From the NCBI GenBank assembly GCA_037576215.1, contig JBANDB010000005.1, forward strand, positions 1,550,001-1,614,000: a stretch of 64,000 bases of DNA. Direction: 5' to 3'. This document shows, one piece after another, positions 1-64,000 of this stretch (its first letter is position 1; each line of letters opens with the position of its first letter). A model generated the notes under the pieces. It was not told the origin of the DNA and searched no databases. It worked only from the letters and a program-made list of their open reading frames with translations. The translations under genes and the position numbers were made by a program. Origin of the DNA: Armillaria gallica (taxonomy: Eukaryota > Basidiomycota > Agaricomycetes > Agaricales > Physalacriaceae).

Positions 1-711
1 TGTGGTGCGTAACGTTCGAATTGAACAAAATAGTACAGTGAATCTGATACGCAGTCTTTCGTTATATAAAAAAGATCAAGACCAAATAGAGATACAAAGG
101 TGATTCACGGTCATAGAGCTGTTCAGATGGTCTTGCCAGCAAGAGCCTACCAATGACATTACAATAAGCACCATTTAACATTCTTTAACAGGGCCAAAAA
201 TTTGACGGAACCTTCTTAATCAGAAGGCTCGCCTTCCATTGGCCTTCCAAGTTATTATCCTCTGCAGTTTGAACCCGGGACTTCACTTACGCTTGTTGAA
301 GGAATGTTCTGGTTATATGCTCAGGACCTAGACACTGACAAAGAGAAGAGAAGAGCATCCGATACACCTTGATGTTTGAATATGAGGCAAGAACTAGGTG
401 GACCGTAGCAGTAGCCAAGTCATGATGATGGGGAGCGGTAAGACGCAGAGCCGCTACTACCGGATTTTCACAGCACTAGCCGCTAACTGTGTCTGCTTTA
501 GGTCTACCATCGTGCCCGCGGTACACTGCGCCATTTCATATATTGTATGCATCTCATCACTTTGACACGATCCTAAACTTGTCCAATCAAGTGAATGGTA
601 TCATACTTGCAACTCTCACCCTCCACTTAATTTGCGATTCCTTCCTATTCCTTTAGGATATCACATACTCAAAATAATAGGATGGCCGTACTTCAAGTTG
701 TACGCTGCGAT
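1..711. other. no gene seen; possible end of a MITE
   Basis: I see no supported gene here. At 29-39 the string AATAGTACAGT, preceded by a GCGTAAC string, resembles the inner-to-outer end of the inverted-repeat element at 50,460-50,904. The window may therefore open at the edge of a relative of that element. The resemblance is short and weak. Confidence 0.3.
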
Positions 712-2734
712 CTAGCACCGTACTGACAGTCCCATTTTCGGCTCGACCCCAGATTTCACCAACACGAATCCTCCGGATTCTTGCTTATCCTGGCTCTGTA
801 CCTTGTACCGGAGCACTGCCGCGTTTTCTGCGTCATTCTCTCCAAAGACGCCATCCAACTCTGCATTCCTTGTCGCCCGTACTATATCTAAGAACGCCAG
901 GTCCCGCACCTCGTCGTTTTGAACTATGCATGCTAGTCCAATGGCACCACATACCGATGTCAATCCAAGCGCCGTAGCGTAGGTCATCCACAATCTGCGC
1001 ATATCATATGCCCATACCAAGTGGTCCTGTCCCACCGTAGCATCAACCTCTGTCGTCTCCGTGCCCGAGCTAATAAGGGAGATGGTCGCATTGACGAGTA
1101 TCTGCTCTAGGGCAGTTTGACATCGTCATCCCTTGGAGAAAAGGTAGTTGCGGTTTCGTTGATAACAAAGATTCCCGTCGACATGATATCTGAATTGATC
1201 CACCACTTATCCCCGTTGAGACCAGTGTACGCGACGGTACCGTTTAGTTGATCTATGAGCCAGGTCATGATCGTCGAGTAACTGACATAGTACCAAAGCA
1301 TAGGGGTTCTCCCAGACGTTGGCTGTGCGCTGCATTCGGAATATTTCTGGTCTGTGAACCGTCCATCAAAGCGCTCGTTGTATGAGATGATGCTAGGAGA
1401 AATGACTCCCGTATTGTTGAAAAAGGACACCGTAGATTGCTGTGTGGTGTTGAACAGGGAGCAAATGACGCTACCAAAGATCAAGTCCCCCCCAATGCTG
1501 AATTTCCGCCATGAGATGGCAATATCAACATCGGAATTGACAACTTCTGTTGTAGCGTTATAGACACCTTGATATCCACTTTCAACCTTAAGTAGGGCAA
1601 GTGTTTGGCTGCGACTGCTGGTTTCATTGTAGATTATGCCTTTCGTATCCATGCTGGAGCAGCGTAGAGCAGGTGCGCTGTATTCCAACGTATAGTTGCA
1701 CCCACTCTTGCATCCAAGAGGCGCACTCCACCCAACAAGTCTATCAAACCGCAAAGCACTCCCAAGGACCCTTTCAAAGTTCGAAGTCAATTGATAAAAG
1801 CAGATACCTGGGATTCGAGGATAAGCTCAGCCCTGCTCAAGCGGATCTTGACCGAAAAAAATGGTGGGAACAGTGAGGGTCTGTACTTTGGGAGAAGCGG
1901 GGCCGATTTCGAGTGCATTAGGTGCTAGGATGGATACTAGGGTGTACACCGGTATGAGTGTAGAGATGAAGATGATAGGAAGGATTCCCCATGATGACTT
2001 CGACAAGATCAAGCGGAGAGTGGGTAAGTGTCCTGGTAAGCTGAATAGCTGATCCAGCTGTGCAATAGTAAAGGACCGGCGGCGGAGGAACCACCAGATC
2101 TTCGAGGAATATAAGAAATTTGTTCGCAGTAATAAATAGTGATACATACAAGCTGTGTAAGAGACACCGAAACGGATGCCACACAGAGGGTTTGGACCAC
2201 TATACTCAGTGCATTAGAGATGTTCTTCATCCAGAACTGCCCCTCTACTTGGCGTCCTTCAAGGAATACCAAGAAGAAATGATGCACCCCCGAGACCAAC
2301 GCAGCGCCGACTATCAGACCCGCGATGGTCAAGGTTGGACTAGAAAGTATTATGGAAATCATTGGGTGAGTTTGAACTTGAAACCTAGATTTTGACACGA
2401 GACGATTCTCAGAGTCCGATGGAGCAAGGAGCTCCACCGTATCTTCTTGGATTATTGCTACCATGTATAGTAGAAAACAAGAGGTCGTGACGAGGGACGA
2501 GGTATAGAGACACAGATTGTTGTTACGGGGAGCTATATAAGCATCGAATAAGCGCCAGACAACGTGTTCAGGCAACTGATTCGAGGTTACCTGATTGAAT
2601 GATAAAATCCCGCTATACCATTCAATCAGATTTGACCAGATTGCAATGTGGTTACTGAGGGCAAGTTGGTAACTACGAATCACGATGCCAAGACCATGTA
2701 CCTGAATCGCTAACGCCGTCACAGAACTTAGCAA
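712..2734 (-). CDS. multi-pass membrane protein of an agaricomycete-type family (multi-exon)
   Basis: Function unknown. The first exon (2734 to about 2150) encodes several hydrophobic helices, such as the segments around LVTTSCFLLYMVAII and LTIAGLIVGAALVSG. An intron with donor GTATGTATC then leads to an exon with WWFLRRRSFTIAQLDQLF followed by another helix (LPIIFISTLIPVYTLVSI). This LRRR-x-D-x-LF stretch before a helix recurs, as I remember it, in hypothetical membrane proteins of mushroom-forming fungi. A second intron (about 1808-1852, GTCAAG..CCCAG) joins to a large extracellular-looking exon (to about 1107) with Cys residues and N-glycosylation sequons. A last helix (MTYATALGLTSVCGAIGLACIV) lies in the 3' exon ending at 712. 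The junction between the last two exons (about 1040-1150) I could not resolve. Exon order is inferred from frames and splice signals, and the start ATG is uncertain. Confidence 0.6.
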
Positions 2735-3828
2735 TGGCTGTCAGTTCGGTGATGAATAGAGAGCGTCGAGTACTGTGTAGGCTAGGCTATAATATAATGC
2801 GTTGAATTATCTTGTGGTGGTGATGGTAGGAGATGATCAACGACGATACCAACTTTATGCCGGCCGGTGGACAGCGGATTCTCAACAGGACATCTACTCC
2901 CAAACGTCTACCGGGAGAGCTTGAATGATCCATGAAATCCCTTGCGCTGTGAGAGCGGTACAGCAGGAGCAGTTTAGTACTGTACTATTACACACTCTAC
3001 GATACCAGATTAATCAAGTTTCGCCACCTTCCTGCTTCCGTGCATCCCTACTTGCACGTATTTCTTTCGACCACACGAAAGGCACCTGTGATGGTCTCAC
3101 GGGGAGGAACTGCCTCTAAAACACTGTATATCCCATCGTACCAAAACTGTGACTCCATAAAGTCCTTCACCGTGGCGTATTCATCCTTTAACTTGAAGGA
3201 TCGCATCATTTTGGAGGAAAACGTGCAGGAGCGTGTCTTCATGCTGAAGGCCATCGCCCTAACAGTGACAGACTAACTGGCACGATTTCGTAGATATAGA
3301 GATCTTCGATGATTTTTCGCATCTCCAATGCATCTTCATGCCGAAGAAATAGCCCAGAGCTTGCCAAAAGAACTACGTTCTTTTTGTGATGACTGTCGGA
3401 AACTTTTAGGGTGACGACCTTGGGCTTCGAGTTCGACTTGGCTTCGACTTCCTCTTGACTTCCTCGGTTCCTCCAACTATCTCCCGTTGATATCTTGACT
3501 CTCGAGTGGATACTTTAATTGCCAGAGGTAACACCTTGTATATAGGCCCAGACACGCAAAAACCGTTGGTGTAAATCGAAGAAATGTCCTCTCCAACGAC
3601 AAGAAACAGATTTCCTGTCTACCACTGGAAGCGCAAGGAGGAAAGCGGGGGTCAGCCGCAATGATTCTTGGAGGCCCTATGACATTCTCTCTATCCACCT
3701 CTCCTTCTGAGGTTGGCTATATATCGTCATAATATACCGGGTATCCGTATCTTGTCCACTTCCGCGATCATGCAAGACATGAACCAGGTTTGTCTCACAG
3801 GCAATACAATCCTTTCCTTCCTGCTACC
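2735..3828. other. intergenic, no supported gene
   Basis: Only short open frames occur, on both strands. A minus-strand frame at 3048-3254 is mildly protein-like, but it has no start, partner exon or family I recognise. Confidence 0.4.
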
Positions 3829-4453
3829 ATGTTTTTGCCCACCGCCCTCGCCGTCCTCGCCGCCACTGCCAGTGCACAGTACATCCCGATAATAGCAGTA
3901 CCACCGGATGACGACAAGAGCCACCAGGTCTCCCCCAAAGTATGCGGCATCATCGTTGGCTGTACGTCTTCGCAAGTTTCCGAGACTTTTTTCCCTGACC
4001 CCCGTCGTCAGGTCTTTTTGGCTTATTGTTCCTAGGGTGTTGTTGCGAGGGAATTTGGAGGAAGCACAAGCTTCGTCGACAGGCTGCACGGCAGCCCGAT
4101 CCAGAACAGCCTATGCAGGATAGTGTCGCTGCCCCGTCGACTGCCGTTCCGGAGACGGACGGCGAAGATAAAGACAACAAGGAAAGCGGAAATATCGATA
4201 GTAAGGACAGCATAGATACCGATGATGGGTCCAGTATAGTGAGTGCGTTTAGCGGGCAGACATTCATCAATGCTGACGATGCTCCTAGTTCATGGTACCC
4301 CTCTGTCGGGTCCCTCCTCCAGCATACACTCCAAAGGTAAGCACGCAATCTACACTGATCAAGACGTGAAGCTTATTACTCTGACTGATAACCAGACGGA
4401 TAAAGTATACAAACCTCTCGGTGGCGGTGAATGGTGATGCGCCGGAATGCTAA
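3829..4453 (+). CDS. small secreted/single-pass membrane protein (3 exons)
   Basis: Unknown function. Exon 1 (3829-3961) starts with an ATG followed by a clear signal peptide (MFLPTALAVLAATASAQ). Its end joins exon 2 (4012-4336) across a 50-nt intron (GTACGT..TCAG). The splice creates a continuous helix, CGIIVGC joined to LFGLLFLGCCC, with GxxxG-like spacing and a Cys cluster at the cytosolic edge, followed by basic residues (WRKHKLRRQ). The rest is an acidic Ser/Asp-rich tail. A second intron (4337-4395, GTAAGC..CCAG) leads to a short exon 3 ending at 4451-4453. Reading through the first intron would break the hydrophobic helix, which supports the splice. Type I membrane topology is inferred. 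Confidence 0.6.
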
Positions 4454-5466
4454 TTCTGTATCTTATGAATTTTTATGATCAATACCTCTTTACATTGGCT
4501 ATTGTTCATTCCGGCCGCCTGCAGCTTCAAGTTCGCGTCCAGCGTCATGTAAGACTTCAAACTTATATTCCGAATTCACACTGGGTACTCTGCTTAACTT
4601 GCATCGCAGCAAGGGGCGACAGTCAGCCACGCACGCGACCACGGGGTATTGTAGATCCCTCAAACGTTGGTTAATCAAAATATTACTCACGCCTACATGT
4701 TGGACAAATATCTAGGCTTCTACACCCTGATTCACGAATCCCAAGAACGACTCATGTTTCATGACGAGTAGCTACTGCAATCGGTCGCTTCAATATTCAG
4801 TCATGGATCTCATCTCATCATTACACGACATGGTCTTTTCAGGCACGCCGGGCGACAGGATATAGGAAACTGCGTTACGAAGTCCAATCCTTACTACCAT
4901 CTAGTCAACTCACAAGCCAAGCTGACGACTGGCAACCCCACGACCAGACAGCCCAGGCCGAGCAACCCACGCCATTAATCTTGAAACGTTACAGATGGGA
5001 AACTCGAAATCAATACCTTCCTATCCCCCACAGTAGCTTCTCAAACAGCGCGCCGTGCAATTTTGTTAGTGAAGAAGTTGACTACATGTAGACGTGTGAA
5101 ACCTAAAATATGATAGCATCTCTGTGTCGTATCAACTTGGCGAGTCCTTGGCATTCTCCATCACTTCTATTCATCCTAAGCGCTCCGAATATTATAAGCC
5201 AATAAGCAGAGTGCACCAATAGGTGGTAACGACGAGGATGTACTGATGCCGGATGTTGGTGGGAATGGTACATATGAGGTAAAATGCTACTGTTGACGCT
5301 AAGGGTAGAGTAATGCAAGTGTACGTAGGATAATGAAGAGAAGTACAGGAATTTTCGTAAAAATTATTATGCGACAGGTCCATGATGATATCCCATGCCG
5401 ATGGAGAAGAATATGCAACAGGGATAGTTAGGGTAGTAGCCGTCCTAGTTAACCATTCGCGCGTCG
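4454..5466. other. intergenic, no supported gene
   Basis: AT-rich sequence with scattered short frames. I found no conserved motif or convincing exon chain. Confidence 0.4.
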
Positions 5467-5793
5467 TTATCCACGAGAGTGCTCCCCTGAAGACGGCATC
5501 CGCTGAGGGACATATGCGGGAGCTGGAAATGAGATGTTGGGGCTCCTGACAAACTCAGTGGTCGTGGTTGGAGGGCGACGTTGGAAGGTCCGGCGGTAGC
5601 GCCACACTAGGGTGAACCCCAAAAGTAACAGAATGAAGAGGACTGCAGGCGAAGTAAATAACGATATTTGCAGAGAAAGATTCAATTGGGACGCACTAGT
5701 GCACACTATAATGGCTGTGAGTACAGGCCGGCTGAGATTGTAACCGTCGTCGTCGCCAGCATTAGAGACATTGGCGATGTAAATGGCGGGCAT
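5467..5793 (-). CDS. small single-pass membrane protein (partial model)
   Basis: A 108-codon frame contains one strong transmembrane helix, from SPAVLFILLLLGF to the positively charged stop-transfer RYRRTFQRR, followed by a Pro/Thr-rich cytosolic tail. The N-terminal part has Asn sequons and would be extracellular. Upstream coding sequence joined by an intron is likely: an acceptor-like CTCAAG lies just before the first Met, and the frame stays open through it. I could not settle the upstream exon. Its layout resembles the gene at 3829-4453, but I see no clear sequence identity. Function unknown. Confidence 0.4.
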   Translation of the reverse strand: MPAIYIANVSNAGDDDGYNLSRPVLTAIIVCTSASQLNLSLQISLFTSPAVLFILLLLGFTLVWRYRRTFQRRPPTTTTEFVRSPNISFPAPAYVPQRMPSSGEHSRG

Positions 5794-6365
5794 GGCTGCG
5801 GGAAAGACCTTGAGGACATCAAAGGAGAAAAGGTGACAGCAGCTTACTCACTTGAAATATTGCTGAGGGTGGAATTCTCCGTGAGTCAAGAGCAGTGGGA
5901 AATAGTTACGTCCTTATATAAGGGCTCGGCTCCGAGGTGTAGCTTGGCACAATGACTATACGAAGGATACAAAGGGATCACCGGAGGGTCGAAACAGTGG
6001 AAACAGGTAGCTGCCGCGTTTGCCGACTGGTCCGCACCTGGATGTCCCGGAGAGTGATTTGTGTGAGCACCGACGCCACAGAGTCCGAACACAAATCCTG
6101 CGGGGGAGGCGCCTATTGTCATGGAGGCACATCATCAAATGTGGATCACAAGGTCCAAGTGGGGAGAAACCATTACCCGAAAGGTTAGCTCGCGACGCTG
6201 AGGTGAATCCAGTTTCTAGTAATGGACTGGATGAAACGACGGCCGAGGACAAGGGAAATATGCGGCACGTCGTCGTCGCACAAGCCAGTGATAGAAATCT
6301 CGACCTTTGTGTGGGATCGTCTTGGCCAAAATGACTCAAAATGAATTGATGCATCAATCTGCCGA
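5794..6365. other. no resolved gene
   Basis: Minus-strand frames at 5886-6122 may include an upstream exon of the 5467-5793 gene, but splice phases did not match cleanly. Confidence 0.3.
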
Positions 6366-6760
6366 GTCAGCGTCGCTATCTTCTGTTAAGCATCAGAGCG
6401 CGCCTATGTCTAATATGTCCGAGGTGGGCCGCGGCTGCACATTACATTGAAACATGAGAGAGACGTCGAACTGCTGCACACAGTGGAGGGACGCTGGGGC
6501 GACTCCAGGCACCATGCTGTTACCTTAAGTGGTGGAGTGGGTGAGAAAGGTGTCGTGCAACGTGGACTGGCCGCACACTAGGTCCGGCCCGGGTTGCCGA
6601 TCCACCGAAAGCTTCGGTGATTAAAAATTCAAAGGCAAGCTCATAACGGAACTTGAAGGAAGACTACTGTGCACGTCTAAGATATAGGACGCTGACATTG
6701 ATGGGAAGTGGAGTTCATATTTGTTAGAAGTATGATGCGAGGCATGAGCGCTGAGCAGCG
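6366..6760 (-). repeat. orphan upstream region of a fourth F-box tandem unit
   Basis: This stretch repeats the upstream regions of the neighbouring F-box copies. The block around 6488-6600 (GAGGGACGCTGGGGCGACTC and following) matches 8520-8640, and the block around 6385-6400 (CAGAGCGCGCCTATGTC) matches 8346-8363 and 10489-10505. No F-box gene follows it on the low-coordinate side. It therefore looks like the promoter remnant of a unit whose gene was lost. Confidence 0.65.
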
Positions 6761-6873
6761 AGAAAAGGAAATGCATTACTTGTGACTAATAAACCTCTTC
6801 ACCGGTAGTCGATAATAGGATTATCTACGAAAATCAAGAGGACTCGGTTGACAGCACGGTATCCATAAACAGC

Positions 6874-8118
6874 TCACTTACCATTGTTGTACACACCAAC
6901 TTGAACGCACGCGATCTTGCGACTCATCAAAATGGGAAGGTTTTCCTCTATGACCTGTTTGATTGGAGGTTCCGAGGGTACTATACTGGCCACCTTTCTA
7001 ATGAAGAGATCGACAACAAGCGAGCGGATAGAAGTCCGGGACAGAGCAATGTCCAACTTCTTCCATGCAGTATAGTCCGCTGATGCCTCAACCTCGTATG
7101 AGGTTACGCGGACAAGAAAGTGCACAGAAGAACATTGCAAATCCGGGAAAGTTTCGAAATGTCCAATCCACCAGTTGAAGATACTCAGCTCGCTCGGTAA
7201 GATGATGCCACCTCGAAGGTGATATTCGTCCATCTCTATAGTGATAGACCTCAAGCATTGGATGGGTAAATACTCGGACTGATCTGTAAACATATCGTTA
7301 CCACAGGGCGACCCCAGAGAAAGTGAGTGCTTAGTACCTGTCGGTGGTCCTCTAAATTGTAAGACACGAAGAACTTCGAGGGACTTTGTTGTCAAGTCCA
7401 TGAAACGCCGGGCCCGATCAAATTCGCGACCTTCCTCCAGGAACACGTCAAGAACGCGCAGCCTGTTCAGATTCAGTGGGGAGAGCGTGGGAGACAAAAC
7501 CATCTCTGGTATCTGTGTCCTTTTACGGAAAGACATATCGGTGATGTGTGGCCTACAAGAAGCATCGAAATTGGCGCTAAAGGGAGGGCGGTCGCTGCTA
7601 TCGATGGTCGTCATGAGGCAGGAGAATTGGCGAAGGTTGGGCGAGTGAGATAGGAATGAATAAAAAGCCTGAGAATCGGGAAAATGTGTGTGCATCAGGG
7701 TGATGGATCGGAAGGAACGCGACGTCAGGGAATCGACGAATGCAGGATGTAAGGATCTCCACGACATTCCAGAGAGCGTGATTGTATTCGCGTTAGGGAG
7801 GACATGAAAAAGAGAAGGAAGACCCCATGAAGTGGCTATTGTGTGTTTTTGAGCACGGCGAAGCTTGAATAGGATGGTGAGTGACGTAGTAGAAGAGTGA
7901 ATGTGTGCCGAGAAGGCGAGGAATTCTTTGCACTCGATGTCCGACTTAATCGTAATCTCTCGGAACAAAAGTTGTCGAGTTCTGTCGACGAAAATTCTGC
8001 TGACAAGACCACAGGCTTTGAGAGTGCGCCGTGCAGTCTTTGTGTCCGAGTCATTATATATTTTGTCAATGATGGCGCTGATTAGTTCTAGCGGAAGGGA
8101 ATAGATAGTAGGCGTCAT
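6874..8118 (-). CDS. F-box protein, tandem copy 1
   Basis: The start MTPTIYSLPLELISAIID begins an F-box-type motif (residues about 5-50, with LPLELI...I..LVSRIF...TR..LFREI). Such proteins act as substrate adaptors of SCF ubiquitin ligases; the substrate is unknown. The rest (about 360 aa) is the leucine-rich, weakly repetitive sequence usual for agaricomycete F-box proteins. The whole span is open, but comparison with copies 2 and 3 reveals an intron at 7284-7337 (54 nt, GTACTAAG..TTACAG), so retained and spliced forms share a frame. A GTAAGTG donor at the very end (after 6882), with a possible acceptor near 6824, may lead to a short third exon ending at about 6799, in which case the stop at 6874 is intronic. 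This is the best preserved of three paralogs. Confidence 0.8.
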   Translation of the reverse strand: MTPTIYSLPLELISAIIDKIYNDSDTKTARRTLKACGLVSRIFVDRTRQLLFREITIKSDIECKEFLAFSAHIHSSTTSLTILFKLRRAQKHTIATSWGLPSLFHVLPNANTITLSGMSWRSLHPAFVDSLTSRSFRSITLMHTHFPDSQAFYSFLSHSPNLRQFSCLMTTIDSSDRPPFSANFDASCRPHITDMSFRKRTQIPEMVLSPTLSPLNLNRLRVLDVFLEEGREFDRARRFMDLTTKSLEVLRVLQFRGPPTGTKHSLSLGSPCGNDMFTDQSEYLPIQCLRSITIEMDEYHLRGGIILPSELSIFNWWIGHFETFPDLQCSSVHFLVRVTSYEVEASADYTAWKKLDIALSRTSIRSLVVDLFIRKVASIVPSEPPIKQVIEENLPILMSRKIACVQVGVYNNGK

Positions 8119-8888
8119 CTAGAGAGCAAACGTAATAAGTCAAGGTTACGAGCATTATTCGCCATGAATGTAGTCACCTTGCTGGTGGTGGTAAGACGAT
8201 AATCGATAACGGCTATCCGGACCGACAGATCGGCTGCCTCCACTGAATCTTACAGCATCCATGAGGATGAGAAAAAGCCCTGGAAAGAGGCGCGCGGCTA
8301 TATGTCGTCTCGCTCTAGTCCCATTGGGTATCTGCCTTGAGTATCAGAACGCGCTTATGTTCATACTACAGAACTCTGGGTGACCACGCTTCACGTCATG
8401 CGTAGAACAGCAGGAAAGTTAACAATTGAAGGATACACCAAAAGCCCACTTCTCTTGCGGCCGATTCCGTCATCTTGATGAATCAGTGCGTGTAGACTGG
8501 GTCCGAGACCTTTTGATGGAGGGACGCTGGGGGGACTCCAGACACTATGCTGTTACCTTAAATGAAGTGGATGAGAAAGGTGTCGTGCAACGTGGACTTA
8601 CCGCAGATGCGGGCAGAATAGGGTCCGGCCGGGCCGCCGAATGCTTTGGTTATGAAAAATTCAGATGTAAGATCATAACGGAAGTTGAAGGAAGACCACC
8701 GCGCATTTCCACGGTATAAAACGTCAACATTGATAGGAAGTCTGAGGTAGCAGTTGTGACCTCAGAAGAGACTCTCCTTCAGTTGGTCGAGCATTGAAAT
8801 AAAAGGGAAATGCGGCACTTGTGACTAAAAAAAACCTTTTCACTGGTGGTCGACAATAACCCCCATTATCTAGAGAAACCGAGAGGAG
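8119..8888 (-). promoter_or_regulatory. duplicated upstream region of F-box copy 1
   Basis: The stretch between copies 1 and 2 is repeated upstream of copy 2 (about 10,160-10,700) and, truncated, at 6.4-6.8 kb. Shared blocks include ACGATAATCGAT..CGGCTATCCGG near 8197 and 10,320. It presumably holds the promoter carried along with each tandem unit. No TATA element is certain. Confidence 0.5.
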
Positions 8889-10156
8889 TCAGTTGGCAAC
8901 ACAGTATCCATGAAAAGCTCGCGTACAATTGTTGTACGCGCCAACTTGAACGTGCGCAATCTTGCGGCCAATCAAGAGAGGAAGATTTTCCTCGTTGACG
9001 ACTTTGATTGGGGAAGTTACCGGGGGGGCGTTTCTGACTATCTTGCTAATGAAGAAATCGACAACAAGCGAGCGGATGGAAGCCCGGGATAGAGCAATGT
9101 CCGACTTCTTCCAGGCAGTATAATCCGCTGATGCCTCAACCTCGTATGAGGGGACACGGACTAGAAAGTGCACAGAAGAACATTGCAGATCCGGGAAAGT
9201 TTCGAAATGTCCAATCCACCAGTCGAAGATACATAGCTGAATAGGTAAATGACCAAGGTGATAATCCATCGTCTCGATGGTGATAGACCTCAAACGTTGA
9301 ATGAGCAAATACTCGGACCGATCTGTAGGGATATCATTAGTGGGGGACAATTCGGGAGAACGCGGGTAAGTAATACCTGACGGTAGTCTGCCAAATAGTG
9401 AGACATGAAGAGCTTCGAAGGACTGCGTTGTCGATTGCATCAAGCACCGTGCCAGATCAAAGTGGTGATCTTCCTCCAGCAACACGTCAAGAACACGAAA
9501 CCTGTCAAGACTCATCGGGGAGAGACTAGGTGATAAAACCATCTCTGCTATCTGATTCGTTTTATGGAGACAAAGTCAGGTGATATGTTGTCGATGAGAA
9601 ATATCAAAAGAAGCGCTAAACGGAGGGCGGTTGTTGCTATCGATGACCGTTATAAGGCAGGAGAATTCACGGAGGTTGGGTGAGTGAGATAGGAATGAAT
9701 AGAAAGCATTAGAATCTGTAAAATGCACGCGTATGAGAGTGACGGATATGAAGGAACGCGATGCCAGGGAATCAATAAATTTCGGGACAACGATTTCCAG
9801 CGCATTCCGATGAGCTTGATTTTATTCACGTTATGAAGGGCATCGATAAGAGAAGGAAGATCCGTTAGAGTGGATGTTGGACAACCACGACCACGACGAA
9901 ACATCCATGTAATGACCAGGGATGTGGTGAACGAGTGAATATGCGGTGAACGCGCAAGCAATTTTTGGCACTGGAGATTTGACCGAATCTTGATCTCTCG
10001 GAACAAATGCTCTCGAGTTCTGTTGACGAAAATCTTGCTGACGAGACTACACGATTTGAAAGTGAGCCGTGCAGTCTTTGTGTCCGAGTCATTATATATC
10101 TCGTCGATGATGGCGTTGATTAGTTCCAGCGGAAGGGAGTAGATGGGAGATGTCAT
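8889..10156 (-). pseudogene. F-box protein, tandem copy 2 (disrupted)
   Basis: The start MTSPIYSLPLELINAIID and the body are clearly homologous to copies 1 and 3. Two lesions break it. A one-nucleotide deletion near 9785 shifts the frame, and the correct continuation is readable in the next frame (FIDSLASRSF, then FYSFLSHSPNLRE). A TGA in that frame near 9575 stands where copies 1 and 3 have an Asp or Asn codon. The 3' half (from 9542) is open again. The shared intron is conserved at 9323-9376 (54 nt, GTATTACT..CTACAG, with a CTAAT branch site). This copy could not give a full-length F-box protein. Confidence 0.8.
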
Positions 10157-10896
10157 CTAGAGAGCAGACGTAGCGAATCAGCGATACGAGTTTGAATGAA
10201 GTTACGTTACTGGTGGTGTGCTGTGGTGTGTACCGGCGCCAGGTCCCAATCAGGAACGGCCGGGTCCACAGCCCTGACATGGCAAGCCATGCGCCGTGGC
10301 CGCAAAGGCTCGTGTGTGAAACGATAATCGATATCGGCTATCCGGCCCGATAAATCGTCTGCCTCTTTTTTGAATCCCGTTCCTTGCGGCATCCACGAGG
10401 ATGACCGGATGGGCCCTGGAATGAGACGCACGGCTATATGTTGCGTCACTCTAGTCCCATGGGGTACCTGCCTTGAGTGTCAGAGCGCGCTTATGTCCAT
10501 ACTACCCACTGGCAGAACTGGGAGCGGCCGCCATTCTACACATGAGTGGCAGTTCACATTACCTATGCCTGGAACGGCAGGCAAGTTAACGAGAAGGAGA
10601 AAGGTATGCACCAAAAAATCCACTTCTCTTGCGGCCGATTTGACCACCCTGATGAATCAGTGCCAATAAACTCAGTTCTCGGTCTTGAGACCATCTGACC
10701 GGCTAATGTTCATCCTCTGTGGACAAGAATCGCAGTCCACAAACAGTCCACGGAGATTGGGGGTGACGTCAACATAGAGGAAATAAACTGAGTTATCATT
10801 ACGAGGACCAAAGAGACTCAGAAAACACTCGAATGCAAGCATGATGTGCGTTGCTCAAGATGTGGTTCCATCCTTGTCCTTAATTGACGAGATAAT
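10157..10896 (-). promoter_or_regulatory. duplicated upstream region of F-box copy 2
   Basis: About 10,320-10,510 matches 8196-8365. Relative to that copy, an extra ~110 bp (10,213-10,318, GC-rich) is present. The remaining part up to 10,896 shows no further gene. Confidence 0.45.
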
Positions 10897-12221
10897 TTAT
10901 GCCTCTACTGTCTTGGAACGCCAGGAAGAGTCAGTCAACGCCAACCAGCAGTAATAAACAGCTCGCATACCATCGCACGTATCCGAAATTTGAACGTGGG
11001 CAACCTTCCGACTCATCAAGATTGGAAGATTTCGCTCGATAGCGAGTTGGACAGAAATTGGGTTCGAGGGCTCTTCAACTACCGACGCCTTGCTGACCGA
11101 AACGTCAATAACAAGCGAGCTGACTGAACACCGAGATAGAACAGCATCAAGGTCCCGCCACGCCGTGTAGTCAGCCTCCGCTCGGACGTTGTATGTGGAC
11201 GTGTGGACTAAGAAGTTCACGCAAGAACATTGCACGTCGGGGTAGCTTTCGAAATGCCTGATCCACCATTGGAAGATACTCAGCTCGGTCGGTAAAGTGA
11301 TACGACCAAGGTGATAGTCCATCATCTCGACTGTGATAGATTTCAAGTGTTGAATGGGAAAACATTCGGACCTGTCTGCAGGGATATCATTGTCATCAGC
11401 AGGTGATTATTTCGGAGAAAGTGAACACGTAATACCTTCTGGTGGTGTATCAAATTGTGAGACGCGAAGAACTTCAAGCGAGTGCGTGGTTGAGTCAATG
11501 AAACGCCGTGCCAGATCAAAGTGGTGATCTTCCTCCAGCAGCACGTCAAGAACGCGCAGCCTGTCAAGATTCAGCGGGGAGAGCGTGGGAGACAAAACCA
11601 TCTCTGGTATCTGTCTCATTTTACGGAGAGACAGACCATTGATGTGTGGCCGACATGAAGCATCGAAATTAGCACTGAACGGAGGGCGGTCATTATTATC
11701 GATGGTCGTCATGAAGCAGGATATCTGACGAAGGTTGGGTGAGCGAGATAGGAATGAATAGAAAGCGTTGGAATCGGTGAAATGTGTGTGCATCAGGGTG
11801 ATGGATCGGAAGGAATGTGTTGCAAGGGAATCAATGAATTTGGGAGACAATGATGTCCAGTCCATCCCAGAAAGTTTGATTTGATTCAGATTAGAAAGAA
11901 TGTGAAGCAGAGCAGGAAAGTCCATCCTCGTGGACATGGTATGCGCCAGACGGTGGTTAACAGTCCATATAATGGTGAGGGCTGTCGGAGAGGACGAAAC
12001 GTGTCGCGAGGAACGACATAGTGCAAGGAAGTCTTTGCACTGACGATTCGAGCTGATTGTGATATCTCGCAGGAGGTGTTGTCTAGTTCTGGGAATGAAG
12101 AGTTTGCAGGCGAGACTGCAGGACTTGAGAACGCTTAGTGAATGACCTGCTTGGTCATTATGGAGCTCGTCGATAATGGCATCGATTAATTCTGGGGGTA
12201 GAGAATATATTGGGGACGCCA
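10897..12221 (-). CDS. F-box protein, tandem copy 3
   Basis: The start MASPIYSLPPELIDAIID (ATG at 12,219-12,221) lies in an F-box motif like those of copies 1 and 2. The open frame appears to end at a TAA near 11,407, but that stop lies inside an intron of 60 nt (11,376-11,435, GTATTACG..CTGCAG, branch-like CTGATGAC). The same intron position is used in copies 1 and 2, and spliced out it gives a continuous protein to 10,897. The 3' end diverges from the other copies (CWLALTDSSW). It is probably functional as an SCF substrate adaptor of unknown target, about 420 aa. Confidence 0.75.
11376..11435 (-). other. conserved F-box intron carrying an in-frame stop
   Basis: Donor GTATTACG, acceptor CTGCAG, length 60. 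The equivalents in copy 1 (7284-7337) and copy 2 (9323-9376) are 54 nt. All three are multiples of three. Only this one contains a stop in the flanking frame. Confidence 0.75.
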
Positions 12222-15115
12222 TTTCCTGGGGAGGCTTGTAAGATACTCCGCCGTCGTGTGAGCGTAATCGCTTTCCTTGATGGTAGGGAAGAACTTGATC
12301 ACGGCTATCCGGACCGCCCTTGCCCGCCGAGGTCCCTTGTTTTGTTCCCCGATGAGCTGGAAATGCCAATCGGAGGTATGGCAAACATGCCGAAAAGCAG
12401 TAAAGCATCCGTGGTTGTCTTTAAGAGCGCGGCGAGAGCTCCTGAAAACACAAGCGCAATAGGTGTGAAGTTTATTTATAAGGCCGTCGAACTGAAATTC
12501 GGGACGCATGACTGCTGATATGTGCATGTTGACGAGTAGACCTCGCTCTATGTTCCTTGTGTCAGTTGGTACATATTCGCTTCATTGCCTGCGCACCGAC
12601 CAGAAAAGAATTCGTCTGCAGAGCGTAGTTAATACAAGCAATGAATATGACAAACAACCTCACTTTGCCTAATATCAAGGAACAATATAAGATGAAACAG
12701 AAGCTGAACCTTGGCCGTGCAATCTATGAGAATCTCGCATCAGACGGTTACATCGAGCAGCGAGCCACCGGCACATATAGGCATTGTACACATCGAATTT
12801 CGACGAAGGTAATCACGCCATCCAGACATTCGAAATCTTGACCCCGTCAATTTCATTATCATTTTGTCATAGAAGTCGTTGACGTACCATCTGTTCCTGT
12901 GCAAAATATATCCGGCAGTAGCCTATCTTAACCTAAGGGCGGCGTGTATTCTTCTCATCTGTTGGCACGAAAATCGTTGATCAGTACCTATGCAATATTT
13001 TCCAAGAGGTCGAGAGATACTGACCTTCGTCGCCGGCTCGCAGTCAAACGGGATTGCGGCCCAAACGTGTGGCTTATGTGGTACATATGACGATGAACAC
13101 TGCGTATGCAGTGCTTCCACAACGCAAGTATCGGAAAGAGCCACATGGAAGACATTCGATTGCTTACAAGTTAGAAATGAATCACTGATAATAGGTGAGA
13201 ACGTCGGCATCTCACGTGCATGCGTCGTTAATTGACTTCGAGAGGGTCTTGATGCACTGCCGTAAGTCGTCGGCCACAGAGAAAAGATCCGTGAATCAAA
13301 GGACCGCCTAACTTGTGACCATTTAGTGTCTAGATTTTCAGGCCTACGGTAATAATTCCTTTTGGATGGGTGTGCCTGCGTAGGTCCCCGAAGTACCAAC
13401 TTGTCGACTGAGCATCAGTGTTGAACGAACGTCTTATTCGTCTTCCTGTCCCCTTCGGAAGAAGTACAGAGCGTTCTGATATGTTTATTAATATATTAAC
13501 TAATAGATTTTACTTACCGCACTTTTTTTTATCGATAGAACCTTCATCATTCTACTTAATCTCGTTCTGTCAGCGGAGGATATCTTCCGTTTAAATAACA
13601 ACACCCTACCTCATCTTTCTAGCTGATTTCGGTTGTGTAGAGATCTCCCATCATGTTTTAGTAGTTTCTTGAGCATTCAGGAAGAAATAGGGACTTGGAG
13701 CACTTCATTGACAGGAGAACGATTTGGAACGAGGGAACGTGCGTTCGCTTACATATTAAACGGACCAGGAAACATGAGCAAACAACGCCTTCTTCTTGTC
13801 TCCATACCCGTAGCCCGACGGCCGCAAGGCGCCGCGCGCGCACTCTCCTATATACAAGTTACAACCGATTCTATTTCATCATCAGATCGGTATCATTTTT
13901 GTATAAATGGGAAATGATTTTCGCACAGTTATATCAGGAATGATCAATCAGTGATGATGGCCATTCGCGGCCAGCCAGCCCAAAGCCAGCCACTCAGCCT
14001 ATAATCGACTCCCGTGACAGTCTAGATTTCAGACCTTCTGTTGGAACTCATACCTGGGGCGCTTTCGATGCAGAACCGAGAGCCTGAACACTCAGGTTCT
14101 TGAAGTCGTGTAAGTATTTTCTTCGAGTTACAATAAGCTCATGTACTCAAGGATACCTCCACTTGTACGCTAACAGCGCGGGGCGTAAACGCTCTCACGA
14201 TGTAAGTGACATTCTACCAGTGGACTAGCCCAGACAGAATGCTCTCCAGGTTCAATCGGCATCGATGCCACCTATATAATCACCACACTCATAAGCGACA
14301 CTGAAACTTCTCTTGATCGGTATCTTCAATGTGCATGCGCAACAATGAACATTTCTGAATCAAATACGGCGATGCCTGAACGTTTTCCCCATATTTCTGT
14401 TGACCGAGTTATCTAGAATGCTTGTATCATGCCTCCACATCCGGAACAAGCTAGCGAGTGCGTATGCGCTCATCCTCATCCAGGTCCCTATTCCTCTATA
14501 GGTCTTGTTCAATCTGATACCTTAGTCGTCGGAGCGATAACCGCGTGTTCCTAACATTCCCGTCGGTGACCGGAAGCCCGCCTGGGAACCGACACGCACA
14601 TTTGCCTCAGTGTGAAGACCGCCGAGTATGTTCGTGGGCCATTCTGTTCTTCATGGCTTGTTTACAGTTTTCAGATCATAATTTACGACTCTGGCAGAAG
14701 TCGACTCAACTGAGTAGTTATGATGTCCATTCGCCTCTGATACTGTCAGCGAGTTATTTCACTATCCACCCATGAAACTGTTTCGTGCTTAATGTAGAGG
14801 TGCGGGAATCATTTCACAGCTCTGTACCTTTTTTACGTGACTCGATAGCATGCCTCTAGCGCGAACAGCTCCTAATTAATTCATCTGCAATACAATTACC
14901 CCGGATCATCGCGTCTCGTCGTGACCTACTTGAGGCATTTTCACGGGAACCATATCGTCTATGAGGTCTAGAGAGGTACGACGGCATTGTTTTTCTCATG
15001 TTTAGTAACGAATATCTGCGTGTGCCTAGCGCTGGCGTCACGCACATCACGTCCCAATAGATTCTGTATGAAGCACTCACCCGAGGCTCGGCGTTCGTAG
15101 TCATTTCAACGTAGC
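12222..15115. other. intergenic, no supported gene
   Basis: About 2.9 kb with only short conflicting frames. The part near 12,300 (CGGCTATCCGGACCG) again resembles the upstream block of the F-box units. AT-rich stretches occur around 13,480-13,560. Confidence 0.4.
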
Positions 15116-15121
15116 TATAAA
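15116..15121 (+). promoter_or_regulatory. TATA box of laccase
   Basis: TATAAA lies 36 nt before the laccase ATG at 15,158. This is close for a fungal TATA box, so transcription would start very near the ATG. Confidence 0.45.
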
Positions 15122-15157
15122 GTGACTGCAAAGGGCTCTCTTGCTCTCCAGGTCGAC

Positions 15158-17815
15158 ATGGCTTTTTTCCTCTTTTCTCTGCTCGTCCTGACTCTCGGTC
15201 TCCCTAGCTCTCGTGGCCAACGACAGGGGACTATTGGTCCTGTTGGTGACCTCGTTGTTTCCAATGGGCTCGTCAGCCCCGATGGGTTTGAACGCCTTGC
15301 TGCGTTGGCGAACTCGCGGATAGATGGCTCGCTCATCACAGGGAACAAGGTTGGCCTCTCAGTCATCCGTCCACAACAACATATACGAACGTTCTGTATA
15401 GGGAGATGTATTCAAGATCAATGTCGTCAACCAGCTCAACAACGACACAATTCTGCAGAGCACGTCTATTGTACGACGGTTCTCTTTTACACAATTTCTG
15501 CATCTCACGCTTTACTTCAGCACTGGCACGGTCTCTTCCAAAAGGGTACTGGGTGGGCTGATGGGCCTCCGGGCGTAAACCAGGCGAGTAGAGTGATTAC
15601 ACCCACTGACCACTGTTACTAATCCAAACCAGTGCCCTATCGTGAAAGGCGACTCGTTTCTCTACACTTTTAATTCTGCAGACCAAGCTGGAACGTTCTG
15701 GTACCACTCTCATTTGTGTACGAACCTTCCTTCTTTATTTGACCTGCTCGGGAAGATGACGCCGGTCATTTTACATAGCTACTCAATACTGTGACGGGCT
15801 TCGTGGGCCTTTAATCATCTACGACCCCAATGATCCACACGCCGATCTGTATGATGTCGATGATGGTACGTTGACACGACTTCTTTCTGGTATTACAGCA
15901 TAACTCCGTCGCAGACACTACTAGTATCTTGACGCTGTCGGACTGGTATCATACACCTGCCAAGCAATTGGGCTTCCCGTAAGTTTATGTCTCTTTCTCA
16001 CCTATATCATGCGTTCATGGGGGCTAATCGTCAACTTATAGCACTCCTGATGCTATACTTATCAACGGTTTGGGACGGTAAAAATTAGTTCCTGTTCAGA
16101 GTCTCTCAGATGATGATCTTAACCGATGACCTAGGTGGAGCGGGGACTTAACGCATGATTTAGCTGTGGTGAACGTAACGAAGGGCACACGGCACGCGTT
16201 CTCTGTGTGTAATTCAATGTCCCTCTGATGAATACAATGCAGGTATCGAATTCGGATGCTCAACGAAGGATGTGACGCGGCATATACCGTCTCTATCGAC
16301 AGCCACTTGATGTAATTACCAGTCGTTTGTCTCTCTTGATGGTTCTTTTATTCACCTCTGATGGGCAGGACAATTATTGAAGTCGATGGTGTAAACCACG
16401 TTCCGTACACCGTGGACGAAATCCAGATCTTTGCCGGTTTGTTCTATCACCATTATGTTATGAAAGTAGCGACCAGTGAATAACTCTTTTCTTCAGGTCA
16501 GCGATACTCGTTTGTGGTCCGTCTCTGCTCCTTTTCGGAAGAATCCAAAAGCACTGAAATATCTCCTAGTTGAACGCGGACCAGGAAATTGGTAACTACT
16601 GTAAATCTATCTTTTCTCGCCGTCAGACATCATTCCTTGACGTAATTTTCCTAAGGGATCCGTGCCAATCCTAGTGTTGGTACACAGGGTTTCGACGGTG
16701 GTATCAACTCTGCCATCCTCCGATACAACGGTGCCCCTGATGCAGAACCCGTTACTGTGGCATCCACCAGTGTATTGAAAATGAATGAGACCCAGCTTGT
16801 GGTACGTCCTGTAATTCTGTGTAACGTTCCCACCGAAACTGATAAATCTCGTCTGAAAGCCCCTCGAGAACCCAGGAGCCGTAAGTTCAATGTACTTTTA
16901 CTGATTCTTATCCCCGGTTTGAACCATATGTAGCCCGGATCCCCTGTAGCTGGAGGTGTCGACGTCGCGAAAAACCTAGCGTTCGCTTTTGTATGACACC
17001 TCTGACCTCAATCTGGCCTTCTTCTTTAACTTATTGCCATACAGACAAGTTCCGGGACATTCACAGTCAACGGCTTCACATTTGTTCCCCCGACAACTCC
17101 AGTTCTTTTGCAACTTCTTAGTGGTGCACAGAATGCGAACGACCTCATTCCCTCTGGTTCTATCTACCCTCTTCCGTTGAATGCTACAGTCGAAATTTCA
17201 ATGCCGGGCGGTGTCATTGGTGGAGGTGTAAGTCCTTTCATACTTTATGCTCTTCTCATTTGATGTTAATCTCATTGATACAAGCACCCGTTCCATTTAC
17301 ACGGCGTATGTTCTCGTTCAATTTTTGCGGCTGTACATTCTCAAGAATTTATTATCATTAGCACACCTTCGATGTCATCCGAAGTGCTGGTAGTACCGTG
17401 TATAATTACGAGAATCCAGTGAGACGGGACGTCGTCAACATCGGTACCACGGGCGACAATGTTACGATCCGGTTCACTACTGATAATCCTGGACCGTGGT
17501 TCCTTCACTGGTGGGTCCCCTTTCACCGCTCTATGTTGGTAATAAGCTGATATCTCTCTGTAGCCACATTGATTGGCACTTGCAGGCGTACGTCTTCCTA
17601 TCCCTCATGTCTTCTAACTTCGCTAATGGCTAATCTCATAGTGGATTCGCCATTGTTTTTGCTGAAGCCGCGGAGCAATGGAACTCCACCATTGACCCTA
17701 CCGGTATGCTTGCCTTTTTCCTCGTCGGCGGGCATCGTTTTGACTCCCTAACCCCGCAGATCAATGGGACCAACTCTGCCCCCTTTACAACGCTGCGCCC
17801 CCTGGAGATCTTTAA
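15158..17815 (+). CDS. laccase (multicopper oxidase), secreted, 519 aa
   Basis: Oxidises phenolics with reduction of oxygen to water; extracellular. Twenty-one exons join in phase to 520 codons including the stop. Residues 1-20 are a signal peptide ([20 protein letters not shown]), followed by [17 protein letters not shown]. All four copper signatures are present: [41 protein letters not shown], and [17 protein letters not shown]. The last has Phe at the axial position, as in high-potential basidiomycete laccases. Exons: 15158-15349, 15402-15470, 15521-15583, 15633-15717, 15779-15865, 15915-15978, 16042-16077, 16135-16191, 16243-16311, 16369-16436, 16497-16516, 16570-16600, 16656-16801, 16860-16880, 16934-16990, 17045-17227, 17285-17305, 17362-17510, 17564-17587, 17642-17703, 17760-17815. 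Introns 3 and 8 use GC donors (GCGAGT, GCACGC). No disruption seen; length is typical for the family. Confidence 0.95.
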
Positions 17816-18258
17816 GATGCTACATGCTGCTGGCGACAAGTCTTGTATTTGAATTTGTTGTTTTCTCGGACTTCTTTCTGTTGTAGCTCCGTTATTATAC
17901 CATCACTCTCCACTTCAATATGATTAAATATTTCTTGTTGATTCTGTAACCCTTTTGCTCTCACTCCGCTGTCCTGCGTGAACCCGGCTGTGAAGTGGAA
18001 CGGACGCAATAGTTCGCTGACTCAGTCACGCCACGAAGCTTCTAGTATGTCTGTCGAGCAACAAATGCTCTGAACCAGAAACGTATAATGGCAGCCTCTA
18101 GGACCAGAAGCCCTTCATGTCCAGGGTTGGGTGGCCACCAATTCTGACTAAATATCCTGATGTTCCTTAGTCCTAGAAAACGGTCCCGAGCTATCCATAT
18201 TAAGGATCAATCACCGTTCTAAAACTCTCGCCGCCTATGGATGCTACTGATGTTCACT
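17816..18258. other. laccase 3' flank, no gene
   Basis: Downstream region between the laccase stop and the left target duplication of the large insertion. Nothing else was recognised. Confidence 0.4.
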
Positions 18259-18267
18259 GTGTGGACA
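18259..18267. repeat. 9-bp target-site duplication, left copy
   Basis: GTGTGGACA directly precedes the left terminal inverted repeat. The identical 9-mer directly follows the right one at 48,485-48,493. Confidence 0.85.
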
Positions 18268-18310
18268 GGGCACGTAGAATTTTGCGAGCGACCCTTGCGA
18301 GCTTGCGTTC
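18268..18310 (+). repeat. left terminal inverted repeat
   Basis: Begins GGGCACGTAGAATTTTGCG. Mismatches to the right end are three bases in positions 5-8 and one at about position 25. Confidence 0.85.
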
Positions 18311-18366
18311 CCTTGCGAGCCTCGATTTGCATTTGCGTTTGCCAGTGTGACATCATTTGCGAGCGT
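18280..18366 (+). repeat. subterminal TTGCGAGC repeats, outer left cluster
   Basis: Four TTGCGAGC copies plus TTGCGTT variants lie within about 90 bp of the left end. Inverted copies occur at the right end. Such arrays commonly bind the transposase of the element. Confidence 0.75.
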
Positions 18367-18439
18367 GACATGGTCGAGTCCAGTTCAAGTCTGCCGACTC
18401 AGCTTGACTATCCAGATGTTCGAAAGTGTTTCAGAAACG

Positions 18440-20110
18440 TCAACTGTGCGTTGTAGATTACGATCCTTGTCGATTCCTCAATGAATGTGAACACGGCAAT
18501 ACTTAGGTACAGCCACGATCGTGAGTAATATTTTTTTTCACCTCTCACTATGCTGAAATTTCTACTTCTTCTGCGCCGAAAACAAGTCTTCGTTCTGATT
18601 TATTGACCATACCATCGCAAATAAACGAAGATACGTGTTCCTACCTTTCTTCTCTCGTTGATATATCCTCAAGCGCAAAGGTATTGTCCAATCCAAGGTA
18701 AGTCAGCCCTCCCTTTGGCCTTATCCCAACTCATCATTCCCTTCCTGTAGATTCACACCCTCATATCCTGCCTTTGCAAGGAATAGTCTTAGAGAAACTG
18801 GGATTTCGTAGTATATAAGCTACGATATTTCGTACTTAGTATCCATGTCGTGTTTGCCAGATGCAAACCATTTTGCTACTCACTTTGTTTGAGTTCAGCC
18901 CGATTCTAATAATAACATGCCATTCACAAGAACGCAGCAGCACGAAAGGACCTCGCCACTGTCTTCGAGACGCAAGCAACGAGAAACCACCAAGGGGGTC
19001 CGAATATGAAAAAAAAAGACAGTGGGTCGATTAAATATTTTCGTGCATCAGCGCTGGACCTACCTACCTCCACGTGACCTATATGATGTCATTCTGCCTA
19101 ATATAGGTCTATCTTCGCACTTTTGGCTCATTTTCCGTGCAAAAGTACCTGCATAGTAAGTATTCCAATGTATTGAACACAATTTGCATCCTATTGGACT
19201 CGTACTTCAAAATTAGTTCAATAAGTTGTCAATAAGGCATATGACATCATCACAATGCAGTATGCATCAATGCCGAAGAGTGTTGATGAAGATGTTTGTA
19301 ACACCAACTATCATATTCTCAGAGGTAAGTAGAATGTATTGTGGTATATATTGCATCATGATTCATTCAAAATATTCCTCAATAACTTGTTTTTAGACCC
19401 TAATAGGAGGAGCCAACTTTTTTTTTTCAGGCATGCCGGCCCAACCTACCTACCTACCTGGTGTGCCGGGCCGACGTCCCGGTACCCCCTTGGAAACCAC
19501 TCTGTCCCAATACCCCATTACAAAACAGTGCGAGCAATCCTCGTCACCATCAAGGAAACCAAAGCAACGAGAGACCAGACTGTTGCAACGCACCATTAAG
19601 AACAGCATGGCAGCAGGAGAGGATCTCGTCACTATTGAGTTGAAAGCAGCCAGTATTTCGAGGTTGAGGTTGAGGTGGTGACGAAACAATTGTTGGTATT
19701 GGGCGCGTCTCGGTATCAAGTCAGTTACATGCCGCACTTCTGACAGTGACGGTTGTTTCAAGCCTGGTATGGTGCTCACTGTCTATCCTCTTTATGGACG
19801 TCCTTTGGAAACTCGACTTGAAGAACTATAAGATGAAGTGGATACCGCAGTACCTTCTGTTCCACTGGCTGACCATAGTCATTGCAAATGATTCGGACCT
19901 CGTAGTCTCGTAGACTGCCAGTAGATTCTATAAAAGGATGTCAGTATGGTTTTATGGAGGAAATACAAGTCCATGAGCCAACCTTGAGTAATACCATGGC
20001 TAAATAAGTGCACAGATAACTAAGACAAGATTGTGATGGGTAGATAAAGTAGTGATGCAGGAGTTAAACTTGATTTAAACGAGTGTCAAATTGGTGTCAA
20101 ACGTTAACGT
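18440..20110. other. gap between two subterminal repeat clusters, no gene
   Basis: About 1.7 kb with no supported gene. It includes CCTACCTACCT-type short tandem repeats near 19,445 and 19,050. It may be a later insertion separating the two clusters, but I found no terminal repeats to prove it. Confidence 0.35.
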
Positions 20111-20119
20111 GACAGACCT

Positions 20120-20275
20120 GTCACACTTGCGTTCATTTGCGAGCTTGGTTAAACGCTTGCGAGCAATACTAGAACGCTTGTGAGCAATGCTACAACGCTT
20201 GCGAGCCATGTTAGAACACTTGCGAGCCTTGCATTAGCTTGATCGGTGCGTGCATTCATATGATTAGACTTGCGT
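20120..20275 (+). repeat. subterminal TTGCGAGC repeats, inner left cluster
   Basis: Four TTGCGAGC copies and one TTGTGAGC, spaced about 21-24 bp (near 20,131, 20,155, 20,176, 20,197 and 20,220), within repeats of the form AACGCTTGCGAGCAATNCTAG. Same orientation as the outer left cluster. Confidence 0.75.
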
Positions 20276-20300
20276 TCGGACTTTCACTGATATTGTGATT

Positions 20301-20328
20301 CCGAGTCCTATATATATAGGATACTCGG
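20301..20328. repeat. near-perfect palindrome with TA core
   Basis: CCGAG and CTCGG flank the 16-nt palindrome TCCTATATATATAGGA, with one bulged base. It sits just inside the inner repeat cluster and just before a tandem duplication. It could be a TATA-type promoter or a cruciform. Confidence 0.6.
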
Positions 20329-20380
20329 TTATTATGCGAGTTGAACATGCCGTGGGAAAATCTATTTGGGGTATCACGGA

Positions 20381-20552
20381 TTTTGCCGAACTGACCGTCT
20401 GAGGGTATCGTGGGAACTTTTTCTATTTGTTGTCGGCTTTGTCAGTCTTTCTTGGCCTTTTCGGTATTTTGCCGAATTGTTCGTTTGAGGATATCGTGGG
20501 AACTTTTTCTATTCGTTGTCGGTTTTGTCGGTCTTTCTTGGCCTTTCGGCTT
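20381..20552 (+). repeat. tandem duplication, period about 86 bp
   Basis: Two copies share TATCGTGGGAACTTTTTCTA, TTTTGCCGAA-type starts and TTTCTTGGCCTTT endings, with several substitutions. Copy 1 begins at about 20,381 and copy 2 at about 20,467. Confidence 0.7.
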
Positions 20553-20819
20553 TGTCGGGGGTCCCTAGGTTTTCCGTTTGTTCATATGACTGTTGTATGA
20601 TTGGTTTTTCTCTTTACATTTTTATTTTATTGCGACGTGACATCAGTACATGTCGTACGGCACGCACTCCCATGCAACTGCCCTGTCCCTTCCTTACATG
20701 GTGGACATGTTCTGTCCCTCCTCTATATCCTCCTCTCCTTGTCGCCTTTTTACTTCTCCTCGTGTCTCCTCTTCCTCCTCCTCGTATTCAAACCCGATCT
20801 TCCTCTTCAGCGTTGCCCC

Positions 20820-21100
20820 CAATGAGCCTGCTCCGACTTGTCTGTTGCCGTTTTTTCTGTCTCAACTCGCGTTCTGAAATGTCAAGGTTGGTCACGTACA
20901 TCCTGTGGTTACCCGTCATACTCACCATCATGTGTTCGCAGTTGACCATCGCTATTGCTCGCAGTATCATTTTCATCTTCACATTATCGCTCTTGCACTT
21001 CATGAATAAAATGGAAAATTGTGCTTCGACTATGTCGCCGGTCCTGAACGCGTGTGGCTTCGTCTTCATATATCTGGTGACCATTAGCATTTGCGACCAT
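20820..21100 (-). CDS. exon of an unrecognised cargo protein with GDIVEAQ motif (partial)
   Basis: A minus-strand frame encodes FRTGDIVEAQFSILF followed by KMKMILRAIAMVN. As I remember it, this GDIVE-hydrophobic-x-LRA/S-A pattern recurs in hypothetical proteins of transposon-rich agaricomycete regions. A GTGAGT donor follows the HMM codons and an acceptor TTTCAG lies about 50 nt on, leaving a very short last exon. Upstream exons were not found. The opposite strand carries a longer but low-complexity hydrophobic frame that I reject. Confidence 0.35.
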
Positions 21101-21320
21101 GTACATTTATCTTGCTCACCTTTTCTTCCCTCCGTCTACGATGCCTCTATAGTATCTCACTGTTACGATTTTTCGGTTTCTTCCTATCTTATCTTATCCG
21201 GCACCTCGGCACCTACCCAGCACCTCGGCACCACGGCCTCTCAGCATCCAACCCCAACGATCAATCCCCAAGACTTCCCGTGAAGCCGCAGACCATCGTA
21301 TTTTTAGATTCCACATATCA

Positions 21321-21328
21321 TATATAAG
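21321..21328 (+). promoter_or_regulatory. TATA box
   Basis: TATATAAG lies about 18-25 nt before the ATG at 21,346 of the next predicted gene. Confidence 0.4.
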
Positions 21329-21345
21329 TAGCACAGCTCTCAGCC

Positions 21346-22068
21346 ATGTACTCTAGCTTCGAGCTAAGTTTATACATCCTGGACTTTTCTCTTATCGCTT
21401 GCCGAGAGATTAACGTTATCCAACGCTCCACTGTGACAATCAACGCTATCGTGGGTGACTGTCCAAACGCGAGACAGCCCATGACTGCTTGTATTGTTAT
21501 TCCTGAGCCCGGACATAACACTCACCACATTCTCTTCAGTGTGCACCATGCTATTTCCTGCCAACCGTGCCAGTACACCTTTTGGGTCCACGTTGTTGTC
21601 GAAGGGTATGCCTGTCTCTCGCTCAGTTTTGCTTCTGCTCCTGACATATCAGTTGGACAGATCCAGCATGTCGTAACCTTGTACCTGGTTCGGGGTCCAT
21701 TCGAGCAGTTGACCTTGATGGAATTCCCGTTCCCCTGTATGTTGGATCTCCTTCAGTGTGCTTATGGTGTCATCGAAGGTTGAGCTGTTGAACCCTGTGA
21801 TCGTAATGGACTGACTAAGGAACCTCAGTTTTTCTCACATTCCGCTGGAATGGTGTGTGAGCGCAGCTTAGCAACATGGGTGTCAACTCACGGTGTCTCT
21901 CTCTCAATAGGTGGCAGGTTCATGTGCACGATCACACCCATCACAGTGAATACCATCTCCTCCTTCTCTCCTGACTTGTTGTCTTGTTTCACGAGTCGCC
22001 AGGACTGTTCTTCATCATTCGATTTTACCTCAACACCTTCAAGCACGGTCATCTCCTTCATATGACAT
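21346..22068 (+). CDS. unrecognised cargo gene (4 or more exons)
   Basis: Exon 1 starts MYSSFELSLYILDFSLIA and runs to ..YTFWVHVVVE (about 21,608). A 44-nt intron (GTATGCC..ATCAG) joins GQIQHVVTLYLVRGPFEQL, and a second (GTTGAGC..CTCAG) joins VFLTFRWNG. A third (GTGTGTG..AATAG) joins RFMCTITPITVN, all in consistent phase. The encoded pattern of alternating hydrophobic residues suggests a folded protein. No family recognised. The true 3' end may continue past 22,068 through another intron. Confidence 0.4.
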
Positions 22069-22249
22069 CAGTTTGTATCCCATGCTTCCCAAATTTGTAC
22101 TCACCTTGAATAATCTTGTTAGATGCAACAAGTCCTTCGACGCTCTCTCTGCTGCCAGACTTTCTACCATGTGTCCTGTTTCGTATGTGAGTTTGTCATT
22201 ACTCTTGAACATATCAATTACTTACTCGCTTCTTTAACGTCGTAGTATC

Positions 22250-23490
22250 GGTCCATATCTGCACTTTTGCTGGCTGCTTGGTGGTTCCCCTTTGTGAGGG
22301 TGTTGTTTGATCTTGCTGGTTGTTGTTGTTGGTCTGTTAATATGTATTGCAATAACGCCTGTTGTTCCCTTGTCATGCGTGATTGGCCTACTTACTCCCT
22401 TTCGCCTTGTTGGTGTTTGAGCGCGCGCGCTTGGCCTGCTATTGTGATCATGCTGCTGCCTTGCGCCGTACTTTGGTCCGAAACTATCTGCATTCGTCGT
22501 ATGGGCTGCAGCAGTTTCATGCCCCGTGATAACTTGGTGTCTGCATTTCATTGCTGTTTTTCCTTTGTGGGATTCGTTTCGTCTGTGACAGTGACTTCTT
22601 CACTGTGTGCTTGGGGGTATCTCCTCGATTGTTCTCCAGTTCGTTTGGCACTTTGTGGGTCCTTCATGATTGCCTTCTGTTGCGGTTGACGCCTGTCTGA
22701 TGTCTTCCCTTCTCCTTTCCTTTATTATTGTTGGAATTGTTATTACTGTGTTTGATTCCGTTGATGCCCTTCTATTTATCTCGTCGCCTGTGGGGCTGAT
22801 AGATTTCCGTGTCCGTGAACTTTGCTGTTGATATTCGTTATTGCTGTTCTGTCATAGATCGTGTCTGATGTCTCTGTCCCTTTTATTTTATTTTATTTGT
22901 TTTTTTTGCATACATTGATTTGTGTTACAGCTTCTGTGGATCGTGTTGTGAACATTCCTGCTTGACATGATTCATCTTCGCCATCGTGCATCGTCTCGTG
23001 TTTCTGTTGCTATGAAAATTATATATGTCCCATCAGGTTTGTGTGGATTCCTTGTGTTGATCGCAATGATCCTCATATGATTTCATTCATTCTATTTACA
23101 TGCTTGCTCTTCTGTTCTTCTCTATCCTTATCTGCCCTCAGTCCCTCCTCCCTCCCTTTCTTTTTTTCTTCCTGTTCCCTAGTTTCAAATGTGTTCACGT
23201 CCTTCCATTCAACTTTTCCTTATGCGGAGTTCATTATCTCAAACCTTATTTCTGTACAGTTGCGACTTTCTTCATATAAACCTCGGTTCCCAGTTTACCT
23301 CTCTTTTCGTCCACTTTTCACTCGAACCCTTCTCCGTGTTCATTGTCTTCTCTGTGTTCATTTTGCTCTTTTCATTATCGTCATGTCTGCATCTAACCAC
23401 CCTGCTCTACCTGTCGTCGCATAAGTTCACATTGTGTGTGTATTCATCCCTTGCATATGGCTGATCTGTATACGTATATTTAATGCAGAC
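22250..23490. other. no resolved gene inside the large element
   Basis: Strongly T-rich on the plus strand, with several hydrophobic frames of low-complexity character. An ATG at 23,382 (MSASNHPALPVVA) may be the first exon of the next gene, but I could not match a splice phase. Confidence 0.35.
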
Positions 23491-23493
23491 CGG

Positions 23494-26400
23494 TCATTCA
23501 AAAGCATAAGCGCACTCATCGGGTTCGTTCAGGTGGGGATGTCTTGCCCGTAGCGCAGCTTCCTGTTGCCGATCCTTCCCTGTTGGCTGGTGAAATTGCT
23601 TCCCGACACCTTGAAACGTACGTAGGTTGCGCCTAGCCATGTCCTGTCTCATGCTGACCTTCTTGCAATTTTTATCCAGTCCCCCCGCTAAAAAACACAG
23701 TCGCGTTGGTAATCGTGCTCGCATTGCTAGCTCTGACAGTGTCCCTGTGTGCATCCCTTTTCATGTCTGCAATAGTACAATTTGTTGTGTTTGACTGTGT
23801 ATATGCCTCAGTGTGTCGTTGTCTCCAGCTCCTCCTGCGCCTGGTGGAGCGGTGTATCAGTGCCTGCCCGCTGTCACCGTATCGTCAGTCCTTGGCGTTC
23901 TCTTCTCGCTTGTACTCTAAATTTGACGTTGGGTGTTTTTAGGCATCCCACCGGGAAGCTTGCTCCTGCTCTTCACAGGCAGATTTCCTACAGAGAGCTC
24001 GCACCTTCGGATGTCGCTGCTGTCACTGCTTCAGTACCCAGTCCTCATACGGAGTGCGTTTCTTTGTTTGTTTTTCTGCACTATAAGCCTCATAGTCCCT
24101 GTGTAGACCTCTTGCAGCCCTGTGTGCCATCGGTTGGGCCACTAACGTCGTCAAGTTGGATGCGGATGATGCTTCCGATTCTGGAACCGGCTCTGATGCA
24201 AAGTATGTTGTGATCTTATAATCATTCCGATCTGACCTCAATGGTTGTTTAGAGGTCCTGCGAACCCTTACATCGATGACGAGGCTGAAAAAGGCTCTGA
24301 TGAGTATGTTACCTTTGTTATCGTCTTCTTATATCACATCTCTATGTTTGCTTGTTCTCTTCTTCAGGTGTTCTTCTCAATCAGGCGACAGCGCGGACAA
24401 ATCCGACACTGCCCCTGCTGTGTTCACTCAGGGCAGTGCGCTGTCTGCTACCTCGATGGCATCTGCCGTTGGTTCGTCGGTTCGCGCGTCCCCGTAAGCT
24501 GTTTGCAGCATCTTGTTGTCTTCATATTTTCATTTTTCATTTAGACGCTCTCGAGTCAAGACCGAGCGTGGACTCTATGTTGATTCCTTGTATGTGTCTT
24601 TGCCCCTTCCGCAATGATGCTCTTTGTGTAGCTAATCTGTTTTAATATTTACTCAGAATACAGCACGGGAGAGCGTCCGATCTCACTTCTGACGATGATG
24701 TACGTTCTGACCCTTCTGTTGCTTTGTAAGCTTTGCCCTGCCCTTCATGTTGTCTATGTTTCATTGCCTGTACCAGGTCTGCTGCTCGTGCTCCTCGTCG
24801 CACTCAACCTGTAGCGCAGTATGTGTTTGTCTCTATTGTTGCACTGACATGATTGTATCGACTTTTCTATTAGCGCTCACTCTAATGCCTCATCCGCCGT
24901 CCCCGAGACTTGTGCTGATGACCTGCCCAACCCGGTTTTCCTTGAAGATCTCGATGGACCTCCCATGCCTTCTCCTCGTAAGCATAAGGATAAGAAGGGT
25001 AAAACAGTCCCTAAAGTAAACACGCTCGAAGTTCACACCAATCTGGGTGCTGGATGCGGTGTCGGAACCCCTCTCCCTGTTAAGACGCTTGTTATGTTGC
25101 GTCTTTTCAAGGTTCCGTCTACAGCAAGTACAGCGGACACTGCTGCTCGTTCGTCCAATGCGCCCGTCCCTCCTTCGGAACGTTTGCCTGTCACTGTACC
25201 ACCAGGCCTTGGCGATTCTGTCCCACCTACCGTTGGTCCGTCGCATCCTCCATACTATTTTTGTCTGCCTGGGTTGACCTACTTTTCTTTTTGGTCTTTA
25301 GGTCGACCATCTCTGTCCAGTGCGATTGCTCTGGTGTTAAATGCATTTGTGGGGTTTGTAATGGTTTGTCTGTTTTGAGCCGTACTCGCGTGTTTACTTC
25401 TACCTTTTAAGGTCTCGTGACTATTCCTCTGAGGAAGAAGATGATGATCCAGATTCAGTTGCAAGGCCCGTTGAGTCCGATGTGGTTGCGACTAAGTTCG
25501 TTCCATACTTCTTGGTGTTGCAACTTCTCATTTTATGTCTTGTCGTTCAGCAGCGTCCCCGATAGTCAACTGGGCTCTGATCCTGACGATCCTGCTACCT
25601 GTGTCATGCTGGTCGAGATCCAGGAGGAACAGCTTAGGGCTTTTTATCTCACGTTATCTCATCTAGGGTATGTGCTGTCTTTGGTTGGTTCTGATTGTAT
25701 CTGATTATGTTCAGCGTGTTCCACGCACTGGTTGCTCTTAACCACATGGTTTCTTCCTTCGACCAGCCTCCTTATGTCACTATTGAGGATGTCTTGCCTT
25801 TTTTTAGTATGTATTCTCTACAGTGAGTTGCTCCTCTTTGGTGTCCTGCATCATCTGCTGATCGTGTCCATGCCTGCTCTTCTTCCTTCCCTTGATGTTT
25901 CTTTGCACCATCTGTATGCTAACTAAGATCTGTGCTTGCCTGGCTCAATTTCGTGGGGTATGGTCCTTACTGCACTCTTTCCACTATGCCCCGTGACATC
26001 TTTTCACATGACGGCAAGAAAATGCTATACAACGGGTCCACCGCAGTTAGTATTGTTGTTGGCATCATCATCGACTGCAGCATCTTCAAGGTCGGTCAGG
26101 TAGGTGGATACAATGGCGCCACTTGCCCTCAGGGTGGTCACCCTTTGCATTCCATTTGGCTTCTACCCTTTATGCAGCCTTGGAGGCACGAGACCACTAT
26201 GATCGCTACCGTGTTTGATATACCTACAGCCGAAGCCCAGTCTGAGTCCATGACCAGTGACGGTGTCGATTTTTCTACACAATCGCCTTCCTCTACCCCT
26301 GGTGGCTCTAACCGTAACAAGTGTACATTTCATTTTTACACTGATTCTTATGTCCTGTGACTTTCAATCATTTATATTCTAACATTGCTGTCTTATCTGT

Positions 26401-26872
26401 GTCAGATCCTTCTCCGATTTTGCAGAAACAACCCGCCGTTAAGCCTGGTGGCGGCTCGTCCTCTCACGGCCAGTCTGGTTGGCCCCGATCTCCTTCCAAG
26501 CCAGCCGGTCTCACCTCCCATGCGCAGTACTATCACTGCTTAGGCTTTGATGACGAGGGTCAGTTCCTTTCGTGTTGACCTGCATTCACTGTCTTATCTG
26601 ATTCGTCTTGTTGCTTCTTTGCAGTTCCTGTCTTTGACGGTAGACATTCGAAAGGACATCACTTTTTGTTCTGGGAAGATTTCGACAATATACAGTCTCT
26701 GCCTAGGGTGACCAAGGATCTTGGGTGCTTCGCATTGGTTGCTGTCGCATATACTCCATCTGTTTGGTCTCTGAACAGTGTCCCCTGTGTCAACCTCAAC
26801 GTACAGTTTGCCGTGCTTCTAGGGCAGGCACCCAAGCCTCAGGCCCTTGTCGATGCTGGATATGGTTTATAG
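23494..26872 (+). CDS. unrecognised multi-exon cargo gene (Ser/Asp-rich N-terminus, folded C-terminus)
   Basis: A chain of about 15 short exons with GTATG/GTAAG donors can be read. The first ones are Ser/Pro/Asp-rich and basic (e.g. PPAKKHSRVGNRARIASS, then ALCAIGWATNVVKLDADDAS, RKHKDKKGKTVPK, RSRDYSSEEEDDDPDSVA), resembling a disordered nuclear protein. The later ones look folded (VLAWLNFVGYGPYCTLS, GGYNGATCPQGGHPLH, and a C-terminal HYHCLGFDDE then VPVFDGRHSKGHHFLFWEDF, ending near 26,872). I recall PVFDGR-type C-termini only from hypothetical mushroom proteins. Whether it is a transposase, a DNA-binding accessory or unrelated cargo cannot be told from sequence. Ends and some splice sites are approximate. 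Confidence 0.45.
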
Positions 26873-27660
26873 TGGCGCTTCTATCAAAGCCCTCGCATCT
26901 AGACGGAGTATATTGGACTGTTGTTATCGATGTAGTATATGTCTGATTTGTGTTGCGCATATATATTGTCTGCCGAAGCCGGCATGTTGCCTTCTCGTAC
27001 CTTGTGCCATCCATCCCTGTACCATGCCAATGCGATTCACGTGGCACAAGTGATTTCTTCGATCTGCTTCCACTCTTCCTGGCTTTCTCTCTTCACTTAC
27101 ACTACATTGGTTAAGGAGCTTTGGTCAGTCATATCTGCTTGTGTTCTTTCTTTCTGGCATCGATTCACATGCAGTCAGCTTAGTCTGACCTCCCTGTCTA
27201 TACGGGTGCTCTCCTCTTCACACTATCGTTCTGATACACCTCGCTCATCCTCGTAGTGTCATATAGGCATATCTCTGTCTGATGTTAAGCCTATGCTCCT
27301 TTTTCTTTCTTTCAGAACCTTCACCATGTCTTGTTACCTTTCTCCGGTGTCATTGATCCTTTGTGTGCACCAGTGATTTCCGGCACTGACCCAATGCCAC
27401 ACAGTTCTGTATCCATGCAATCTCCTCTGTTTGGGTTGATTGATTCTCTATGCCTCAGGCTTCGCACCTTTGTGCTCCGTGTATATAACATTCTACCTGG
27501 AACGGCCACATTGTTACATGTCCATCTCTCTTCGCAGCTCCGTCTTATCTGTGTCCTCTTACCACCCTCATTCCATGGAACCATTCCACCCTGCTGAGCT
27601 CCTGGATGGCCCCATCAGTGACTGCACATGTTATGTCGTGCTTTTTGCTGACGAGCATCC
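26873..27660. other. unresolved; possible further exons
   Basis: An 88-codon plus frame (27,331-27,597) with leucine-rich content may be an exon of the preceding gene or of an F-box relative. No clear splice chain was seen. Confidence 0.3.
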
Positions 27661-27663
27661 ATA

Positions 27664-29501
27664 GTTCGACTACAAGGCCATGGCTACCATCATAGATGCA
27701 TATGATGATGGCTTAACCAGAACCGAGCGCTGAAACCATATACATTCAGGTACGTGCGTGTTGGCCCATGTATTCTTATTTGTTTGGCTTTGCCTTATAC
27801 CGACCCTCCCGTCGCAGGTTCTCATTTGTATTTTTCCTATATGTCCCGGCTCGTCTCCCTCGTCCTTCAGCCTCGGAGCCTCTTAGCTGCTTCGTTCGAG
27901 CACAAGCATGCCATCATGAGGCACTTTTTAGATTCACTTCGTGTGGTCCAACCTTCATTGTCATCTCTGACCCTTGCCTGTCCTTCGTTCACATCCATCA
28001 AAACCGCCACCTCCATGCCCGATGAACTATGGGAAGAAATTTTCTCTCATATGCCTCACTCATCTCAATTATCAACCAGAATGGTTTCCTCGTCTTGGCA
28101 CGACATGTTGACACCTCGCACTCACCGATATTTGGTGTTATTGTTACCAGATCGCTGGATTCATATCATGGACGACCGCACTATTAGGAACGATCCATGT
28201 TTCCTTCGCATGTTCGCTATTGAATGCGAGGTCGATCTATCTGCTGCCATCATCCGTTTGGGTCTGCAAGCAATCGTTCAAGGTATTCGGTTTGTCAACT
28301 GGCCCATCTTCCTATACAACTTCTTCCTGCATTTGTTGACTCGTGTGGAAACCGTCATGATAGAGGGTCGGGGGAGCATGTATGTGGAAGAATCTACACC
28401 CACAATCCCTTGTCCTTTTCTGCTTCCTCCCTCCATCATCGAATTGCACTTGATCCGCGTCACGCTATACGAGTACAGCCTCGAGGCAATGTTGTCGCCT
28501 GATGGCAAACTTCAGCGGCTTTACATCAAGGGTATTGAAGATGGATCGATTGTCAGTATGCTTCCACTTCCTCTCTCACATTTGGGCTTTATGGCTGATG
28601 TCTGTTGCTGTTCAAGGCTATCCTGTTCAATGCAGAGCAGCAGGCTTCTATTCAAGAGTATATGGCATTCGACAGCTTCCGCCAGCCTTTTTTATTGGCT
28701 CCCATTCCCCCCCCTCTTCGGTATCTCAGACTCGATCTCCGTACCGATGTTTATGGCTCGGTCCTTTGTGGCAACGGGCAGCACACTGAACTCTTGGGCG
28801 GTTATGCGTTGCTGCATCAAATGTTTGCTACTGCGCCCGCCCGTGTGGAGTTTGCACGTCTGCTCAATGATGACGAGACGTATCCTCTGCAAACCAGCGC
28901 AATTGCATTGGAGGAGCTCGATCTCCACCTAGGTTCTGACTACTACGCCAATGTTCCTTACATATGGCCGTCGGTGTCACAGAGCTTGACAACTTTGAGC
29001 CTGCATATTCGTAAGTTTTAGCCCTTCATATGATGCGCGTTCTCCCCTTATGCAGTGTCTGTAGCTGAGCTTAATACGGGAGGGTCCATGTCATACATCA
29101 GCCTTGTCGGTCTCAATGTATTGTCCTCTCTAAATGTTTATGTGCATTATCGGGGGCTCTGCGATGCGTTGAGTACGGTCGCCACCTGGAGCTCTGCCTG
29201 TAAAGGTACCACCTCCGCTAATTTGAAGCTAGAACTCGAGGTGTCCCATTCGACATGCGTGGGCTTGGGTGATTGGGTGACCGCATTCCAGCTAAAGCAG
29301 CATCTCATGGGGTCAGCTAGTAATGGAGGCGTCATGCTCAGAGGATCGTTTACGCTTTCTATCAGGGATCCGGTGTATGTTGTCCATGATCTCGACTACA
29401 TACACGCTTTGTCTGTTGCTGCAGCATTGTCGAAGGATAGTGATTTGCACCTTTACCGCATGGATTGTATTAGGTACCATGGTGACAAGTTAGTGATGTG
29501 A
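27664..29501 (+). CDS. F-box/leucine-rich-like protein, element copy A
   Basis: An F-box motif sits in MPDELWEEIFSHMPHSSQLS..RMVSSSWHDM. A long, weakly repetitive leucine-rich region follows, ending in IRYHGDKLVM. Exons: a short exon with FDYKAMATIIDAYDDG, then SHLYFSYMSRL.. to about 28,552 (donor GTCAGT after DGSI), then AILFNAEQQAS.. to about 29,010 (donor GTAAGTTTT), then VSVAELNTGG.. to 29,501. The first intron shows GC (GATGATG|GCTTAACC) where copies B and C have GT, so splicing there may be impaired or use GC-AG. A presumed SCF substrate adaptor, first of three tandem paralogs carried by the 30-kb element. Confidence 0.6.
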
Positions 29502-30462
29502 TTACCTTTATATGTTTTCTCTTACAATCCTGACCCTGCGCGCGGTGTGTTTCAATATGCTTGTTCCAGTCCAGATTATCCGGTTATATTTGTCATCTGG
29601 TTCTGATCACCTTGCTCTCTCTTCTCAGGTGCCAAATGATAAACTAAGAAGGCAGGTACCGTGGCTATAACAACTGCTTGTCCATTCAAGTGCTGTCATT
29701 ACAGATATTGCTATCGACATGGATCTTGACAACATGTTGTTCCATGATGTTGTCAAAGAGTCCCTTATGGAAGCTACTCCCAGTAACATTGGGGATTCAG
29801 CATCTGTCTTCTTCCTGGTGTGCCTGTTGATCTGTTTGTTATTGTTGCCTTCCGTCGTTCCCATCGATCCACTCGCGCTCTCATTCTATCCTCGAGCCAT
29901 TCAAAACCTATTCTTCGTTAAAGTTGATGACGATGATCACTTTATGTGTTCTTCCATGCACGCTTCTTGATTGGTGTTGCGTCAGTGAGACTCCACTCTC
30001 CCAGGTTGCCGATCTTCCACTCTTTGCGAACGTTTTTGTTGTATTTATCTTCTTATACTTCGTGCTCGTCATCTGCTTCTGACTATTCAGTTCAGTCAGT
30101 GCACGTACCGTCGCTCATGAAATGCTTCACGCACAGATCCCCCATTGAATCTGCGCTCATTGTTGTATCGTCTCTTCCTTAATTTCTACACTTGACATCC
30201 AGCCTCATGTCTTTATCTTTCTTAGTGGCAGATCGCGTTTCGAATGGTTGCGTGTATGCAGCGGACTTACTCTCACTTGTTCCGACTTTTGTGTATCTTT
30301 TTTTTTGTGCTACTGTTTCACTTTAATGCACGCTGTTCGTTGACCCTTTTATCTGCTCGTACCCCCTTCTCCCACCTACTTTGTTTCTACCTACGGGATA
30401 TCTGCACTGCCTTCCCTTGTCCTCGTCATTGCTTCGTTCTTGCTCCTTTTAAGCTTGCTGCT
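29502..30462. other. intergenic inside the large element
   Basis: T-rich, with hydrophobic low-complexity frames. No supported gene. Confidence 0.35.
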
Positions 30463-32407
30463 ATGAATACCCCTCTCCAGAATAACATGTACGCTGAGGA
30501 CAAACCCATGAGTGTCCATGTAACCTGTCTGTCGAGATAATTTTTATACTGTGTCTCTTGCAGTTCACGTTTGGCATGGCATGGGATTTGTTAGATCTTG
30601 TTGATTCATATGAGGTGGTGCATAACATGCAGGAATTAGTCGCTTCTTATCGTGATGGTTCGTGTTTTTGCTATTCCGTTGATTAAATTTGACTCATTCA
30701 TATGTGTACTGTTGCAGGTACACATCCATACTTCGTCTTTCAAACCTCTATGATACACCTTGTCACACATGGGGGAAATGTGTTCTACTCTTCCTTACTC
30801 CAGTACATGCGTGCATATGAGGCTGCGCATCCTGGCATTGTCCCTACCGCTTCTAAACTCACTGTCCAGGATTCCGTCACTGTCATTACAACCGCTCCCT
30901 TGCAGCCTTTCATGTTCTCTCCTGAGCTCATGGAACGTATCTTTCGTTATGTGGACCACAAGGACCTCCTCGTCGCTCGTACTGTGTCCCCAGCATGGTG
31001 TTTCGCTGCCAGCCGGTTTAGCCATTCCTGTATAGCCTTTCGCCTTCATGAGAATTGGCAGGGTGTAACAGATGATGGAGCTAAACATCAGGACGCTGAG
31101 GCGTATGCGCTCATCGCAGGTCTTGCGCTCACCTGTGCTGCCGCTCGTTGGCAGTTTACCGGTTGGGTACATACCTTCATAACGGAAAACTGGCCTGAGT
31201 TGTGCATACCCTTCTTTTTCTGCATATTCAATAATGTGCAGACCATCGTCGTCCGTGGTCGTTCTAGCTCCATAGAAAACTATCTGACCATCCCAAACAC
31301 CTATCTGCTTCCCGACTGTGTGCATTTCCTGTACCTGTTTCAGTGCTCTTTGTGCCGTCACAGCCTCGAGACCCTTATAGCTCTTTGCTCAAATCTCGAG
31401 TTCCTCAGTGTTGTTGGCATACAGCATGGTCACATTGTGAGCCTCATCGGTCCTTATTCTGTTCTCTCATGTCGCTCATGATATTTATCAAGGTTGTCCG
31501 GAGTGTTTGCACTCTGCGTATTGCTGTCGATAGGTGGTGTCGTGATAGCAGAATCACATCATTCCTTGCCGATGCTGTGTCTTCACCTCATCCTCCTTCT
31601 CTCAAGTCCTTGCGCATTGATTGTCCTGATTCTCTGCCTTGCATACTTTCTACTGATACGGATCTAGAGGGCACGCCTCCTCTCTTGCACCAGTTATTCA
31701 TTCCCTCTGGATCGCCCTCCTGTGTCAATTCCTATCTACAAGGCATGGAGGTGTACCCTCTCCAGCTCCGTCTCGCTGGATTACAGACTCTAGACATACA
31801 ATTATCCCTCCATCTCAGTTACATCTTCCCAAAGATTGCGGTGAGTATTGGGACCACTCTGGCAGGCTTACATTTGTATTTTTGTATGTCCTCATTTTCT
31901 TTGAGTGTGTGTGGGATCTACTCACATGTGTTGTTTATGTTCTAAGCTCCTGCTGTTCGCGCCGGTCACCTCCATGCTTTAACGTTGGATGGCTTTACGG
32001 CGTTGGTCCAGCTCCAGATATCCGTATCCATTCAAGACTTGTTGCGGGTTCTCGAGCTGTGTGGATCTTGGACCTCCAGTGGCCGCGTATCCTCTGCTTC
32101 TGTATTTCATCTTCACGTTCTCATGGGCTATACCCGTTCACCAGACCTAGATCGCGTTTGTATATCGGAAGCCATCATTTCCGTGCTATCTTCTTGTTCT
32201 GTCAACTCCTATCGCCAGTTCAAGGGTGTATTTAATCTCACTCTCATGTTTCCAGTTGAGGGGCCTTACACAATGATTGCTGTGCATTCCTTCAATACTA
32301 TGTTGCAGCTTGTCAGGGAATCGGACAAGGTTAATGCAATGATCGCTTCTGTTGAGTCCATGATCAGGAAGGCATTCTTTATATCTGCATTAGATCGTCG
32401 CATTTAG
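30463..32407 (+). CDS. F-box/leucine-rich-like protein, element copy B
   Basis: Exons: MNTPLQNNMYAEDKPMS (from 30,463), then FTFGMAWDLLDLVDSYE..YRDG, then a long exon starting THPYFVFQTSM with the F-box segment FSPELMERIFRYVDHKDLLVARTVSPAWCF, up to the GTGAGCC donor after GIQHGHIV. VVRSVCTLRIAVDRW.. follows, and a last exon ends SALDRRI at 32,407. No internal stop was found when spliced, so this is the best preserved copy. Shared exon phases and the DG|xHxYF junction tie it to copies A and C. About 500 aa. Role inferred as ubiquitin-ligase adaptor; target unknown. Confidence 0.6.
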
Positions 32408-32594
32408 ATGTCCTATCTGTTGCCATGTCTTTACTACCTTCCATATCGTTGTATTCCAGGATGCAGTCCATTGCTGTATGTTGATTAGTCCGCTCCTTGC
32501 ATATGGTGGCATCATGTCCGCTGCTGATAACTAGGGCGTCCCTGTCACATTATCTCTTTTGCATTATCCCTTACAATATCTCTCATATACCCCA

Positions 32595-32725
32595 TATACG
32601 TTGTCCATGATCTCAACTACAAACATGCTTTGTAGGAGGTGGGCTTTTTTGTTCTTTGTTTTTTGTTTTGGGTATAGACTGCATTAAGTACCATGGTGAC
32701 ACATTAATGATACTTTTCGATATAT
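32595..32725 (+). pseudogene. duplicated fragment of the 3' end of F-box copy A
   Basis: TTGTCCATGATCTCAACTAC and later AGTACCATGGTGACA repeat the 3' end of copy A (about 29,378-29,500), with a T/G-rich replacement in the middle. Too short to encode anything. Confidence 0.6.
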
Positions 32726-33504
32726 TATATTACATAATGTACTCGCGGTTGAAGTCACGTGTACCTCATTCGATTTCTGCTTCCGCTTTATCTCCTCTAC
32801 CGTTTCTTCTATCTTCCCCCACGTTCTCATGATCCTCCTACCCTTGCTTGGACCATCTACATCCTTCCACTCCTGTGCTCCTTCGTAGTGTCTGTCCCTG
32901 CCACCACCGCGCATTCGCTCTCCATTCAGCCCGATATGTGGGGGAGCCACGGGGGGGGGGGGTTAGGATAAAAATAACGAAAAAAAGGGAACCGATAAAA
33001 TGGTACTTCCTTGCCCTCATTGTCGGTGTCAGTACCGTCGATCCCTTGACAATTCTATTAGACTAAGATCTCTCTTTGTGCGTTCCTTTTAGACCAGACC
33101 TCTTTGCTCTCATTGATCTAATATGGTTTGGTTCTGACCTTTTTAATATCTTTCCTTATCGTCTTTTCGTTCATTTGCTTCTTTATGGTGTTTGAAAGGT
33201 AACATGTCTTTGAAGTCTGATCTTCCCTTTCAACATGTATCGTCACGCACGTTGTGACTTCAAGTTTGAGTCGCGTCTTTCACCTTTCCATATTCGTCGC
33301 GATGGACTCTTGCAGGTCGTCTTAAGATTCTGCAATGAATCGTTCCATGGTTCTTGTGGTGTCTTCTGTCCTTCCCCACCTTCTTTCCCCCACTCCCGTT
33401 CCCTCATCTGCCTTGTCTTGCTTCCCTTTGTTTTTTTAGTTTTTATCTTCTATCAAAAACCTTTGCCTCAGACCATTTCTTCCTTGTGCGCATCTGTCTA
33501 TAAT
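32726..33504. other. intergenic inside the large element
   Basis: Includes a run of 12 G at 32,951-32,962 followed by A-rich sequence. No supported gene. Confidence 0.4.
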
Positions 33505-35449
33505 AATGGACATGTCAGAAGAAGACTATATCCTCACCTCACCTTCTCCGGTATGTTTTATTTGAATGCGCCCCGAGCCTTGTGCTGACTCTTCTTTCTG
33601 TTCCATGCAGTTTGATGTGTCAATTTACACCGAACTCCTAGATCTCGTAAGATATGCTGAAGCTGGTCTCGGTATTGCTGAAATTGTATCCTCTTACGAT
33701 GATGGTATGTCTTGCACGTTGTGATGTTGTCCTCCATACCGACTCTGATCATCTCTTAGGTTCACACACTTATTTCCGATATCAGTCATCTTATCTGTCT
33801 CTGCTCTCAACCAATGAAGGAAACTGGTTGTATTCTTCCATGCTCGAATTCATCTGGCTATTCGAACTGTGGTATCCTTGGGTGGTGAACACAGCTTCAA
33901 CTATCCCATGGTCACAATCCTTCCATGTCGAAAAATCCTCTGTCCACCAGCCCGGGATGATACCCCTTGAGATGCTCGAGATCGTATTCCTGTTCATGCA
34001 TCATTGCGATCTCCTCGTATGCCGGTGCGTCAGCCAGGACTGGTGCATTGCTGCCAGTCGGTTCTCGTACTCGTCTATCAGGTTCAAGATGAGGGGAGGG
34101 TGGCAGCTTGCGTTCGACACCCTCGAGAAGCGATGCAAGGCAGAAGCGTATGCTTTTGCATCTGAGCTCATGCTTCTGCAAGGTGCTCGCCGCCGACGGT
34201 TTGAGGGTTGGATTCGCGATGTCTCTTACAGCAACTGGCCATGCTTTATTGCCCCTTCTTTTTATCTGGTCCTTCCACGCGTGTGCGGGGTTACCATCCG
34301 TGGCTCTCATTGTTCTCTGCATAATTATCCCGTACTCCGATACCCATACGTTCTTCCTTGATGCATCGAGACTGTGACGCTCTCTTGCTGTTCGCTGCGG
34401 GGTCACAGCATTGAGACTTTGCTGTCTCTATGTGGCAAGATCTCTTCCCTGGTATTGCATTCGGTTTTTTATGGCCATCTTGTATGTTCTCACTGCTTTG
34501 CCTTAATATGTATATGCTCACCAACCATGATCGTCACTTGTGTAGGTACCTCCTCGGTCCCTCGACCTTCTTGGTATGGAGGAGTGGAGATCTGAACGCG
34601 GCATCACCAGCATACTGCGATGACTGGTTCTGTCCGACACTCCTCCTACTTTATGCATGCTTTCTATTGATTTCCCCATGGATGTCGGCCCGATATTGTC
34701 ATCCTTTGTCGATGAAAGGGGTACTCCCCCTTTACTGTTGCAGCTTTTTCCGCTCTCTCCTGAGGGTTTGGGGTTAGAGCCATACCTTCTGCCTGGAGAG
34801 GTCTACCCCTTTCGTCTTCGCACCAGTTTCTTAGAAGAATTGTCTGCACGAGTCAGTCCTCATGTCGCATACATTCTGCCTTCCATCGCAGAGTTCACAG
34901 GTAACAGTATCACAACGCTGAGATTATCATTCCGTATGTCTTCGTCTATTCGTTGCCACCAGGTTCAGTTCGTTCTGACGTGTCTTTTTTTTCTTTTTTT
35001 TCTTTTTCTTTTTCTTTCTAGCAACTACAAGATGTTCGCCTCTTCCACACGTTTTTGACTTAAGTGGCTTCCACAACCTTACTCGCCTCCGTATCAACGT
35101 GGACGTGATGGACTTGCGATCTATCCTTGTAGGGTGTGCATCCTGGGTATCAGAGTGTAGATCGCTACGGAGTTCCGATTTCCAACTCATAGTGGCACAT
35201 CAGGCCAATCAATCTGCGCTTATGGTGCCTGCTCTCCGCTTGCCGCTGATATTACCTGTGTTAGCAGGTACTCCCGAGAATTTTGGTCGCTCCTTGCGTG
35301 GGAGTTTTCGCATTACTTTAGCCGGTCATGGCCTTATATCTGACATTGATTCAGTTGTTGTGGACGTTCTCTTTGCACTGGAGAGGCTGAAAATGTGCGA
35401 CGCGGTGACAGCAACCATTGCGGATCTCTTATGTACTGGGCCTGAGTAA
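33505..35449 (+). pseudogene. F-box/leucine-rich-like protein, element copy C (one in-frame TGA)
   Basis: Exons: MDMSEEDYILTSPSP (from 33,505), then FDVSIYTELLDLVRYAEAG.. to SSYDDG, then SHTYFRYQSS.. with the F-box segment IPLEMLEIVFLFMHHCDLLVCRCVSQDWC. A TGA at 34,359-34,361 falls between YVLP and CIETVTLSCCSL, where copies A and B continue without a stop. The frame is open again afterwards (VGPILSSFVDERGTPPLL.., LRINVDVMDLRSILVGC..) to 35,449. Apart from that single stop the gene looks intact, so loss is recent, or the stop is skipped by splicing I did not find. Confidence 0.55.
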
Positions 35450-36440
35450 ACAGTTGTAGTGTACGCGCCGCTACGGTCATATTAAGTTTAATTATCTTGA
35501 AAATAAATCTGCCTTATCTGCTTTTGGAATTGAAATTAAATATTATTATATTTGATTTTTGTATATATAAGTAAGACGTTCGTCTATTTCGTCTTCTTTT
35601 TTTTTTTGACCCTCGAACGTTAACACCTACGCCTTTATCTGTGCGCTTTTCCGAGCGTGATGCGGCTGTCTGTCCTTGGGCTCCTCTGTGCCGTTTGTTC
35701 TGCCTTCATCACTATACTGGCATGTATGGAACCTGTATGTCTTCAGCATCTGTATCACGCGATCAATTGTTGACGTGGCTGCAGTCTTTGCTCTGCGTGG
35801 TTAAAATACGACCGTACCCTGTCATGCCCTTCGTCAGTAACTTGCCGAGCATTGGTGAGTGGCGTTTATTGCATGTATGTCTCTTGGACTAAATCCTGGT
35901 GTGCAGTACATGCCCTCGAAAGTGTCTATGGGGGTATTATTATGATCTGTGCTGGTATCGGAATTGTGCTGTCTCTTCTCGAGCGCCTATGCCCTTGTGA
36001 GTTCGTATTGTTATGCCTGTTTTTTTCCCTCCGGACGCTGATTGTGTTGTTTCTTTCTTTCTTTGCTGCCCGCTGCAACCTTTTGCCTGACATGTGCATG
36101 CTTGACGTGTCAGCCACATTGGTTCTTCTTGTACGCCTCGACACTTCAATGTCCCGTGTCCGCCCAGATGGGTATTATCAGTCTATCTGCCCACATGGGT
36201 GTATTATGCGTGGTCTGTGCGAATGTCCTGCCTCTAATTATTGCACCCCCAATTATCACCTATCATGCTGTTTGCTTCGACTTGTGGTCTATATACTGTA
36301 CAACTGTTTCTGTGTATCGTCGACTGTCGTGCGTGCGTGGAACCGAGTGGCTCCGTTGTATGTCCAGCATGTTTGCGGACGATGCTCTGCATCTGTGCGA
36401 CGTACGACCTGTTCTACCCATACCTTCCATTCATCTCATG
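35450..36440. other. upstream region of the Rep-helicase
   Basis: A TATATATAAG promoter-like string occurs near 35,561, followed by a T run. Frames between 35.6 and 36.4 kb contain Cys pairs but change frame often. They may be decayed N-terminal Rep-helicase exons. Confidence 0.35.
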
Positions 36441-39400
36441 CTCGCATCGGGGGTGGTCATGGTGCTCATCTGTTTGTGTCGAGTGAAGTCCTCTCGCCCT
36501 ATATATCTGGCAATGATGTCGAACACCAGCCCGTCGATCTCGCCCCCTCTGTGAAATATAGGTATCATGGGCATGTGCTGAAGTCCGCGGTCGACTTGTC
36601 TGACAATTCCCTCATTGCTGTCCACGTACCCATTGGTAAAATTGCATCTGGTATAATGTTCCATGAACTGCGTGCTCTCATTCTTAAACACGATACTGAT
36701 CTCACTTCTCGAAGCTCTAAACGTGTTATGCTAGACGCTCTGCAAACACATGAATGTCCTGCATGTGATACGCACATTACTCTATTCAAGACGGTGCCTA
36801 TCTTCGGTAACAACACTAAGTCTTCTAAGGCACGCACTACCCCTGTCGCAAGCACTGTTTCCCCTTTGTCGGAGTCTGTGTTCCCTCCCCCTGCACTAGA
36901 TAACACATGCGAGGCATCTATTGTACGGTCTTGCGCCGATGCTATGCAACCCTCTCGATTCAAAGAGGCCAGATGTACCATATGTGGACAGCTCAAGCCC
37001 TTTACTCAACTAAGTCCTGCATGTCACGTTGCTCGATTCTTTTCTATTCTAGAGAATGATACCTGTACCAGGAAAGAGCGAGCCTCTGATAATGATCCCG
37101 TTCAGTCTTTACCTGGTCCTGTAATTGATATGAAAACAGACCTGATCTGTCTACCGTGTAGAGCATCTGTCCGTAAGGGTGTAGTTCCTAAGCACATGCT
37201 CACTCATAATCTCTGGTTGGGGGATGTACCTGACGTACTTTCTTGACTGTCCTTCATGGAACGAATACTCGTTTCTCGTGTATGACACAACTGTTGTTTT
37301 GTACGTGTCGCTCTCTCTGCCCATCCGGATCTTGGCTCGAGGAAGATGATATCTCATGTTGTTGCATTCAAGTCTCCGGTCTCCAAGATCTATTCCGTAT
37401 TGCCTCCACCAAGGGACAAACTCGACGAGGTGCTGGCTGTTATATTTACCGGGCCATCCGCGCCCACCAAGGACGATATGAAGCGAACCCCCCTGCTAGT
37501 GCGTCACAAATACATTGTGGATGCACTGGGTTGGTTGTGACTCAACCATTGTGACTACGATGACGTCGAGGTCTCCATGGACAACCTTGCAATGTATGAA
37601 GATGGCAAGGCACCCGTCACGGTTGTGTATCAGGACCGGCAGAGTAATAAGGTACCAGCATCTTTGACAACGAAGAGGCAGACGGGACTACACATGGACC
37701 TTGTCCAGTTGTTGTGCATGGACTGGTCGGCGAGCGTCTCGACACCCTTCCCATCAAGACCCAGAAAGCGATGGCTACTCGTCATTTCAAGGCAAACCAT
37801 GGCGTTCTCGCTGTGGGGCATGCGGAGTCACCAGAATCCATATATAACAATCCAGCCTTATATCCATTGATGTTTCCATGGCTTTTCCCGTATGGATTCG
37901 GTGGGGTAGGTTCAACTGAACTATCAGACCAGGCTCACAAACGATGGCTCCTCATGTATCACAATAAGCGCTTTCAGGTTGACATCGGATTTCCTTTTGT
38001 TGCGTTCAGCCATGAGCAGATTCGGGCGAGTACGACAGGTGGGTTTCTGCTCGCATCCAAGGACAAATTCTTCGACATATCTGAAAGACTAATGCAAGTA
38101 GATGAGAGTGTTTTGGAGACCCTTTCCGATAGGATGAAAGCAGGAGAAACGGTTGTGCCCACTACGCCAGCAGAGAAGGATTGTTTTCAGTTGGTAAACG
38201 ATCTCGACCATGTTGCATACAAGGTACAAAGGTCACTCACCTCGAAGAAGTACATGTGTAATGAAGCATATTCTTTAATGGCTGCAGAAGGTGCACCCTC
38301 TTGGTATTTTACCATGGCACCTTCTGATCACAATCATCCTATTTGTGTATATTGGGCTGGTCACAATATCGAATTTGATCCCGTGCCTTTAAATGAACGG
38401 GAACGGGTTCATGCTGTAACCAGCAATCCAGTAGCGGCTGCACGGTTTTTCAACTTCATGGTAAATTTGTTCATCGTGCATGTGCTTCGACCCGGAGACG
38501 ATATTATTCCAGGCTTGTTCAGAAACACTGCAGCGTATTACGGGACTGTGGAACAGCAAGGACGGCTCACATTTCATATTCACATGATAATATGGCTGTA
38601 TAATTGCCTTAGTCCTCAGCAGGTGAAGGAAAGGCTACTCGCCAGAGACTCCGTCTTTCAGCAGGAACTCATCGCATACCTAGATAGCGTCCACAAGGGA
38701 GATTACTTTAGCGGTCCTCAGACTACTGTTACCGACATTCGCCATGCTGAGAAGCTGCAGCCTGGTTACCAAGAGCATACCGATGTGCTGCCCACCCCTC
38801 CTCCTTCTCATTGTGACGTGGATGGATGTGGTGATTGCGCGAAAGGCGACACGACTGATACCTGGTGGGCATACTTCAAACACGTAGTAGATGTCATCGT
38901 GAACAAATGTAACGTCCACTCGTGTCATAGCAATACTTGGGCCGATGGAACCCTGAAAGGGAATGTGAATGCTAAGGGTTGTAAGGACAACAAATGGAAA
39001 TGATGTAAAGCCAGGTTTCCTCGTAAGATCGTCAAAGAGAGCAACATAGACGACAGTGGTCATGTTAACCTCAAGAAGTCCGAAGAGTGGATAAATACCT
39101 TTGCGCCTCTTATTAGTTATCTCTTTCATTGTAACACGGATGTAACCTCCCTGCGGTCGGGAACTGCGATCAAAGCGGTGCTGATCTACGTAACAGACTA
39201 TATCACCAAACCCGGACTGAAGACCCATGCCATCTTTGACTGTATAAGATCAATATTTCAATGGAGTCGCGAGCGTCCAGACGACCCCCAGAAGACGCGC
39301 AAGGATCGTGCCAGGAAATTAATGACACAGATGGTGAATGTATTGGGTGCTAAAACCGAACTGGGTTCTCCAATGATATGCACATATTTGCTCAGTTTGC

Positions 39401-41966
39401 CGGACCACTATACCAATAAAGTTTTTGCGACATTCTACTGGAAATCTTTCGTTGCCGAGGCCAGAAACTACTGGAAACCGGACGGGGAGTCTCCTGATGA
39501 AGTCAAAATAACATTGAAAAAGGGTAGGGGCACCATTTTGGGTGTTTCTCCCGTTGAAGACTATATACATCGTCCAACCGAACTGCAAGATATGGCTCTA
39601 TACGACTGGATCAGCCTGTGCGAGCGTGTATCTAATAAATCGAAGGCCAGTCGCTCCGGGCAAGATCTGCAAGACGATCCCATTGAAGTCGACGACGTAT
39701 GTAGAATACTGGAAGAACGCGGCGACATGTGCGACAAAGAACCGGACGTCGCACCCGTCGACGATGAAACTGAATCTCTGGATGGCTTCATTGTACCATC
39801 TGACAGTGAGGATACCCATCTGGCTGGCGAATATGACCCCCTCGTGCCGGACGCTGCTCCCTGCGACGGTGGGCGCAGAGTGGAGTACATTGGTCATGAA
39901 ACAGACTCTGGAGACGACGTATGCAATGACAGTCGCCAGCCAAAGGTGAAGAGAAAGAGGTTTCGTCGGCTCAAATTCTCAAATGAGCACCCTCTGTATG
40001 GGTCTCATCATGTACGCGTGCGGGGACCCAATGACCGGGTTGTTCCTAATTTTGTTGGTGGAATGCTACCAAGAAAAGATAGGGGGGACCGAGAATACTA
40101 TTGCAGTGCGATGCTCGTGCTGTTTCGACCATGGAAGACTGGTTCTGAACTGAAGGCCGATCAAGAGAGTACTTGGGAATCCGCTTTCCAAGCTCACAAT
40201 TTTACGGAGCCTCAGCTGCGGATAATGGCGAACTTTAATCTACGTTACGAGTGTCTGGATGCTAGAGACGATTACAGGGCTGAACTAATGCAGGAGATCG
40301 AGGGAGAAATCCCTGCTTGGATGGATGGTAACACTTACGCCGATATTGCAGCTGATGGGAAACAACAAATGGTGCTCGAGGATATGACCGAGTACGGCGT
40401 CGACCCGGATCTCCTGAACAATAAAGCTATGCACGGACGACGACACCAGGCGAGAGAACGACAGGCTGCTGTAATACAGAACCTGATGGGACCTGCCGGC
40501 TGTAAATGGGCCGCTCCTGACCCGTGTCTCGCTACTGTATCGCATGCCTCCCCTACTTCACCCTTATCGGACAAAAGTCCGTCAGATTGGAAAAGCGAAG
40601 TAGATCATGCGAAAGCAGCTCTACTAGAGTCTCGGCGAACTCAGGATGTGGAAGTTCAGCATAGCAAATTTACAAAGACTAAGCACTACGTAAATCAGGT
40701 TGAGATTATTCGAAAGCATCATTTGGTACGTACTCAGCATGACAATACAGAAGAAGAGTTTGTATCCAGAGTAGAAACCGATTATTGTCTCAATACGGAA
40801 CAATGCCGTGCATTTAGGATCGTGACGCAGCACGCCTCCACTCCCGGTGCGGATCAACTGAAAATGTATGTGGGTGGCATGGGTGGAACGGGAAAGACTC
40901 GTGTACTTAACGCGCTGACTGCTTACTTCAAAGAACAGGGCGAGAGCAAACGACTAGTCATAGTCGCACCCACCGGCACTGCCGCGGCTTTGGTAAAGGG
41001 TTCTACCTACCATTTCATGTTCGGCATAAATGAGTGTCACGGAGAGGCTATATCCAAAAAAGCATTAGCTGAATTCAAAGAGAGGATGGACGGCATGGAT
41101 TACATTTTCGTCGACGAGGTGTCTATGCTGTCTTGCGTCGACATGTATCGTATAAGTGCCCGAATGGCTATGTGCACCAATCGGCCAGAGCTCCCTTTTG
41201 GTGGTATGAACCTAATATTTGCTGGCGACTTCGCACAGTTACCGCCAGCAATCGGATCCGAGCGTGCATCCTTGTATGGGCCTAACGAAGGTTTGTTCGC
41301 TTCGAGCAAAAAGGCACAGGAAATGGCAATGGGAAAAGCAATCTGGCACCAAGTCACGAGCGTTGTAATTTTACGCCAGAATATGAGACAACGCTCCCAG
41401 ACGGTCGAAGACGAGAAGCTCAGAACGGCGCTGGGTAACATGCGATACAAAAGCTGCACGAAGGCTGACCTGGCTTTCCTTAACAGCAGGGTGTCCGGCA
41501 GACCCAATGCCCCAAGGATCGCAGATAAAGACTTTCGAAACGTATCCATCATAACCGGCTTAAATGTACATAAGGACGAGTACAACAGAATCGCGTCCAC
41601 ACGATTCGCACAGGAGACCGGCCAGACCTTGACCACGTTCTACTCTGAGGATCAATTGTCTTCCTCTGAAACGACGGAACGTCTGGTACCCGGTAAAGGG
41701 AAGAAACTATTTGTTACAGAGATATCTGGGGCTCTGCAGGATTTATTATGGGCGGCGTCACCGTCGGAGAACGACAAGCACATACCCGCCACGCTGGCTA
41801 TTTGCGTCGGCATGCCTGTAATGATTCGAGTTAATTCAGCCACCGAATTGTGTATAACAAAAGGCCAGGAGGGTACAGTACATTCGTGGAAAGAAGCAGT
41901 TGGTTCGCATGGACAAAGGCTGCTGTCCGTCCTGTTTGTTAATCTTGTAAATCCTCCTACGGAAGT
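36440..41966 (+). pseudogene. Helitron Rep-helicase, 5' part (interrupted)
   Basis: Rolling-circle transposase. In order: an N-terminal region with Cys pairs (CPACDTHITLF near 36,760; CTICGQLKPF near 36,975); a DUF6570-like region (YSVLPPPRDKLDEVLAVIF, KRTPLLVRHKYIV, 37.3-37.6 kb); the Helitron_like_N Rep domain with HUH motif (FHIHMIIW, His codons 38,575-38,583) and paired tyrosines (YVTDYITKP, about 39,187); and a PIF1-type helicase with Walker A GMGGTGKT (40,877), Walker B FVDEVSML (41,110) and GDFAQLPP (41,224). In-frame TGA codons lie at 37,244, 37,283, 37,538 and 39,001. A frameshift near 37,655 moves the frame once. A hAT element is inserted after codon position 41,966. It is therefore dead as it stands. 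Confidence 0.85.
41959..41966. repeat. 8-bp target duplication of the hAT element, left
   Basis: ACGGAAGT, repeated at 46,453-46,460. Confidence 0.9.
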
Positions 41967-44900
41967 TAGTGCTCCAACCCTTTACTTTTCCTTTACGGGT
42001 CCAGGTAAAATAAAGGGAAAGGGTTTGTAAAACGTTTAGAAACCCTTTATAAACCCTTTAAAAGGGTTGATTCACGTGACATGCAAGCACAGCGGGAGAC
42101 AGCTCAAACAAGGCTCTAAGACGACTAGCCGCATCATATATGAATCAATGATGGATATTTTTGTTCTCATTTTATACTTGTATACATCTAAAACTAGTTA
42201 AAGAAGAAAAGACCATCCTTGATCCAAGCTTTCGTGAGCATAGCCGTCATTATGGTGTCAGCTTTTAGTGAGGAGCGAGTTTCGGTGCAGAGATGCCGCG
42301 ACTTCGAAAACAGACGCTCAACCGAAACACTAGTACCCGGGATTGCCAAAAAATCACGAGCCATCCTTGCAATAACAGGGAATCTTGATTCATTCCGCTG
42401 TATCAAGGGATCAATACTAGCATAGGACTTCAAATGACACAGTATTACTCACCTTCCACCAGGTAAGTGGATCATTCTCATCCCCTTGGTCAATGGTCTT
42501 GTATGCAATGTAGAAGCGATCACACTCGCTGGCTAGAACGGAAGCAGCCACAGGATCCATCTCGGAGTCTGATGGGACATCATTCATCATGACTTCATTG
42601 AGGAAATTTGACGTTGTTTTCCGAGTTGAAACTGATTTCTTCATCGATGCCTGATCTTCCTCGTTCGCCATATCTTTGTATTCTGTGTAGACAGTCTCAA
42701 ACAGGACCTTTGCACGTGTTGCACGGTCTGAATCATTCAGACGTCGGAACCAGCGAAGTCCAAGATGTGGATGAAGCACTAATGGGTAGACGAAGTCTTT
42801 AAGCACTGAAAATTGACGAGTTTCAAGGCACATACTGGTTGCTATGACATTATACTGATTGAATTTTGCTTTGAAATAGTACTTGTCGAGTTTCACCAAT
42901 GCCTGACGAGCGGCAGTTCGGATTTGCGGTAGTTGATTGAGATCTCCTTCTGTCGTTAACAGATGCCGGCTCATCATTTCGTACATTGGTAGGACCCATG
43001 GGAGTGTTGGAGTCGTCGATCGGGACATCTGTAAGGTAACTTGAGTGAAGACCTGCTCAGAAAAACATAGGATCAGGACAGATCATGAGAGAGTAGCATG
43101 AATGCACCGCACTTCAAGAACTTTACACAGCTTCTCGAGCATGCTCCATTGGGACATTGTGAGGTAAAGCGACTGGAGAACAGGACTCATAAGAACCCAA
43201 CAGTCAATTGCCTTTGTGCCGAGAGGGTTAGCCAACCATAAAGCTCAGAGGACACGAAGAAACAGACCTTTTGAAGCAGCAATGCACGCTTGATCATAGC
43301 ATGAGTATAATTCCAGCGTGTTATTATGTCCCGAATAGCCATCAGAAGGGCAATCTTGTGGCCTGATGGTGCGCGCTGATCCTTGTACACATCTTTAGCA
43401 ATCATTCGGAATTTGCGACGCCGCTGAGGTGAGGAGCAAATTTTTGTAACAATCAAGCGCAGCTAAAAACCATCGCAGTCAGACTGTAGGGTTGCATGCT
43501 ATTCCCGGAATGACCGACCTTCTTGACTGGACTCCAGGTGTCAACGTCATGAAGCAGCTGAGCTATGACATCGTCGTCGTCGTCGTCATATTCAATGTTA
43601 CCATCAGTTCGGGATGCCTCTTGCTGATCCATTTCTTCGTCGAGTTCTTGTTCGAAGGCTTTAAGACCCTCATCGTCATTCTCGTCGTAGTGGCTTGGAT
43701 ATTGCTTGTTTCCACTGAAGTAATCATTTTCGGCGGGATCTTCAGCTTCTTCTAAGCTGTTCATGATGACTTGGGTGACGAGGCTGACGACATGGTCGAG
43801 ACAGTGAATGTAAGCGTTATCGGGGACAAACCCAAGTCTATAATGTGTGAGCATAAGATTGCTGAGTGTTTCCGCAAAGACCTCGTTAACCGATGCATTG
43901 TCCATGGACACTGTTAAAAGCTTTTCAAGGACACCGAGCTGAGAGGTAGACTTTGCAAAAGCCATAGCAGCGTACACTCCTTCATGTTCTTTTTCTTCGA
44001 TGGGATGGAAGTCAATTACACGTTCAACCAAGCGCCAGTCTTCTGTGATCCAGTTGACAATGGTTCCGGTGAACGAGAACATCATAGATCTGGTGGTCCA
44101 AGTATCAGTGGAGGCGGCGATTTTCGATTTGACATTCTACAAGAAGAGTCAGCGCAAAGATCACATCAAAACATGAGCCATACCCGTATCTCGTTTTGAA
44201 CGTAGTCCCGCATGTCGGCATGGATGAGCTCAAGCTTTTTGCGAACAGTCGTATCGGATGGGAGCGAGAATTTTGACTTAATGTAGCGGAAGGTTCGGTC
44301 GGCGCCAGAGGATTCTGCAAAACAGAGTGGAAGATCCATCTCGAGTGCCCATGCAGTGATAACCTTATTGAAGCCTTCTTGGGTTGGGATATGCGTGGGA
44401 TTGAGCTCGCCATCACGCAAGAACTTCTCCATGATGGTATTGCTATTAAGTGATCCCGCCGGATTCTCGTCATCTTTGCTGGATGTGCTTGGTGCTGGCA
44501 TATCACGGTGAGCGTTCCGGACATGGGTGGACAAGTTACCCAGAAATGGCTTTTTAGGCTCATCTGCATCAAATTGAATGTTGTTGCCCTTCACAGTTCG
44601 TTTGACTGTTGTTCGACTATTCAGTATTAATATGTAAATGCATCCTCTTCCAGTATGAAGAACATAACCACGTACTGCGTACATCCTGGATGCCTACACT
44701 TGAAGGACCAGCGCATTTCCCCATTCATGATCACAGCTTTTGGCTCAGAGAAATGAATGCGGGATACACTCTTAGGGCCTCGAGCAGGTCGGTCTTTGTC
44801 ATCATCTGAATTATCGCTGATTTCGATGGCTTGTATACTTGGGGTTTGGCTTGAGCCAGGAGCACGTACATTTGCGGTTTTCTGTATAAGCATCAGATCG

Positions 44901-46452
44901 GATCCCGGAGGTGTAATTATGTTACTTGGCATACCTTAGACATGTGTATCTTCTTTGCCCCAGGTTTTGTCTTTCGGTATTTCCGGGACTTCTAACAGTA
45001 CAGATCAGTACAGTAGGTTCGATATACACGCAAGGTCTGACCTGTGCATGAACCGTATACATGGCCTTATCCTTCTGAGAGCCATCATCGCTACCATTCT
45101 CAGATCCAGAAACAAGGATTGTTCGCTTCCGTTTTGAGCCTGAAGGTACCCGGTCGTCATCTGGCTCAGAGAGCTCTTCTACTACTTCTAAGCCATCGTC
45201 TGCAAGTGAATATGCTCGAACAGGAGACTCCGAAGCATTTCGGCGGCGAAGTGTGTAAGTGGGGTCATTCTCGTCATCGCTACTAAATGCATCTGCATAA
45301 CAAGCATGATAAAGAATCTTCAAGCGGATGAGATAATAAGACATACCAGCATCAAAGAGTTTGAGGAGAGCATTACTTGCACCCTTTTTACCCTTCTTCC
45401 CCGGAGCAGCCCTCTGTTTTCTCTTCTCCTTTGTCTTCATTGAACCGTGTGTTGATTCTGGCAACTCCGAATCTAGTTCTACGTCGCTGTTGGGTGTATT
45501 GAGATCTTGGGTGATAGAATTCGAGCCAGACTGAGCAGCAGTACGCAAATCGGAAGTTGTATCTTGTTCATGTGGCGTAGAGTCGTCGACGGTGGATGAA
45601 TGCTCAGGTCTTCGTTCGGTTGATGTTGATGGGCCAGCTGCTGCGAGGTATCGAGAGACGTTTCCAGAGACTGGCTGAAAACCAGTCTTTTGCTTGCTTT
45701 TCAAGTCTTGAATATACGTTGATCTATCGCAAATAAAATAGTCAATAAGCTATGAAGAAATCTACAATTAAAAACTCACACAATATAGACAACCTCATTA
45801 ACAAGCCGTAACAATTTTGGCTCGACAATGTCAAGGGGCATCTGCGACCAGGGCACAGTCTGCAGGTACAAGACAACTGAGTCTAATCCGTATTGACCAC
45901 GTCGAATATTTGGAAGTCGGCCATTCTGATCACGTAGATGTTCAGCATAGAGGATGTCAAACCTTCGGTTGAAGGTTGAAAATGGGTCCTCCGACGCAAC
46001 GTGAGTCATAACATGGTAAATATTATCCTCGATCTTAGCCTCGGGTATAACTTGAGGAGGAAGCCGTGGACAGATCGTTGCGAGCTTCTGCACTAGTGCG
46101 CGCACTGAGGTAGGTGTGGGGGACATGATAGACAAGACCCCAGAAATTCACGCCAATTAAATAGTGATGAGTGCATGTATTCACCACAAAGTATGTGGCG
46201 CAAGTTGATACAAAGGCCATTGTGGAGAACTGCGCACGCGGTGGGCAGAGGGCAGCGTAGAATCAAGGAAATCCTATGAGTGGCTCAATGAACAAAGTCG
46301 TCGTAGACTGCCTAATTAGTAATTGGGATGTCTATTGTTTATCCTTTGTTTACCCTTTGTTTACCCTTTCCCCTCCGACCTAAATCTAAAGGTAAAATAA
46401 ACGGTTTAAAACCCTTTATAAACCCTTTAAAAGGGAAACGGTTGGAGCACTA
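41967..46452 (-). mobile_element. hAT transposon, 4,486 bp, complete
   Basis: Ends are TAGTGCTCCAACC and its exact inverse GGTTGGAGCACTA, flanked by the 8-bp duplication ACGGAAGT, as expected for hAT. Both ends carry subterminal CCCTTTATAAACCCTTTAAA strings. Removing the element plus one duplication copy rejoins the Rep-helicase frame (..PPTE-V-QLPGLPLN..) without a shift. The element therefore inserted into the helicase after or while that frame was intact. Confidence 0.92.
42194..46126 (-). CDS. hAT family transposase (about 11 exons)
   Basis: Cut-and-paste transposase acting in the nucleus on its own ends. The ATG is at 46,124-46,126. Exons join in phase: MSPTPTSVRALVQKL.. (to 45,780); STYIQDLKSKQ..LFDA; DAFSSDDENDP..TVHAQ; KSRKYRKTKPG..HMSK; KTANVRAPGSS..; then a BED-type finger split by an intron (CRHPGC .. 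HVRNAH). Next come the body with STDTWTTRSMMF and SMDNASVNEVF, an acidic stretch near 43,570, LRLIVTKICSS.., AIDCWVLMSP.., and the dimerisation region ending FPVIARMARDFLAIPGTSVS and ERLFSKSR. Roughly 1,150-1,200 aa. I see no stop or frameshift in this chain, so the element may be active or recently so. Confidence 0.85.
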
Positions 46453-46460
46453 ACGGAAGT
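46453..46460. repeat. 8-bp target duplication of the hAT element, right
   Basis: ACGGAAGT, identical to 41,959-41,966. Confidence 0.9.
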
Positions 46461-48071
46461 GCAGCTACCGGGATTGCCACTGAATGTCGTGCCGATCATG
46501 CGCACATCCGTAACCGTAAACTGCAGCTTACCAGATGACACCACAATCAAAATTAGCCGCAATCAGGTTGAGGTCCTGCATAACTTCGCAATGACAGACT
46601 ACAGTTCGCAGGGCAAAACAAGGCCGTTCAACCCAGTCGACCTGAACAACTGTAGATCTCATCAGTCATACTACACTGCGCTCTCTAGGACGGCGACGGC
46701 GGCCGGTACACTGATCCTTCCATCTTTGAACGGTGCAAGATCGTCTCCTATCGATGCCAGGAAGATACAAGGAGGTTGTAGTGGTTTCTTGAGGCAGGAA
46801 TTCAGAGAGCTGGAGATACTCGACGATATAACGACGCAGCTGTACAATGGGTCTCTACCTGTTACGGTGCAGGGAGATACCCGATACGGCCTCATAGAAT
46901 CTTTCCGTGCGCATCGGGGCGACGATTATGCTCCACCTTTGATGGATCGCGTGCTGACATGGTCTACTGTGGATCTGTTCAATATAAGAGATGAGACCCT
47001 GGAGGTCGGTGAATGGGAGAAAGTATTCCTCACTCATAAGCCGAATGTACGCACCATTCTACTGTCTACACAACCGTCACTGCCGTCTAGCCTACTACCT
47101 TCCAATGTCAGGGGTACGCGGATCTTCACTCCCATGAAGCCACCGAGAAGCGGAAGGGTAGGGTGTCTGACACGTTTGACCTTAAGCACGAGACGATAGA
47201 CAAGAGGGTCATCGTGGCCAAGGATAGGCAAGGTAGCGCTACCGCTGTAGCTGTAACCACTTCACCAGTGCCATACAGACCGTCCGGCTGCAGATGGTCG
47301 AATAACAGTTGCGCATACGATGCGTCTGTTTTTGTTATATACAATGTATGGCGCGTCGCAAGTCCTGACTTCAAGCTGGCGATGGCTGAATGTGGCGATG
47401 CTTGTGTTGCCATCTTGACGTCTTCCTTTGAAAGGTTCGTGAGTGGACAATATACACTAGAGGAAGTGAGAGATTACCTCAGGCGGCATTTGAATAGAGA
47501 GTACCCGAACTCGTTCGGATTCAGCTCAATGACAAGCGCAGAGGCAGTCTTGATGAAATGGTGCATGGGGCATGGCGATTTTGCCACCGTATCTTATGTA
47601 TGCAATAACGGCCACGAAGAGCCACAGCATGGCAAGCTGTGCTGCGTTATCGAGCCCGGGGGAGTGGGTTGGGAGACGCTGCAGCAGTTTATCAACAGAT
47701 GTAAATCGAGACCAATTTGTCGTACTGTCACATCTTGCACGGTATGCGGTTCCAATGTCGCAGAGTGTCACAGGTACCAGTATGCCCCACCGTTACTGGG
47801 TGTGGCTGCCGCTTTCACAGATGCACCGCCCGACCCTGAGATACGCTTGGACGTTAAAGGCTGCATCACAGTGTACCGTATAGTGGGGATTGTGTATTAC
47901 GGGACTAATCATTTCACCACGCGTTTCATCGATCTCGAGAATAACGTGTGGTTCAACGATGGGATGATACATGGCAGAAATGCCATCATGGAAGGTACAC
48001 TCGATAAGGTCGATCTCATGCGTGACGTGACGGGTAAGTCCCATGATCACTTTATCTACAGACGGACATGA
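46459..48071 (+). pseudogene. Helitron Rep-helicase, 3' part, with cysteine-protease-like C-terminus
   Basis: The frame resumes directly after the hAT duplication (VQLPGLPLNVVPI) and contains the late helicase motif MTDYSSQGKT and YTALSRTA (to about 46,710). A single-base frameshift near 47,110-47,160 moves to a second frame (..DTFDLKHETIDKR) that runs to 48,071. That C-terminal domain (about 250 aa) has RWSNNSCAYDASVFVIYNVW, a CTVCGSN..C cluster and YGTNHFTTRFIDLENNVWF followed by NDG. The Cys, His and Asn/Asp arrangement is that of a papain-like fold such as a ubiquitin-specific protease. Such domains are known fused to fungal and other Helitron helicases. The exact family is inferred. Confidence 0.75.
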
Positions 48072-48228
48072 ACAAAATGCAAGAGGTTGGTGTAATATTA
48101 TAAACTAATTTTTTTTTTTAAAAACCAGAAAAAAATACATAGGACTCGGACCTGCCGCGCGGATGCGTTGGCCCTCTCCGACTAGTGGTAGTATGCTGTC
48201 AACAGACTACTGGACCATCCCTGGGAAC
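48072..48228. other. candidate Helitron 3' end region
   Basis: A CCGCGCGG palindrome near 48,155 is followed about 20 nt later by CTAG (48,182-48,185) and then T, compatible with a Helitron 3' end (hairpin, CTRR, insertion before T). The hairpin is minimal, so this is tentative. Confidence 0.25.
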
Positions 48229-48484
48229 CTCGCAAGTAGGTAATTTACTGTCTATCAAGGCTTAAACTATTTACTTGATATTATTATCTATCCGGAACAG
48301 TATTTAAACCTCGTAAGGGTCGAGGAAGTTTTGAGGTAGTCTGGTCGGTAAATTTAGCTCGCATTCATAAGTAATAACTCGCATTGATGAGATCATACAC
48401 GCATTGATAGGAATGCAAGTGATCACACGTAAAACGCAAATGAACGCAAGCTCGCAAGGATCGCTCGCAAAATTCTCCTGGCCC
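48229..48484 (-). repeat. right subterminal repeats and terminal inverted repeat
   Basis: Inverted copies of the left motif (GCTCGCAA at about 48,450 and 48,463, CCTCGCAA at 48,229, CTCGCATT variants near 48,358 and 48,379) precede the terminal repeat 48,442-48,484, which ends ATTCTCCTGGCCC. Confidence 0.8.
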
Positions 48485-48493
48485 GTGTGGACA
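48485..48493. repeat. 9-bp target-site duplication, right copy
   Basis: GTGTGGACA, identical to 18,259-18,267. Confidence 0.85.
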
Positions 48494-48778
48494 CTGCCAT
48501 GTAATGATACCGACCTATCGTCTACTTGGCCCAGGGCGGGGCCTTGCCGTTATCGGTACACGTATTTATCGGTCCATGCAAGACGCGGATGATCCAGGCG
48601 GCAAGCGGCTGAGGTAGGCGCATTGAACGAACGGAACATCTGCCTGCATATTTGCCTGCCTCGAGACTGAATATCTGTTTTACCCAAAGAAAGAATCAAC
48701 GCTAACAGAAAACTTAGATAGGAAATGATGTCAAGAAGAATAGCGTACGGGATACAAGACATCTTTTTAAGAGGTCCT

Positions 48779-50410
48779 TTAGCAAGTATATATGATCCTC
48801 ATTCTTTGACGAAGGTCATCCAGGCGATTTCTGTACTGCGGAACGAGCTGCACCTCAGACAGATCAATCTGCTCGAGGAAGACCGGTCGGGGCCGGTTAG
48901 TATCACGGTTCTCTTCATGAATCACCCCGTACCCTCCATCACCATCATCTCTTCGACATCGTGACTCCAGGAAGTCAAGGACGACTGGGTCGGGGAAAGG
49001 TTGTCGATCCCCTTGGAGCTGAAGATTTCGGAGGTTTGGTAGAATGATGTCCTTCCCTGACTGGATACTGAGACCCTGGAAAAACTCCATGCCGCGACGA
49101 CCATCGATTCCCAACATGCGGACATGTGGCACGGTTTCGAGAAATTCGAGAACTCGTTGAATGCCGTCGGGGCTGTCCATAGCGTCCCGGATTATGAGTG
49201 TCGTAAGAGAGTTCGGAAGCTGATGGGAGAGAGGAAAAGAGGGAATGTTATCGCGCCGAAAATGAATATCTAAAGTGGACAAAGAAGGTAGTATGAGGAG
49301 GTTATTCCGGATGACCTTAGCAGTTATCCCGGCGCTTAGGTCCCATCGTCGTTCAGAGATGTGCAGGGACGCGACGGTAGGAAGAGTGATCTGAGGGAAT
49401 CCCGATGGGTTGAAGGCGGTCTTACTTCTGTCTGTGATCTCCAATGACTTCAGAGCTGTGAGCTTCTTGAGGCCGTCCCAATGACCTCTAAGGGGATCAC
49501 AGGAGTAGGTTTCAATGCTGGACCAAGGGAGAGGAAAAGACTCGCAAGTTTCATCCCCCCGCATGGCGACCCACCGAAGGGAACGTGTTTTCTGAAAGGT
49601 ATTAACCTGCTCGGCCATTATACGGGTTGCAGGACGAGCAGCGACTAGCAGTTTCTGGAGGCGATTAAAATAAGTGCCGGACAGTGCTTGCAGGCATGGG
49701 CGCGGTATACAAACAGCGAACTTTCTCCACCGCGGCGCACTAAGATCCAGCAAAGCAAATGCGGGATGATCAGACAAAGACGTGTCCGGCGAAAGTAATG
49801 TCACGAACAAATCCATGTTTCTGGATCTTTCGAGAAAAAGGGCGATTTTTGTCATGATGGCCCTCATATTGAGCGCTCCATACATTCGGAAGTCGAGTAT
49901 AATGCATGTCCACAAGTCTGGAAGTGAAAGAGAGACATCTCTCCATGACATGGAGACATGAGATATTGTCCATGGTGGGAAACGAGGATCAAGGGAATCA
50001 TAGCGAGGTTATTGTGGTCCCGAGGTTATTTCTTCCCAATCAGGTACACAATAGTGGAAGATTTTTCTGAGAACGTCCTGCGGCATTGAACGTATGGGAT
50101 GAAGAAGAGTTTTCGCGTCGTCAAAATCAGATTCAGCGACTTGCCGTTTCTGAATAAGGGAATCGAGCATCTGGCGCGCTTCAATAATTTGTTGGTCCAG
50201 ATTTGCTAAAGTAGAGGGTGTTTCATCGACTAATGAACGCAATGCCGTTTTTTCGGCTTCGAGAAGCGGGTCGTTGCAACGTAAGAGATCTTTGACTCGG
50301 TCGCGTGATAGTAGCGATGGAGAGGCTTTTAAGGGAGGAGAATTGGCATTGTGTGGTACGGAGATATAATTACACATACGAGCGTGAGTCGATTCCGAGC
50401 GCAATGACAT
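48779..50410 (-). pseudogene. coiled-coil F-box gene with one in-frame stop
   Basis: Residues about 55-100 form an amphipathic coil (LVDETPSTLANLDQQIIEAR..), followed by the F-box segment LLHPIRSMPQDVLRKIFHYC. This coil-then-F-box layout and the following YDSLDPRFPPWTISHVSMSW are standard in agaricomycete F-box proteins. A TAA at 50,009-50,011 interrupts the frame between TSGPQ and PRYDSLD. The same frame is open on both sides, for about 134 codons before and over 400 after, to 48,779. No intron consensus spans the stop. The gene directly flanks the right end of the 30-kb insertion. It is either a recent pseudogene or a single-base error. Confidence 0.65.
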
Positions 50411-50459
50411 CTATGTAACATAATAAAAGTCAGAACGGAGGTAGGCAATGTTTGAATAT

Positions 50460-50904
50460 ACTGTACTATTTCGACCGGTAATTCACATAACGCGTAACAG
50501 TCGCCTGTGAAGTGAATCTCCCGGTATATCGTAACGCATAACAATGGATAATGAAGTTGCTAGCCTACAGGTATCAAAACACGATTTTTTTGCAAGTCTA
50601 AACCACTTTTTCGGCGCTAGTACATTACCGTGGTGTTTTTACGCGTGATCCCACTGCCACATGTCAGCACTGTATAACTTTGATGGCTTATGAACAGACT
50701 ATTTCCCCCGCGGGCCGCAACGCATTGTACAACTCGGGGAAATTATTTCATAATCTTATCTGATGTGGTGGTGGCACTTGCTCGGGTCCTGTGAAGCTAA
50801 TTTCCTAAGCATAACGCGTAACATGGGGCCCTGAACCTCTAGTCAATTGACCATATACCATAACGCGTAACAGCTCGTGAAGCTACGGTCGAAATAGTAC
50901 AGTA
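50460..50904. mobile_element. MITE-like inverted-repeat element, about 445 bp
   Basis: The ends ACTGTACTATTTCGACCG (50,460-50,477) and its exact inverse CGGTCGAAATAGTACAGT (50,886-50,903) bound a segment with no coding capacity. ATAACGCGTAACA strings occur just inside both ends and again near 50,812. No clear target duplication was found. Confidence 0.6.
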
Positions 50905-51276
50905 GATCCAACGAACTTTTTTGGATTTAATAAAATGCCGCTTTTCCCACCAGTAAAAAAACGGCGGACTGCTGAATAGGTGAAAAGATCTGAACGAAAG
51001 AAATTGGCCTTGATGAAAGATATGGGCGACGAATTTCAATTTCAGCCGGGACAAGTATAATCACGTGGTCATGATTTGTCACCGACGCGACGTTGACGCG
51101 TCTTGGACGCGTCCCAGGCGGAGCCGACTCTGTTGGGAATAGACGTCGGCAGGGAAATGGACGTGGTGGTGATGGCTCGAAAGAACGTATATTTGGGTGC
51201 TGATACGTAGATAGTTGTGGTACGAAGCCAAGAAGCGGTAGTGATCGATACGAAAATCAAATAATGTAAAACAAAA

Positions 51277-51359
51277 GACGGTGTAACCGTCGGCCAAGTG
51301 GCTGTGGGGCCACGAGCCTCAACAGACTCGGGCTACTTATCGAGTCCATCGAGGTAGCC
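51277..51359 (+). ncRNA. chain of hairpins, tRNA-like/SINE candidate
   Basis: Three perfect short stems follow one another: GACGG..CCGTC (51,277-51,291), GTGGC..GCCAC (51,298-51,313) and GGCTAC..GTAGCC (51,331-51,359, with inner TCGA/TCGA). GGCCAAGTGG resembles a Pol III A box and TATCGAGTCC, about 45 nt later, resembles a B box. I could not fold a proper cloverleaf. A tRNA-derived SINE or structured RNA is inferred. Confidence 0.3.
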
Positions 51360-51414
51360 TGTGTATTCTACATAATATATGTCTATTATTATAAACACAT
51401 GCCATGCAATGATA

Positions 51415-52104
51415 TTACAACAGCGCCTTTACTCTCGCCTCGCTCTCCCATACATCAACTACAGATCTAACAATCGCGTCTTCTATTCCCGAGCAAGAAT
51501 CACGATGGTCTGCCCAAGTAGCCGAGTCATATCCGCACTCGCATCCCAAACAAACAATCCTGTCCTGTTGGTTATGTACCCAAGGTCCTGCGTCATCCTC
51601 GCACGACGGGGGAGAGGCAGCAAACATCTTGATGATGGCAAATGTAGGATCCTTGTTCGTGCGGGACTGCGTCAACAGGAATGTCTCTTTCTGAGATATT
51701 GTCAGGACTTTGGGATTTGGTTCCAGGAGCGAAGGGGTCGGTGGCCCAAGGACACCGTTGATCCTAGAATTTCGGTAAATATCGTACTCAATTTATAGGA
51801 ACATAGCTTACAAGGACCGTCCGAAAGCTTGTTCGAACGGAAGAATCTCGTGGATAGCGATGATCATCTGGAACGGATAGAAGAAATGCCACTTGCATCC
51901 CCCGGGGCCATACATTCCGCAGAGGCAAGGGCGCGACGTGTGCCTGGTCATTGTATTTTGGCTTGTATCTTGTGGTGATTCCTCCGAGTCGTAGGGTATC
52001 GGTCGTGTCGAGGTAAGAGGTGGAAGGGGTGCTGGAACCTCCTTGATAATCCGGGTCTTTGCTTGCGAGCACTTTGTCACTGTGCGATTCTTCAGTCTGT
52101 TCAT
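51415..52104 (-). CDS. small Cys/His-rich protein, 2 exons, about 213 aa
   Basis: Exon 1 (52,104-51,812) starts MNRLKNRTVTKCSQAKTR, is Pro/Thr-rich and ends with CLCGMYGPGGCKWHFF..FGRSL. A 48-nt intron (GTAAGC..TTCTAG) leads to exon 2 (51,763-51,415), in phase, with CLGCECGYDSATWADHRDSC. The C-x2-C..H-x4-C spacing looks like a zinc-binding finger. Family not recognised. Role in nucleic acid or protein binding is only a guess. Confidence 0.6.
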
Positions 52105-52368
52105 GGAGAGAGTACGGAGGGGTAGCGGCGATGAAGAGGGAGAGAGTCAACTTGCTTTAAACAAAGAATCCTCTTAGCCATCACATTGTGACCTGTGATT
52201 AGAACATTGATGGTAATCCGAACAATGACGTCTGTTTATGTTCTTGCTGGCAAAGGACGAGTGGCGTCATAACAATGATACTAGTTAAGTATGCAAATTT
52301 GACATTATATTCAACATGGACAGAAGGTATAGGGAAACACATGATATCAATACAGCGAAAAAATCCAT

Positions 52369-53121
52369 TTAGATCCTCGAAACTACGACAATCCTAGAAG
52401 TTCCTGCATATGAGAAGCACATCCCAAAATACCGACAAGATCGCGTACCAATGACTCCACATGCGGCTCTTTCTCCAGAGTTACCAGTCGTTAACGAAAC
52501 ATTGGTACCACCCCTTCCTAGGTCGTCTGTCCCCGTGTGTACGACCACGGAACGTCTGCGCAATGGAATCAGCACTCCTTCCACAGCCTCATGTAAGAAA
52601 ACGTACCCGACAATGCTCAATGGTCCGTTGAGCGAAATGATCGTATCAGTGATATCCAACATCGCTACGCCGTAGGCATCGGACTGGATGTTCCCAAGAT
52701 CGCCTACATGCCTCGCAGTCTTGGGATCGGTGGGAGCACCATGCGTGGTATTGTATGGGTTGTAATGGGCTCCTGCAGACGTGCAGCCGTTTGTGAGGTT
52801 CCCGGAGGCACTGCAGATCAGTTAGGAGGGCGAGGGTAAGAAGTTGCGCAACGTACTGGACATGGAAACCTCGTAGTGCAGACGGATCGAGGCCTTGAAT
52901 ACGCCCAGTTACGTGAACAGGTCCATCATAGCTGGACTGCTGGAATATGACGGTCCCGTTCACTGTGCTCGGTCCGCTTAGGACGACGACGGCCTATGTG
53001 TATTTCTGGTCAGCATCAGAAGGAAGGAGCGGTCTGCTTTACGTACCTCTGAGACATAGGAATCCCAAGACCAGACAGGAAGGGCGGCAGCAAGCGCAAG
53101 GAGCAGAGACTTGAACATCAT
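52369..53121 (-). CDS. Cu/Zn superoxide dismutase, secreted, 185 aa
   Basis: Converts superoxide to oxygen and hydrogen peroxide. Five exons: 53121-53047, 52993-52857, 52810-52607, 52555-52449, 52403-52369, with GTACGT-type donors, joining to 186 codons including the stop. Residues 1-17 are a signal peptide ([17 protein letters not shown]), so the enzyme is extracellular or vacuolar. Metal ligands are all visible: GFHVH (two Cu His, one created across an intron), GAHYNP (bridging His), THGAP and RHVGDLGN (Zn His and Asp) and [14 protein letters not shown] (last Cu His). The disulfide cysteines are in NGCTSAG and AACGVIG. The body lacks about 10 residues at the end compared with cytosolic forms, but nothing essential is missing. 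Confidence 0.92.
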
Positions 53122-54560
53122 GGTAGGAGAAGAGAATACGGGGAAGTTATTCGGAAGCTTCATATTTGGAATCGGTACTTAAGTGCCTCGTGCGTGAGAA
53201 TTGCGGCCATGAAGAGTCGTGATCGAAGGAAGCCAGCGCATCGGTGTTTCGATGGTGTACAGCCGTCATTGCTGCACAGGATATGGAGACGCGCCCATGG
53301 CATCGTCGGGGATGCGCGCACTGAGATACCATTGCTTTCTACTTGGCGCGCATATTGTTAACCAGTACAAGGAGAAGCAACCTGTGTTGGATATTATGAA
53401 ACTGCTGTATATTTATAGGCGAATACCTGTGCCGTCCACCACAGAGTGGAAGAGCGCCACTTACATAAATCGATTCCATCTTGGGCTTCTCGTTTCAAAT
53501 ATGAATTCTTCTTAGTCGCTTTGGGATCCAAGCTTGCAAACCTAGTGAGAGGAATACACAACATGAAGATTAGGACCTACGAAAAGAGGTATTCCTTCCG
53601 GTCGACGTATGATCTCCAAGTCCTGCTATTGGATCACCGGAAAGGATCTGCACATCGAGTCAATCACTGGGTCGGCTGATAAGCAGATGACCCTTACATC
53701 GACCCTTGCTCACTGTAAGGGTCCGGCCACAGGTCTAAAATACGGCATTGATGTCATCCCCTGGACATATCGTCAGTGTAAAGTTAAAAATCTTACCAGA
53801 CAGTGCTCGAAACGTCCTTGTTGGACTTCACTACTGTGTCGCCGAGGAATCCGATACTGTAAATGCGAGCAGAAGACATGAACAGGCGACTGGCTTTGTC
53901 CGCTCCTCGCATCTTAAATCGGAAGCGATCGAATCAAACACCAGGTTTCGGTGCTGGCGTCCGCTACCCATAGAATAACAAGTTGTTCCCAGCACGAGAA
54001 GTTTCGGTTGAATGGAAGGTGAAAGTAATTGCTTCGACACGTCCCATTCATAGCGAAGGCACGAGAGATGTGCTCCGGCCGATGTGCACTCTTTAGAAAA
54101 AGATTTACATAAGAGCCTGCATGTGGTCCTGGTCAGAGTCTCCAAGATAGCAACCGAGAAGTGAAACTCCAGAGAATCGAGAGGCGGGAGTAGTAGTCGC
54201 ATTAACTAGTTGAAACAATCCATGAAACAGTGCATAGCCCAGGATCCACGCCGACTTACCTGCGATTGCCGCTTCGGGGATCGATAGCGTATTTCTTTTT
54301 ATTTTAGCTTCGCCTCCCGGGTCCACGGGTGAAAGCCTTGTGGATCTTTCTTTCCTCTTTTTCTCTTCTTCCAAGTGCGGGTGAAGATACAATGGTCGGA
54401 GAACTGCACCGGAGATGTCGGACCGTTCTAGGAAGAGTGCCAAGGCTGCTGCCAAACAGAAAACAAGCGAAAATTTGGTTCCGGTGCCCTTCTTTTTCCT
54501 TCCTACCACCATCTCCCTTGCACAACGACGGGGTCTTGGTCTTCTCCTACATGCCTCGGT
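53122..54560. other. no resolved gene
   Basis: Several frames of 60-135 codons on both strands, none with a consistent exon chain or known motif. Confidence 0.35.
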
Positions 54561-54700
54561 ACACTATCTATGCTCTCGTCATGCCCATTGTCTTCGAAGA
54601 TGTTGGCTGATTGGCTGTCGACGGAGAGGGCGGTGCGTCGTGAAGATAGGCCTTGGAGGTGAGGTCCTTGTCCTCGCCTTGTGCTCCTTTGAAGCTCTGT
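54560..54700 (-). repeat. coding-like segment, copy 1 of a diverged pair
   Basis: On the minus strand this reads LSVDSQSANIFEDN..ESIDSVPR. It is homologous in DNA and protein to 56,290-56,375. It is followed by a stop unless an intron intervenes. Surrounding minus-strand frames (54,568-54,972; 54,989-55,225) may be exons of the same gene. Confidence 0.45.
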
Positions 54701-56095
54701 AGTCTATCGGCGCCGCGCGTCTTCTCAATAGAGGTGCAGCACAAACTGTTAGAGTACGGGGTACCGTGCCAAGAATGTGTATGTCGCTCCTTTACAAGGA
54801 CGACACTGCCAGTACCACTTGCTTCGTCAGTCGCCGACATGAGATCTCGTCGCGAGGTTGCCGTTGCCTCCCAAGCCTCGGTAGTTCTCAATAATGCGAC
54901 ATTCTCAGCTACCTCTGCTACATTCTGTACCTTGGTTTCGTCGGTACTCGAGGGACACCACTTCCCGCCCACAACTCAGCTTGCATACCTAGGGTATCTC
55001 CTTGTACGTGCCCGGGCGCGGAATGGTGGCTCTCTGGGTGGATGGTCTGGCCCACCTTCTCAAGCCTGTGGGATAGTGGGGGTGGGACGTTGCTTTTGTG
55101 TGCTGGTTAGGCGTACGAGGATGATTAGCTCCATTGTTTTCAGTGGTCAATTTTTTACTTTCCGACTCTTCGCGAGTTTCTGTTGCACCTGTGGCGGGGT
55201 CATTAGTGCGTTTCTCACTTTCCAATGCGTTTTCTGCAGCTCATTTGTCGACAGAACTCTTTACGAACGAGTTGGTATGACTTAACACACTTGCCAACGA
55301 TTTCGAGTCATATGTCAATGTTACTTGAAGGTCCGTATCTCTAAATCGTCCTGTCTCTCCTACTCTAACCTTCTGATCAGAAGATTCAGTTAGTGCTATG
55401 TACCCTCATCGAAATACAAATAGATCATGTATTCCATGACCATGAATTTGATTCTCCTTAATGATGTACGATTGGCTGGGAGTACGATATCACCTTCAAA
55501 CAATATGGGAAGGCAATGCGTTCGTGAATGTCACAAGGGACCTTGTACGGTTCACGTTACTGGCTGGGTTCCAAGTACGTCCATAATTTTGCCAACCGTC
55601 GACTCCTTCCCTGATGTCCACACGTAGGTACTTACCTGCGAGCTTAAAGAGAGCATTCTTGTTGGCTTCTCAAACTCTTAGTCTCGTCAGAGCACGGCCA
55701 GTTTGTCAGGAAAGATCTGAGTCGGGACAGTTATCGGAACAGGCGACCGGCCACTGTCTCTTTCTTTTCACCAACAGGGTTTGACCTGCCTCATCGGTAT
55801 ATCGCAACACATTGCGCATATATTCCCGCCGCGGGAATCTGCGCAGGTATCCGCGTTATTTGCAGGTTTGTATTTCTAGATCGCCTTTTCTTTTATATTC
55901 TAACCCTGTGATCAGGAGACTGGGCTAACGCTACGTACATTCATCAAAGTACAGATCAAGTTTCACCTTGGAGGGTAGACGCGACCTCTTTCAGTTGTTT
56001 TCTGTGTTCATGTAGGTCCTTTCCTTCGCTAACCATCGAGTCCCTTGCTAATATTCGGATGTAGACGCCTTGTACTTCGGCTTCAGGTGTCAAAA
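54700..56095. other. unresolved region
   Basis: Possible minus-strand exons, as noted for 54,560-54,700. Frames change often and I cannot assign a gene. Confidence 0.3.
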
Positions 56096-56390
56096 ATATA
56101 CGATGAGGTTGAATCCCTCGGTACCTCTCCAAACATTGGTATAGCATGAGTATAGGCCTCGGAAGCGAACGTTGTTGGTCTCGTTCGGGATCGTGAAATC
56201 GAGGGTCGTGACATGACTCGGAAAAAGCGAGGGCTGTTGCGGAACAAACGGCATTGCTCTTTTTCTTCTTATCACCGGGCTTGGATCGTCCCTCGGTACG
56301 CTGTCCCCGCTCTCTCGCCGCTCACTGTCCTCGAAGATGTTGGCTGAAGGGCAGTCGACCGAGGGGGCTGCGCTTCCTGAAGGGCGCGTC
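56096..56390 (-). CDS. unrecognised minus-strand exon, copy 2 of the diverged pair (partial)
   Basis: An open minus frame reads PSVDCPSANIFEDSERRES then DSVPRDDPSPVIRRKRAMPF, VTTLDFTIPNETNNVRFRG and LYSCYTNVWRGTEGFN. It looks like a real protein segment with Asn sequons. The upstream minus frame 56,703-56,972 (..LTLAQTIGP) may belong to the same gene. No family recognised. Confidence 0.35.
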
Positions 56391-57087
56391 CATGACCAAT
56401 ATGGTCTTCGCCTACGCGCGTTTTGGAAGCCCTATATTCTTTTTGCGTCATTCATTTCCTCAAAAGATATGCAGCTATATGATCCTACAATTGGGTATTT
56501 GCACAATCTCCACCAACCGCTCGCTGCCCTACGTGGACGCCGTTGCAGGCGTACATTTGTCCAGTGTCGGACATGGGTGCTCTAGCGAGCTGCTTCGGCT
56601 TCGCTTAGTTCGTTAGCGTCATGTGGCGTCTCGCACCTACGTTTCTGCTTGTACTCCTTTCAAACCGCTTGAATGTGTTTGCCTGAGTGCAGAATGGGTA
56701 TTTTACGGACCGATGGTTTGAGCCAGCGTCAGCAAAGCCGCGACTGCTTCGTCGCTTAGTACAGACTTAGCAATCCCTTCGACTTTCTTGCTGTCATTCA
56801 TGTGGACACTGCCCGTCACAACGCTAGTTCGCTGATGTTCACATGTAGATGCCTCAGGTACCGCGATGCTTTTGAAGTTGGCTTGCTCCGATATCTCTCC
56901 GAATAATGCTGCAGCGTAAGTGCCAGCCGAATGCCCTATCGACCTCAAATCAGCGACGACCGTGACTCCCAAGCCATCAAAAAAAGATCATCTAATGACG
57001 AGGGATCGTACCTGTTTCCTGAACGCATAAGTACCGGTCTCTTTGCTTCTATGACCTGTTGCTCGCTGACCGTTAGTTTATGCCACT

Positions 57088-57398
57088 ATGATTTGTTTCA
57101 TGAACGAGTGTTTCTTGATCATCCTCATCGCCTACCCGATCCTGTTCCTCGCCAACCTCTACCTTCATGTTGCGCATGTCACGCCGACCCTGCTCCTAGG
57201 GCTCACGGTCGTGTCGACCCTGGTCGTCTCAGCAGCGGTTGAGTTGGTTCTTGTGCTGTGGGATTGTACAGAGGAAGAAGATGTGTTATGCGATTCAGAG
57301 AAGGAGGCGCTGAGCTCAGAGGACAGGCCGATGTGAGTATAATTCGTGTGTGTTTATTTCCTTTGCTGAATACCTCTTATAGACCTGGGCTTGTATGA
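57088..57398 (+). CDS. small two-helix membrane protein
   Basis: MICFMNECFLIILIAYPILF begins the first hydrophobic helix, and TLLLGLTVVSTLVVSAAVEL is the second. An acidic tail (DCTEEEDVLCDSEKEALSSE) follows. The frame can end at 57,336, or a GTGAGT donor at 57,335 and acceptor TTATAG at 57,382 can give a slightly different tail ending at 57,398. Function unknown. Confidence 0.45.
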
Positions 57399-57760
57399 AA
57401 GTTCCGTCGTCGAGTCAGGACCATCGTTATTTGTTATCTACATATCAGTCTATTTTGTTCCGCGGAGGGATAATTATTTGGTCCCGAAATGTTCGGTCCG
57501 CTTCGTCCGAGCATCAACCGCATCACTCAAGTCCATTCCCTCTGCCTGACGGGTTGAAGACATAGCATGTACTAGATAAGTAATTCATTATTGTACTGCT
57601 CTGTTGCTCGCGGAGTCGTGTGAAATTCACGCATAGGATTTGCACAGGAGGCTCGGAGTTTGAAAGTCAGACTTGAATTCTATTCGCCTTCCGCTCATCG
57701 TAATCCCCCCAAACTCTCCCCAAACTTCTCCTGGACAAAGGCTCTGCGTACTCGAAGCCG
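57399..57760. promoter_or_regulatory. upstream region of the F-box gene
   Basis: No gene. It contains a pyrimidine-rich tract (CCCCAAACTCTCCCCAAAC) within 60 nt of the next ATG, typical of basidiomycete promoters. Confidence 0.35.
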
Positions 57761-58987
57761 ATGTCGCCTGTTCTTCCTCAAGAGATTGCAGATAACATCG
57801 TCGACCTAGTTTACGGCCGGTACCTTCCGGATTTCAGGAAGGAATGGCAGCCGGAGCTTTTCGCGTGCTCTTTGGTGTGCAAATCATGGACTCCCCGTAC
57901 CCGATATTACCTCTTTAGAGACATCGTCATCGTTTCCATGAATCAGCCTTCGTTCATGCAGCTCATCTCCGATCCGGCCTTGTGCACATTCGCCCCTTAT
58001 CCTCGTAGTGTGTGCATCGATGACAGCTCGATGCCCCCGGCCAAAGCGGACTGGTTTGTCCGTGAAGTGCTCCCTACACTTTCCATGTTTCCCAACATCG
58101 AGTCGATGTATATCGCAATCGGCAGTGGTTTACTCCTTACAAGGACAGAGGAAGAATGGGATGCTGTGCTCAAGTCAGTCTCGAGGCTGACCAATGTCAT
58201 GGATCTGAGGCTGGAGGGATGCCAGTTCAGAACATACGATCATTTCGCCAGCCTACTGTCTTCTTTCAGCGCATTGGAGACGGTGACTTTGGATAGATGC
58301 GAGATCTTCAAGATTGACCCAGAGTTTCCTTCAACGATCATCTCGCCTCCTTCGCTGCACACGGTAACCTTTATTGCCCGTGCCAGACAGCCTATTCGAT
58401 CGTTTTTCTCATGGTTACGCAAACACTCCATTTCTTTATCGTTATTTTCGACGAAGATGTATACACCACTGCGGAATGATTCTCTCGCTTTGGCGCAATT
58501 GCTGAGAACGGCTGGAGCATCGCTCAAAACAGCGAGCATAACGTTGCCTCGTTTTCCCATGAAAATTAAGGGTGAGTGGTCATTGGTATTCCATCATACG
58601 ATTTATCTCTGAACCACCGAAGACCTAGATGAATTTAGCCGTATCGTCGACTTGAGTGAGAACAGAAATCTCGCAGTTCTCATTGTCGATTTTATGGATT
58701 CCGTACCGTGTACGAGGAACGAAACGGCACAGCAGGTCTCTCAGATATTATGCAGCGTTACCTCGGAGAAGATAGAAAGGATCACAATCGATGTACCTGT
58801 TCGTTCGGTCGATGACCTGGGTACTTGGGACCCGAGTTTGATCTACGGCACCGGAAACTACTTCAGATATAAAAGATTCGAGCATGCAGACCTGGAAGAC
58901 GCTTTTAAGGAGCGAGTAATAGAAAAGATGGCCAGTGAACTGAAGCACTTGGAGACGCTCATTGAAATACGCGTTTATACAACCTAG
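57761..58987 (+). CDS. F-box-like protein, 391 aa, 2 exons
   Basis: MSPVLPQEIADNIVDLVYGR opens an F-box-type N-terminus continuing with LFACSLVCKSWTPRTRYYLF. The following region is leucine-rich. Exon 1 (57,761-58,571) joins exon 2 (58,623-58,987) across a 51-nt intron (GTGAGTGG..CGAAG) giving KDLDEFSRIVDLSENRN. The C-terminus ends EIRVYTT. No disruption. The 3' end of this gene and its downstream flank were copied to 62,480-62,765. It converges with the related gene on the other strand at 59,288-60,720. Confidence 0.8.
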
Positions 58988-59287
58988 GTACCAGGGTTAC
59001 ATATACACTTATTCGTTTCCAGTTTTACGACGGTTACTGTGATCCTTCTCGTGCTGAGAAACGAAATTCTGAGGATTTGGTATCATTGGCGCTCGTACTG
59101 AGAAAGTAGCTATACCGTACCTTACTATAGAACACCTTGCTACTGTCGTTTAAGGGCTTTGCACTAGGGAAACACGACAAGTCCACCGACGTCCCACTAT
59201 GCTATGTGTGCTATGCGTACCTATACATATTTTCCTGGACCTATAATCATAGAAAAGGCATTCATTAATGAGTACTCCGCGATCAAA
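58988..59287. other. 3' flank shared by two convergent F-box genes
   Basis: The first ~130 bp recur at about 62,630-62,765. No gene. Confidence 0.5.
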
Positions 59288-60720
59288 TCACCATCCTAAG
59301 CGTGCTTCCACAAACTGGTGGTGATTGAGACCGTAGTCCACAATCTCGACTGATAGATTCTTGTCTGTCAGCGGCTTCAACTTTTGAGTGATCCGTTCCT
59401 TCGACTCGGCTGCCAAATCATCCCTGCCGAATACAACCGAGAACTTCCTGAGATTCCTATAGTTCTCCCGACTGAGAACCTTGGTGATCGACTTCCAATT
59501 AAGGTTATCGAAATCCTCCACGTCCGTCAACCAGACTGTCAGGACTATTTCGTTGATGGAAGACGAGGTGATTTGTTGAAGCATTTTAGGAATATGTCGG
59601 ACGCAATTTGCCGCGTTGCCATAGACATCGGTTATCGGAACGAGTTGGAATATGATAGATTCAAGACTTGTGCTATGCCCAAGGTTTGTGTTGACGGTAA
59701 GTGCATCTGAATCTAGTCAGAGGAACAGACAAGCATCAGTGCAATTTAATCAAGATCGCCATGATACTTACCCTCACGCGTTATCTTGAGGGGAGTCAAA
59801 GACATACTCAAATGCTTTAGCGATGGGCCTGCGATAGGAATAATTTGGAGGATGACACTGTCCTCATTGCCAACGGTAAATGCCAAAGATGAGAGAGAGG
59901 CGGGGAGTCTGGGGAGATGGGACTGAGCCGTTATTCCGGGAGAATAGCTTTCCGCGAAGGGTTGCAAGAAGATGATATTTTCGAGGCGCGCAGCCTCCAA
60001 GGCCTGACACGATGACAGAACGCGGATTATGTCGTCCACGGTAGGGAAAATACATTCAATGAGTGCTAAATGTGTGAGGCTCGGGAGATTGGATAGCAGA
60101 AGGAGAATTTTTGCGCAATCCTCCTTAAAGATGACGTGGAATGCGCCATTGATGATATGCAATTTTCTGATATTCGGAAATATGGGGAGCGTGGCGGTCG
60201 ACAGAGCCTTGCGAAGCCAGATACATTGTGGCCCATCAACACGCCAAAACGGCGTGTCGGAGCCGCTACCGTTCCAGTTACCGTTATATCCCTCTTTGAG
60301 GACTAGGGTATCGATGAAGCTGAGGAAAGAGCAGTTTGGACTAGTAATCAGCCGCATAAATACCGTGTGATTGAGAAACGATACGGTCGTGGTTCCGAAG
60401 AGATGGTATCGGCTGCGGGGAAGCCAAGCCCTGCAGACCAACGAACATGACTTTAAAGCCAAACAGCGTTCATCTTTGGGCTTTGCCCTGGGGTCGTTGC
60501 GTGGAGGGTAAGGAAAACGATGAACGCTGTCGATAATTCCATCCACGATCTCTGCAGGTAAGCTACCTTGGGTGACGAGCAGTGACATGAAGGATGGAGG
60601 ATGATCGATGATCGATGTCGATGATGGTCGAGAAGAAGCGGCTTGAAGTTGACAGAGTGAAGCTTGTTTACCGTTGCTTAGCACGTGATGGTACACATCG
60701 TCAATAATAATTTCAGGCAT
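59288..60720 (-). CDS. F-box-like protein, 2 exons
   Basis: The likely start is MPEIIIDDVYHHVLSNG (ATG 60,718-60,720); an internal start MSLLVTQGSLPAEIVDGIID at 60,588 is the alternative and directly precedes the F-box. The motif continues LKSCSLVCRAWLPRSRYHLF. Exon 1 ends at 59,772 (donor GTAAGT after KITRE). A 59-nt intron with acceptor GACTAG leads to exon 2 (59,712-59,288), which reads DSDALTVNTNLGHSTSLES and ends VEARLGW. Splice position and C-terminal layout match the gene at 57,761, so the two are diverged inverted paralogs. Target unknown. Confidence 0.75.
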
Positions 60721-60964
60721 TTTGAGAAGGGCATTACAATGACATGACGACAGTTCTTGTGGTGCACAAGGCCAGCCAATCAAACCTGCTCGTCGGACCT
60801 TGGGTCTGTATCACATCTGTGTTCAAAGAAAACGGACTGGCAAAAGGTTGTCCTTAGATTTTGAGTCTTGACAAGGCATGGATGTCAAGTAATTGCAATT
60901 CGAAGGCTCAATTAATTATAGACGATTGCCAGAGTGACGATCCTCAATATCTACATATAAGTCC

Positions 60965-61472
60965 TCAGCGAACACAGCTGCGATGAGCGTCTCGCAGGCG
61001 TCGTGCTCCTCCCAGTGTGAGACCATGACGCGGTCGTGTCGGCGGATGAGGATCGAGGTCGATATCGTGTGTATCGATGCGGGCGAAGGTGGAGGTGTAA
61101 AGAGCGATGAAGCAGGCGCGGACGACGAGGGTGGTGGGCGTAGCGAAGACTTGGACGCAGTGGTCGTGCTGGGTGTCGGTTACGTCGTCGAGATGGGCGC
61201 GCTCTTCAGTCTTCCAATTGTAGATCACCGTCTTACTGGGCGGAGGTCGGTTTAGACAGAACGAATTCCGTGCAGGATCCCATGGTCATCCAGACGCAGA
61301 AGCAGGATTCTCTGTTTGTTCTCTGTGACCTATATACATCAGAGATCGTCCATAAGAGCGAGGGGGACTCACAATGACACCGCCACGCCTGCAAGTGGAA
61401 AAGGATAGTTATTCGATACGATGTCAAGCTTGAATGCGTTTGTCCACATAATGTGTAGCCTTGTGAGCGCAT
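60965..61472 (-). pseudogene. remnant of an F-box/WD-like gene
   Basis: On the minus strand the readable string YNWKTEERAHLDDVTDTQHD continues FATPTTLVVRACFIAL and DIDLDPHPPTRPRH. It is preceded by a stop-broken stretch (61,233-61,472). As I recall, xxYNWKTG-x-DTLL patterns belong to the C-terminal half of agaricomycete F-box proteins. No start and no F-box remain. Confidence 0.35.
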
Positions 61473-61510
61473 AGAACCGTTTGCATGTTTGTGGTTTTAG
61501 CAACCAGGAT

Positions 61511-62480
61511 CGTCGACTTAGAAGATGTTCACCTGTCGGAGGAGAAGCATGTCTGGAACGGATAGAAAGGAGGTGATGGTGTAGATTATTTAAAGCATCG
61601 TCAGTGAGGTCGTAAAAAGTAAGAAGTACTGTTCATCATCTCAACCGCTCCAGGCCGATTAAGCCGAGAACGATACAGTACGTAATCGCTTCCCACGCCT
61701 TCCGAAGTCGCAGAGACAACACGTTCCACGAGTACTGCTCAACACTAACTCCTCACAGCACGGTGAGGTCCCTCTTCCGGTGTCCCGATGCTTACGGGTG
61801 ACCTCACAGAGGCACAGCGTTTAGGGCCACCCTCCACGGATTTCGAATGATCATGATGCACCACAAACGAGCTCCAGGGTTTCAAGCTCAGTTTCGCTAC
61901 TAGAGCGAAATCCGATTCGCTTGGCTGCCTTACTATCCCTGAATTCAAAGGGCCCAACCAGCAATTTCACCGTTAAATATCGACCTATGATCCTCTCAGT
62001 GTTTGACCCCGTCCCCAGCGGCCACTAATATTCTGAATTTTCGGACTAGCTTGGTTGGCAGAAAAGAACCACCCTATCGAAGAGCCTGCTATCCGCATTC
62101 GATTGTTTGGGGTCCAGTGTCACAAGTCCAAGTCATTTCTGCCAAGTCATTCGAAGTGATCGAAATGATATAGTACTCCCCGTGCATAACGGTTCTTCTC
62201 TCTCATCCTTACACCATGTTACCCTTTTCTCTGCCACGTAGTAGTCTTCTTGCACTTTGCTTTTCTGTCCTCGGGACCTCTTCGTCGGTGATAAACACGA
62301 CAGTTGCACTGGCCTGTGCCCACAACTTTTCTTCGTATGCTTTTCGATCCACTCATATCTATTTATTTTTTCGACTCTAGACGGAACATTCACAGGGTTA
62401 CAGGACGACGATGCTGGAATTGTCTACTTTCGCGGAATAGCGTTTGCGGGCCCTCCTGTGAACGATTTGAGGCGGAGGGA
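61511..62480 (+). pseudogene. carboxylesterase promoter and 5' end, truncated copy
   Basis: It repeats the region upstream of and into the esterase gene at 62,770-63,490: the upstream block near 61,513 (TCGTCGACTTAGAAGATG) matches 62,769. The ATG at 62,216 begins the same signal peptide region as the intact gene, followed by the same intron (to 62,381) and the second exon up to FAGPPVNDLRRR. There the esterase sequence stops and F-box 3' sequence begins. Compared with the intact copy it carries about 260 extra bp between promoter block and ATG. Confidence 0.8.
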
Positions 62481-62765
62481 GTTTGATCTACGACACCGGA
62501 AACTACCCCAGATATAGAAGATTCGAGCATGCAGACTTGGAAGACATTTTTAAGGAGCGAGTAATAGAAAAGATGGCGAGTGAACTGAAGTATTTGGAGA
62601 CGCTCATGAAAATACGCGTTTATACAACCCAGATACTAGGCTACACATACAATTATCTGTTTCCAGTTTTACGACGATTACTGTAATCCTCCCTGTGCTG
62701 CGAAACGATATTCTGAGGATTTGGTATCATTGGAGCTCGTACTGAGAAAGTAACTACACCGTGCT
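62480..62765 (+). pseudogene. duplicated 3' end of the F-box gene
   Basis: From GAGTTTGATCTACG on, the sequence matches 58,833-59,115 (the last ~50 codons and 3' flank of the F-box gene) with few changes (e.g. RFEHADLEDIFKERVIEKM against RFEHADLEDAFKERVIEKM). It is attached directly to the truncated esterase exon and produces a different frame there. Confidence 0.85.
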
Positions 62766-63240
62766 TATCGTCGACTTGAGAGATGCTCACCTGTTAGAGG
62801 AGAAGAATAACAGAAACGGAGAGAAAGGAGATGGTGTAGATTAAAGCATCGTCAGCGAGGTCGTAAAAAGTACTGTTGGTGGTGTGGTGTGTGGTACTGT
62901 TCATGGACGTTCCATTCCAACTGCTACGGGCCGATTAAGCCGGAGACGAAGAAGTACGTAATCACTTCTGAAGTCGCAGTTACGAGTACTGCTCACCACT
63001 AAATCCTCACAGCACGGTGAGGCCGCTCTTCCGGGGTCCTGATGCTTGCGGGTGACCTCACGGAGGCACAGCGTTCAGGCCCGCCCTCCACGGAATTCAA
63101 ATGGTCATGATGCAAAACCCGCAAACTAGCTCCAGATTTATCTAGGATTTCAAGCTCAGTTTCGCTACAAGAGCGAAAATTCGATTCACTTGACTGCCTT
63201 ATACCTGGATTCAACGGTTCTTCTTTCTCATCCTTACACC

Positions 63241-64000
63241 ATGTTACCCTTTTCTCTGGGTTGGAATAGTCTTCTTGCGCTTTGCTTTTCTGTCCTCGGG
63301 GCCTCTTCGTCGGTGATAAACACGACGGTTGCACTGACCTGTGCCCACAATTTCTCTTTGTGCGCTTTTCGGGTCCACTCATATTTTTTTTTGACTCTAG
63401 ACGGAACATTCTCAGGGTTACAGGACGACGATGCTGGAATTGTCTACTTTCGCGGAATAGCATTTGCGGACCCTCCTGTGAACGATTTGAGGTGGAGGGC
63501 ACCAGTGTTCACTCCTTCTAATCATCTAGGAAACGTAAACGCTACCGAGGTGTGTGCCTTTCCTCGCTGCGCGTAGAAGAGACTGACGTAAATGGACAGT
63601 TTGGTGATGTATGCATCGAAACGGCCGCGTCTACCGTTCCCAGCGATGCTTCTGAGGACTGTTTGTTCATCAATGTACAACTTACATGTCTACATCGTCT
63701 CCACCTCTAAATCACCCTCTCCCCATAGGTCAACGTCCCCATTGGGACTGATTCAACTGACAAACTGCCGGTTTTGATCTATTTCCATGGTACGCCGTTG
63801 TTTCATTCTTTTCCCTGGTCTTCCTGACACTTTGTGAGGCGGCGGATTCGAAAGTGGAAAGACCACTTGGTATCCGCCAAATGCATTATTTCAATCTTCA
63901 ACTGAACCATTCATATATGCTTCATCGCAGTATCGCCTGGGACAGTTTGGGTTTTTAGGTTTGTTCTGTCTGGCTCTTACTAAAGACGTTCGACGTGCTC
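63241..64000 (+). CDS. type-B carboxylesterase/lipase, secreted, 3' end outside window
   Basis: Serine hydrolase acting on carboxylic esters. The ATG at 63,241 begins a signal peptide (MLPFSLGWNSLLALCFSVLG). A first intron (about 63,342-63,400, GTGCCC..CTCTAG) is followed by GTFSGLQDDDAGIVYFRGIA and PPVNDLRWRAP, a classic family N-terminus. Then come introns with GTGTGTGCC and CTACAT-region donors, FGDVCIETAAS..ASEDCLFINV (family signature near EDCL), VPIGTDSTDKLPVLIYFHG (oxyanion-hole region), and GGFESGKTTWYPPNALF. A last piece, ASSQYRLGQFGF, runs into the window end. The catalytic Ser, Glu and His lie beyond 64,000. No disruption seen. Confidence 0.85.

Follow-up and report, generated by a model that had tools for sequence, protein, structure and literature searches.

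The window analyzed here, a 64,000-nucleotide stretch of the Armillaria gallica genome (C5:1550001-1614000; the 86.0-Mb assembly has 28 contigs, to which the C-numbers refer), contains two terminal inverted repeats (TIRs) about 30 kb apart, each abutting a copy of the same 9-bp sequence. Between them lie three F-box genes, a further conserved open reading frame and a gene for RepHel, the Helitron protein that combines an HUH endonuclease with a PIF1-type helicase, together with a solo-LTR-like insertion and a hAT-type element (Table 1). All three F-box genes are located upstream of RepHel. Homology of the first extends to 27817, so its true start lies upstream of the modelled exons.

Table 1. 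Features of the Armillaria gallica locus (window positions)
Feature	Position	Strand	Basis and details
Left 9-bp target duplication, GTGTGGACA	18259-18267		sequence read
TIR element, left part (TIR 18268-18317)	18268-20299	+	relatives aligned; non-autonomous, ~2.33 kb
Helitron2-like insertion, 27,887 bp	20300-48186	+	seven TIR relatives without it; ends compared with other copies
Helitron 5' end, TCCGAGTCCTAT..., and hairpin	20300-20328	+	12-bp asymmetric inverted repeat with 48139-48150
Solo-LTR-like insertion	21161-21520		same stretch elsewhere in pairs ~8 kb apart
Conserved open frame	25923-26357	+	codon-periodic differences from the C3 copy, p 1e-7
F-box gene 1	27817-29501	+	F-box 3.6e-8; modelled exons 27916-28555, 28636-29010, 29056-29501 (486 aa)
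F-box gene 2	30693-32407	+	F-box 2.7e-5, 24.3 bits against a cut-off of 20.5; exons partly modelled
F-box gene 3	33651-35449	+	F-box 1.2e-5, 25.5 bits against a cut-off of 20.5; exons partly modelled
RepHel gene, HUH endonuclease and PIF1 helicase	37286-48071	+	Helitron_like_N 7.7e-27, PIF1 4.2e-24
Nested hAT-type element, 4,486 bp, TIR TAGTGCTCCAACCC	41967-46452	-	target duplication ACGGAAGT at 41959-41966 and 46453-46460
RepHel C-terminal domain, predicted USP fold	47091-48068	+	structure model, residues 59-326
Helitron 3' end: inner inverted repeat ATAGGACTCGGA, then ...CTAG before T	48139-48186	+	comparison of copies
TIR element, right part (TIR 48435-48484)	48187-48484	+	inverted repeats, relatives aligned
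Right 9-bp target duplication, GTGTGGACA	48485-48493		sequence read

Of the 11 inverted pairs listed in the window, the two TIRs (50 nt, 88% complementary) form the longest. In the 86-Mb genome, 61 sequences match their left end, and many of these are accompanied by a right end; the right end itself is matched many more times. Among 20 copies fetched, the target duplication is perfect (9/9) in 12, matches at 8/9 in one and is poorer in seven; scripted copy lengths range from 988 to 3151 bp, and in two copies (L055 and L064) the right end is not the usual one. This recurrence in pairs, with perfect duplications in 12/20 copies, argues against a chance agreement of repeats and duplication. The first-pass annotation had recognized the matched ends and the perfect duplication, both of which were borne out, and had suggested a search for further copies of the ends, which are indeed present. 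The TIR elements form a genuine family whose members are small and lack long open frames. The longest stop-free stretch among the 20 fetched copies is 207 aa, so the earlier remark that no transposase was recognizable for these ends still stands, and the ~2.33-kb element of the window (18268-20299 plus 48187-48484) is apparently non-coding. It combines long TIRs with a 9-bp target duplication, as Mutator-like elements do. The Mutator-like or KDZ-like class proposed earlier gained no support: a genome-wide search for the MULE domain returned three matches, none close to a listed TIR copy, which gives no support for a MULE transposase as the driver of the element, and neither this search nor the 20 copies yielded a transposase for the family. 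Two pairs of TIR-family ends, at C19:1274433-1289354 and C15:507235-517650, are spaced ~15 and ~10 kb apart and perhaps mark further copies with nested insertions.

Searching with the joined outer flanks of the TIR element gave 34 genome matches, namely its own two flanks and 32 sites of 39-46 bp that cross the join; the genome yielded no allelic empty site. Just 6-13 bases of these 32 sites, six of which were inspected, lie to the left of the duplication, so the support on that side is modest. Window 18252-18267 and 48494-48517 form a dispersed repeat that hosts the TIR element and whose 39-46 bp core occurs at the 32 other places.

The internal boundary emerged from shorter members of the TIR family. 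Seven relatives (L048-L054) align without a break across the junction of window positions 20299 and 48187, which sets the size of the TIR element at ~2.33 kb. A search with window 47000-48600 retrieved two groups of matches with a common boundary at 48186, where the RepHel tails stop; the right ends of TIR elements start at 48186-48189. The intervening insertion starts with TCCGAGTCCTAT directly after a T (T before TC) and finishes with CTAG before a T, its border being uncertain by one T; subtracting the LTR-like and hAT-type insertions nested in it leaves ~23.0 kb. Its 5' end is identical in 13/13 copies examined, always preceded by T, and its 3' end is common to 6/6 copies examined, always followed by T, with one reading CTAC; this comparison covers the matches that have a locus, one further 5' match and several 3' matches having none. 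Ends shared among copies, a target-site duplication of at most one base, and a RepHel composed of an HUH Rep domain and a PIF1-type helicase are general Helitron features, all of which the insertion shows. A 12-bp perfect inverted pair (20300-20311 and 48139-48150) has the arrangement of the asymmetric repeat of Helitron2-like elements, with the 3' copy 30-40 bp inside the end. Helitron2-like elements have a hairpin at each end. Here the 5' hairpin was better than expected from shuffled sequence (z -3.7, 2/200 shuffles equally good); the 3' hairpin was not significant in the shuffle test (z -0.4). Judged by these terminal features, the 27.9-kb insertion is Helitron2-like. Two other classes were considered and rejected: Helitron1 inserts between A and T, and 13/13 of the 5' ends examined follow T; Helentrons carry an endonuclease fused to RepHel, and the scanned RepHel frames contained no such Pfam match. 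No RNA family in the window reached its gathering threshold.

Two lesions break the RepHel gene of the window, an in-frame stop codon (39001-39003) and the inserted hAT-type element, so this Helitron copy is not autonomous now. Alignment with other RepHels showed the HUH motif to be conserved, and a RepHel profile retrieved Helraiser (7lcc, E 4.5e-13). For the C-terminal domain, a model from 15 sequences (pLDDT 77.6) predicts a ubiquitin-specific-protease (USP) fold; a model from a single sequence was unusable (pLDDT 31). Such a domain may strip ubiquitin or SUMO from proteins. Both nested insertions postdate the Helitron, as relatives lack each of them: the solo-LTR-like insertion is absent from the C10, C13 and C3 Helitron copies, and the hAT-type element from the C3 copy and L035. 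The latter (41967-46452) has the 8-bp target duplication and short TIRs of hAT elements; five minus-strand frames were scanned, with no hAT Pfam match and one sub-threshold match to DUF769.

Other copies of the Helitron clarify which parts travel together. A full-length copy (C3:5660514 to ~5703767) is colinear with the window cargo at 77-84%, nested insertions aside, and its RepHel match sits in a 1877-aa open frame. When its outer flanks are joined, six paralogous empty sites match them across the join (69-71%). The C10 copy follows window 20300-31438 at ~94-96% and then has a second 5' end and a single 3' end, the window sequence beyond 31438 not being resumed. Two paralogous sites span its joined outer flanks (83% and 80%) and two further matches do not; the continuity of the former indicates that this chimera inserted as one piece, in agreement with the two-5'-end model prediction in the part of PMC5148889 drawn on here. 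Fainter colinear traces occur at C2:5.74-5.77 Mb and C3:2.96-3.00 Mb, and C13:588807-591287 holds a small Helitron relative that has no RepHel. The sequence flanking this C13 copy on its 3' side resembles, by eye, window 50452-50911, where a 35-nt inverted repeat (50452-50486 and 50877-50911, 390 nt between) perhaps delimits a small TIR element.

Between the window and the C3 copy, differences follow codon position in RepHel (p 4e-30 and 3e-45), in the USP frame (1e-9) and in 7/7 tested F-box exon stretches (p 0.006 to 9e-7), which were picked after inspecting similarity and dN/dS profiles; no codon periodicity was detected in 3/3 spacers (p 0.89, 0.45 and 0.76). The conserved frame at 25923-26357 behaves like the exons (Table 1), and a Pfam scan returned no match for it. 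Compared with the C10 copy, the main F-box frames have dN/dS values of 0.39-0.85, close to the non-coding background, so no recent constraint on them is seen. The simple method used gives a background of ~0.4-0.6 in spacers and wrong frames, and the claim of selection therefore rests on codon position relative to spacers. The colinear copies and the empty sites, together with the codon periodicity, demonstrate that the F-box genes move with the Helitron and that, within its lineage, their exons evolved as coding sequence.

F-box-like sequence also occurs outside the Helitron. The F-box protein encoded at 48782-50008 shares 82-84% identity with A. ostoyae and A. borealis proteins along its entire length, and 89% with an A. 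nabsnona protein along 48% of it. Window 6596-12420 (minus strand) holds three tandem diverged copies of a gene, in ~2-kb steps, with F-box-like frames, and further such frames lie in 57704-63499, along with several direct duplications of 90-94% identity, 1-3.6 kb apart.

These observations bear on how the locus was assembled. The first-pass annotation had described the whole 30.2 kb as one DNA transposon with TIRs, a 9-bp duplication and cargo. The DNA transposon is there, at ~2.33 kb, and the cargo belongs to the Helitron. A single 30-kb TIR transposon with multigene cargo including RepHel would account for the matched ends and the perfect duplication; however, exactly 20300-48186 is missing from the seven relatives, and this segment has its own Helitron ends, which recur at loci lacking the TIR element; the single-transposon reading is therefore highly improbable. 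Equally improbable is an origin of the C3 and C10 copies by segmental duplication of host DNA instead of transposition: the shared stretch is large, as such duplications would predict, but similarity ends at the Helitron ends, the flanks are unlike those of the window, and paralogous sites run continuously across the joined flanks of both copies. We conclude with high confidence that the locus consists of nested insertions, with a giant Helitron2-like element carrying RepHel and F-box cargo inside a small TIR element. Matched outer ends and a perfect duplication are thus no proof of a single element between them.

Even with a genuine Helitron, the F-box genes could be host genes that came to lie near RepHel through insertion preference or recent repeated capture, as passengers without a role. 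F-box-like frames are common in the window outside the Helitron (by look; Pfam was run on those inside), and Helitrons are known to capture host sequence (PMC6431247, in the portion cited here). The genomic distribution of both genes weighs on this question. The RepHel search gave at least 66 matches (46/153 candidates scored); for the linkage count, 43 rows were merged by script into 38 loci. At 15 of the 27 loci with at least 44% identity (window included), an F-box match lies within 35 kb upstream on the same strand, and 14 of these 15 have at least two such matches, although the exons of one gene may count twice. None of the 27 has an F-box match downstream, and one has a match upstream on the opposite strand. 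Random placement produced a mean of 0.38 linked loci and a maximum of 4 (5,000 trials, two contig sizes guessed). Among 48 F-box matches used, 37 are linked to RepHel and 11 have no RepHel downstream, one of the latter inside the C10 Helitron. The absence of upstream F-box genes at 12/27 of the closer loci, and at 11/11 below 44% identity, would suit passengers at least as far as the 12 are concerned, but the fixed orientation at 15 loci, the colinear spacers, the codon periodicity of the exons and the empty sites, which enclose the C3 cargo and part of the C10 cargo, do not. Neither do the locus tags in A. ostoyae, where the best F-box 1 homologue (ARMOST_09167, 43%) and a RepHel homologue (ARMOST_09170, 69% over 59%) are three tags apart, each listed with a contig of 2,495,003 bases. 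We therefore consider mere passengers unlikely. Given the C3 and C10 empty sites, the codon-periodic exons and the 15/27 linked RepHel loci, the F-box genes in the Helitron are not a one-off capture. A search with the F-box 1 protein returned seven proteins, 7/7 from Armillaria or Desarmillaria. At C4:6988003-7015088, a match to the MULE domain separates an F-box array from the RepHel that belongs to it on the same strand; it may represent a nested insertion.

The nested arrangement most probably arose as follows. A non-autonomous ~2.33-kb TIR element inserted, creating the 9-bp duplication. The Helitron2-like element (~23 kb) later entered it at a T at 20299/48187, bringing the three F-box genes, the further conserved frame and RepHel, whose C-terminal domain has the predicted USP fold. 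The solo-LTR-like piece and the hAT-type element inserted into the Helitron afterwards, as the relatives lacking each of them show. By analogy with known Helitrons, movement would proceed by a rolling-circle mechanism in which RepHel nicks between T and TC, the strand is displaced up to the 3' end, and insertion takes place at a T.

Among the closest parallels is FoHeli/Helitron2 of Fusarium oxysporum. As described in the sections of PMC5148889 used here, it shares the TC start after T with the same TC/TTC ambiguity, the 5' hairpin, the asymmetric inverted repeat whose 3' copy stands 30-40 bp short of the end, the absence of an endonuclease, and chimeric elements in which two 5' ends go with one 3' end, comparable to the C10 copy. 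FoHeli differs in length (~6-11 kb) and insertion sites, and those sections do not mention F-box cargo. HELPO1 of Pleurotus ostreatus with its cap genes, according to the excerpted account in PMC4289320, is likewise an agaric Helitron with RepHel and 1-4 gene-like, Helitron-only passengers. It measures 1.5-13.7 kb and carries passengers of other kinds downstream of RepHel, with no F-box in that account, whereas the Armillaria element is ~23 kb long and its cargo lies upstream. A deubiquitinase-like cysteine-protease domain fused to RepHel has a counterpart in Helitrons bearing VTD or OTU domains (PMC9741609, in part); the VTD-bearing ones treated there come from vertebrates, insects, cnidarians and molluscs. 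Unlike those domains, the Armillaria domain, a putative protease, is predicted to have a USP fold. A review states, in the part consulted, that fungal Helitrons reach 14 kb and that full-length host genes in Helitrons are exceptionally rare (PMC6431247). Titles and abstract openings of the open-licence literature yielded no description of an F-box-bearing Helitron.

The locus belongs to a ~23-kb fungal Helitron family with three F-box genes and a predicted USP-fold domain, and there is evidence that these genes evolved as coding sequence inside the element. The F-box proteins would serve as adaptors of SCF ubiquitin ligases, and the cargo may act against host defence. It is possible, though doubtful, that this giant Armillaria lineage maintains a stable, co-evolved ubiquitin toolkit, in which three upstream F-box adaptors and the RepHel-fused USP-type protease would steer host defence proteins to degradation or shield the element's own transposase, and movement of the element would seed F-box genes genome-wide. 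The finding raises two testable questions: whether transposons turn the tools of ubiquitination on their host, and whether the spread of F-box genes in these mushrooms may have been aided by rolling-circle transposition.
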